From: Anaerolineae bacterium
GTDB taxonomy: Bacteria > Chloroflexota > Anaerolineae > Anaerolineales > Villigracilaceae
DNA: 37,920 nt
NCBI GenBank assembly: GCA_017303655.1
Contig: JAFLCE010000034.1
Coordinates: 1 to 37,920 of the forward strand
Direction of reading: 5' to 3'
This document shows positions 1 to 37,920 of the stretch, one piece after another (positions within the stretch are counted from its first letter, which is position 1; each line of letters begins with the position of its first letter). The translations under genes and the position numbers were made by a program. Under the pieces are notes generated by a model, which saw only the letters and a program-made list of their open reading frames with translations, was not told the origin of the DNA and ran no database searches.

Positions 1-206
1 TGATAGCTTTCAATGCCCACATTGATTCCATTGAAGAAAATCACCACAGGCATCGGCACGGACGTTTTATCTGCGGGGATTACGCCGCTCATCCGTTCCG
101 CGTCGCTATTGGTCGGCGCGGCTGGATAATACACCTTCAAATGCAGCACGTTATACGGCGCGCTTGCATTCGGAAGAGTGGCGGCGTGGAAGAGAGCGCG
201 GATCAT
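1..206 (-). CDS. alpha/beta hydrolase, N-terminal part (runs off left edge)
   Basis: Only the first 68 codons are in the window, starting at ATG 206. The start overlaps the stop of the preceding gene as ATGA (203-206), so the two are translationally coupled. The visible part has an N-terminal strand (VLHLKVYYPA), then a polar insert and a hydrophobic strand PVVIFFNGINVG. A strand leading into a [F/L]xNG or HG oxyanion loop is typical of dienelactone-hydrolase, chlorophyllase or PET-hydrolase-like alpha/beta hydrolases. The nucleophile elbow and the rest of the triad lie beyond the edge, so substrate class cannot be judged. It is the last visible gene of the GntR-headed unit. Confidence 0.6.
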   Translation of the reverse strand, partial: MIRALFHAATLPNASAPYNVLHLKVYYPAAPTNSDAERMSGVIPADKTSVPMPVVIFFNGINVGIESY

Positions 207-982
207 GCCGATTTCCTCAAGACATAGCCATGCACATGGCTCAACTTCTCATCCCGAAACCATTTCGCCAGTCCTGCAATCGAACCGCTGACATGGTCCG
301 TCACTTCAAGAAGGGAAACGGTCAACCCAGGTGAAGCGACTGCCTCGATCTCCAACAAATTGCCATAACGTTTTTCACGACCGCGAAAGCCGTCTTTTTC
401 CGTGAAGGTATATTCATTCGTGGTAATGGTCGTCGTTTCCATCAACTCGCCATCCGGCGACACCATAAAGCGCTCACCTTGATAACTTCCTGAAAGGCTT
501 CCTTCTGTCATAACAGGGTAACCTTCATCTTCAGGCACACCCACTCCAACAATAGTCGCGATTTCTTCATTGGCATTGAAAAATTTTCCGCCGGTGACCT
601 GTCTGTTCGGGTTGACCAGCATCGAAAACGATGTGAAGTTGTAGCCAAAGTGCGTCCATATGCCGCGCGCGGTTAGAACACCATCACGCCAAGAGAACCC
701 GCCCCCCACCACATCCTCACCGAGATAATGACGGGCTTTCCCGACGACCTTCAAGTCAAAGACAAATTCACCAACACGTTTGTTCATGATCTCAACAACG
801 GATTTTGCTTGTTCCGAGATTCCTTCGACAACTTTGACAGGTTCGCAAATTTGAATCACGCGGATCACATCTCCCTGCGGCTGGAGCTTACGGCGTTGAT
901 GAATCAAACCCGCATATTCGCCCGCAGGAGTGTAGACATATTCGCTCACAAGCCAGTCGCCGAGGAAGGAGGGAGTTGTCAC
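203..982 (-). CDS. conserved unknown, possible calycin/beta-barrel-like protein
   Basis: 259 residues starting at GTG 982, which overlaps the stop of the upstream gene as GTGA. There is no signal peptide or membrane segment. The start FLGDWLVSEYVYTPAGEY resembles the opening G-x-W strand of lipocalin/calycin-type barrels. The rest alternates short beta-like stretches with Gly and aromatic residues (GIWTHFGYNF; GSLSGSYQGERFMVSPDGEL), and the second stretch could begin a second half-barrel. I do not recognise a named family with certainty. Two neighbours (979-1887 and 2814-3269) share the G-x-W...G opening, so the three look like a set of related binding or isomerase-like barrels in one operon. 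No catalytic residues can be assigned. Confidence 0.6.
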   Translation of the reverse strand: MTTPSFLGDWLVSEYVYTPAGEYAGLIHQRRKLQPQGDVIRVIQICEPVKVVEGISEQAKSVVEIMNKRVGEFVFDLKVVGKARHYLGEDVVGGGFSWRDGVLTARGIWTHFGYNFTSFSMLVNPNRQVTGGKFFNANEEIATIVGVGVPEDEGYPVMTEGSLSGSYQGERFMVSPDGELMETTTITTNEYTFTEKDGFRGREKRYGNLLEIEAVASPGLTVSLLEVTDHVSGSIAGLAKWFRDEKLSHVHGYVLRKSA

Positions 983-1887
983 GCTTTTTCAAACTCCATC
1001 ACACCAAACTGCGAGCCAACTCGTTGCCCGCCACGATACCAATGTTGAACAACGGCTTTGCAGGTACCGTCGAGCGTCACCACTTCTCGCCGCCAGCAAC
1101 GCAGATGTGCTTCACGGTGATAGAACTGTCCGCTTAGGGCACGTCCGCCGCTGAGAGAATAACTACCAACAATTTCCGAGTCATCCGTTGCCCACGCCTG
1201 CCATTGATTCGTAACCAGCGACATCTTGCGGACTTCGGGTCCGAACGTGCCGCCTTCGATGCGAAGTCCGATCATGCCTTCCTTGATCGGAGTGATGGTC
1301 TCTTCATATAATTTCTTGCCAAGTTGATTACGTGCCCCGTCCAGCGCTGAGAGTTCGCCACTCCAACGCCCAGGTCGGTGAAGCAAAATCTCGCCGCGCC
1401 CTGAGGTGGGGTCATCGTGCAGGTCGTAGTGCGTGCCGCTGACCACGGTTGGCTGTGGGACGGGTGTATCTTCGGGCACGCGGTCATTTTGACCAACGAC
1501 GATGTACATCATATGCTCACCGCGCGACATCTGCGCAAGCGAGAGTTGTAAATTTCCATCCACGATCATCAAGAAGAAACGCTGGCTCAACCCAAGTGCC
1601 GACCAATAGGCATTGGCATCCACAAGATTCTCGCTGAGCGTTTCTGCATAGCCAATGTTGGCGGGACCTTCATACAAACGGTGATCATCTTTTTGCTGGA
1701 TGAAGTAATGTCCGCTATGTTTGAAAGGACCCACGAACGACACGTCAATACGGACACGCCCTTCGGGCAGTGACTGCACATTGCGATAGTCCGAGCCGTT
1801 GCCGAGGAAACAGCCTTTGCTGTCAAACACTTCGGCATTACCTGCCCAGCGTCCGATACCTTGCTTGAATTGGATGGGTTGATTCAT
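979..1887 (-). CDS. conserved unknown, two-repeat calycin-like protein
   Basis: 302 residues from ATG 1887. A longer frame would start at 2067 but overlaps the upstream gene by 160 bp, so the internal start is preferred. Two halves are visible: GIGRWAGNAEVFDSKGCFLG near residue 10, and RPGRWSGELSALDGARNQLG near residue 165. Both have the G-[R]-W-[A/S]-G plus D-x-x-G pattern, which suggests a duplicated beta-barrel of the calycin type, perhaps related to the DUF3598 group. No signal peptide is seen. It is coupled to the next gene by a GTGA overlap. Function is unknown; ligand binding is a guess from the fold-like pattern only. Confidence 0.6.
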   Translation of the reverse strand: MNQPIQFKQGIGRWAGNAEVFDSKGCFLGNGSDYRNVQSLPEGRVRIDVSFVGPFKHSGHYFIQQKDDHRLYEGPANIGYAETLSENLVDANAYWSALGLSQRFFLMIVDGNLQLSLAQMSRGEHMMYIVVGQNDRVPEDTPVPQPTVVSGTHYDLHDDPTSGRGEILLHRPGRWSGELSALDGARNQLGKKLYEETITPIKEGMIGLRIEGGTFGPEVRKMSLVTNQWQAWATDDSEIVGSYSLSGGRALSGQFYHREAHLRCWRREVVTLDGTCKAVVQHWYRGGQRVGSQFGVMEFEKA

Positions 1888-1909
1888 AGTAATTGGTAAT
1901 TGGAGATTA
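1888..1909. repeat. heptad-periodic intergenic tract
   Basis: AGTAATT-GGTAATT-GGAGATT: three 7-nt units sharing the RGTxATT/GGTAATT theme. They fill the gap between DUF3891 and the next gene and include the DUF3891 stop codon. One of about eleven such tracts in the window. Confidence 0.6.
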
Positions 1910-2722
1910 TCCGCGCACCAGTTTGTAGGCTTGCATCTCTTTGGGCGTGTTATCAAAAATGGATTTGAAGTCTGCGCCTTGAGGCTGAGCGGTGATGTAA
2001 CGTCCTTCGACAGAGACTTCGAGCGAGTCGTCTTCAAAGACCCAGGGAGACAAGGCATACGAGCCATCTTCTTGCGGGGTGATGCTCACGGTGTGATCTG
2101 TTCCTTTGCCATCGGGCACGTTGAGGAATTTGCCTTCCTTGCGTCCTTCGGTGTGTGTGGTGTGGAAGTACAATGCCAAGGTATCGAAGAACTGCAAGAG
2201 TTTGTAGTTATTGAACAAGGCTTTCTCTTCGATCCAAGCCTGGGATGTCGAATCAGTTCCGAGGTCCGCTTTGAGGCGGGCTTGACGAGTCAGTTCATCC
2301 GCGAGCATCGCATCCGCAGCGGCTTTGTGCTCCGCTGAAATCTTGTCGATGAAAATAAAATCTGAAAGACCATAGCGCCCGTTGAACAAGCCGTAGGTGT
2401 GCATGGACGAAAGCAAGCCGCAATAGGCATGATGTTTTTCGTTGAACTCGGGCGAACCTTTGCTGGTTTGAATAAGATATTGAATAGGTGTTTGCGTGAG
2501 ATGATGGGGCAAGCCCGTGGTCGGCGATTGTTCACGCAACGCGTCGATGGGAGCCCAGCCTTCGTCGTGATGCTCGACGATGTAGATGACGAGATCGCGC
2601 GGCGTGGGGTGAGCAAAGTCCGCGTTGCCGAACGCGCGCGCCAGTTGTCCGCAGGTACGGGTATGGTCGGGCTGTTCGATGGCGAAGTTGGGTTTGTCTT
2701 CGTTAGTAGTTTGAATAATCAT
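1907..2722 (-). CDS. DUF3891 family protein
   Basis: 271 residues from ATG 2722, preceded by GGAG at a good distance; the longer frame to 2755 lacks such support. The N-terminus reads IEQPDHTRTCGQLARAFGN, followed by IVEHHDEGW near residues 50-58 and a TGLP/H run. The QPDH-x5-Q/G-x-LA opening and the H-x-D-G-W motif match DUF3891 as I recall it, an all-helical family with HD-domain-like clustered His/Asp residues but no defined reaction. The C-terminal third is beta-rich with repeated acidic residues. It lies between calycin-like genes in the GntR unit. A metal-dependent hydrolase role is conceivable but not shown. Confidence 0.75.
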   Translation of the reverse strand: MIIQTTNEDKPNFAIEQPDHTRTCGQLARAFGNADFAHPTPRDLVIYIVEHHDEGWAPIDALREQSPTTGLPHHLTQTPIQYLIQTSKGSPEFNEKHHAYCGLLSSMHTYGLFNGRYGLSDFIFIDKISAEHKAAADAMLADELTRQARLKADLGTDSTSQAWIEEKALFNNYKLLQFFDTLALYFHTTHTEGRKEGKFLNVPDGKGTDHTVSITPQEDGSYALSPWVFEDDSLEVSVEGRYITAQPQGADFKSIFDNTPKEMQAYKLVRG

Positions 2723-2753
2723 CGTAACTCCATAACTAACCGCTAAGCACGCC

Positions 2754-2802
2754 AAGAGCGCGAAGAAGATCTTTGTTTTTTCTTTGCGACCTTCGCGCTC
2801 TT
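2754..2802. repeat. intercistronic inverted repeat
   Basis: Perfect 12-bp arms AAGAGCGCGAAG (2754-2765) and CTTCGCGCTCTT (2791-2802) around a T-rich 25-nt loop, between DUF3891 and the gene at 2814-3269. It could be a transcript-stabilising hairpin or a copy of a dispersed palindrome; it resembles the larger repeat at 17947-18024 in layout. Confidence 0.65.
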
Positions 2803-2813
2803 CGCGGTGAAAT

Positions 2814-3269
2814 TTACGGTTGCTGAATTCTCACGAAATCCTGGATCTGAAAAATATGCGTCTTGCCTTCGCGCAGTTTGTGCGTGATGATGCGGCGATT
2901 GTTCGGGTCAATAAAATAATGATTGTTGTGAACGAGGGTTTTGGAAATATTGCTATCGATGGTGAAGACGTAGTTATATGGCGTGAGTTCGGAGCCGTGC
3001 AGGCTGAGTTGTTCGCTGGTCGCCCAGCAGTATTTCCCGTCGGTGGAGATGTCTGAGTGAAAGACGGTTTTGCCCACTTCGTACAGGTTTTCAAAGTCTT
3101 CCATCAAGTGCCAACTCTTGCCGATCTCATTCCAGTACACATCCATGTGGACGGCAGCGGATTCGATGAAGTCACCTTTGGGGCTGAAGGTTTTGCACAA
3201 GCCTTCCCATCGTCCCATGAAGCATTGATAGGGAATGGTTGATTTTGGGTCGCCGTATGTCTTCGTCAT
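2814..3269 (-). CDS. small calycin-like unknown (DUF3598-like pattern)
   Basis: 151 residues from ATG 3269, preceded by GGAGATTAAC. The longer frame to 3338 would overlap the regulator. Near residue 18 it reads FMGRWEGLCKTFSPKGD, then regular beta-like stretches (YWNEIGKSWHLMEDFEN; YNYVFTIDSN; HNNHYFIDPNNRRI). The G-x-W-x-G-x8-PxG opening is what I remember of DUF3598 and other calycin-like barrels. Its length fits a single barrel. The start lies one base past the stop of the GntR gene, so regulator and barrel protein are expected to be co-expressed. Ligand unknown. Confidence 0.6.
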   Translation of the reverse strand: MTKTYGDPKSTIPYQCFMGRWEGLCKTFSPKGDFIESAAVHMDVYWNEIGKSWHLMEDFENLYEVGKTVFHSDISTDGKYCWATSEQLSLHGSELTPYNYVFTIDSNISKTLVHNNHYFIDPNNRRIITHKLREGKTHIFQIQDFVRIQQP

Positions 3270-3270
3270 G

Positions 3271-3996
3271 TTAATCTCCAATTTGATATTTGAATCGGTC
3301 GCCGCGATATCGCGCCTGCAAAAATTCCAACGGTTCACCAGCCGCGCTCAACACTACGCGCTGGATCATCAGCACGGGCGAACCCTGAGAAAGGTGAAGC
3401 AGCTTCACGTCGAGGTCTGAGGCGGCGACGGCTTCGATGGAACGAGTCGCATGGGATGTCGCCATCTGCGGGATGTGAGCAATGTAGTTGAGCGATCCTC
3501 CATCCAACAACGCTGCCTCATCGATCTGACCTGCAACGGCTTCAGGTAAATACGCCGTGTGATGCCCGATGGCTTCATCTGCTGCAAGGCGCAAGCGGCG
3601 AATGCGATAGACACGAGTCTTGTGCGGCAACTTCAAACTCGCTGCGACTTCTTTATTGGCTTCGACAAATCCTTTTTCAATGACCTGCCAGCCTGGCTTG
3701 ATGCCTTTCTCGGTCATGAACTCGGTCAGGCTTTTGCGTTCTTCAGGGCTGTGAGTCATCTTGGGCGGCGCGACGAAGGTGCCGCGTCCGCGCTCGCGAA
3801 TGAGTAAGCCTTCATAGACAAGGTCACTCAACGCCTGACGCACCGTAATACGGCTCAGACCGAACGAGTTCTGCATTTCCTGCTCGGAGGGAATGAGATC
3901 GTTCGGCTTCCACTCACCCGACTCGATCTTCTCGAGCAGGTGCTGTTTGAGCTGGTAGTGGAGCGGGAGGGGTGAACTTCGGTCAACTTTTAGCAT
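3271..3996 (-). CDS. GntR-family (HutC/UTRA) transcriptional regulator
   Basis: 241 residues. Residues 1-75 form the GntR winged helix: PLHYQLKQHLLEKIESGEW, then SEQEMQNSFGLSRITVRQAL and the wing GLLIRERGRGTFV. Residues 90-241 fit the UTRA ligand-binding domain, with the RIRRLRLAADEAIGHHTAYLPE strand-helix and the closing ARYRGDRFKYQ. Such proteins are usually repressors released by a pathway metabolite. Its promoter region carries an 18-bp palindrome (4019-4036) just downstream of a -10 box, implying autoregulation. The same palindrome occurs at two other promoters in the window, so this gene is the likely master regulator of the catabolic locus. Confidence 0.93.
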   Translation of the reverse strand: MLKVDRSSPLPLHYQLKQHLLEKIESGEWKPNDLIPSEQEMQNSFGLSRITVRQALSDLVYEGLLIRERGRGTFVAPPKMTHSPEERKSLTEFMTEKGIKPGWQVIEKGFVEANKEVAASLKLPHKTRVYRIRRLRLAADEAIGHHTAYLPEAVAGQIDEAALLDGGSLNYIAHIPQMATSHATRSIEAVAASDLDVKLLHLSQGSPVLMIQRVVLSAAGEPLEFLQARYRGDRFKYQIGD

Positions 3997-4018
3997 GGGT
4001 ACCTGATTTCAGGGTAAA

Positions 4019-4036
4019 TGTTATAACATTATAACA
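4019..4036. promoter_or_regulatory. GntR operator O1 (upstream of gntR)
   Basis: TGTTATAACATTATAACA: perfect 8-bp arms around a 2-bp centre, 23 bp upstream of the regulator start. It lies immediately downstream of the predicted -10 box, where bound repressor would block initiation. It recurs at 10872-10889 and 20578-20595. Assignment to this GntR protein is inference from proximity and recurrence. Confidence 0.85.
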
Positions 4037-4065
4037 ATAATACCTATTTGCCGATTTAGTGTCAA
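4037..4065 (-). promoter_or_regulatory. sigma70-type promoter of the gntR unit
   Basis: On the minus strand TTGACA (4060-4065), a 17-nt spacer and TATTAT (4037-4042). A second TATAAT lies inside the operator. The operator starts right after the -10 box, consistent with autorepression. Confidence 0.75.
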
Positions 4066-4087
4066 GTGTCAGGTTTTTGGGTGTCAG
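4059..4087. repeat. heptad-periodic tract (GTGTCAR)
   Basis: GTGTCAA-GTGTCAG-GTTTTTG-GGTGTCAG: units repeating every 7-8 nt. It fills the gap between the PCC-domain gene stop and the regulator promoter, and its first unit overlaps the -35 box. Confidence 0.55.
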
Positions 4088-4088
4088 A

Positions 4089-4559
4089 TTAAAAAGCGGG
4101 GAGATCCCAAAGTTTCAGACTTGTCCCCTTGTGCATGGCGCGTTGGACGGGAATGCCGTCGTACGCTGTTAGCGTGAACTCAACCGCAAAGGCTTTTGCC
4201 CTGGAGGCATGTCCGCCGATCACGACCACGCCCGCATCGTTGGCTTCTTCATCTTGATACGACAAGGTCAGGTGTAGATGGACATACGGCTCACCATCCA
4301 GCATGGAAATAGTGCCATGCCCTGCAATGATTTCCAATGAACGGAAGAAGAACAAGGATGGGTTTCGCTCACGGGTTTGGAAGTTGTACTCGCTCAACTC
4401 CACACTGGTGATGCCGCCCAGCAATTCAAAGGTTGCAGCCTGGATATTTTCTTTCTTTGCTATATTCGCGAAAGCATCGTGAATATATTCTTCATCGGTG
4501 ATCGTGCCCATGAAAACACGCGTTGCCTTGGTGTTGACTTGTGCAAGTGAAATACTCAT
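4089..4559 (-). CDS. PCC/DUF296 domain protein
   Basis: 156 residues, single domain. The opening (TKATRVFMGTITDEEYIHDAFANIAKK) is followed by ATFELLGGITSVEL, then the conserved PYVHLHLTLS strand and GGHASRA loop. This LHxH-like plus G-G-H pattern is typical of the PCC domain (plant and prokaryote conserved, DUF296), a trimeric fold with a histidine cluster. The bacterial single-domain members lack the AT-hook of plant proteins and their role is unsettled. The start shares one base with the upstream stop (TAATG), so it is coupled to the DinB-like gene. It is the last gene of unit A. Confidence 0.85.
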   Translation of the reverse strand: MSISLAQVNTKATRVFMGTITDEEYIHDAFANIAKKENIQAATFELLGGITSVELSEYNFQTRERNPSLFFFRSLEIIAGHGTISMLDGEPYVHLHLTLSYQDEEANDAGVVVIGGHASRAKAFAVEFTLTAYDGIPVQRAMHKGTSLKLWDLPAF

Positions 4560-5098
4560 TATTTATTCCTCCGCTCCCACATCGATCGGATCGCCAGCAT
4601 TTCGCCCGTGTGACGAATGCCGTCGCTGAGACAGATCTTGACCCACTCGTAGTAACTGCGTTGTGGGTCGCCGCCTGGGGCTTTTTCGCTGAGTTGCTCA
4701 GGAGCCAAACCGTTGACGACTTCAGTCAACGCAGAAAGTGTATCGTTGAAATAGTTAAGCATGTCTTCGCGCGGCATGACAGGCACTGCTAGCATTTCTT
4801 CCACGCTGTAGCCAATCAGCACGCCCAAGCCGCGAATGCCTTTGCCGCGCGGGTCGTAGACTGTTTTATCCATCCAGCCGTTGACGAACCACTGCTCATC
4901 GTCAATGGGTTTGTTTTGAATGCGCATGACCACCATCATATCCATGATGCGGCTGATATGCCACATGGTGACAGCGATATGATTCGCTTCGGGATCGGGC
5001 TGGAAGGTGAGCGCAGCATCAGGCAAGTCTTTGAAGACAAAGTCTATGCCGTCTTTGTACGATTGAAGGAGGTCAAGGAGGATATCTTTTGAGTTCAT
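4559..5098 (-). CDS. DinB-like four-helix protein
   Basis: 179 residues. It looks all-helical, with MNSKDILLDLLQSYKDGIDFVFKDL at the start, MWHISRIMDMM near residue 50 and DGIRHTGEMLAIRSMWE at the end. A helix-borne His near residue 48 and a C-terminal H-x-G-E match the DinB/YfiT metal-binding four-helix bundle (DUF664-like); these proteins include thiol-dependent transferases and mycothiol-dependent isomerases. A maleylpyruvate-isomerase-like role would fit an aromatic or maleate-type pathway, but no direct evidence identifies substrate or cofactor. It lies 6 bp after the aldolase gene's upstream boundary and is coupled to the PCC gene. Confidence 0.75.
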   Translation of the reverse strand: MNSKDILLDLLQSYKDGIDFVFKDLPDAALTFQPDPEANHIAVTMWHISRIMDMMVVMRIQNKPIDDEQWFVNGWMDKTVYDPRGKGIRGLGVLIGYSVEEMLAVPVMPREDMLNYFNDTLSALTEVVNGLAPEQLSEKAPGGDPQRSYYEWVKICLSDGIRHTGEMLAIRSMWERRNK

Positions 5099-5104
5099 GA
5101 TTGG

Positions 5105-5863
5105 TTACCTTATCAACGTCTTCGCGCCGTTCATGATGAGGACTTGAGCGATACCAAGAATCACCGTTGCGCCGCGTGTGATCATTTTGTCCGCGTCGTC
5201 TTTTACACCTGCGGTGATTCCTGCGGCGACGCCTGCTCTTTTGCAAACAGCGAACACTTTATCAATCATCTCTTGTACTTCAGGGTGATTGGGTCCATCG
5301 GGGAAGCCCATGTTGAGCGAAAGATCACGCGGACCGATGACGACGGCATCTACGTGAGGTTGGGAGATCATGGCTTCAAAGTCATCAAGCAAGGCAGGGT
5401 CTTCGAATTGCGGGATGACCATGGTCTGTTCGTTGGCGAATTCGATGTATTTTTCCGCTCCCCCACTGTATGCCATGTATTTGGACGCCCGCGAAATGCC
5501 CACGCCTCTTTTTCCGACGGGTGGATATTTCACTGCGTCGACAAGCATTTTCACCTCTGACGCATTTCGCAAGTCGGGCATCATCACGCCCATCATGCCC
5601 GCGTCAAGATATTGCAAGACGATCTTCGGGTCTTTGGGTCCGATGCGCACGATCGGAGTCATGCCCGTCAACTCGCAAGCGCGGATGACGTTGACAGCCA
5701 TGTCGGGGTGAATCAGTCCATGTTCGGCGTCGAGCATGTAGTAGTCGAAGCCAGTCAAGCCGAAGAGCTCCGCGAGCTGCGGATCGGTCGAGGTGGAGAT
5801 CACGCCAAAGGCGGGCTGACCCGCTTTGAGTTTAAGTTTGAGGCGGTTTTCTTGGATGAACAT
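5105..5863 (-). CDS. HpcH/HpaI family class II aldolase
   Basis: 252 residues, the usual length for the family. LDAEHG (D45, E47, H48) carries the catalytic His pair region; AGMMGVMMPDL near residue 88 is the phosphate/carboxylate loop; KRGVGISRASKY carries the substrate Arg region; IPQFED supplies the metal Glu and GPRDLSLNMG closes the active site. Relatives cleave 2-keto-4-hydroxy acids to pyruvate or glyoxylate plus an aldehyde using Mg or Mn (for example HpaI or 2-dehydro-3-deoxyglucarate aldolase). In this operon it probably performs the carbon-carbon cleavage that feeds central metabolism. The precise substrate cannot be read from sequence. No strong ribosome-binding site precedes the start; a heptad repeat fills the upstream gap. 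Confidence 0.9.
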   Translation of the reverse strand: MFIQENRLKLKLKAGQPAFGVISTSTDPQLAELFGLTGFDYYMLDAEHGLIHPDMAVNVIRACELTGMTPIVRIGPKDPKIVLQYLDAGMMGVMMPDLRNASEVKMLVDAVKYPPVGKRGVGISRASKYMAYSGGAEKYIEFANEQTMVIPQFEDPALLDDFEAMISQPHVDAVVIGPRDLSLNMGFPDGPNHPEVQEMIDKVFAVCKRAGVAAGITAGVKDDADKMITRGATVILGIAQVLIMNGAKTLIR

Positions 5864-5864
5864 G

Positions 5865-5905
5865 TTGGTAATTGGTTGATTGGTAAATTGGTGATTAGTG
5901 GTTTA
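5865..5905. repeat. heptad-periodic intergenic tract
   Basis: TTGGTAA / TTGGTTGA / TTGGTAA / ATTGGTG / ATTAGTG units fill the gap between the CoA-transferase stop and the aldolase start, apparently displacing a normal ribosome-binding site. Confidence 0.6.
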
Positions 5906-5908
5906 TCG

Positions 5909-7102
5909 TCAAATAATCCCGTTTTCTTGCAAGGCTTTCAAATCTTCAGCCGTCAAGCCAATGGAAGCATAGACTTCATTATTGTGTTGACCGAGCGTGG
6001 GCGGAGGCGAGTAGGTGTCTTCGTAGGTGTCAGATAATTTTACAGGGTTACCGGGCATCTTGGCTTTTCCGCCAAGCGGATGTTCGACATCTACAACCAT
6101 ATTGCGTGAAAGAACTTGTGGATCGCGCAAGGCTTGCGAAATATCATTGACAGGTGCGCATGGAATGCGCTTGGCTTGTAATTTTTCAAGCCAATATGTT
6201 TTTGTATTTGTACTGAATATCTGATTGATGCGACGATTGATCTCGATCTGATTCTTCCAACGACCAGGCTGACCTTGGTTCTCTTCGGTGTTGAGTTCAG
6301 GCGTGTCGATCACCTCCATCAGTGCCGCCCAAAAATTATCGGTGATGACGGCGATGATGATATAGCCGTCAGAACATTGGAAGGTGTCGTAAGGGACATG
6401 CACAAAATGTCCATTGCCCAGTTTGTCTGGAATTTCGCCAGAGAGGAAGTGCATGGTCGCCATGTAGTTGAGCAGACTGATCTGCGCGTCGAGCATGGAG
6501 ATGTCCACGTGCTGTCCACGCCCCGTGGTGTGACGTGCCTGCAATGCAGCAAGCACACCGATGACGCCCATGAGTCCACCGCCGAGGTCACCGATGGGAA
6601 TGCCCGAACGTGTGGGCGGGTTATCGGGCTGACCTGTGATACTCATGCCGCCACCCATCGCTTGCGCGACCATGTCGAAGGCAGTCCGGTCTTTGTTGGG
6701 TCCCGTTTCGCCAAAGCCTGTGACCGTGCAAGTGATGATGCGCGGATTGATCTTGGACAGATGATCGTAATCGATTTTTAGGCGCGTCGTTACTCCTGCG
6801 CTGAAATTGCTCAAAACGATGTCGGCGGTCTTTACCAGTTCATAAAAGACCTGCAAGCCTTTTTCCGATTTGAGGTCGAGGGTGATGCTTTTCTTATTGC
6901 GGTTGAGCGTCATGTAATAAGCGCCGAAACCATTGAGACTGTTCTTCGGGTCTTTTTCCAACAGTCGGCGTGTGCCTTCGCCCGTAACAGGCGGCTCCAC
7001 TTTAATGCTTTCCGCGCCGAGGTCAGCGAGGATCATGCCTGCGTAGGGTCCGCTGAGCATGTGAGTGAGATCGAGAATTCGAATTCCTTGGAGGGCTTTC
7101 AT
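5909..7102 (-). CDS. family III CoA-transferase (CaiB/BaiF)
   Basis: 397 residues, standard length. MKALQGIRILDLTHMLSGPYAGMILADLGAE is the classic opening; LNRNKKSITLDLKS the second signature; AFDMVAQAMGGGMSITG contains D143, the predicted catalytic Asp that forms the acyl anhydride. GDLGGGLMGVIGVLAAL and the C-terminal LGQHNNEV block are also present. It would transfer CoA between carboxylic acids, probably activating a dicarboxylic intermediate for the aldolase or beta-oxidation-like steps. It sits between a membrane protein and the HpcH aldolase in unit A. The donor and acceptor acids are unknown. Confidence 0.93.
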   Translation of the reverse strand: MKALQGIRILDLTHMLSGPYAGMILADLGAESIKVEPPVTGEGTRRLLEKDPKNSLNGFGAYYMTLNRNKKSITLDLKSEKGLQVFYELVKTADIVLSNFSAGVTTRLKIDYDHLSKINPRIITCTVTGFGETGPNKDRTAFDMVAQAMGGGMSITGQPDNPPTRSGIPIGDLGGGLMGVIGVLAALQARHTTGRGQHVDISMLDAQISLLNYMATMHFLSGEIPDKLGNGHFVHVPYDTFQCSDGYIIIAVITDNFWAALMEVIDTPELNTEENQGQPGRWKNQIEINRRINQIFSTNTKTYWLEKLQAKRIPCAPVNDISQALRDPQVLSRNMVVDVEHPLGGKAKMPGNPVKLSDTYEDTYSPPPTLGQHNNEVYASIGLTAEDLKALQENGII

Positions 7103-7133
7103 GGGCGTATGTTGAGGTTCCTTGTGGTGTAAG

Positions 7134-7183
7134 TTATTGGTAAATAGTAATTGGAGATTGGTAATTACCAGTTACTAATCACT
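7134..7183. repeat. heptad-periodic tract with internal palindrome
   Basis: ATTGGTA-AATAGTA-ATTGGAG-ATTGGTA-ATTACCA-GTTACTA-ATCACT: seven 7-nt units that also fold on the GGTAATTACC palindrome. It reaches into the stop codon of the gene at 7175-7903, so the repeat has replaced that gene's end. Confidence 0.65.
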
Positions 7184-7903
7184 CCACGCAGGGAAACGCA
7201 TACGATAGGTCATATACATCAACCCTGCGGTTTGTAAAAGCAAAAAGATCATCGCATTGCCGAAAACGGCAAGATACGAAAGCGTGAAAATCAAATTTGG
7301 GATATGACCGAATAAAACTTTCTTCAGATTCCATTCAGGGATATTGTGCTCGGGTGCGACGTGAATATCCCAGTATTGGCTTTGCCATAATCCTTTGAAG
7401 GTGCCAACGATGAGGAAGGTCACCAGCGCGGTCAGCCAGACATTGCCGATGAATTTCTCGGTCACAGCCCAAGCCGAGAGAAAAACTTGACCTTCGCCCA
7501 AGCCCCAAAACAAGCCGAAGAACAAAACCTGCGGCATGTATAGTTCACGTCCATGCGTAAGGGTACCGCGGGGCCAGAGATAGAAATAAGCGAAGTAGAT
7601 CACGGCTATACACAAGAAAGTAAAAAGCCACCAGTAAAGATTTGAAACTTGTTCGCTTGTCGCAATCGGTTTCCTGATTAGTGTAGGCAGAACACCTGTC
7701 AGAATGCTGAGGATGAATCCGCTCGTGAAGTAGATGCCGCCGCGAATCCATGCCAGGTGCGGACTGTAGCTAGTGACTGTCCGCTTTTGGGCATGCAGGG
7801 TGATGGACAGAAATAAAAGTAAGCCGACCAACGCAAATAGGAAATAATCCATTGCGGAGTTGGTGAAGGACCAGAAGGGAGAGAAGATGGGAGTAGTAGG
7901 CAT
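7175..7903 (-). CDS. polytopic membrane protein of unknown family
   Basis: 242 residues with about six hydrophobic segments, for example YFLFALVGLLLFLSI near 20-35, GIYFTSGFILSILTGVL near 56-72, WWLFTFLCIAVIYFAYFYLW near 91-110, and further ones near 125, 155 and 215. Charged or His residues lie in the loops (HGRELYMPQ; IHVAPEHNIPEWN). I do not recognise the family. The start at 7903 has no clear ribosome-binding site; M18 (7852) is an alternative. It is one of three small unrelated-looking membrane proteins in unit A, so a membrane-bound step or a transport role for the substrate is plausible. Confidence 0.6.
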   Translation of the reverse strand: MPTTPIFSPFWSFTNSAMDYFLFALVGLLLFLSITLHAQKRTVTSYSPHLAWIRGGIYFTSGFILSILTGVLPTLIRKPIATSEQVSNLYWWLFTFLCIAVIYFAYFYLWPRGTLTHGRELYMPQVLFFGLFWGLGEGQVFLSAWAVTEKFIGNVWLTALVTFLIVGTFKGLWQSQYWDIHVAPEHNIPEWNLKKVLFGHIPNLIFTLSYLAVFGNAMIFLLLQTAGLMYMTYRMRFPAWSD

Positions 7904-7932
7904 AAATGAGGCAGTTGAACATCAAGACAACA

Positions 7933-8034
7933 GCCCCCTCCGCCCTAGCGGGCACCTCCCCCAAATCCGACAATATAAATTCTTCTGAAAACATAGGTTC
8001 TTCATGTCGGATTTGGGGGAGGACGGGAGGGGGT
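7933..8034. repeat. large intergenic inverted repeat, about 100 bp
   Basis: Inner arms CCTCCCCCAAATCCGACA (7955-7972) and its exact complement at 8005-8022; outer C-rich and G-rich ends (7934-7944 and 8025-8034) also pair. The loop is AT-rich. It abuts the stop codon of the isochorismatase-fold gene and ends about 30 bp before the next gene. It may act as a partial terminator or RNA-stability element, or be a small non-autonomous mobile palindrome. Confidence 0.8.
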
Positions 8035-8658
8035 CTAAAGAGTTTTCAAATACTCCATCACTTCCGCCTTCCCCACCACATCGCCATACTTTGAGTTGAT
8101 ATCGAACAGATTCGCCTCGTGCGGGCCAGGGTGCCTGTCCGCTACACATTCGCGGGGGACGATGACGCGGAAGCCGTACTGCATTCCGTCCACGGCAGAG
8201 GCTCGGATGCAGCCAGAGGTGGAGCAACCGGTGAGGAGAAGCGTGTCCACGCCGAGGGAGGTGAGAGTGGCGGCGAGAGAGGTGCCAAAAAATGCGGATG
8301 CGTATTGCTTGACGATGATGATGTCGGATTCGATGGGCGTGAGCTGTGGGACAATCTCCGCCAGCGGCTCGCCCTCGACCATTGTCTTGAGTACAGGCAC
8401 TTTCTGAATGAAGATGCCGCCATCACGGAAGTTCTTGTTGTAGAGGACTTTCGTATACAAGACGGGAATCTGTTTTTCGCGAGCAAGGCTGAGGAGTGGG
8501 ATCGTTTCGTCGACGGCGGTGACAACATCGGGCGCGAAAAGAGGCGCACCTTCCGTCACGTAGGCGTTGATAAAATCCACGATCAAGAGCGCGGGGCGTT
8601 TTCCAAACCCGAGGCGGCTATCGAAGACGCCTTTGTAATTACTTGCCAGATCAGACAC
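8035..8658 (-). CDS. isochorismatase-fold amidohydrolase (N-carbamoylsarcosine/maleamate amidase type)
   Basis: 207 residues from GTG 8658, overlapping the upstream stop by 8 bp. The Cys-hydrolase triad is intact: D28 in ALLIVDFINAY, K117 in IIIVKQYASAFFGT and C150 in GCSTSGCIRASAVDG. The extended TSGCxRASxxD block and the later ECVADRHPGPHEANLFDI run are those of N-carbamoylsarcosine amidase and maleamate amidohydrolase (NicF) rather than nicotinamidase. It should hydrolyse an amide to acid plus ammonia in the cytoplasm. With a maleate-isomerase-like gene under the same operator, a maleamate-type substrate is attractive, but this is inference. Confidence 0.88.
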   Translation of the reverse strand: MSDLASNYKGVFDSRLGFGKRPALLIVDFINAYVTEGAPLFAPDVVTAVDETIPLLSLAREKQIPVLYTKVLYNKNFRDGGIFIQKVPVLKTMVEGEPLAEIVPQLTPIESDIIIVKQYASAFFGTSLAATLTSLGVDTLLLTGCSTSGCIRASAVDGMQYGFRVIVPRECVADRHPGPHEANLFDINSKYGDVVGKAEVMEYLKTL

Positions 8659-9355
8659 TGGCTTGCCTTGTTGCTTGTACAGACGCAGGTGCGACGATGC
8701 CCGCTAGTTTCCAGGAAGCGTAGGCAAAAGCGCCTTGCCCAAAAGTATTCAACAGTTGTTCTGTCCATTGAAGCGGAATGGATTGTTCGGGGATGCGAGC
8801 GAGACCGCTGAGAACAAAGACAATGACGATATTTGCAAGGAAAAGCCACGCCATCTTGTTCAAGTTGTTGTATCTTGCCTGTTGAATAAGCAAAACGACC
8901 ATGACCACATTACCAATGGTCATCACGCCAAGTAGGATGAAGCGCCAAGTGTTAACCGTCAGGTCGGGGAAGCCGGTAAAAAGGATGGCGACCAGGCTTA
9001 GCCCCAGCACAACTGACGGTCCCAGCCAAATGCGCCCGGGCTGACGGTTTCCGCTGCGGATCTCGCTCACGAACCAGAGCGCAAATGCCAGCAAGGTAAA
9101 GCCAACGGACATCCACATGAACATACCTTTATCGAACCAGGCAATATTGGTCTGAGCGTTGGTCGCCGCCATGGTGAGTTTCCACGTCGCTTTGAGGAAA
9201 CCGCCAATGCTTACCAAGATGAAACCGATGGTCGCCATCTGACCGAGACGGGCGTTAACATTCTTAACCATACGGCTAACAAAGTACAAGCCAATGGATG
9301 AGAAAAGTACGGGAAGAAAATCTTCAAGAGCTAGCCCGAGGGTGTATGTTTCCAT
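8651..9355 (-). CDS. polytopic membrane protein of unknown family
   Basis: 234 residues from ATG 9355 with a good AGGAG upstream. Six to seven hydrophobic segments: FLPVLFSSIGLYFVS, MATIGFILVSIGGFL, MFMWMSVGFTLLAFALWFVS, SVVLGLSLVAILF, FILLGVMTIGNVVMVVLLI, WLFLANIVIVFVLSGLA and a weaker last one. The segment FGQGAFAYASWKLAG closes the protein. No family is recognised and no metal or cofactor motif is obvious. It overlaps the isochorismatase-fold gene by 8 bp, so the two are translated together. Confidence 0.65.
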   Translation of the reverse strand: METYTLGLALEDFLPVLFSSIGLYFVSRMVKNVNARLGQMATIGFILVSIGGFLKATWKLTMAATNAQTNIAWFDKGMFMWMSVGFTLLAFALWFVSEIRSGNRQPGRIWLGPSVVLGLSLVAILFTGFPDLTVNTWRFILLGVMTIGNVVMVVLLIQQARYNNLNKMAWLFLANIVIVFVLSGLARIPEQSIPLQWTEQLLNTFGQGAFAYASWKLAGIVAPASVQATRQASV

Positions 9356-9365
9356 GTGAGTCTCC

Positions 9366-9416
9366 TAATTGGACAATAGACGATTGACCATGGTCTATTG
9401 TCTGCCGTCTATCGTC
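9366..9416. repeat. heptad-periodic tract forming a 10-bp inverted repeat
   Basis: GGACAAT-AGACGAT-TGACCAT-GGTCTAT-TGTCTGC-CGTCTAT-CGTC: GAC/GTC recurs every 7 nt. GACAATAGAC (9372-9381) pairs exactly with GTCTATTGTC (9393-9402) around CCATGG. It fills the gap between two membrane-protein genes. Confidence 0.7.
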
Positions 9417-10059
9417 AAGATAAAAATTTTCTTGCAGTCAACACATTGCCAAGCCCAAGCACAACTTCGCCGAGGTTGCCAATAAAGAACATATCGCCCA
9501 TGCCTGCACCTGCGGCGATGAACATGAAGATCGCACCCGCCGCAAGCCACCACCAACCTGTGTTACGCCAGAGTGAAATGCCTGCCACGATCAAAAAGAC
9601 AATCGTCAACATGGCGGGAATGGGCGGACCTTTCATGCCGCCTTCGTTGGTATAGCGGAGTATATCCATGACGGTTTTTGTCTGCAAATCAAGTGCAAGC
9701 ACATCTTCATACACACCAAGAGCGATCAGCAGAGTGACAAAGACACAAACAACGATATGCGTGGTTCTGCTTTGCGCCCACTTCACGCCGGCATTTCTCA
9801 GCACGCCAAAGCCGAAGATGATCATGATAGGTGTCGCGAATCCATGCACAAGGTAGCGCCCAGCGTTCAACGTCTTGAGCAACTCCCCTTCCCCAATGAA
9901 CCTGCCCAATAAAATAATGAGCACATCATAGGCAAGCCCAGCCAGCACGATCAATAACAACAATGTATACGAAGACCGCTTGTTTCGATAAACTCCAACG
10001 GTCTGCCACGTCAGATAAACGAACAAGGCAACGAAGACGATGTAAAGTACAGTAAGCAT
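9415..10059 (-). CDS. polytopic membrane protein of unknown family
   Basis: 214 residues from ATG 10059 (MLTVLYIVFVALFVYLTW), preceded by AAAGGAGAGAG; the longer frame to 10128 overlaps the hydrolase gene and is rejected. Six hydrophobic segments are visible, including TLLLLIVLAGLAYDVLIILLG, PIMIIFGFGVL, HIVVCVFVTLLIALGVY, AMLTIVFLIVAGISLW, WWLAAGAIFMFIAAGAGMG and GEVVLGLGNVL. A loop HGFATPIMI and the run GMGDMFFIGNLGE stand out. Layout resembles the protein at 8651-9355 (same size and topology), so they may be distant paralogues or subunits. Function unknown. Confidence 0.65.
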   Translation of the reverse strand: MLTVLYIVFVALFVYLTWQTVGVYRNKRSSYTLLLLIVLAGLAYDVLIILLGRFIGEGELLKTLNAGRYLVHGFATPIMIIFGFGVLRNAGVKWAQSRTTHIVVCVFVTLLIALGVYEDVLALDLQTKTVMDILRYTNEGGMKGPPIPAMLTIVFLIVAGISLWRNTGWWWLAAGAIFMFIAAGAGMGDMFFIGNLGEVVLGLGNVLTARKFLS

Positions 10060-10073
10060 CTCTCTCCTTTTTC

Positions 10074-10859
10074 CTAAATAAAAAACTTTTTGATGACATC
10101 CGCAACCGCTTGGGGATTTTGGTCGCAAATGTAGGGACCTTCGTTCAGAATTACTTTCATCGCGCCGTTCTTCAAAATGGAAAATGCAGGTTCAAGGCTT
10201 GCCCGCAAGGTATCTTTTTCGCCAGACATCACAAGGATGGGAATCTCAAGCACGGATAACTGCTCCGCGAACGGCTGCTCGAACACGGCTTGATACGCGC
10301 CTTGCGCCGCCTCTCTCGCGGACTGGGTGAGGAGGACTTCTCTATGAACCGTTTCCAACGGGAGGGCTGAATCTCGCTTCCGGATCCGCTCCCAAACTTG
10401 CGTGAGATGCGAGCCGTCTTCTGCAATCGCAAACGGCTTGAGGCTGGCTTTCAATCCATTCACTTGCGCTTCATTCAATAATGGTGGACCTGATAAGATC
10501 ATCTTCTTCACGAAGTTGGGATGGTCAGACGCCATCTGCACTGCAATAGCTGAACCTGAGTGATGACCGAACACAAAACAAGACTCCACACCGAGTTGGT
10601 GCAGAGCAGTATAAAGGGAGTCTGATAAATATCGGATGCTGAATCCGCTTGGAGGTTGGAAAGAAGCGCCGAATCCGGGGTTGTCTAAAGCGATGGTGTG
10701 AAATGAGTCCGAGAGGAGAGTCATCAACGACTCGAACATCATCCCCGAACTGGCGGTTTGATGAAGCAGCACAAGCGGAACTCCGTCAACTTGTTTGAGT
10801 TGGCGAAAATGGACTTGACCGTTCGGCGTATCAACATAGCCTTTGCGGATAATTGACAT
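10074..10859 (-). CDS. alpha/beta hydrolase, first gene of unit A
   Basis: 261 residues from ATG 10859, preceded by AGGAGAG; the longer frame to 10907 runs through the operator. It has the oxyanion segment VLLHQTASSG, the nucleophile elbow GHHSGSAIA (S101) and the acid loop VMSGEKDTL (D216). At the usual His position near the C-terminus it reads NEGPYICDQNPQAV, so the expected catalytic His is replaced, with Pro242 in its place. The family includes N-formylmaleamate deformylase, meta-cleavage hydrolases and haloperoxidase-like esterases. It may be inactive, use another His, or be a lyase or decarboxylase-type member. It is divergent from the isomerase-like gene, with operator O2 between them. 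Confidence 0.85.
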   Translation of the reverse strand: MSIIRKGYVDTPNGQVHFRQLKQVDGVPLVLLHQTASSGMMFESLMTLLSDSFHTIALDNPGFGASFQPPSGFSIRYLSDSLYTALHQLGVESCFVFGHHSGSAIAVQMASDHPNFVKKMILSGPPLLNEAQVNGLKASLKPFAIAEDGSHLTQVWERIRKRDSALPLETVHREVLLTQSAREAAQGAYQAVFEQPFAEQLSVLEIPILVMSGEKDTLRASLEPAFSILKNGAMKVILNEGPYICDQNPQAVADVIKKFFI

Positions 10860-10880
10860 CTCTCTCCTGAATGTTATAAT
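10853..10880 (+). promoter_or_regulatory. consensus sigma70 promoter of the plus-strand unit
   Basis: TTGACA (10853-10858), a 16-nt spacer and TATAAT (10875-10880). Both hexamers match consensus exactly. The -10 box lies inside operator O2, so repressor binding should exclude RNA polymerase. A weaker minus-strand pair, TTGACT with TAACAT at 17 nt, could serve the divergent unit A. Confidence 0.8.
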
Positions 10881-10889
10881 GTTATAACA
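10872..10889. promoter_or_regulatory. GntR operator O2 (divergent promoter)
   Basis: TGTTATAATGTTATAACA: the same 8-bp arms as O1, with centre TG instead of CA. It sits between the start codons at 10859 (minus) and 10920 (plus), positioned to control both directions. Confidence 0.87.
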
Positions 10890-10919
10890 TTTACCTTCAT
10901 TAGTCAAGGAGACTCACCC

Positions 10920-11663
10920 ATGACAGACGTACTCGGTTGGAGAAAAAAGTTTGGGGTCATCATCCCCAGCACGAACACCATTGTGGAGCCGGATTTCTAT
11001 CGCATGACTGTGCCGGGTGTGACGCCGCACATTTCGCGCATTCACATCCGCGACCAGAATTTGAGCAGCGATGAGGCGTTCGAAAATTTACTGCAACAGA
11101 TCCGCGTAGAGATTGAATACGCGGTGCAACGTGTGATGACCGCCGAACCCGATTACATGGTGATGGGCATGAGCGCCGAAACGTTTTGGGACGGTGTGGA
11201 AGGCAACCGCAAATTCACTAAGATGATCTCTGATTGGGCAGGCGGTTTGAAAGTAGCAACAGGTGCAGAAGCCTGTGAACGCGCGTTGAAATTATTCGGT
11301 GCCAAGAAGATCGGCGTGGTCACACCGTATCAGCCCATCGGCGATAAAAACGTTGTGCGCTTCTTCAATGATATCGGATTTGAAGTGACCGCCATCAAAG
11401 GCTTCCGCTGCCCGACGGCGATTGCGATCGCGAACGTATCGCAAGATGAATTGCGTAACGCATTAATCGAAGTCAATAAAGATGCAGATGCATTGGTGCA
11501 AGTCGGAACCAACTTGAGCATGGTCGGTCTCGCCGACGAAGCCGAACGCTGGCTGGGCAAACCCGTCATTGCCATCAATGCGGCGACGTGGTGGATGGCG
11601 ATGCGTGATAATGGGATTGAAGAGAAAGTTTATGGGGCGGGCAGGTTGTTGAGAGAGCATTAG
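10920..11663 (+). CDS. Asp/Glu racemase-superfamily enzyme (maleate isomerase/arylmalonate decarboxylase-like)
   Basis: 247 residues, with AAGGAG upstream. FGVIIPSTNTIVEPDFYRM is the opening of the maleate isomerase/AMDase group; LKLFGAKKIGVVTPYQPIGDKNVVRFF is the second-lobe strand-helix; GKPVIAINAATWWMAMRD is the closing block. The two positions that normally carry catalytic Cys differ: MGMSAE (82-87) has Ser/Ala at the first, and VQVGTNLS (193-200) has Val/Gly at the second. The only Cys residues are at 119 and 164, outside these loops. Fold assignment is firm but racemase or cis-trans isomerase chemistry by the standard two-Cys mechanism is not expected. It heads the plus-strand unit under O2. 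Confidence 0.85.
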   Translation: MTDVLGWRKKFGVIIPSTNTIVEPDFYRMTVPGVTPHISRIHIRDQNLSSDEAFENLLQQIRVEIEYAVQRVMTAEPDYMVMGMSAETFWDGVEGNRKFTKMISDWAGGLKVATGAEACERALKLFGAKKIGVVTPYQPIGDKNVVRFFNDIGFEVTAIKGFRCPTAIAIANVSQDELRNALIEVNKDADALVQVGTNLSMVGLADEAERWLGKPVIAINAATWWMAMRDNGIEEKVYGAGRLLREH

Positions 11664-11712
11664 CAAGAAAGAAGAAAGATTTGCCAAACTTCTTTCCTCT
11701 TTCTTCTTTCTT
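11664..11712. repeat. heptad-periodic purine/pyrimidine hairpin
   Basis: AAGAAAG repeated, then an AT-rich centre and TTTCCTC-TTTCTTC-TTTCTT. The purine half pairs with the pyrimidine half, giving a long hairpin exactly filling the gap between the isomerase-like stop and the VOC start. No ribosome-binding site remains before ATG 11713. Confidence 0.65.
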
Positions 11713-12132
11713 ATGAAGTCAAAACGTTCCTTCCGCCACATTGGATACATCGTCCGCGACTTGAAGCAATCGGTCGCGGATTTTCAACGCCTATTCGACT
11801 TGCAAGATGAAGACATTCGCATCATTCCTCCTTTTGAGCTGGTCGCCGATACCCGCTTCGCCTTCTTCCACGCTGACGGTTTGACCTTCGAACTCATCGA
11901 ACCGATCTCGGAGCATTTCAAGAATATTCTCTTCAACTCTGGCGTTGGCATCAATCACATCTGCTTCACCGTGGACGATATTGAAGCCGCTATGAATGAG
12001 ATGGCGGTCAAAGGCATCCGCCCCGGACATGTAACGCCGAACGGCATTATCACCATGCCGCATCAGAAAATGGTGTATTTCAATCCAGAAGATACAGGAG
12101 GATTCTTAATCGAGTACATTCAACCGCTATAA
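11713..12132 (+). CDS. VOC/glyoxalase-superfamily protein, methylmalonyl-CoA epimerase-like
   Basis: 139 residues, two paired beta-alpha-beta-beta-beta modules. Predicted metal ligands are present in the usual order: H9 in RHIGYIVRDL, E60 in LTFELIEP, H82 in GINHICFTVDD and E134 in FLIEYIQP. The GINHxCFxVDDIExA block is typical of methylmalonyl-CoA epimerases and glyoxalase-like isomerases, though the family also includes dioxygenases. In this unit it could epimerise or lyse an acid or CoA-ester intermediate. Translation start lacks a normal ribosome-binding site because of the hairpin directly upstream. Confidence 0.82.
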   Translation: MKSKRSFRHIGYIVRDLKQSVADFQRLFDLQDEDIRIIPPFELVADTRFAFFHADGLTFELIEPISEHFKNILFNSGVGINHICFTVDDIEAAMNEMAVKGIRPGHVTPNGIITMPHQKMVYFNPEDTGGFLIEYIQPL

Positions 12133-12141
12133 TTCATCTTT

Positions 12142-13326
12142 ATGAAACCATCATTTGCCTTAATCCTGATGACTTTAGCACTCGTCGCATGTCAACCTGC
12201 CTTATCAACTCCTGCGGTTGAGTCCACTTCCACAACAAGAGCAATCCCAACTGTTGCTATTCCATCGCTCACCCCAGAGCTATCCCCCACCTCGCTTTTT
12301 ACACCAACCATTCCTGCATCCGTCACCGAACTCGAAGGGACAATCCTTCAGCCGGGATTTTCCATTCTCAAATTCGCCACCTTATACCGCCCCACCGCCT
12401 TGACCTTCGACCTAAATGGCAATGTCCTGGTCGCTTCGGCAGACAGCAACATTTACATCCTCACCGATAATGACAAAGACGGACATGCCGATACGCAATC
12501 CATTTTTGCCTCAGGCTATTACATTGCGCTTGGGTTGACGGTTCATCCGGTCACGGGTGAAGTTTACGTCTCGTATCAAGGGGCGATTGCGGTCTTAAGC
12601 GACACCGATCAAGATGGCAAATCTGACTCAAGCCGCATCCTGATGGAAGGTCTACCATCTACGGGGCGTCACCAGAATAACAATCTAGAATTCGGCATAG
12701 ACGGCTGGTTATACATGGGTATGGGTTCGACTTGTGATGCTTGTGCGGAAACAGATGCCAGAAATGCCACCATTATGCGCTTCAACATCGAGACTGGTGA
12801 AAAAGAGATCTATGCCACAGGCTTGCGCAATCCTTTCGATATCGCATTCCACCCACAGACTGGCGAATTGTTCGCCACAGACAATGGACGTGATGACCTT
12901 GGGCTGGGAGTGCCGCAAGAAGAATTAAATCTCATTATCCAAAATGGGAATTACGGTTTCCCCAATTGTTGGGACTCACAAGATGCTCCCGGCTGCGAGG
13001 GGACAATTCCCGCCGTGGCACTTTTTGACCCACATTCCTCTGCAGATGGCTTGGATTTTTATACAGGCACTCAATTCCCAAATGAATATCAGAACAATGC
13101 TTTTGTGGGCATCTTTGGCTCGTGGTTGAATCCAGCACTAGAGACAGGAGTTAAGCGCGTTATTCTCACCCCGCAAAATGGGACGTACACCAGTGAAGTT
13201 TCATGGTTCGTTAAATTTCCAAAAGGTGTCATGCCGCTGCCACTTCAATTTGGTCCTGATGGCGCGTTATATGTTGGTGACTATATTAATGATGCTATTT
13301 ATCGTATCAGTTATGGAGTCCCATAG
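12142..13326 (+). CDS. lipoprotein with glucose/sorbosone dehydrogenase-like beta-propeller
   Basis: 394 residues. Residues 1-17 are a lipoprotein signal peptide with lipobox LVAC (C17), followed by a Pro/Ser/Thr-rich linker to about residue 65. The rest is a six-bladed propeller of the PQQ-dependent aldose/sorbosone dehydrogenase type: RHQNNNLEFGIDGWLYMGMGS, GLRNPFDIAFHP, LFATDNGRDD, NLIIQNGNYGFPNCWD and LPLQFGPDGALYVGDY. Two calcium-binding-like loops, DNDKDGHAD and DTDQDGKSD, lie in the first blades. It would sit on the outer face of the membrane and may oxidise an alcohol or sugar. Whether PQQ is bound is uncertain. It follows the VOC gene by 9 bp. Confidence 0.85.
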   Translation: MKPSFALILMTLALVACQPALSTPAVESTSTTRAIPTVAIPSLTPELSPTSLFTPTIPASVTELEGTILQPGFSILKFATLYRPTALTFDLNGNVLVASADSNIYILTDNDKDGHADTQSIFASGYYIALGLTVHPVTGEVYVSYQGAIAVLSDTDQDGKSDSSRILMEGLPSTGRHQNNNLEFGIDGWLYMGMGSTCDACAETDARNATIMRFNIETGEKEIYATGLRNPFDIAFHPQTGELFATDNGRDDLGLGVPQEELNLIIQNGNYGFPNCWDSQDAPGCEGTIPAVALFDPHSSADGLDFYTGTQFPNEYQNNAFVGIFGSWLNPALETGVKRVILTPQNGTYTSEVSWFVKFPKGVMPLPLQFGPDGALYVGDYINDAIYRISYGVP

Positions 13327-13352
13327 CACCAGTTCTGCCCACCGATGATTAT

Positions 13353-13787
13353 CTATTTCGGATTGAATCTCACAAACTGCCATTTCGCCATGGCTTGTTG
13401 AAGGTCGGTTTCGGGAGCATTCGCAGAAACTTTGAAGAGCCGCTCAAAGGTGGATGGATTTTGACGATATAAATCAAAGATGCGCTGACGTTCCCGATCG
13501 TCTTTGACGACCGAGCCTGTTACTGGAATTACCTGACGTTTGATCTCAAGAATCGCTTCTCCGCTTGAAGCCACATTATGCAGCCAATTGGAATTGCCGG
13601 GATTAACGGCAATAATATTTTCTCCATCACGTTGATAGGCAATCGGTGTGGTGAATTTCTTGCCGCTTTTGCGACCTGTCGTGGTAATGATCATGACGAA
13701 ATCATCCATCTTGCCCATCCAGCCGCGGCGCAGTAAAAATATTTGAACGCCCATTGCAAACTTGGCGCTTTTAGAAAGTGTTGCCAT
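13353..13787 (-). CDS. deazaflavin (F420)-dependent nitroreductase-fold protein
   Basis: 144 residues from ATG 13787 with AAGGAG upstream. It has the Ddn-family core: hydrophobic helix, then MIITTTGRKSGKKFTTPIAYQRDG, NPGNSNWLHNV and a final GxV/strand block. The TTGRKSG...TP-[I/L]-x-Y motif is diagnostic of the DUF385/Ddn group of split-barrel F420-binding quinone or nitro reductases, which is common in Actinobacteria and Chloroflexota. The protein is full length. It is convergent with the lipoprotein gene and follows the MFS gene on the same strand, so it could be read through from unit C. Confidence 0.87.
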   Translation of the reverse strand: MATLSKSAKFAMGVQIFLLRRGWMGKMDDFVMIITTTGRKSGKKFTTPIAYQRDGENIIAVNPGNSNWLHNVASSGEAILEIKRQVIPVTGSVVKDDRERQRIFDLYRQNPSTFERLFKVSANAPETDLQQAMAKWQFVRFNPK

Positions 13788-13872
13788 ATCAAATCTCCTT
13801 GCCTGTTTCGATCATAGATGTGAGTTTTTGCCGATGCCAGATCGAACATTCAGGTTGTCGGCGATCGGTGAA

Positions 13873-15195
13873 TTAATGCCCAATGACTGCGCCGCCTTCG
13901 TTCTTCGGGACGATGCGCTTGCGGATGATCAAGCCGACGATGACCACGATCCAACCCAAGGCACTGAACAACACGAACGGACCCTGTGGCAGCCAGTTGT
14001 CGAAGAGTTGACCGCCAATTCCAGTGGCAATCATGATTCCGAACGTTCCACATAAGCTAAATATGCCAATGACCGAGCCGCGAATATCACGCGGAGCTTG
14101 TTGCGCGATCAACACGCCGCTGGCGATGACTCCGCTGATCTCGCCGATGCCGATCAAGGCGGCGACAATGAAAATTGCAGGGCTGGTCGGGTCAGAGACG
14201 AAGATCGTGGAGCCATAGCCAAGGGATGCCAAAGCGACAGCGATGATGACTGCATTGGCGCGATTCATACGGTCTGCCAGCATACCGAAGATCGGCGCGG
14301 ATATCATGGCAAAGGTCTGTGAAATGCCGATGATCATGCCTGCTGTTGCAAGCGCTTCAGAAGTTGGAAGTCCCTTTTGTGAGGTTCCATAGGTGACAAC
14401 CCAAAGCGTGAAGAACGTGCCGACAATGGCAAGGTCACCGCGGGAAATGAAAGCTGCCATGTAGGCAAGCGCAACTCCAGGGTCTTTTGCGGCGGCGAAG
14501 CCTTCCCTTGAAATTTGCAAGATACTTTTCTTTTGTTCTTTTTGTAGGCTGGTGCGGTTCTGTAAGCCAACGATCAGAATTACGGCAGAGATGGCGGCTA
14601 TGCCTGCGAGTGCCATGTAGGTCAATCGTCCCGCCTCCAACGCGGACATACCGTCAGCCATGAAAATTTTTGGGAGCTGAAGCACGACAAAGACCGTCAG
14701 AAGCGCGCCGATCCCGTTGCCAACTCCCTGCAAGCCAGATGCCTTGCCGCGGTCTTCATCCATTGCGTAATCAGCGATGACTGTGGAGATCATGGTGGTC
14801 ACAGCAGAGGAGCCGAGCGCGAACAATCCGCGAAAGGCGAACAGCATCGGGATGGTATTCACGTTGGGATAAAGATACAACGCGCCTGCCATCAGAAAAA
14901 AGCCCGCCGCAAAAACGAACTTCCGCCCGATCTTATCAGACAAGGTGCCCCAGCCGCCAATGGAAACAAGGATGATGATCTCGCCAAAAAACGTAAGGTT
15001 GCCGCTGATCACCCCTTGTTGACTTTCAGGGATGGCAAGCATTTCCGCCAGCAGAAAAGGCTGGAATTGCGGCAGGAATGTGAACAGCAAAAGTGACGTG
15101 ACAGTGGCAAAGTAATACGTGAACATATTTGCAGCAGTGACCCCCTGCATGAGTCGAACGGGACCAAATTTCTTTTGCACAGTTTCGGTTGTCAT
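13873..15195 (-). CDS. MFS transporter
   Basis: 440 residues with about 12 membrane helices, preceded by GAGGAGAG. Motif A between helices 2 and 3 is GGWGTLSDKIGRK; a second diagnostic loop reads ADYAMDEDRGKASG; the second-half equivalent is GMLADRMNRAN. A large central cytoplasmic loop (RTSLQKEQKKS) separates the halves. Such proteins import or export small organic acids, sugars or drugs by proton coupling. As the last gene of the nitrilase/monooxygenase/dehydrogenase unit under operator O3, uptake of the pathway substrate or export of an intermediate is likely. No substrate can be named. Confidence 0.92.
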   Translation of the reverse strand: MTTETVQKKFGPVRLMQGVTAANMFTYYFATVTSLLLFTFLPQFQPFLLAEMLAIPESQQGVISGNLTFFGEIIILVSIGGWGTLSDKIGRKFVFAAGFFLMAGALYLYPNVNTIPMLFAFRGLFALGSSAVTTMISTVIADYAMDEDRGKASGLQGVGNGIGALLTVFVVLQLPKIFMADGMSALEAGRLTYMALAGIAAISAVILIVGLQNRTSLQKEQKKSILQISREGFAAAKDPGVALAYMAAFISRGDLAIVGTFFTLWVVTYGTSQKGLPTSEALATAGMIIGISQTFAMISAPIFGMLADRMNRANAVIIAVALASLGYGSTIFVSDPTSPAIFIVAALIGIGEISGVIASGVLIAQQAPRDIRGSVIGIFSLCGTFGIMIATGIGGQLFDNWLPQGPFVLFSALGWIVVIVGLIIRKRIVPKNEGGAVIGH

Positions 15196-15232
15196 GACTC
15201 TCTCCTCTAAAATTTGGATGATGGACTATCCT

Positions 15233-16678
15233 CTAAAACGGTCTGGGTGTTTCGCCTAACTCCAAACTGATCCACTTCAACTCAGTGAAATGCTCCACCG
15301 AATATTTCCCGCCGCTTCTGCCAATGCCAGACATGCCATATCCGCCAATCGGCGCCATCGGGTCAGATTGAAATGAATGAGTCCCAACATGAACAGACCC
15401 ACATCGGATTCGCCTTGCCGCGGTCATGCCTCGCACAAGATCATTCGTCAACACACCCGCGCTCAAACCGTAATCGCTTTCATTTGCAATCGCGAGCATC
15501 TCTTCAAATGACGGAACTTCCGTCACCATCGCCACGGGACCAAATGTCTCTTCATCCCAGCACGGACCCGACATCGGCGGGTTGTAGATCACCGTCGGTT
15601 GAAACACAAGACCTTTATGCACATTTCCGCCAGTAAGAATTTCCGCGCCGCCATCTTTCGCCGCCAGCACATGGCGAATCACTTTATCAATCGCCCGCCG
15701 ATTAATCAACGGACCATATGCCGTTTTTTCATCGCGCAAGTCACCGAGATGCAAACTCGCCGCCTTCTTCGCCAATGCTTCTGCAAATGTACGTCCATTC
15801 GGCGCTTCGACCAAGATGCGCGCGCTCGACATACAAATTTGCCCGCCATGCGTGAACGCCCCCACCGCCGCGATCTCCGCTGCCTTGGTTACATCCATGT
15901 CGTTCAACACCAACAGCGGATTTTTTCCGCCGAGTTCCAACTGCATCCGCTTCATGGATTGAATTGCGATCTCGCCGATTTTCACGCCCGTCGCCGTCGA
16001 ACCCGTCAACGCAACGCCATTCACTTTGGGATGCTTCGCCAACGGAGCGCCGCACTCCGCGCCGAATCCCGTCACTACGTTGAAGACACCATCAGGAAGC
16101 CCCGCTTCATGCATGACCTTCGCCAGCTCCACCGCAATGAGCGGAGTCTCCTCTGACGGCTTCGCTATCACGGCATTGCCCGCCCCCAACGGAAAGACAA
16201 TCATCTTCGCCAGCAACACCAACGGCGCGTTGAACGGCGAGATCGCCAGCACCACACCGACAGGTTCGCGTACCACCATCGACATACGATGCGGTTTTTC
16301 ATTCGGCAGCGTGTCTGCGTACATGCGCCGCACCTCCCCCGCCGCAACCCTCAACACCGACGCCGTGTACAACACCTCATACTTCGCCTTCATAACCGCC
16401 GACCCGCTCTCGTCGATCAGCAGATTCAACAAGCGGTCATAATTCGCTTCGACATTATCCGCACACTTGAGCAGAATCTTCTCGCGCTCATACGGTGGTA
16501 GCGACACCCAATGCTCATATCCTTTCCACGCAGACGAGACCGCCGCCTCCACATCCGCCTCCGTCCCGCGCGCGGCATGACCGAGAATCTCCCCCGTCAT
16601 TGGCGCATAACTGGGAAAGGTCTCGCCATTTGCCGCGGGGACTTCTCGTCCGTGAATGAAGTGTCCGTAATTTTTCAT
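15233..16678 (-). CDS. NAD(P)-dependent aldehyde dehydrogenase
   Basis: 481 residues, full length. AISPFN with N150, LTGSTATG as the nucleotide loop, LELGGKNP with the general base E248, and GGQICMSSARI with the catalytic C282 are all present. EETFGPVAMV and the closing PIGGYGMSGIGRSGGKYSVEHFTELKWIS block place it with salicylaldehyde/vanillin/benzaldehyde-type dehydrogenases. It oxidises an aldehyde to the carboxylate in the cytoplasm. It lies directly downstream of the FAD monooxygenase, separated by a paired-hairpin repeat. Aromatic substrate preference is suggested by similarity only. Confidence 0.93.
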   Translation of the reverse strand: MKNYGHFIHGREVPAANGETFPSYAPMTGEILGHAARGTEADVEAAVSSAWKGYEHWVSLPPYEREKILLKCADNVEANYDRLLNLLIDESGSAVMKAKYEVLYTASVLRVAAGEVRRMYADTLPNEKPHRMSMVVREPVGVVLAISPFNAPLVLLAKMIVFPLGAGNAVIAKPSEETPLIAVELAKVMHEAGLPDGVFNVVTGFGAECGAPLAKHPKVNGVALTGSTATGVKIGEIAIQSMKRMQLELGGKNPLLVLNDMDVTKAAEIAAVGAFTHGGQICMSSARILVEAPNGRTFAEALAKKAASLHLGDLRDEKTAYGPLINRRAIDKVIRHVLAAKDGGAEILTGGNVHKGLVFQPTVIYNPPMSGPCWDEETFGPVAMVTEVPSFEEMLAIANESDYGLSAGVLTNDLVRGMTAARRIRCGSVHVGTHSFQSDPMAPIGGYGMSGIGRSGGKYSVEHFTELKWISLELGETPRPF

Positions 16679-16690
16679 GATTTATTATCC

Positions 16691-16757
16691 ATAGGGGCGG
16701 GGTTTCCCGCCCAATATTATGTTGGGTGATTACAGGGCGAGGAGACCTCGCCCCTAC
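16691..16757. repeat. paired-hairpin repeat (REP/BIME-like), copy 1
   Basis: Two hairpins about 22 nt apart: GGGCGGG-GTTT-CCCGCCC (16695-16712) and GGGCGAGG-AGA-CCTCGCCC (16735-16753), the pair bounded by TAGG on the left and CCTA on the right. It lies exactly between the monooxygenase stop (16759) and the dehydrogenase start (16678). Same architecture as 37418-37487. Confidence 0.75.
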
Positions 16758-16758
16758 G

Positions 16759-17940
16759 TTATATGCGTTCTTCCAACATCGACGCCCGCAACAAATATGC
16801 CCTTGCCTTCGCAGGGTCTGCCGCCGCACCCGAAAGGGACTTGTTCCTACGTTCCCGTTCTTCTTCAGCACTCATCACCATGTTGTTGTACTGCTGATCG
16901 GTATAAAGTTGCACGGACTCAATCGCGTATTGTCTACGCTCGTTCGAGTAATCATCGAGAATGGATTTCGATTCGCCGTTCCAGATTCGGATAAGTTTTT
17001 CTGTCAAATTCGCCGCATCGTGGATTCCGCTGTTCATGCCCATACCGCCCGATGGATTATTGTTATGCGCCGAGTCGCCCACGAGCAACGCCCGCCCCAC
17101 GCGGAAGGTGTCCGCTACTCGTTGATGGACGCGATACAACTGCGTCGTCTTGATTCTATATTCAGGGACTTTTCCAAAAAAGTTGGAAATCCGCGCTCGC
17201 AGATTTTCTTCCTTCATGGCGGTTTCTTCATTTTCATCATCCGTCATACGAAACACCACGCGGACAATATCGGGCAAATTCAAAATGATGACCCATTCCT
17301 GCGGGTCAAAGATGTAGCAGACTTGCGCCGCACCTGGAAGCAGGTCTTCGGTCTTCAAGTCGCTGCCAATTAATAAGAAGCGGTCTTCGTAGGTCTTGCC
17401 TTTGAAACCGATATTCAACTGCTTGCGGATGACACTATGAGTCCCGTCCGCGCCAACAATGTACGAGCCTTCGCGTTCCACAATTCCACTTGCAGTTTCA
17501 AAGCGTGCTGTGACATGCGTGCCGCGGTCAACGAAATCAATAAGTTTATGCCCCATGTGAACTTTGCCAGTGGCTGTCGCTTCGACGGCAGGTTTCAGCA
17601 CACGTGTGGCGATATGCTGGGGGCACTGCAAACGATACGGGTAGGGAGTATCGTCTGAAATGCAACCATAATCAAAGTCCGCAATGAGGCGGCGCGGAGC
17701 GCGTTCCCAATATTGAAGTTGATCTACTTTGTATCCATGCTGGATGATGTCATCCACTACACCCCACTCTTTGAACATCTCCAGCGTCTTGGGGTGAAAG
17801 GTGCTCGCGCGGATCTGCGTGTTGAGTTCCGCCTCCATTTCGAAGACTTCGGCAGGAATGCCTGCACGAGAAAGCGCCAACGCCAACGAAAGCCCCACAG
17901 GTCCCGCACCAGCAATGAGGATAGGTAATGATTGAGTCAT
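16759..17940 (-). CDS. class A FAD-dependent monooxygenase (aromatic hydroxylase type)
   Basis: 393 residues. The start is taken at ATG 17940 (MTQSLPILIAGAGPVG); 33 extra codons upstream would be read from the intercistronic palindrome. FAD motifs are complete: GAGPVG at 11-16, the Asp-Gly motif VGADGTHS (D165) and the GD motif GRALLVGDSAHNNNPSGGMGMN (G288-D289). About 390 residues is normal for single-domain PobA, salicylate or 6-hydroxynicotinate 3-monooxygenase relatives. It would insert one oxygen atom into an activated ring using NAD(P)H. Context with an aldehyde dehydrogenase and amidohydrolases indicates ring activation early in a catabolic route. Substrate not determined. Confidence 0.92.
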   Translation of the reverse strand: MTQSLPILIAGAGPVGLSLALALSRAGIPAEVFEMEAELNTQIRASTFHPKTLEMFKEWGVVDDIIQHGYKVDQLQYWERAPRRLIADFDYGCISDDTPYPYRLQCPQHIATRVLKPAVEATATGKVHMGHKLIDFVDRGTHVTARFETASGIVEREGSYIVGADGTHSVIRKQLNIGFKGKTYEDRFLLIGSDLKTEDLLPGAAQVCYIFDPQEWVIILNLPDIVRVVFRMTDDENEETAMKEENLRARISNFFGKVPEYRIKTTQLYRVHQRVADTFRVGRALLVGDSAHNNNPSGGMGMNSGIHDAANLTEKLIRIWNGESKSILDDYSNERRQYAIESVQLYTDQQYNNMVMSAEEERERRNKSLSGAAADPAKARAYLLRASMLEERI

Positions 17941-17946
17941 AAAAGA

Positions 17947-18024
17947 TTTCACCACAGAGACCATGAAGAACACAGAGTCTTTTTTATTTTTTCTCCGTGC
18001 CCTCTGTGTTCTCCATGGTGAAAG
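17947..18024. repeat. intercistronic long inverted repeat
   Basis: Arms ACCATGAAGAACACAGAG (17960-17977) and CTCTGTGTTCTCCATGGT (18002-18019) pair with one mismatch; the pairing extends outward through TTTCACC and GGTGAAA with an imperfect stretch. The loop is T-rich. It fills the whole space between the RCCR-like stop and the monooxygenase start. Confidence 0.75.
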
Positions 18025-18027
18025 AAT

Positions 18028-18816
18028 TTACTCGCGCTCGCCTGCGTGCAAGATACGCACCAAGCGTTCACGCATCGGCATGCCGAGCATGCGATCTGCT
18101 AAAACATTAGCCGGGTCTTTCTCCACGATCGTGCGGCGGACGAGTTCATCGCGCTGTTTCAACGCCGCGCGTTTTTCAGGCGCAACGGGCTTGGCATTCT
18201 TCACCAACTCCACCCAGTTGCGGACGTAATCCAACATGACCGACTCAATGTGCGCCTTGAAATCTGCGAACGGGACTAATCCACAGATCGCGATCGGCGA
18301 CAGAGTACCGCGTGTATAAAGATGAACGGGATTGAAAGTCTTATACGCAGGGTTGCGGCGTAACTCGATCCATTTTTGATTCATCGACTCGTGATACTGG
18401 TCAAGGTGCTCTGGCGAAATAACGGGCTCATAACGCGGCAAATAATCGACATAACAAAACACATCGGGAGCAGTACCCAACGCCATGCCAAGATGCGGCA
18501 CATCAATTTCATCTTTAAGCCAGCAAGTGAGATGGATATTCGTGAAACCCGTCTCTGCCTTGCCGATCCACGAGCGAATGATCCAATCCACTTTATCGCC
18601 GGTGTAGGTGTGCATGTTCCCAACAATATTGCCCTGCAGATCAGGGATATGTTCGATGTCCTTGCACTTCAAATCCTCGCGCAAGTTCAAGCCTTCACTC
18701 ACCATCTTCCACGCTTGCTCGCGCACGTTCAACAAATAGTTGAACACTTCCGTATTGTTGACAGGCGCGCGCGAGTCAAGCACATCTGCCAGGTGTTGAA
18801 CTGTATCTCCGCTCAT
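18028..18816 (-). CDS. red chlorophyll catabolite reductase-like protein
   Basis: 262 residues from ATG 18816, preceded by AAGGAGACAACC; the longer frame to 18879 is rejected. There is no signal peptide. The central block PHLGMALGTAPDVFCYVDYLP (107-127) followed by RYEPVISPEHLDQYHE, the later VHLYTRGTLSPIA (164-176), and the C-terminal QRDELVRRTIVEKDPANV plus RMLGMPMRERLVRIL recall the plant red chlorophyll catabolite reductase domain, a ferredoxin-dependent bilin reductase relative. This is judged from memory of that family, not from a search. If right, it reduces a linear tetrapyrrole-like or other conjugated substrate. It is second in unit C, after the double nitrilase. Confidence 0.6.
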   Translation of the reverse strand: MSGDTVQHLADVLDSRAPVNNTEVFNYLLNVREQAWKMVSEGLNLREDLKCKDIEHIPDLQGNIVGNMHTYTGDKVDWIIRSWIGKAETGFTNIHLTCWLKDEIDVPHLGMALGTAPDVFCYVDYLPRYEPVISPEHLDQYHESMNQKWIELRRNPAYKTFNPVHLYTRGTLSPIAICGLVPFADFKAHIESVMLDYVRNWVELVKNAKPVAPEKRAALKQRDELVRRTIVEKDPANVLADRMLGMPMRERLVRILHAGERE

Positions 18817-18830
18817 GGTTGTCTCCTTCT

Positions 18831-18860
18831 GGTAATTGGTGATTAGTAATTGGTTATTGA
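18831..18860. repeat. heptad-periodic intergenic tract
   Basis: GGTAATT-GGTGATT-AGTAATT-GGTTATT: four clean 7-nt units (RGTNATT) between the nitrilase and RCCR-like genes. Confidence 0.65.
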
Positions 18861-18889
18861 GTCTTGCTTCAAACTTCAATTAATACTTA

Positions 18890-20557
18890 CTATTTACTAC
18901 TTACAAGTGGCTTCGCCAACTTCCACGGTCTGCCATTCAAAACATCGGTACGCTGTGAAACCATCTTATTCACTGAAGCTGCCGGGTGAATGACCGCACT
19001 CGTCAAGCCATCTCCTTGCACCGTTGTCACCACGGGGTAATTGATATTGCCATCGAACGGTCTGTTCTTCCATTCCGTCCAAAGCGTAAAATCTTCAGTG
19101 ATAGCATAAATGCCGCTGTCCGTTTTACTCGCCACGATCACATTCATGCGGTTCTCAGCCGCGCGTTCTTTGAAGCCGTGCTCCACTTCCCACTTCTCAA
19201 GAATCATCGTCGGCACCGCGACAACTTCCACATCTCTTAATGCCGCGAGTCGAAACGTCTCAGGATAGATGGCATCATTACCGATCACCAACGCCACGCG
19301 CCCCCACTCGGCATCGAACACATTCACCTCATCGCCCAACTTCGACCACGCATGTCTGCCCGACTTGTGCAACTGCGGCTGCTTCAACACAACGCCGCTT
19401 TTATTGAACAACACGCCCACATGCATTCCATCTTCAACTATCGACGTCGCCACATAGGCATCTTTCAATCCACTTTGCAATGCGCGAATCATCTCAACCG
19501 ATTCTTTTTCCACGCTTTCCAAATTCGTGATGTGGAATAACTCTGGGAGGACAATTAACTTAACTCCAGCCTTTTCCCCCTCCGCAATCATCTTCAACGC
19601 CGAATCAATCGCTTCTTTTCCTGACGTCGAAACCTGCCCCACCCCCGCAAGCAGATTCTCCGCCCCAGGCTTTTTCCCGCCACTCTTCGACTCGACCCCA
19701 AGCGGCACATACAACTCCGGTCTGCGCGTGGACATAATGTCCGTGCCATCGGGGCGAAGTTTATTATCGGCTTCGCTCAAGTCAATATCCGCGAACACCA
19801 CGGCTTCACCTTTCATTGGCGCTTTGGCTAAGACCGTCCCATCGGGAGCGACGATCTGACTCTCGCCCGCGCCTTCGAGAAAACTTGGGTCGATCTTCAA
19901 GCGTGCCGCGACTCCCTCACGCATCTCTTCGGGCACCAATGACCCAACCTTATTTGCCGCGACGACGAACACTTTATTCTCCGCCGCACGGACGGGAATA
20001 TGCAGCGACGCTTCATCATGCGCGAACGAGTTCAAGCTATTCAATAACATCTGCGAACGTCTCACCGCCAACGCCCGCGCCACCTCAGGGATGACCCCGT
20101 CCATGCAGGCGTACATACCCACCTGCCCGATCTCAGTTTCGAGAATCGGCGCAATGGTCGTGGACTTCTCTAAGAAGTTATTTTCATTGCCCATCAAAAT
20201 TTGCTTGTCAGTCAAGCCAGCTACATTCCCCGCTGGGTCGAACAAAACATTTGTACCCGAAATCTTGCCATCATCCCGTTTCAATGTGACATTAATTTTG
20301 ATATAGCAGTTATGCTCTTTGGCTTTTCCGCCTATCGCGTGGATAAAGTCATCGTCGAGCGAAACAGCCACCCCGTAGCAATGAGCCGCGTCTTTATACC
20401 AGGCGATGTGATTCACAAATTCAGGCAGCACGATCACATCCGGCTTGACCTTCGCCGCTTCGTCGATCATCCGCAGGCAAGTTTGCAGATTCGCAGTGAC
20501 GTTATCCGTCACCGCAAACTGTACCGCCGCCGCTCGTATTTTTGTTTTGTGAGCCAA
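18890..20557 (-). CDS. fused double nitrilase-superfamily (C-N hydrolase) protein
   Basis: 555 residues from TTG 20557, supported by GGAGG at a good distance and by the operator just upstream. Two nitrilase domains are joined head to tail. Domain 1 (about 1-280) has the full triad: E46 in VIVLPEF, K118 in LTDKQIL and C151 in YACMDGVIPE. Domain 2 (about 300-555) keeps E339 (IVLPELF) and K398 (LHKSGRH), but reads VIGNDAIYPE where the Cys should be, with Gly426 in its place. So one active amidase/nitrilase/N-carbamoylase domain carries a catalytically dead twin, which may stabilise the dimer or bind substrate. First gene of unit C. Substrate unknown. Confidence 0.88.
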   Translation of the reverse strand: MAHKTKIRAAAVQFAVTDNVTANLQTCLRMIDEAAKVKPDVIVLPEFVNHIAWYKDAAHCYGVAVSLDDDFIHAIGGKAKEHNCYIKINVTLKRDDGKISGTNVLFDPAGNVAGLTDKQILMGNENNFLEKSTTIAPILETEIGQVGMYACMDGVIPEVARALAVRRSQMLLNSLNSFAHDEASLHIPVRAAENKVFVVAANKVGSLVPEEMREGVAARLKIDPSFLEGAGESQIVAPDGTVLAKAPMKGEAVVFADIDLSEADNKLRPDGTDIMSTRRPELYVPLGVESKSGGKKPGAENLLAGVGQVSTSGKEAIDSALKMIAEGEKAGVKLIVLPELFHITNLESVEKESVEMIRALQSGLKDAYVATSIVEDGMHVGVLFNKSGVVLKQPQLHKSGRHAWSKLGDEVNVFDAEWGRVALVIGNDAIYPETFRLAALRDVEVVAVPTMILEKWEVEHGFKERAAENRMNVIVASKTDSGIYAITEDFTLWTEWKNRPFDGNINYPVVTTVQGDGLTSAVIHPAASVNKMVSQRTDVLNGRPWKLAKPLVSSK

Positions 20558-20577
20558 AGACTGCCTCCGAGGCTAAA

Positions 20578-20595
20578 TGTTATAACATTATAACA
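20578..20595. promoter_or_regulatory. GntR operator O3 with embedded -10 box
   Basis: TGTTATAACATTATAACA, identical to O1. On the minus strand it contains TATAAT, the likely -10 box of unit C, only about 20 bp from the TTG start. The matching -35 region is weak, which may mean dependence on an activator or an extended contact. Confidence 0.85.
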
Positions 20596-20645
20596 ATATC
20601 CTCGATTTTACGGAAGTCGACAAATTGGCACGGTGGGCTGAGATG

Positions 20646-20978
20646 TTATTTTCGTTTGGAAATGTATCGCCAGGTCTGGAGCATGGCAACGCCAAAGACA
20701 AGCACAAACACCCCCAAGACCGAAAGAGCATAGGCATCGACAGAAATATTTGGCACGAAGTACAACCCTGCTGCGGCGACAATGATCGCCACACCCACCG
20801 CGATCAAATATCGGGCGCAATATTTATTGACGGCATACCAGACTGCCGAGTCTGTCATTGTGAGAGGAACACGTACTCCATAATACGGATTCGGTTTGAT
20901 CTTTTCAAACAACAGAGGCAGGGACAATAACACCAGAAGAATCCCAGTGCTTAAATAAAAAATGAAAAGTGCGTTCAT
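20646..20978 (-). CDS. SdpI/YhfL family membrane protein
   Basis: 110 residues from ATG 20978, with AGAGGA upstream. Three hydrophobic segments: FIFYLSTGILLVLLSLPLLF, YLIAVGVAIIVAAAGLYFV and ALSVLGVFVLVFGVAML. Between the first two is the SdpI signature PNPYYGVRVPLTMTDSAVWYAVN (N-x2-Y-G-x-R-x-P-x-T-x3-W). The prototype gives immunity to the SdpC toxin and relays a signal to a repressor, but most homologues are uncharacterised. It lies upstream of operator O3 on the same strand and marks the border between the catabolic locus and the island. Confidence 0.82.
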   Translation of the reverse strand: MNALFIFYLSTGILLVLLSLPLLFEKIKPNPYYGVRVPLTMTDSAVWYAVNKYCARYLIAVGVAIIVAAAGLYFVPNISVDAYALSVLGVFVLVFGVAMLQTWRYISKRK

Positions 20979-21007
20979 GGAGTCCTCTCGGTTATTGGTT
21001 GTATGAA

Positions 21008-21080
21008 GTGGACCGTGGTCGATAGACCGTTGACCGTGGTTTTCATATCGTCCGTTGTTTAAAGCATCCCCTTTGGGGAC
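21008..21080. repeat. heptad-periodic tract in a 178-nt gene-free gap
   Basis: GGACCGT-GGTCGAT-AGACCGT-TGACCGT-GG shows GACC every 7 nt; a small hairpin TCCCC-TTT-GGGGA follows near 21067-21079. The remainder of the gap (20979-21156) shows nothing else I can name. Confidence 0.55.
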
Positions 21081-21156
21081 CATCCACAGTCAAGAGATTG
21101 CCTTAGCAGACTCTAGACTCGCGCCACCACGCCCGCAAACTCTTCTTGCATATTTG

Positions 21157-21471
21157 CTATTTCACTTTGCGCCAGACGGCGGCAGAGTTATAGTTTCCAA
21201 AGACATTTTCACTTTTGGCTTTGGTGTCAATATGCTCAACCAAGTGTGCCCAATTGTTTTTTAGCCTTCTAGCAATTACGCTATGAACCGACTGGAAAGG
21301 CTGTCCTTTTTCAGCGTATTTATTGAGCACTTGGACATAAATATCTTGATGTGCCTGAGATAGTTTCTCTATAAATTCATGAGACGTGAAGCTATCCTTC
21401 ATTTGACCTATGATTTCTTCATAATGATCTTCAAGTGCCTTAAATAGTTTTTCAACATCTATATCGGTCAT
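21157..21471 (-). CDS. small hypothetical protein
   Basis: 104 residues from ATG 21471 with GGAG at 7-8 nt. The sequence is charged and largely helical (VEKLFKALEDHYEEIIGQMKD; HEFIEKLSQAHQDIYVQVLNKY), ending in a basic, aromatic tail (NYNSAAVWRKVK). No domain is recognised. It directly follows the hsdM/hsdS scar, so it could be the old downstream gene of the restriction locus or a leftover of the island. The good ribosome-binding site argues that it is expressed. Confidence 0.55.
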   Translation of the reverse strand: MTDIDVEKLFKALEDHYEEIIGQMKDSFTSHEFIEKLSQAHQDIYVQVLNKYAEKGQPFQSVHSVIARRLKNNWAHLVEHIDTKAKSENVFGNYNSAAVWRKVK

Positions 21472-21483
21472 AGAAATCTCCTT

Positions 21484-21800
21484 TTACGATTCAGTCCCAA
21501 AACTCTCCGCCAGCAGACTCTCAAACAGCCCTTCCACCTGCAGCGCGGACTCCCCCATCCGCCCCGCAGCGACTCGACCAATCCAGAACTGACAGGTTTC
21601 ACCGTGACGCAACTCCACTGTCCACCGCGCCCCGCAAACTGCATGTGATCCAGCATATACTCATACAGATCGCCCTGTACATCCTGATTCTGCTCCGCAA
21701 TCTTCATCTGATCGATCAGATTTCACGCCTCGATCAACAGACTGGGCTTATTGATTTTGCACTCAGCGGTGTTATTAATGTAAATAGCAGTTTCATTTAT
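21484..21800 (-). pseudogene. remnant of type I restriction hsdM fused by deletion to an hsdS tail
   Basis: Reading leftwards from about 21800, the frame gives NNTAECKINKPSLLIEA, a TGA, then NLIDQMKIAEQNQDVQGDLYEYMLDHMQFAG. This closely resembles the conserved N-terminal region of HsdM methyltransferases (EQNxDVQGDLYEY, normally followed by NGQFRTP). The TGA is probably a mutated Cys codon. After AGRGGQ the frame that continues sensibly shifts by one and reads RMGESALQVEGLFESLLAESFG, which looks like the C-terminal helix of an HsdS specificity subunit and stops at 21484. So the core of hsdM and most of hsdS are gone. The M assignment is firm; the S assignment is less sure. Confidence 0.75.
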
Positions 21801-23160
21801 GTTTATCCCGTAATATTTTGAATTCCATCATATTACGGATGGGATCTAAGAGGTTATCCACACTAGCTCTGGATCGGACAAAATTTCTGACGAATGCAAG
21901 ATCAAACTCAGCAAAGGATTCTGAGATTCGGTTAGAAAGAATGAGAGCAAGACCATGCGCATAATGATCTCCAGGTTCTTTACAGTCATACGACAAAACG
22001 TATTCTAAATCTTTTTGCGCAGAAACAATATCTCCTAAAGAAACGAAAATTGATGCACGCCGTACAATATCGTCTATATCCGCATTGCTAGATTCAATAA
22101 CTTTAGTCAAATCAATCAATGCAAGATCGTATGCTCCCATACTGCGATACACTTCACCTCTCCATGCGAGATTCCATAGATTAGCTTCGTCCAATTCAAT
22201 TCTCCGATTAAAATCTTGAAGGGATTGTTCAAATTTACCCATCAAATAATAGGCTAAGCCTCTACCTCCAATCGCCCAACCATAATTTTCATTCAATTCG
22301 ATAGCGCGCGTAAAATCTTTTATCGCCTCATTATATTTTTCCATATCACGATGCGCTACCCCCCTTTGCGCAAATGCCCAAGTATAATTTTCATTTAATT
22401 CGATAGCACGGGTAAAATCTCTAACTGCCTCATCATATTTCTCCATATCAAGATACGTCTGACCTCGTTGCGCAAATTCCAAAACAAACTCGTCACGTAA
22501 TTTTATCGCACTACTAAAGGCGTCCAATGCATCATCAAAACGTTCTGCATTCTTGAGGATATTTCCTCTATAGAAGTAAATCATCTTAGATTTTGAGTTT
22601 AACCCTAGTGCTTTATCCGAAAAATGTAGTGATTTTTCCAAATCTCCTGTCTTAGCAATAACAAAAGAACTCCAAGCGCTTAAATTGTGATTGCCTTGTG
22701 AATAATTTTCCGTAGCTGAAATAAGTTGAGTAGCGACGGACATGTCATCTTCACTGACAAATGTTGCTATGATTAAGGGGAGCCATGCTTTTAGGTATTC
22801 ACGATTGTCGGATTTTCGACTTCTTACTGAAATAGCACAATTTGTTATTAAATCCAATACAAATAATTTATCAACACTTAGAGCCATTGTGTAACTCTTA
22901 TTAATTCTTTCAACAACGTCACTATCCATTGAATTAAACAATTTTTCAAGAGAGTCGATTATTTTTTCAATAAGATCTGGACTGAAAGTTCCTTTTTCTT
23001 TGAAAATATGATTTAGTTCTTGCGTTTGAACAACGAAATCAATTAAAGTAATTAGAATATCTAGATCATTTGATAACCAAAGTAATATTTGCTCCAAGAG
23101 TGCTTTCGTGAATTCACGTTCTGCAATATCGTTACTCTCTGAAGCAGAATCGGCAATCAT
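21793..23160 (-). CDS. TPR-repeat protein coupled to the STAND NTPase
   Basis: 455 residues from ATG 23160, which overlaps the stop of the upstream gene as ATGA. Residues 1-160 are helical and acidic with no recognised domain. From about 165 onwards there are six or so TPR units, for example YDEAVRDFTRAIELNENYTWAF and its near copy YNEAIKDFTRAIELNENYGWAI. No signal peptide or membrane segment. It ends inside the hsdM scar. It probably acts with the NTPase as a scaffold or sensor subunit; the coupling is seen, the function is inferred. Base composition is clearly AT-richer than the flanking catabolic genes. Confidence 0.8.
   Translation of the reverse strand: MIADSASESNDIAEREFTKALLEQILLWLSNDLDILITLIDFVVQTQELNHIFKEKGTFSPDLIEKIIDSLEKLFNSMDSDVVERINKSYTMALSVDKLFVLDLITNCAISVRSRKSDNREYLKAWLPLIIATFVSEDDMSVATQLISATENYSQGNHNLSAWSSFVIAKTGDLEKSLHFSDKALGLNSKSKMIYFYRGNILKNAERFDDALDAFSSAIKLRDEFVLEFAQRGQTYLDMEKYDEAVRDFTRAIELNENYTWAFAQRGVAHRDMEKYNEAIKDFTRAIELNENYGWAIGGRGLAYYLMGKFEQSLQDFNRRIELDEANLWNLAWRGEVYRSMGAYDLALIDLTKVIESSNADIDDIVRRASIFVSLGDIVSAQKDLEYVLSYDCKEPGDHYAHGLALILSNRISESFAEFDLAFVRNFVRSRASVDNLLDPIRNMMEFKILRDKHK
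22281..22484. repeat. 102-bp tandem repeats encoding TPRs
   Basis: Two adjacent 102-nt units (34 codons) within the TPR gene are highly similar at DNA level: both begin ATAATTTTCATT and continue AATTCGATAGC. This implies recent internal duplication of TPR units. Confidence 0.7.
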
Positions 23161-25718
23161 ATATATATATATGGTAAAGAAATGTTTTTTTGAAAATCAT
23201 AAAAATACTGTTGTGCGTTAATTAAACCTAAGCTATCTCTCATGCCTTGAGTAAGATAATTGGCAACATCATATTTATGGTTTTCCACAGCCCAACCTAT
23301 CGAATTAAAATAGACAAGGGCTTTGAAACCTTCTTCGCATGCATTTTTTTCTTTATCAACGCAATTAAACACCTCCGCAAGAAAAGTGCGAGCAAGGTAT
23401 CTTATTTCATCAGCAATATCTTTAGTTACCTTTTCTAATGTGCTTTGTCTTTGGTCGGGGTTTAAGTATTCCGTTTTCGTCTTTTCAACTCCAGGCAAAA
23501 CAAGGGCGTCAATTTTGTTAGCCATAAACTGGGAAAGTGCCGAGCCATCTTTTTGCTCTATAAGCCTTAGATATTCAGAATAATTTCCTAGAGTCGTTGG
23601 ATTTAAATCTATAAGTCGTTTTGTATCTGCGAGAGCTTCGTCATATATCCTCATTCGTTCAAAAACTTTCCTCCGTTGTAAAATTGCCCATTTGTAATTA
23701 TTATTCAAACTAATTGCTTGGTTAAAATCAATCAACGCTTCTTTGTGTTTACCTATTGAACAATAAGTCTCCCCACGTGATGCAATTGCCCATGTATATT
23801 TTTCGTCCAGAGAAATGGCTCGATCGAAATCTTTAATGGCATCTTCGTTTCTTCCCATCAACCGATAAGTTTCCGCGCGTGAGGCTATCGCCCATGCATA
23901 TTTTTCATCCAAATCAACGGCGCGATCAAGATTCCTTAGGGCTTCTTCGTATTTTTTTAATAGTCGATAAGCATTGCCACGATATGTCAAAGCTATTGGT
24001 GATTCATCACTTGTGCCAATAACGCAGCCCAAGTTCTCAATAGCCTTTGCAAATTCATTTAATTCATAATAGCAAATCCCACGGCGGTAAAAACAAGCAT
24101 TTTGAGATGTGGGTGAAATTTCGTTTTTGCGTTGCAATTCATTTAAAATTTGAATAACCCTTTCGTAATCGTCCCTATCATAGCTATAAACTAACTCGTC
24201 AATACGATTCAAATCCTTTGCAAAAGAATCTACATGACTATCATGTGCTGCATGTTTAACTGCTCGTACCACTGGCTCTGAAAATTTCCAGTGATACATG
24301 AATGACGACATAAAAGAATCCATAATACTTGTAAAATGCTTTTCTGGTGCAGAGCAAAAAAGATGGTAAATACGTTCTAGTTCAAATTTTCGCCATTCTT
24401 GAATTTTGTATGCATCCCTGCCCTGTACACCTAATCCCACCTGTAATTGCTCAAAATATCCTGCCAGTGAGGTGTGCAATTGTGAAAGTTCTTTTGGGGT
24501 TGTGTTCATTTGGTGACGTAATATTAAACTACGTACTTTATCGTGGTAAAAATAACCACGTTCGGTGTTCGAACGGATAAAGCTTTGATCTGAGAGCCAT
24601 TGAAATAATAGTTTTCCCTGCTCTTCACCAAGTAACACCTGCAGAATCTCTTGGTTAAATTGACGTGGAGTTGCTGCCGCCAATGCTGCGCGGCGCTTAG
24701 ATTCATCTGGTGTCCATTGCAAAAAGCGCTCTACGGCATCCTTGCTTATATCAGGCAGTGGTGATCCTGGCTGCGGGTTGGTCGAGGCTAGCAATTCTAC
24801 TAACACAGGCAAGCCACCCGTATCTTCATAAATCTGCTTCACGAGTGTTTCGTCTACAATTCCTTGATTACTTAGATATATAGAGGTTTCTTCGGGAGTA
24901 AAGGGTTCTAATTGCAAATGCGTAATCAAACCTGCTAGTTCAGTCCAATATTGCTCCAGCGGGTCACGACCACTTAGGACAAAAGACACCCAAGAACTGA
25001 TTTCACCATGTTTAGCTCCAAATAAATCAATTAGCCATGAAGAAAGCGTTGATGCTGTACGTTCAAAAACATCGAACATTACAACTAACCGTTTGCTTTG
25101 CGTAGCATTATTTAGCAACTCGACAAAGAGTGGAGTAAGAATCTTCTCTGGCTCACGCACTAATTGCACTTCATCTTTGTTACCCCAACGAGAAATGGTA
25201 TATTGCGCCAATTCTGCTAGTGCGTCACCTGCAGCTTGCTCATCTACATAATCGGCTGCAACACCAATACCAGGCACGCGCCGTAGACTCTTAATCGTAA
25301 AATCAGTCAATCCGCGCATGACTATATTTACCATGCTACGAGGGGCGCTTGGGTCACTTTCAATTTGTTGGAGTATTTCACGATATTTTTTGTGGCGCTC
25401 CGAGAAATCTTTTGATTCAATGCCCAGCTTTGCTAGTTGATCCGATAAAGCCGCCATTACATCAACCGGAGTATATTGATGGTCATCGCAAATTACCACA
25501 TTGGCGTTTATCTCAGAAGTTTGTGTAAATTGGGTATAGCGTTTGAGAAGAGTACTCTTCCCAACTCCACCTTCTCCTGTAACAGATAAAATCATCCACA
25601 CAGGATCGTCATTTGTAAAATTATCCTGAAAAATCTGCTGTTGTTCTGTGCGCCCAACAAAATTCTCCTTGCGGCGCTGATCTGCAATGGCTTTCCATGT
25701 CTTTGGTTTAGAAGGCAT
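23157..25718 (-). CDS. STAND-type NTPase with C-terminal TPRs
   Basis: 853 residues from ATG 25718, preceded by AAGGAG. FVGRTEQQ (20-27) opens the NTPase; Walker A is GEGGVGKST (48-56); Walker B is LVVMFD (211-216); a sensor-like VLSGRDP follows at 247-253, then a helical and winged-helix-like region (TGGLPVLVELLAST; FYHDKVRSLI). From about 535 to 700 there are TPR units (YRLMGRNEDAIKDFDRAISLDEKY and close copies). STAND NTPases act as oligomerising switches in signalling, cell death and antiviral defence. No nuclease, protease or TIR effector is attached, so an effector role would need a partner, perhaps the coupled TPR protein. It begins 15 bp after the truncated hsdR. Confidence 0.87.
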   Translation of the reverse strand: MPSKPKTWKAIADQRRKENFVGRTEQQQIFQDNFTNDDPVWMILSVTGEGGVGKSTLLKRYTQFTQTSEINANVVICDDHQYTPVDVMAALSDQLAKLGIESKDFSERHKKYREILQQIESDPSAPRSMVNIVMRGLTDFTIKSLRRVPGIGVAADYVDEQAAGDALAELAQYTISRWGNKDEVQLVREPEKILTPLFVELLNNATQSKRLVVMFDVFERTASTLSSWLIDLFGAKHGEISSWVSFVLSGRDPLEQYWTELAGLITHLQLEPFTPEETSIYLSNQGIVDETLVKQIYEDTGGLPVLVELLASTNPQPGSPLPDISKDAVERFLQWTPDESKRRAALAAATPRQFNQEILQVLLGEEQGKLLFQWLSDQSFIRSNTERGYFYHDKVRSLILRHQMNTTPKELSQLHTSLAGYFEQLQVGLGVQGRDAYKIQEWRKFELERIYHLFCSAPEKHFTSIMDSFMSSFMYHWKFSEPVVRAVKHAAHDSHVDSFAKDLNRIDELVYSYDRDDYERVIQILNELQRKNEISPTSQNACFYRRGICYYELNEFAKAIENLGCVIGTSDESPIALTYRGNAYRLLKKYEEALRNLDRAVDLDEKYAWAIASRAETYRLMGRNEDAIKDFDRAISLDEKYTWAIASRGETYCSIGKHKEALIDFNQAISLNNNYKWAILQRRKVFERMRIYDEALADTKRLIDLNPTTLGNYSEYLRLIEQKDGSALSQFMANKIDALVLPGVEKTKTEYLNPDQRQSTLEKVTKDIADEIRYLARTFLAEVFNCVDKEKNACEEGFKALVYFNSIGWAVENHKYDVANYLTQGMRDSLGLINAQQYFYDFQKNISLPYIYI

Positions 25719-25733
25719 TTTTAGACTCCTTGT

Positions 25734-26639
25734 TTACTTGGCGGGCGTGGCAGTCAGTTCCACCTGACGGGCATCGAAATATTCCAAGACTTCATTGAAC
25801 TTGTTGTAGATCGAGCGATGGACTTTATTGAAGACGATCAAGTCAAAAAAGGCGGGCGAGAACTGCTCGAAGATATTACTCAGTGTTTGGAGTGTCACTG
25901 CATACAGGCGTTTGGTGGTGTCGAGATCATAAGTCCGCAAGCGGGTGCAAGGCTCTTGCGGAATGAACTTCTCGAACCTATCTTCCTTCGCCTGATCCAC
26001 GAGTGCATCACGATCTGTCACGAACAAAATCCGCCGCGCTTGGTTGGAACACATGAACACATCGATCAACCCCATCGTCGTGCGAGTCTTGCCCGTCCCT
26101 GTTGCCATGACAATCAAGGCATTGCGTTTTCCGTTGGCAAAAGCCTCTCCCACACGCCGAATGGCTTCGTGTTGATAGGAACGGTCAACGATTTCGTTGT
26201 TGATTTCTATCGTACTGAGCGGCTTCGCATTCTGACGGATGTAGAGCAAGTTTTCCAGATCTTCACGTGTGAAGAAGCCGAACACTTCCCGCTTGTGTGC
26301 AATCCCCACATCCACAAAATGGATTTCAAGTCCGTTCGCTAAAAAGCCGAACGGTCTGAAAGATTGGTGCTTTTCAATTTCAGTGACGTAATAAGTGAGT
26401 TGTGCTTCTGCAAGCCGAACATCCACCGCCGTTTTTTTGGCTTCGATCACCGCGAGCACTTCCCCATTTTCGCGGTACAAACAATAATCACTAACCCCAT
26501 TCCATGGTTCGGCATCGTACCCGTCCACAGGGATTTCGATCTTCACCTTCGAATGGTCGCGCAAATACCAACCTGCCTCTTCCAACTGCGGGTCGATCAT
26601 TTCCTTGCGGGTAATTTCTTCGGATATTTTGCGAGGCAT
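25734..26639 (-). pseudogene. truncated type I restriction enzyme R subunit (hsdR remnant)
   Basis: 301 residues from ATG 26639 (GGGGAG upstream), against roughly 800-1000 for intact EcoEI-type HsdR. The nuclease region is complete (SDYCLYRENG, then VLAVIEAKK), and Walker A is MATGTGKT. The DEAH box is changed: DLIVFNKVHRSIYNKF stands where DLI-x-F/D-DEAHRSIYNK is expected. The frame ends at VELTATPAK, just after helicase motif III, so all later helicase motifs and the C-terminal HsdM/S-contacting part are lost. It cannot translocate DNA. The stop lies 15 bp upstream of the STAND start. Confidence 0.88.
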
Positions 26640-26681
26640 GGCTCCCCATTTATTAAGCGTAATAATGATTAAGCTACGCAA

Positions 26682-26687
26682 AGTATA
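26682..26687 (-). promoter_or_regulatory. probable extended -10 promoter of the hsdR-remnant/STAND unit
   Basis: On the minus strand TGGTATACT gives TGN-TATACT, an extended -10 box 43 bp before ATG 26639. No clear -35 box is seen. It could still drive the remnant, the STAND gene and the TPR gene as one transcript. The rest of the gap 26640-26817 shows only AT-rich sequence. Confidence 0.45.
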
Positions 26688-26817
26688 CCAAAACTCCGCT
26701 TAAGACACACTTATCTCGACAGAGTTTTGCATTTCACCTAATTGTTATAAACATCATCTCGACTAAAAAAATTCGGTCTCTAAAACAAGCCTCTAGGGAG
26801 CAGTAAAATTCATTTTG

Positions 26818-29800
26818 TTAGGGCACAGTATCACGATTGCCCCTGTAGCCTCTATTGCTGGGGTCTAAATAGCCAAGATTTTCCAGAAAATCCAGCTCAA
26901 GCGCTAAATAATAATTGATAAAACCCCGAAGAGTTTCATTGTTTTCGTAGGCATGCTTTTCTGCATACAGGTAGAGTGATGTCATCAGAGGATATTTCGA
27001 ATCAGGATCATCTATCGCTGAATTCACATAAAAGCCAACGACGGGAATTGCGATCAATTGGCTGTTGTTTTCATAGCTTTGAAAGGATTCATAATCCACA
27101 ATCCCTACGGCGTGGGCATTTTCTGTGATTTCCTCAATCAACAACTGGCTGTTATCATTGACGTTCAATTCTGGAACATCAGCAACAACGCTATCAGGGA
27201 AAATATTGCTCTTTACAATTTCAAATTCGCCACTTTCCAAGGAAGGGTAAAATCTCGCTATGTCCTCGTTGTTACTCCAATCATCACGAACGTCTTTCCA
27301 TAATCGCGCATCGACCAAAAGCTTGGTCAACTCAGTTGCAGTCAGAGGGTCGTTTAGCATATCATCCGCGTTGGGATTATTTTTATTGATTAACACAACC
27401 ATGGCATATCTGGCAACTTCGAATTTTTCCAATTCAATATCGCCACAGTGATGCTCAACCAGCATCGTTGAGTCAATTTCCATGTTTGCGCCAAATAAAT
27501 CGACTTTACCTTGACAAAGATCCTGTAATCCAGAGACTGTATTACCCGAGTTTATTGCTCTGAGCTCAACTCCTATTGCTTCAGCCGAGCACCTCGATAT
27601 TTGAGTAGACAAATGAGAAAGCACAGAACTACCCGAAATTTCAAGCGCAGATCTAGAATCAATTTGAGGAAGGAGTGGAATGGTGACTGGGAATTTTTTA
27701 TAATCATCTATCCACTTCTTTGAGGGGATAATAATCTTCGAGCCCTTTCCAACATCCAGACGGCTTGGGTCGATGAAATCATATTGATGCCCTTCTATGA
27801 TTTTTCTGTTATTGTAATAAACAATTGCATACAAGTCATTAAAGTCAGGTTCGCTGTCAAAATGTCCTATGAAAACCTCCCTCAGCAAAAGATACCTAGG
27901 CGCGAGATAATCATGTGCTAGTGGGTCTAGCGGAAGTGCACACTGATCAGACCCCATAACGGGTATTGTAGGTGAAGATATAGGTGTAGGTGGAGGTAAA
28001 GATGTAACCCTAAGTGTTGCAGTAATGGGAAGGGAAGGAGCAGGTGTAGATGTTGATAGTGAAGTGGAAACGAGATGAGATGTCCGCCAAGTAAAATAAA
28101 AAAAGAGTAATCCCCCAAAAATTATAGGTAATAATAATCCTAATGTCCAAAATGCATAGGAGTTTCTCTTAAAATCGGAAATCAATTTACGCGATCTTAT
28201 CCAAGGCTCAACAAACATTCCCGTATCATTAGCCTGCTTCACAATCGCTTCTTCAAACTGGAAGACCAGATCAGAAGCAGAGCTTTGTCGTTTTTCCGGT
28301 CTTACATTAAGAGCTTTCAATAAAACTCCAGCCGCTCGTATGCCTCCGTTTTTTAGCAAGCTCCTGGGAACTGGAACTTGATCATCTAACTTCTGTTTTA
28401 TCAAGTCAGGAAGAGATTTCGCATCAAAAGGTGATTTCCCTTCTACTGCCTCATAGATAATAACGCCCAAGGAATACACATCAGCAGTAGGTAACGGTTC
28501 CCCACCTTCCAAAATCTCCGGAGCGAGATAGTTGAGATCGCGTAAATGAGCATTGCCATTGGTATTCACAACATAGGTCGCTTCAGCAACCCTAGAAACC
28601 CCACAATCAGTAATAAATGTTTGGAGAACTCCATTATCCTTGTCTTTAATAACAAGTACATTCTCAGGTTTCAAATCCCGGTGAATAATACCCTTCCAGT
28701 GCAAATAATCAAGAGCCTTCGACAATGACTTCAATATCGCTAGAATACCCAGCATCTCCACATCCTTAGATGAAAGTATGTCCCGCAAGTTGTCTCCATC
28801 AAGATATGCTGAAACTAGGTACTGGGCACCATTTTCATTCCCGGCATCAATAATCGGCAAAATACCTTTGTCCTGCTCAAGATTCTTTAGCCCGCCAATT
28901 TCCGGCTTTCTGGCTTGAGCAACAGCTAAAAGCTTAAGTGCTACTTTTTTATTTCTTCGGTTTAACTCATATGCTTTATAGGTGGAACCATATGATCCCC
29001 GCCCAAGATACTCCTCGATGACATATTTCCCATACGTCTTCCCAACATACTTTATATAATGGTTTCCCACTATTTCAACAATTTCGGTGGCTGTTATTGG
29101 TCGATCTTCCGGGTTTTTCGATAATGCTTTTTTTAGTATATAGCTGGCATTTTCGCCAAGCCTCTTGACAGTATTTTCTGGGGTTGGCACGATGCCAGAA
29201 ACAATTTGGTCTCTTGTCTCCTGTTTGGTATTTCCGAGAAATGGATGGCGCCCCTCCAATGCCTCATACAACATAAGTCCAAACGCATAAATATCAACCG
29301 CTTTCGTCTTTTTAGCATCTATATCCACAAAGAACTCAGGCGCCATGTATTCGAATGTTCCAAACGCATTTACCGTTTTAAAGGATGAAGTCTTTTCAGG
29401 AAGAGTCACTGAAATACCAAAATCCGTCAAGTATGGTGTAATCCTCTCACCCACCACCTCATACAAAACATTTTCAGGCTTGATATCACGATGGATAATT
29501 TTATTTTCATGAATATAGTCGATGCTGTTAGCAATCCCAGCAAAGATATCCAAAGTGTCAGCCAGCTTTGGTTTTGTCTTTAACCATTTTCTTAGATCCC
29601 CCCCATTTTTATATTCAGTCACGATGAAATAATCGCCTTCGTATTCGAATGTTTCCAGAGGTAGCAATACACCGTGCTTGTTTTCAAGTTTCTTAAATGC
29701 CGCCATCTCCTTTTCGAATTCTTTTTGGGATTTCACCGAAAACGATCCAAACGCCTTCAAGACCACCTGCGCATTGGTTTTCTTATTAGTCGCCAGTAAA

Positions 29801-29925
29801 GTGATCGTCTGACGGAATTCATGTCTTGAAATCAGGTGCTCAACCTGATATATTCCAAATTCACGTCCCACTAATTTTGAATCGAAAATTGACCCGGTGC
29901 TTTTTGTATTCGGTTTTTTATCCAT
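26818..29925 (-). CDS. membrane protein with two Ser/Thr kinase domains, LysM-like segment and PstS-like binding domain
   Basis: 1035 residues from ATG 29925; an upstream ATG (29967) lies within an hsdR relic and is rejected. Kinase 1 (about 22-290): K57, HRD 145-147, DFG 168-170 and APE 195-197, but its glycine loop is unrecognisable (LISRHEFRQT). Kinase 2 (about 298-560): GRGSYGSTY loop, K331, HRD 415-417, DCG instead of DFG at 440-442, APE 468-470. One membrane helix spans about 591-613, then a Pro/Thr/Ser linker. Outside are a LysM-like stretch (AIVYYNNRK...LDVGKGSKIIIPS) and a PstS/PBP-like domain (SGSSVLSHL; VGFYVNSAIDDPDSKYPLMTSLYLYA). It looks like a ligand-sensing receptor kinase. 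Ligand and targets unknown. Confidence 0.88.
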   Translation of the reverse strand: MDKKPNTKSTGSIFDSKLVGREFGIYQVEHLISRHEFRQTITLLATNKKTNAQVVLKAFGSFSVKSQKEFEKEMAAFKKLENKHGVLLPLETFEYEGDYFIVTEYKNGGDLRKWLKTKPKLADTLDIFAGIANSIDYIHENKIIHRDIKPENVLYEVVGERITPYLTDFGISVTLPEKTSSFKTVNAFGTFEYMAPEFFVDIDAKKTKAVDIYAFGLMLYEALEGRHPFLGNTKQETRDQIVSGIVPTPENTVKRLGENASYILKKALSKNPEDRPITATEIVEIVGNHYIKYVGKTYGKYVIEEYLGRGSYGSTYKAYELNRRNKKVALKLLAVAQARKPEIGGLKNLEQDKGILPIIDAGNENGAQYLVSAYLDGDNLRDILSSKDVEMLGILAILKSLSKALDYLHWKGIIHRDLKPENVLVIKDKDNGVLQTFITDCGVSRVAEATYVVNTNGNAHLRDLNYLAPEILEGGEPLPTADVYSLGVIIYEAVEGKSPFDAKSLPDLIKQKLDDQVPVPRSLLKNGGIRAAGVLLKALNVRPEKRQSSASDLVFQFEEAIVKQANDTGMFVEPWIRSRKLISDFKRNSYAFWTLGLLLPIIFGGLLFFYFTWRTSHLVSTSLSTSTPAPSLPITATLRVTSLPPPTPISSPTIPVMGSDQCALPLDPLAHDYLAPRYLLLREVFIGHFDSEPDFNDLYAIVYYNNRKIIEGHQYDFIDPSRLDVGKGSKIIIPSKKWIDDYKKFPVTIPLLPQIDSRSALEISGSSVLSHLSTQISRCSAEAIGVELRAINSGNTVSGLQDLCQGKVDLFGANMEIDSTMLVEHHCGDIELEKFEVARYAMVVLINKNNPNADDMLNDPLTATELTKLLVDARLWKDVRDDWSNNEDIARFYPSLESGEFEIVKSNIFPDSVVADVPELNVNDNSQLLIEEITENAHAVGIVDYESFQSYENNSQLIAIPVVGFYVNSAIDDPDSKYPLMTSLYLYAEKHAYENNETLRGFINYYLALELDFLENLGYLDPSNRGYRGNRDTVP

Positions 29926-29951
29926 GTTGTTCGATGTCCTGTATGGTGTAG

Positions 29952-30043
29952 TTCCATGGTTTGGCATCGTACCCGTCCGCTGGAATAGTAACGCAAATAC
30001 TAACCTGCCTACTCCACCTTCGGGTCGATTATTTCATTTCCAA
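29952..30043 (-). pseudogene. small relic of a second hsdR N-terminus
   Basis: About 90 bp match the start of hsdR at DNA level. The block from 29952 is the same as that at about 26500 over some 27 nt with one difference, and a second block (30003-30043) matches the codons for IDPQLEEAGWYLR. Translated leftwards it gives NEIIDPKVE-stop-AG-stop-YLR and then, in another frame, the D-G-Y-D-A-x-P-W-N segment. It has two stops and an internal deletion, so it is dead. It lies immediately upstream of the double-kinase gene. Confidence 0.75.
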
Positions 30044-30123
30044 ACTTCCCAACATGCCAATTCCACAAGGATACAACCAAAACCCACGGTCTGCAAGACC
30101 CAAGTCCGCTGGATAATCTATTG

Positions 30124-30129
30124 TATAAT
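30124..30129 (+). promoter_or_regulatory. possible -10 box of the plus-strand kinase gene
   Basis: TATAAT, preceded directly by TTG, 79 bp before ATG 30208. No convincing -35 hexamer at 16-18 nt. The gap 30044-30207 has no other recognisable feature. Confidence 0.35.
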
Positions 30130-30207
30130 GCGCTGAAATAAATAAGGCTTGTTTTATCAGATTTTTTGGCGAAGCCATAACAGACAAACTCAGATTGGAA
30201 GGCATTC

Positions 30208-31785
30208 ATGAATATCGGTCGGTATGAGGTGATACGAGAACTGGGGCAGGGCGGCATGGCAATCGTCTATCTGGCACATGACCCGAACATCAAACGCCAG
30301 GTAGCGATCAAAGTTCTGCCGAGGCAGTTCACCTTCGAACCGCAATTCCGCGCGCGCTTCCAACACGAAGTTGAAGTGATCGCCCGGCTCGAGAACGCCG
30401 CCATCGTCCCCGTCTATGATTCGGGGGAACATGAAGACCAACCTTACATCGTCATGCGCTACATGCCCGGCGGCACACTAGCCGACAGGTTGGAAAAAGG
30501 TCCACTGCCTCTCACAGAGATCGAGCCCCTCTTTCAACGCATCGGTTCCGCGCTCGATTACGCTCACCGCTCCGGCGTAGTCCATCGCGATATCAAGCCC
30601 GGCAACATCCTCTTCGACTCGCAAGGCGAAGCCTTCCTTTCTGATTTTGGCATTGCAAAATTGGCAGAGGCCAGTGTCGCATTGACAGGCACCGGTAGCA
30701 TGGTCGGCACACCGGCTTACATGAGCTCGGAACAGGCAATGGGCGAAAAGAACGTCGACGGTCGCAGTGATATTTATTCTCTGGGCGTGGTGTTGTTTGA
30801 GGCGCTTAGCGGGCAACTACCTTTCGTATCAGATACGCCCATGGGGGTCGCCATCGCTCACATCCAGGAACCAGTGCCAAGCCTGTTAAACCACAATCCC
30901 AACTTGCCCCGATCCTTTGAGGCGATCATCCGGAAGGCAATGGAAAAAAAACCGGCTGACCGATATCAAACCGCTGGCGAATTGTCGCAAGCGATCCGCT
31001 CCATGGGGAAAAGCAGCTCTCCAGGAACCATGATCGAGCAGCCGATAGGCGGCACTGTCATTGAAGCGCATGCGGCAACCAGTCGTTACGCCGCCCCTGC
31101 ACCAAACTTCTCCACCACCCCGCCTCCAGCGCCTGTATCAAAAAAATCAACCCTTCCAAAAGTATTAGGTGGAATTGGACTATTAGCACTTTGCCTTTGT
31201 TTTATCGTGACTGGAGTTTTCGCTTCGAGACTTGTCCCAGGCTTGTTTGCCAGCCCATCGACTCAGGTATCCGCCGAGACTCCACTTGTTGCAGCTACGG
31301 ACGAACCTGCTCCCACAGTTTTTGTTCCCATCGTGCCAACTTCCGCGGCGAATGCTGAGATCGCCTCGGAAGGCACTGTGGACGCTTCATCGATTTACGA
31401 CTCCACCTTCCCTGCCTCCCTTGCCATCGATGGAGACCTCACCACCTCTTGGTTCTCTGGCTTCCCCGATGCAGATGGCACATCCACCTATGTTTGGACA
31501 GGCATTCAGGAAGACTTTATTGCTACGATCGATCTAATCTCAAACCGAGAGAATGCGGCGGTTGAGCTCCGCAGCGGTTATGGTTTTGAAACAGTCATCA
31601 TCCAAGTGTACAACGCGGCAGATGAGCTCGTCTATGAAGAGACCGTCAGCCTGGCTGGAACCCCAGACCCGGATATTCAAATCACTCCCAATGTTGTCGG
31701 GCAATGGATCTGGATTATCTTCTCGGGCAATGAGGCGCGAGATCGCGGCGGTTTTAGCGAACTACAGGTCGGAGTCGTAAGATAA
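30208..31785 (+). CDS. PknB-like Ser/Thr protein kinase with extracellular discoidin (F5/8C)-like domain
   Basis: 525 residues, GGAAGG upstream of the ATG. The kinase (1-270) is complete: LGQGGMAIVYLA loop, K35, HRDIKPGN (D128), SDFGIAK (146-148). The APE position reads SSEQ where PknB kinases usually have SPEQ. After a Pro/Ser-rich linker one membrane helix lies at about 313-335, followed by a Thr/Pro stretch and a C-terminal domain (about 385-525). ASSIYDSTFPASLAIDGDLTTSWFSG and GFSELQVGVVR fit the start and end of a discoidin or galactose-binding-like domain. It should phosphorylate cytoplasmic proteins in response to a cell-surface sugar or envelope signal. Its 3' end overlaps the convergent gene by 24 bp. 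Confidence 0.92.
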   Translation: MNIGRYEVIRELGQGGMAIVYLAHDPNIKRQVAIKVLPRQFTFEPQFRARFQHEVEVIARLENAAIVPVYDSGEHEDQPYIVMRYMPGGTLADRLEKGPLPLTEIEPLFQRIGSALDYAHRSGVVHRDIKPGNILFDSQGEAFLSDFGIAKLAEASVALTGTGSMVGTPAYMSSEQAMGEKNVDGRSDIYSLGVVLFEALSGQLPFVSDTPMGVAIAHIQEPVPSLLNHNPNLPRSFEAIIRKAMEKKPADRYQTAGELSQAIRSMGKSSSPGTMIEQPIGGTVIEAHAATSRYAAPAPNFSTTPPPAPVSKKSTLPKVLGGIGLLALCLCFIVTGVFASRLVPGLFASPSTQVSAETPLVAATDEPAPTVFVPIVPTSAANAEIASEGTVDASSIYDSTFPASLAIDGDLTTSWFSGFPDADGTSTYVWTGIQEDFIATIDLISNRENAAVELRSGYGFETVIIQVYNAADELVYEETVSLAGTPDPDIQITPNVVGQWIWIIFSGNEARDRGGFSELQVGVVR

Positions 31786-34713
31786 GAAAGCACCCGACTG
31801 AAGGTCCAATAGACGCTTCCGCACTAGCAACAAGGGATGCAGCGCCTCCAATCCCGTCCCTTGCTGGATTTGCATCCGGCACGCCGCTCCGCTGGAAACA
31901 ACATTCTGCATTCCGCCTTCTATATTCCTAATTTTAGGAAGTACCCCCAACTCCCCCACCTGCATCGAAAGCTCGTAATGCGCGGCATCATAACCAAACG
32001 TCCCTGCCATGCCACAGCAGCCCGCATCAATCACATCGGCATCATAGCCATACAGTTTCAACATCGCCACGGTCGCAGCCACGCCGCTGGGCAAGTTATC
32101 AGCGGCGGGACCCTCTGCGCGGTGGTGACAGTGCGGGTGGAGTGTGAGGCGCGGTCTTTCTTCCTCTTTTAAATTCAAATCCGCAGTGACATCTCTTAAA
32201 TTGACTACGCGCAAAATAAATTCGTCCACCAACCAAACCCGATATGTGATGGATTCAATTTCCTCGCGGCGATGCGGCAACAGCGACACATACTCATGCT
32301 TGAGACAATACACTTCGGGAGGTTCGCATCCCACCACGCTTAAGCCTGCCCCGCCATCCAAGCGTTGGATTTCCGCCAAAACTTTTTCTGCGTGAACCCG
32401 CGCCGCATCGAGAAATCCCTTCGAGAGCAAAGACGCCCCAGCACCGATGATCGGCAGAATATGCACGCTGTATCCAAGGGATTGCAAAATTTCAGTTGCT
32501 GCATCTTCCACTTCCGGTTCGATGTAATGTGAGAAGACGTCCGAAAGGAAGATGACACTTCTATCAAAATGCATGTCACGCTTTAAGCGTGACCTACGGG
32601 TAAATTTCGGAAACGGTCTTTGCCCGGCGAGTCCCAGCGCTTTCGCAATCAACGTGCGCGACCAGCCCATCTCCATCACCCAATTTGCCAAAGGTGCTAC
32701 CGGGTTCAATAATTTCGCAGCAATATGGAAATACCCAAACAGATAATCGCGCAACGGACGGCGATGACTCTTGTAATACTGATTCATGAATTCGTATTTC
32801 AACTTCGGCATATCCACGCCGCTCGGGCATTCGGATGTACAACCCTTGCACGCCAAACACAGATCTAAGGTTTGATAAGCAGCATTCATCATCTCTTGGC
32901 TATTGGCTGATCGCTGACTGCTGATTACTGCTCTTAATAAATTCGCCCTGCCTCTCGTACTAAACGCCTCATCACGAGTCGCCTGAAATGACGGACACAT
33001 CACGCCAGATGTTTTTCGACAGACACCTTGCCCGTTGCATGACTCAATCGCGCCTTCCAAGCCGCGTTCATGCTCGAAATTTAAAACCGGTACCCAAGCC
33101 TTAGACTGATACGCCTCACCATAGCGCAGGTTCGTATCCATTGGCGGCGCATCAAATAATTTTTTCGGGTTCAACAAGTTCTGCGGGTCAGCTGCCTGTT
33201 TCAACAGACGCATTGCTTCAGTTACTTCCCGTCCATACGTCCGCTCGATAAACTCGCCACGTGCAAGACCATCGCCATGCTCACTGCTCATCGCGCCGCC
33301 GAGGCCCATGGTCAATGCAAAGACTTGTTCCACAATGTCACGCATTGCCCGCACCGCTTCGCCACGTTGCAAATCCAACACTGGGCGAATGTGCAAACAA
33401 CCGCCGGATGCATGTGCATAAATCCCGCCATAGGTTCCATGTGCCAACAAGATGCGTTCGATCTCGCGCACAAACTCCCCAAGCCGCTCCACCGGAATGG
33501 CGCAATCTTCGATGAACGCAACGGGTCGCGCCGACTGCGGACGCGAGTCCAAAATGCCTAGTCCCACTTTGCGGATGTTCCAAATACGCGCTTGATCTTC
33601 AGGCGACTCTGCAATGGTCAACACGTCGCCTAGACGGCGTACCGCCTCTTTCAACGCCGACGGCTGGTCGCCGCTAAACTCCACCACCAACACTGCCGCC
33701 GGGTCACCGACCACCCACCCCATCTGACGAGCATAGGCAGGGATGCTGCGCGCATTGTGCAAAATCAATTGTGGGATCAACTCCACCGCACTAGGGTTCA
33801 TCTCCAGCAAACGCGGAACGTCATCACAGGCTTCGACGATGCTGGCGTAGGACAAAATTCCCAAAATGGTATGTTTCGGCTTCGGCACAAGATTGACTTT
33901 CAATCGGCGGATAACCGCCAATGTCCCTTCGGAGCCAGCCAATAAAGGTGCCAAGTTTAAGGTATCAGGTTTCAGGTTAGCGGGATAATACTCCCCCGCC
34001 CATTGCGGCGGCGTGGATGGACTCCACGGCAAAAGATAATTGAGCCGATAGCCTGCTGAGTTGCGCCAAGATTTAGGGTAATTTTGTTTTATTACTTCTG
34101 AATAATTTCTTTTAATTTCATCGACAACTGAAATAATCTCCAGTTCCCGCTTTCCAATTCCCAATTTACTATTCGCCATTCCCCATATACTTAAACTTCC
34201 ATCACTCAAAACCACATCCGCTTCGAGCAAATGATCCGCGCTCATGCCATATAAAATGGAATGAGCACCTGTGGCGTTATTACCGATCACTCCGCCCATG
34301 GTGGCACGTTCGGCAGAAGCTGGGTCGGGACCGAAGGTCAGTCCGTGTTTGGCTGCGGCTCGGTTGAGATTCGCAAGGATCACGCCAGGCTCCACGATAG
34401 CAGAATGGGATTCGGGATCTATTTCGATAATGGAATCAAGATAACGGGAACAATCCAAGATCAGAGCTGCGCCGATAGCTTGACCGGCAAGCGAAGACCC
34501 AGATCCTCTGGGGAGAATCGGAATTCCATATTTTGCCGCGAGTTCAACGGCGGCTTGCAGGTCCGCTTGTGTTTTGGGGATGGCAACCCCGAGCGGCTCG
34601 ATCTGGTAGGACGAGGCGTCGGTGGAATATAAAACTTTGGAAGCAGAGTCAAGCCGCAGGTCGCCGGTGAAGCGCTTCTTGAGGTCGTGGACAAATTCAG
34701 TGGAGAGAGTCAT
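31762..34713 (-). CDS. FAD-linked oxidase fused to Fe-S protein (GlcD-GlcF type 2-hydroxyacid dehydrogenase)
   Basis: 983 residues from ATG 34713, which overlaps the upstream stop as ATGA. The N-terminal half is a PCMH-type FAD domain (PRGSGSSLAGQAIG; MGGVIGNNATGAHSILYG) with its C-terminal cap (MSSEHGDGLARGEF). The second half has two ferredoxin-like clusters (CNGQGVCRK...MCPS near 557; CLACKGCTSECPSGVDMPK near 617) and then CCG-type motifs (VVGCEPPEVYC; HPHCHHRA; DAGCCGMAGTFGYD). The family oxidises D-lactate, glycolate or D-2-hydroxyglutarate and passes electrons to quinone. Four repeat elements lie inside the frame without breaking it. Confidence 0.92.
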   Translation of the reverse strand: MTLSTEFVHDLKKRFTGDLRLDSASKVLYSTDASSYQIEPLGVAIPKTQADLQAAVELAAKYGIPILPRGSGSSLAGQAIGAALILDCSRYLDSIIEIDPESHSAIVEPGVILANLNRAAAKHGLTFGPDPASAERATMGGVIGNNATGAHSILYGMSADHLLEADVVLSDGSLSIWGMANSKLGIGKRELEIISVVDEIKRNYSEVIKQNYPKSWRNSAGYRLNYLLPWSPSTPPQWAGEYYPANLKPDTLNLAPLLAGSEGTLAVIRRLKVNLVPKPKHTILGILSYASIVEACDDVPRLLEMNPSAVELIPQLILHNARSIPAYARQMGWVVGDPAAVLVVEFSGDQPSALKEAVRRLGDVLTIAESPEDQARIWNIRKVGLGILDSRPQSARPVAFIEDCAIPVERLGEFVREIERILLAHGTYGGIYAHASGGCLHIRPVLDLQRGEAVRAMRDIVEQVFALTMGLGGAMSSEHGDGLARGEFIERTYGREVTEAMRLLKQAADPQNLLNPKKLFDAPPMDTNLRYGEAYQSKAWVPVLNFEHERGLEGAIESCNGQGVCRKTSGVMCPSFQATRDEAFSTRGRANLLRAVISSQRSANSQEMMNAAYQTLDLCLACKGCTSECPSGVDMPKLKYEFMNQYYKSHRRPLRDYLFGYFHIAAKLLNPVAPLANWVMEMGWSRTLIAKALGLAGQRPFPKFTRRSRLKRDMHFDRSVIFLSDVFSHYIEPEVEDAATEILQSLGYSVHILPIIGAGASLLSKGFLDAARVHAEKVLAEIQRLDGGAGLSVVGCEPPEVYCLKHEYVSLLPHRREEIESITYRVWLVDEFILRVVNLRDVTADLNLKEEERPRLTLHPHCHHRAEGPAADNLPSGVAATVAMLKLYGYDADVIDAGCCGMAGTFGYDAAHYELSMQVGELGVLPKIRNIEGGMQNVVSSGAACRMQIQQGTGLEALHPLLLVRKRLLDLQSGAFLSYDSDL
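32575..32593. repeat. single REP-like hairpin inside a coding sequence
   Basis: GTCACGCT-TTA-AGCGTGAC: 8-bp stem and 3-nt loop, flanked by CTACG on the plus strand. Stem, loop size and flank match the first hairpin at 37423-37441 (GTCAGGCT-TGC-AGCCTGAC next to CGTAG). Here it is translated as part of RRSRLKRDMHFD. Confidence 0.7.
32891..32936. repeat. heptad-periodic tract inside a coding sequence
   Basis: TTGGCTA-TTGGCTG-ATCGCTG-ACTGCTG-ATTACTG: GCTN every 7 nt. It encodes about 14 extra residues (ISSQRSANSQ) just before the second Fe-S cluster motif. Confidence 0.65.
33957..33981. repeat. short heptad tract inside a coding sequence
   Basis: AAGGTAT-CAGGTTT-CAGGTTAG: three units. Encodes the NLKPDTLNL loop of the FAD domain. 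Confidence 0.45.
34142..34186. repeat. heptad-periodic tract inside a coding sequence
   Basis: TTTCCAA-TTCCCAA-TTTACTA-TTCGCCA-TTCCCCA units. Encodes the MANSKLGIGKREL stretch within the FAD domain. Confidence 0.6.
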
Positions 34714-36044
34714 GTGCGGGAGGGGGAAACGGCTTGAGAGTTGGAATTCCGAATCCATGAATAAAGAATGAAAACGAACAACACAAGGTGAATAAATGTA
34801 CCGAGCCGAATAGCGATTAGGTTGAGCGGGCGGATCATGAGGGCAAGGTAGCCATATAAGAATGCACCATAAAACAAACTGCCAGCAAAGAGCGAGAAAA
34901 GCAAGACGCGTTTGTCAGCACGCGCAAGCCATGCCAAACAAGCCATGATGACAAAAGGATAGAAGTGATATAGATAACGCTCATGTGTGCCTGTGAGCGT
35001 AAGGTTGAAGCCAAGGTTGACGAGTGAAAAATAAATCAAAGCTGAAATGAGTTGATCTTTATTGAAGCCAACCAGGTCACTGGTTGTATGGCGGCGAAGG
35101 TCACGAAGAAAGAGGAAAAATAAAGCTACATTTAAGGCAAAGAATAAACTCAACCCTGCGACATACGGAGATAGCGGAGCCAGTGAGAGGGAACCGATTT
35201 GCAGCGGCAGATGCGATGAGCTCAGTAAATTATCTGAAAAGAAAACCCAGACGTTAAACCCGAGCGAGGAAATGATGTCGCCATGTTGACTGCCTGTAGC
35301 GAGAATATATTGAATATGTGAAATATACGAGGCAGGCAATTGCAAATTGGCATCAATAAATAAGATCGGCAGGATGAAAGCAAGTGCCACAGTCAGCATG
35401 GATGGAACAAGGTCTTTTCGCGTACGCACACCTTGGAAGAGATTAACTAACAGAATCAACCCAAGTACAGCCATGCTGAAATAGATCAACTGCTTGGTGA
35501 GCAGCATCAACGAAAGCAATGCTCCAGCCGCTGCTAAAAGTAGATACCGTTTTAGGGTAGTTGGCTTTGTGTTGAGGAAAATCAGGACTATAAAGAACAA
35601 TAGAATGAAGAACTGCCCCACGCCGTCGATCTGCCCCCATGCCGATGAGCCGATCCATGAAGTTGGTAATAAGCCGATCACCCCTGCCCAAAGCGGAGCT
35701 CGCTTCACTTGAAGGCTTGTGAGAATAAACCAAATGGCAAGGACATTAATTCCGTCAACAATCGCTAAATAATAACGAAAACGATTGTTGATCCGTGCAG
35801 TATTCTCAAAATCAATGGTACTCATCACGCCACCAGAAAGCAGGGTGCCGATAAAAGGATAATTACAAGACTCGCAGTTGACGTAAACCATGGTCCAGTC
35901 TTTCTCCCAAGCCTTGGACCATTCTCCGAAGGTATGCAAATCGGTCGTATGCTGAAGTTTTGGAAAGAAGCGAACGACTAGAAAAGGCAGCAAAATGGCA
36001 GATAACAGGATAAACCACTGAATTATTGGAGTTAGTTTTTTCAA
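34710..36044 (-). CDS. GT-C-type membrane glycosyltransferase (mannosyltransferase-like)
   Basis: 444 residues from TTG 36044, with AGGTG about 6 nt upstream. At least ten hydrophobic helices. Near residue 60 a large non-membrane loop holds CESCNYPFIGTLLSGGV; near 130 is the conserved GSSAWGQIDGVGQFF (W-G-Q-x-D motif of lipid-phosphate-sugar-dependent transferases). Near 350 FNLTLTGTHERYLY carries the T-H-E-R-Y motif of the PIG-M/ALG and Gpi18-like group. It would transfer a sugar from a polyprenyl-phosphate donor on the outer membrane face to a glycolipid or protein. It is coupled to the FAD/Fe-S gene by an ATGA overlap although the functions look unrelated. Confidence 0.83.
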   Translation of the reverse strand: MKKLTPIIQWFILLSAILLPFLVVRFFPKLQHTTDLHTFGEWSKAWEKDWTMVYVNCESCNYPFIGTLLSGGVMSTIDFENTARINNRFRYYLAIVDGINVLAIWFILTSLQVKRAPLWAGVIGLLPTSWIGSSAWGQIDGVGQFFILLFFIVLIFLNTKPTTLKRYLLLAAAGALLSLMLLTKQLIYFSMAVLGLILLVNLFQGVRTRKDLVPSMLTVALAFILPILFIDANLQLPASYISHIQYILATGSQHGDIISSLGFNVWVFFSDNLLSSSHLPLQIGSLSLAPLSPYVAGLSLFFALNVALFFLFLRDLRRHTTSDLVGFNKDQLISALIYFSLVNLGFNLTLTGTHERYLYHFYPFVIMACLAWLARADKRVLLFSLFAGSLFYGAFLYGYLALMIRPLNLIAIRLGTFIHLVLFVFILYSWIRNSNSQAVSPSRT

Positions 36045-36107
36045 AAAGCACCTATAGTTCTGATTCTACCAAATAGGCATCTGCTCTTTAGAGCTTTTAT
36101 GCTTTAA

Positions 36108-36145
36108 TAAAAAAATCCACGAACGACAAAATGTCCTTCGTGGAT
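36108..36145 (-). terminator. intrinsic terminator of the URO-D-family gene
   Basis: On the minus strand: 9-bp stem ATCCACGAA/TTCGTGGAT, one G-G mismatch, 4 more pairs and a TTT loop, followed by TTTTTTTATT. It lies 17 bp after the stop codon at 36162. Confidence 0.85.
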
Positions 36146-36161
36146 AAATGTTTTTCAAACC

Positions 36162-37319
36162 TTATTTTTTATACCACCCGAATTCCTCCACTGCATCCAC
36201 CATGGCTAGGACATTCTCGGCGGACACGTCTTCGAGGATGGTATGGACGGAAGCCAGCATATAACCGCCGCCTTCACCAAGGACATCAATGATGCGCTTC
36301 ACCTCTGCGCGGACTTCCTCAGGGGTACCAAACGGCAATACGCGATGCGTATCAATCGCACCGCAGAAGATCAGGTCTTTTCCAAATTGCTTTTTTAGCT
36401 CCGGCAGGTTAGACATTTTCCCCGCCGAGGTTTGGATTGGATTCAGAATGTCGATGCCCATTTCGACAAAATCCGGCAGGAGCGGGAAGACGTCTCCATC
36501 GGTATGGAAAAAGACCTTGGCTTTGGTCTTCGATTTGATGAATGAGATATAGTCAGCATGAATAGGCTTGACGTAATTGCGGTACATCTTGGGCGAAAGC
36601 ATGAGGCTGGATTGCATACCGAGGTCATCACCGATCTTGACGATATCGATCACATCGCCGCACTCGTCGAGGAAATGTCCCATAAGGGTTTTGCAAATTT
36701 CACCGGTCTTCTTAAGCAGCTCCACCACAAAGTCGGGATGCCGCCCCATGTTGAGATAGAACTTATCCATACGCTGCATTTCATAAGCACGTTCAACAGG
36801 GAATGCCAGCCAGGGTGTACCCATGAGCGCATATTTATTTTCCTGATGAAGTTTCTGCGCCTCAGCACGGACGTGCGCCACACGAGTGGGGTCATTCATG
36901 TCGGGCCAGGGATACTTTTCGAGGTCTTCGATGGAATGAGTTTCTGCCAACGGATGATAAGAGGGAAACCAGTTATCGACTCCGGCTTTGGTCACACCGC
37001 CGCCCCACGAGTTGACATACATCGAATCGGGTTCGCGGTTGGCGTTGCGCTCAAGGATATGCTGTGGTTCACGGTCGAGGACTCCGCGCACATCCACATG
37101 CAGGCGCTCGAGGATGGGTTCGTCGAGTAGCGCTGTGCCAAGCTCGGGGAAGTCGTATAAATAACGTTCAGGCGCTTCGAAGTTGAGCAGCTTCTTCAAG
37201 CGGCGATAGGTCGGCATTTTGATACCAGTGGCATTACTCGCACCAATGACAATCGGAACTCGGTCTGGAACCTCATGATTGATAGCGGTCAAAACGCGCT
37301 CGCGAGATGTGAGGGGCAT
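36162..37319 (-). CDS. uroporphyrinogen decarboxylase-family protein (methyltransferase-like, not hemE)
   Basis: 385 residues from ATG 37319, with AAGGAG upstream; the longer frame to 37367 enters a hairpin. It opens TSRERVLTAINHEVPDRVPI, the typical start of the MtaA/CmuA-like branch of the family. KIGDDLGMQSSLMLSPKMY and FFHTDGDVFPLLPDFVEMGIDILNPIQ follow near 215-285, and FCGAIDTHRVLPFGTPEEV near 305. The F/GxR substrate-binding pattern of true HemE is absent. Members move methyl groups between corrinoid proteins, coenzyme M or methoxylated compounds, or decarboxylate unknown acids. No corrinoid protein gene is in view, so the role stays open. Monocistronic between two terminator-like hairpins. 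Confidence 0.87.
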   Translation of the reverse strand: MPLTSRERVLTAINHEVPDRVPIVIGASNATGIKMPTYRRLKKLLNFEAPERYLYDFPELGTALLDEPILERLHVDVRGVLDREPQHILERNANREPDSMYVNSWGGGVTKAGVDNWFPSYHPLAETHSIEDLEKYPWPDMNDPTRVAHVRAEAQKLHQENKYALMGTPWLAFPVERAYEMQRMDKFYLNMGRHPDFVVELLKKTGEICKTLMGHFLDECGDVIDIVKIGDDLGMQSSLMLSPKMYRNYVKPIHADYISFIKSKTKAKVFFHTDGDVFPLLPDFVEMGIDILNPIQTSAGKMSNLPELKKQFGKDLIFCGAIDTHRVLPFGTPEEVRAEVKRIIDVLGEGGGYMLASVHTILEDVSAENVLAMVDAVEEFGWYKK

Positions 37320-37344
37320 AATAATCTCCTTTGGTGAAATTAAA

Positions 37345-37381
37345 AGAGGACAACAAAGGTTATTCACCTTTATTGTCCTCT
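37345..37381 (-). terminator. hairpin between gpm and the URO-D-family gene (terminator or leader element)
   Basis: Arms AGAGGACAACAAAGGT (37345-37360) and ACCTTTATTGTCCTCT (37366-37381) pair with one mismatch around a 5-nt loop. On the minus strand it is followed by TTTTAATTT. It may end the phosphoglycerate mutase transcript, or act as attenuator since it lies 26 bp before ATG 37319. Confidence 0.7.
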
Positions 37382-37417
37382 GAGTTGAATTATTACTGAA
37401 CTTCTTGTAAGGTCAAT

Positions 37418-37487
37418 CGTAGGTCAGGCTTGCAGCCTGACGATTTCTTTAAATTTTGCGATTGGCGGGTTGAAAACCCGCCCTACG
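37418..37487. repeat. paired-hairpin repeat (REP/BIME-like), copy 2
   Basis: GTCAGGCT-TGC-AGCCTGAC (37423-37441) and GGCGGGTT-GAA-AACCCGCC (37464-37482), 22 nt apart, bounded by CGTAGG and CCTACG. Architecture and length match 16691-16757. It begins 5 bp after the phosphoglycerate mutase stop. Confidence 0.8.
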
Positions 37488-37492
37488 ATAAA

Positions 37493-37920
37493 TTACTTTG
37501 CTTTGGCTTGATTCGCCACTGCCGCAGCTTTCTTGGCAGCTTCTTCGGGGTCACCGAGATAATAGTTCTTAATAGGTTTCAGGTCTTTATCAAGTTCGTA
37601 AACCAACGGCAAACCTGTGGGGATATTCAGTTCAGTGATCTCTGCTTCAGAAATATTCTCGAGATATTTCACCAAAGCACGAATGGAATTTCCATGTGCC
37701 ACGACAAGCAGACGTTTGCCTGCTTTGATCTCAGGCGCGAGGGTGGTGTTCCAGTAAGGCAGAACACGATCGAGCGTAATCTTAAGCGACTCGGTGGCTG
37801 GCAACTGTTCGGGAGTCAGCGAGGCGTAGCGGCGGTCAAATTTCGGATGGCGTTCATCGGTCAATTCCAAGGCTGGGGGCGGCACATCATACGAACGTCG
37901 CCAAACCTTTACTTGATCTT
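37493..37920 (-). CDS. gpmA: 2,3-bisphosphoglycerate-dependent phosphoglycerate mutase, C-terminal part
   Basis: The frame runs off the right edge; the visible 142 codons begin [18 protein letters not shown]. The run WRRSYDxPPP, the later catalytic His motif [19 protein letters not shown] and the terminal [15 protein letters not shown] are diagnostic of GpmA. The enzyme interconverts 3- and 2-phosphoglycerate in glycolysis; the N-terminal RHG phosphohistidine motif lies outside the window. After the conserved core there is an unusual Ala/Lys-rich tail ([17 protein letters not shown]). The internal GTG at 37885 is not the true start. Confidence 0.95.

Follow-up and report, generated by a model that had tools for sequence, protein, structure and literature searches.

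In plants, chlorophyll is broken down by the PaO/phyllobilin pathway, whose outline served as a comparison in this study. As in that pathway, a Rieske oxygenase stands beside homologues of RCC reductase (RCCR) in the locus described here, but the Rieske protein is of the VanA_C type, the RCCR superfamily is represented by three paralogues and a lower pathway is added; STAYGREEN was found in none of 22 genomes, but the control genomes of that search gave no match either. FDBR-superfamily reductases are also encoded in the Pre-PcyA/FDBR gene clusters of heterotrophic bacteria, for which PMC10151467 notes RCCR-related sequences as an outgroup and gives heme oxygenase, V4R and globin as neighbours, none of which were recognised here. 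The nicotine/nicotinate maleamate clusters (ndp/nic; PMC5343071) have in common with the locus an alpha/beta hydrolase, an HspB-like monooxygenase and the families of the amidase and the isomerase; unlike them, it has no recognised Hpo-type dioxygenase and an isomerase-like protein without the catalytic Cys, and reductases and barrel proteins are added. The lipocalin-like barrel fold of proteins found here is also that of S/T-type bilin lyases, DUF3598/BFA1 and nitrobindin, albeit with only 6-16% sequence identity among the matches listed. Regulons of the HutC subfamily of GntR proteins (NagR, HutC, PhnF) combine HTH and UTRA domains with a palindrome that has 4 nt between GT and AC, all of which recur here, and according to PMC4494728 the operators have, like the element found here, an additional half-site that is weaker and stands 7-12 nt from the centre, and follow the consensus GTMTAKAC with a central TA. 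In contrast, the centre found here is AT, and the gene set is different and larger.

Results

A repeated element at three operon heads

The window, a stretch of 37,920 nucleotides from an Anaerolineae bacterium (contig JAFLCE010000034.1), had been described in a sequence-only reading as carrying the 18-bp dyad TGTTATAA-N2-TTATAACA at 4019-4036, 10872-10889 and 20578-20595. Exact copies were found at all three positions and the rest of the window had no further match with up to three mismatches; 0.14 matches were expected by chance and none of 100 shuffled sequences reached three. The same reading had proposed a genome-wide motif scan, naming hundreds of unrelated sites as the outcome that would speak against it; across all 172 contigs of the genome (4.6 Mb), the three window sites were the sole exact copies. 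One further place matched with two mismatches and 12 with three, and since the reversed control gave 21 places with up to three mismatches, compared to 16 for the motif, only the exact copies stand out. Chance recurrence is ruled out by the counts in the window, in the whole genome and in the 298 genomes described below.

Table 1 Features of the window, with the evidence for each assignment.
Feature	Position	Strand	Evidence
alpha/beta hydrolase ABH2, gene start, cut by contig end	1-193	-	translation; 96% DNA identity to contig C102
lip1, relative of lip2	203-982	-	hhalign 97%, E 4.5e-11
lip2, double lipocalin-like barrel protein	979-1893	-	model pLDDT 92; fold matches
DUF3891 protein	1907-2755	-	Pfam
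g2814, single lipocalin-like barrel protein	2814-3269	-	model pLDDT 88; nearest BFA1/DUF3598, also nitrobindin, CpeS
GntR regulator with UTRA domain (HutC type), proposed operator binder	3271-3996	-	Pfam and tree
putative operator 1, upstream of gntR	4017-4030		14-bp palindrome, extra half-site to 4036
sigma-70-like promoter (11/12), TTGACA-17-TATTAT, abuts operator 1	4037-4065	-	consensus match only
PCC-domain and DinB-family proteins	4089-5098	-	
HpcH/HpaI-type aldolase	5105-5863	-	
family III CoA-transferase	5909-7102	-	
mem7175, patchy conservation	7175-7903	-	no Pfam match
isochorismatase-family amidohydrolase	8035-8658	-	near N-carbamoylsarcosine amidase and 3ot4 (E 2e-43 to 3ot4, which we take to be maleamate amidase)
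mem8651 and mem9415, probably membrane proteins	8651-10062	-	no Pfam match; membrane character judged by eye
alpha/beta hydrolase, heads leftward operon	10074-10859	-	Pfam
sigma-70-like promoter (12/12), TTGACA-16-TATAAT, TG before -10	10853-10880	+	consensus match only
putative operator 2, alpha/beta hydrolase/AMDase-family divergon	10878-10891		14-bp palindrome, extra half-site from 10872
AMDase/maleate-isomerase-family protein without both catalytic Cys	10920-11663	+	
MFS transporter	13873-15195	-	
aldehyde dehydrogenase	15233-16678	-	
FAD monooxygenase	16759-17973	-	nearest PnpA and HspB (E 6e-41 to HspB)
RCC-reductase homologue, paralogue A	18028-18816	-	PF06405 52.6 bits, cut-off 24.9
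double nitrilase, two CN_hydrolase stretches	18890-20557	-	Pfam
putative operator 3, upstream of double nitrilase	20576-20589		14-bp palindrome, extra half-site to 20595

The symmetric dyad itself was dropped as the operator because its second half varies between genomes. By cross-genome comparison, the conserved element is off-centre from it and consists of the 14-bp perfect palindrome AATGTYATRACATT, which has the GT-N4-AC form of HutC-type operators, and a weaker half-site that stands 8 bp to one side (Table 1). In motif-free k-mer counts over 53 upstream regions, which came from 40 selected and in many cases related loci, the palindrome was present with at most one mismatch in 42 regions and in none of 53 shuffled ones. 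Information per position was taken from sites picked by the palindrome at loci picked for holding regulon genes; this set comprised 131 matches with at most one core mismatch, mostly counted on both strands, and 123 of them lay within 300 bp of the start of a regulon gene. It covered the loci other than those that duplicate genome contigs (L095, L099, L102, L112 and L123) and the loci L052, L141, L143, L144 and L145. A few of the 123 near-start matches (L116, L132, L135) are probably due to chance.

Each copy had been placed at a divergon or operon head overlapping or abutting a -10 box. All three are at operon heads, a divergon exists only at the middle site, and sites 1 and 3 lie behind a co-directional gene. 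A -10 box was confirmed by promoter scan at two sites, where the promoter overlapping operator 2 points towards the AMDase-family gene; the third has only TGnTATAAT, reading towards the double nitrilase, with no -35 box that passed the scan. Since TGnTATAAT sits inside every copy and the two top-scoring sigma-70 matches in 19 kb each touch a different site, the repeats could be shared -10 promoter elements instead of an operator. The scan as a whole gave no excess of promoter-like matches (20 versus 18.0 in shuffled sequences). Against this explanation, the exact copies do not recur elsewhere in the genome, the palindrome follows the gene set between genomes, and it is kept in either orientation relative to the gene while the other half varies. 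A pure -10 element was rejected on account of this constancy, and we regard the explanation as very improbable.

The operator and its proposed GntR regulator across genomes

Twelve of 298 genomes of the class encode an RCC-reductase homologue. The degenerate form of the operator had 26 matches in these 12 genomes, where the reversed control had 0; the remaining 286 genomes yielded 5, compared to 6 for the reversed control. Of the 26 matches, 25 were within 300 bp of the start of a regulon gene, as matched by hand. The untuned 18-mer with up to one mismatch was present in 8/12 genomes with RCCR and in 8/286 others (Fisher p 4e-9), the reversed 18-mer in 1/12 and 6/286. Among the latter eight genomes, the matches of G027, G061 and G089 fall in a common AT-rich spot that lacks the CA/TG centre; the matches in G122 and G175 retain this centre, with a partial GntR match near that of G122. 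A match in G094 (contig C18), in front of genes encoding MerR and P-type ATPase, is probably off-target. Related genomes keep the operator at the same genes, also where these are at separate loci. The degenerate form was missing in the cluster-linked genome G020, and the operator patterns were missing at 5 of 26 Chloroflexota loci.

The GntR protein matched the GntR HTH (68.6 bits) and UTRA (109.2 bits) models of Pfam, each above its cut-off, and cluster-linked GntR proteins group together in a tree built from the loci other than L143, whose alignment was too short. In G084 the operator is present with a GntR outside this clade. As in HutC-type operators, a palindrome whose GT and AC are 4 nt apart lies near the regulator's own gene; the central TA is absent. 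Cross-genome footprinting and separated loci that keep the operator bear out the proposal of one operator and one GntR regulator for these operons, so that a single GntR regulon joining them is strongly supported, with GntR binding predicted from sequence. The repeated element would be the operator of the HutC-type GntR encoded at 3271-3996, and at its promoters it would cover the -10/start region. GntR probably represses its own and the other regulon operons, acting as an autoregulated repressor that would leave the operator when a pathway intermediate binds to the UTRA domain. The regulon would comprise the gntR operon with its continuation beyond the contig end, the two operons that diverge at operator 2 (AMDase-family and alpha/beta-hydrolase) and the nitrilase operon.

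The boundaries drawn from the three sites did not hold, since the gntR operon continues off the left contig end. In a relative (G213) it goes on with 14 more genes, and another contig of the window's genome (C102) holds these further ~14 genes; C102 had no operator match (up to three mismatches in 1-20000, up to two in the rest). The figure of about 22 genes is thus close to the count inside the window but does not delimit the system, and the glyoxalase, GSDH and F420 genes (11713-13787) have little or no conserved link to it. Nor would the genes be a loose collection without the operator, as had been stated: they form one recurring pathway set common to several phyla. This set contains three RCCR/bilin-reductase-superfamily paralogues, a Rieske oxygenase, lipocalin-fold proteins, a nitrilase, amidohydrolases and CoA enzymes, and is also co-clustered in Acidimicrobiia, Gammaproteobacteria and Myxococcales-type genomes. 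Homologues were compared with matches kept only if they covered >60% of the query, at the loci other than those that duplicate genome contigs (L095, L099, L112 and L123). Between Chloroflexota clusters the identity of the AMDase-family protein is 78-98%, with a lower value of 75% in L128; the PCC-domain gene is kept in several clusters, and DinB had no match in the clusters of G213 and G234.

Enzymes of the proposed regulon and the likely substrate

The RCCR homologue matched plant RCCR with E 3e-17. The paralogue on C102 matched PF06405 with 79.3 bits (cut-off 24.9), and the third, also homologous, had no Pfam match. In the alignment, the Asp of the RD motif is invariant and the Glu position of plant E154 is not kept; both are presumably catalytic in the plant enzyme. 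PF05996 (ferredoxin-dependent bilin reductase) gave 26.8 bits for the C102 protein, below the cut-off of 31, and was absent from the Pfam matches of the window protein. Pfam assigned Rieske and VanA_C but no PaO model to the Rieske protein, and for this enzyme membership in the plant-type PaO pathway was rejected. A bilin route fed by heme oxygenase was not supported either, with heme oxygenase in 1 of the 12 RCCR genomes. The modelled barrels are similar in fold to BFA1/DUF3598, nitrobindin and bilin lyases. Barrel folds are common, and the naming of barrels in structure lists is no proof of tetrapyrrole binding.

From these families, predicted folds and co-occurrences we consider it somewhat better than even that the HutC-type operator controls one catabolic regulon, most likely for aerobic tetrapyrrole breakdown of the chlorophyll or heme-bilin type. 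Several observations speak against this reading: the AT centre of the palindrome, the Rieske protein's lack of a PaO match, the result of 0 in the STAYGREEN search with its silent controls, the AMDase-family protein without both catalytic Cys, the Glu of plant RCCR that is not kept, the operator with an outside GntR in G084 and the cluster-linked genomes in which the patterns are missing. The gene set also suggests an order of steps. The Rieske oxygenase would make the first attack on the tetrapyrrole, the three RCCR/FDBR-superfamily paralogues would catalyse reduction, lipocalin-fold binding proteins would handle intermediates, and the FAD monooxygenase would cleave to mono-pyrrolic units. 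The dihydropyrimidinase-like enzyme, the nitrilase and the amidohydrolases may then hydrolyse imide or half-amide units, and the resulting substituted C4 diacids would pass to CoA-transferases, a LeuCD-like hydratase, lyases of the HMGL/HpaI type, and dehydrogenases for acyl-CoA and aldehydes.

A nicotine-like route is likewise compatible with the families of the FAD monooxygenase, the amidase and the isomerase. The same GntR regulon could serve an N-heteroaromatic substrate (pyridine or simple pyrrole) by a modified nicotine/nicotinate maleamate route in which the RCCR-like proteins would have been co-opted for a non-tetrapyrrole: the monooxygenase is near HspB (E 6e-41), the amidohydrolase near 3ot4 (E 2e-43), a maleate-isomerase-family protein and an alpha/beta hydrolase are present, and the ndp nicotine cluster (PMC5343071) has the same families. 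We consider this rather unlikely, since it leaves three RCCR/FDBR-superfamily paralogues and bilin-lyase-like barrels unexplained, no dihydroxypyridine dioxygenase was recognised in a general Pfam scan of the genes, and the isomerase-family protein lacks the catalytic Cys pair of maleate isomerase, with Met and Gly at the aligned positions. Less probable still is a real regulon for a general or detoxifying pathway (phototoxic pigment fragments, xenobiotics) instead of a growth route; many of the enzyme families are indeed broad (MFS, SDR, ALDH, Rieske), but CoA-transferases, LeuCD, HMGL and acyl-CoA dehydrogenase suit carbon use, and the gene set is conserved across phyla.

Discussion

Vast amounts of chlorophyll are degraded. 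In the open-licence literature, we found no description of this cluster or of any bacterial RCCR cluster, nor of a bacterial cluster that takes chlorophyll or its linear catabolites to central metabolism. With tetrapyrrole breakdown as the preferred reading, we see about an even chance that a dedicated bacterial pathway under a transcriptional switch mineralises tetrapyrroles that stem from chlorophyll or heme, beginning with ring opening, continuing with reduction of linear tetrapyrroles and ending at central metabolites, and that it is common to Chloroflexota, Acidimicrobiia, Gammaproteobacteria and Myxococcales-type bacteria. Litorivivens lipolytica CECT 8654 (L135), a record that is not a MAG, carries the enzymes but not this operator. 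The operator marks genes that work together, independently of gene names, and the resulting set is one of conserved enzymes around RCCR/bilin-type reductases in bacteria. The regulon thereby yields a gene list and, with the operator plus GntR, a possible reporter.

A predicted operator shared by the genes of the cluster

The sequence-only reading had described three copies of TGTTATAA-N2-TTATAACA in the window, and these were confirmed; a fourth match was not found there at ≤3 mismatches (0.14 expected by chance). A scan of all 172 contigs of the genome (4.6 Mb) likewise returned exact copies at these three places only. With ≤3 mismatches the motif matched 16 places in the genome and its reversed control 21, and since the control is equally frequent, looser matches carry no weight alone. 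All three copies are one 18-mer, TGTTATAATGTTATAACA, read towards the gntR, AMDase-family and nitrilase genes; inspection revealed that it contains TGnTATAAT and the perfect palindrome TGTTATAACA.

Motif-free k-mer counts in 53 upstream regions (19 gntR, 17 nitrilase, 17 AMDase-family) peaked at AATGTTAT and, at ten bases, at AATGTTATAA and TGTTATAACA. With ≤1 mismatch, AATGTYATRACATT was present in 42 of the 53 regions vs 0 of 53 after shuffling, and TGTYATRACA was found exactly in 43. The remainder of the 18-mer is a one-sided, weaker half-site with 0.3–0.9 bits per position vs 1.2–2.0 in the core, as calculated from sites picked by the palindrome in loci picked for holding regulon genes. 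According to sections of PMC4494728, GT and AC are usually four nucleotides apart in HutC-subfamily sites, and many groups have an additional, weaker half-box 7–12 nt from the centre. The operator shares this GT/AC spacing and the extra weaker half-site, but the published centre is TA whereas the palindrome here has AT. Of the sigma-70 matches in 19 kb, the two best-scoring ones touch operators 1 and 2 (Table), where the regulator would repress by blocking RNA polymerase; overall, the 19 kb held no excess of matches (20 vs 18.0 in shuffles).

Features in and around the cluster (window positions unless a locus is named)
Feature	Position	Remark
GntR (HutC-type HTH + UTRA)	3271-3996	
Operator 1 (gntR)	18-mer 4019-4036; palindrome 4017-4030	
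TTGACA-17-TATTAT	4065-4037 (-)	immediately upstream of operator 1
TTGACA-16-TATAAT	10853-10880 (+)	touches operator 2
Operator 2 (divergon)	18-mer 10872-10889; palindrome 10878-10891	
AMDase/maleate-isomerase-family protein	10920-11663	
Glyoxalase	11713-12132	matched in just 2/49 genome-scan loci
GSDH	12142-13326	matched in 0/49 genome-scan loci
F420	13353-13787	matched in 0/49 genome-scan loci
Operator 3 (nitrilase)	18-mer 20578-20595; palindrome 20576-20589	
TPR and NTPase-like proteins	within 21793-31785	by eye
Restriction/helicase-like ORF, ends early	25734-26681	by eye
Protein with two kinase-like domains	26818-29967	by eye
Kinase-like protein	30208-31785	by eye
998-aa FAD-oxidase/4Fe-4S fusion	31762-34758	no operator nearby in motif scan of window
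URO-D-family protein	36162-37367	no operator nearby in motif scan of window
Overlap with contig C102	1-1311	L052 1-2121
Flavin reductase-HMGL fusion	L034 8808-10202	unusual domain pairing in one protein
Operator upstream of G084 GntR	L142 (G084:C15) 10485-10502	

The predicted operator tracks the gene set across genomes

The degenerate form TGTYATRACATTNNNRYA, tuned on part of the very sites counted, matched 26 times in the 12 RCCR-carrying genomes, 11 of which had it, and 5 times, once per genome, in the 286 remaining genomes of the class; its reversed control gave 0 and 6 (Fisher p 1.5e-15). The untuned 18-mer (≤1 mismatch) was found in 8/12 vs 8/286 genomes (p 4e-9; control 1 and 6). Twenty-five of the 26 degenerate-form matches are no more than 300 bp from the start of a regulon gene (two of the 26 overlap; pairing was by hand), and the remaining one fronts MerR and P-type-ATPase genes. 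Just upstream of GntR orthologues (43–90% identity), a candidate operator with 0–3 mismatches to the 18-mer was present in 10 of 19 other fetched loci.

The operator also accompanies regulon genes when these are relocated. In G213, a one-contig genome of the same genus, the gntR/AMDase cluster has two sites, and the third stands before the nitrilase-RCCR-FAD monooxygenase-ALDH genes, 2.8 Mb off along the contig (1.3 Mb the opposite way if circular). In G094 it precedes LeuC-LeuD-CoA-transferase-DHPase genes on one contig and, on another, a gntR fragment together with the g2814, DUF3891 and lip2 genes; in G181, G248, G138 and G228, too, it occurs at multiple loci. Among 30 GntR proteins placed in a tree, the 20 cluster- or operator-linked rows need 2 label changes vs 8.6 when shuffled, and two unlinked rows fall among them. 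The operator also occurs directly before a GntR gene of G084 that lies outside this clade; no cluster was seen around it.

The predicted GntR regulon is thus very probably real, as the operator follows its genes across genomes, but the boundaries proposed from the sequence do not hold: the window stops inside the gntR operon. In G213 (locus L034) this run goes on for 14 further genes, the first of which encode an alpha/beta hydrolase, a Rieske/VanA_C oxygenase, a third RCCR/FDBR-superfamily protein, a further barrel protein and an SDR. A flavin reductase-HMGL fusion, LeuC-like and LeuD-like hydratase subunits and a CoA-transferase follow, and then a dihydropyrimidinase-like amidohydrolase, an MFS transporter, an acyl-CoA dehydrogenase, an ALDH and a peroxiredoxin-like protein. 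The same series is present on C102, another contig of the window's own genome, including the sole full-length Rieske gene found in that genome. Where the two contigs overlap, their identity is 90% in one stretch and 96% in another, and between its lip1 and hydrolase genes C102 has an additional RCCR gene that is absent from the window. The contigs thus resemble variants from two strains, binned into a single MAG with 5.8% contamination, two copies being the alternative. The neighbours at 21793-31785, judged by eye from translations, look unrelated and possibly serve defence or signalling.

Distribution in other phyla

An RCCR-profile scan of a genome collection found 49 loci, some on the same contigs as in the class genomes; grouped by record title, they comprise 26 in Chloroflexota, 10 in Acidimicrobiia and 13 in others (Gammaproteobacteria, Deltaproteobacteria/Myxococcales, an Oligoflexaceae, Ca. 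Rariloculus, an unassigned bacterium and one cyanobacterial MAG). All 10 acidimicrobial loci had the Rieske gene, the gene for the third reductase and lip3 within the fetched DNA; of the 13 others, 10 had the Rieske gene there, 10 the ABH2 hydrolase gene, 8 lip3 and 6 the third-reductase gene. The operator, as degenerate form or 18-mer with ≤2 mismatches, was found in 21/26 Chloroflexota loci and in 1/23 others, there as a single 2-mismatch match. The acidimicrobial cluster L108 has MmgE/PrpD, cyclase and HpcH-type genes and no LeuCD match, which suggests that different enzymes may catalyse its hydratase and lyase steps.

Proposed function

Characterised members of the RCCR/FDBR superfamily generally act on tetrapyrroles. 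From the gene content we infer such a substrate, and a role in tetrapyrrole catabolism appears somewhat probable; RCCR/FDBR-superfamily reductases, an oxygenase, barrels and a downstream route together fit such a role. The barrels resemble bilin lyases and nitrobindin, and the downstream route would suit imides, half-amides and branched C4 diacids; oxidative breakdown of tetrapyrroles to mono-pyrroles and maleimides is described in parts of PMC7318184 and PMC8669743. The main rival, an N-heteroaromatic pathway resembling the nicotine maleamate route (excerpts of PMC5343071), seems rather unlikely; the AMDase-family protein is strongly conserved among Chloroflexota clusters and has neither catalytic Cys.

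Within tetrapyrrole catabolism, we counted against a plant-style pathway the VanA_C-type Rieske oxygenase, the STAYGREEN result (0/22 genomes, in a search without positive control) and the presence of heme oxygenase in 1/12 RCCR genomes. RCCR-like and FDBR-like sequences were already noted in bacteria, with different gene neighbours (sections of PMC10151467); among open-licence papers, no account of the present cluster or regulon was found. A STAYGREEN homologue of another Anaerolineae genome removes Mg from chlorophyll, according to passages of PMC8531759, which makes chlorophyll processing within the class conceivable.
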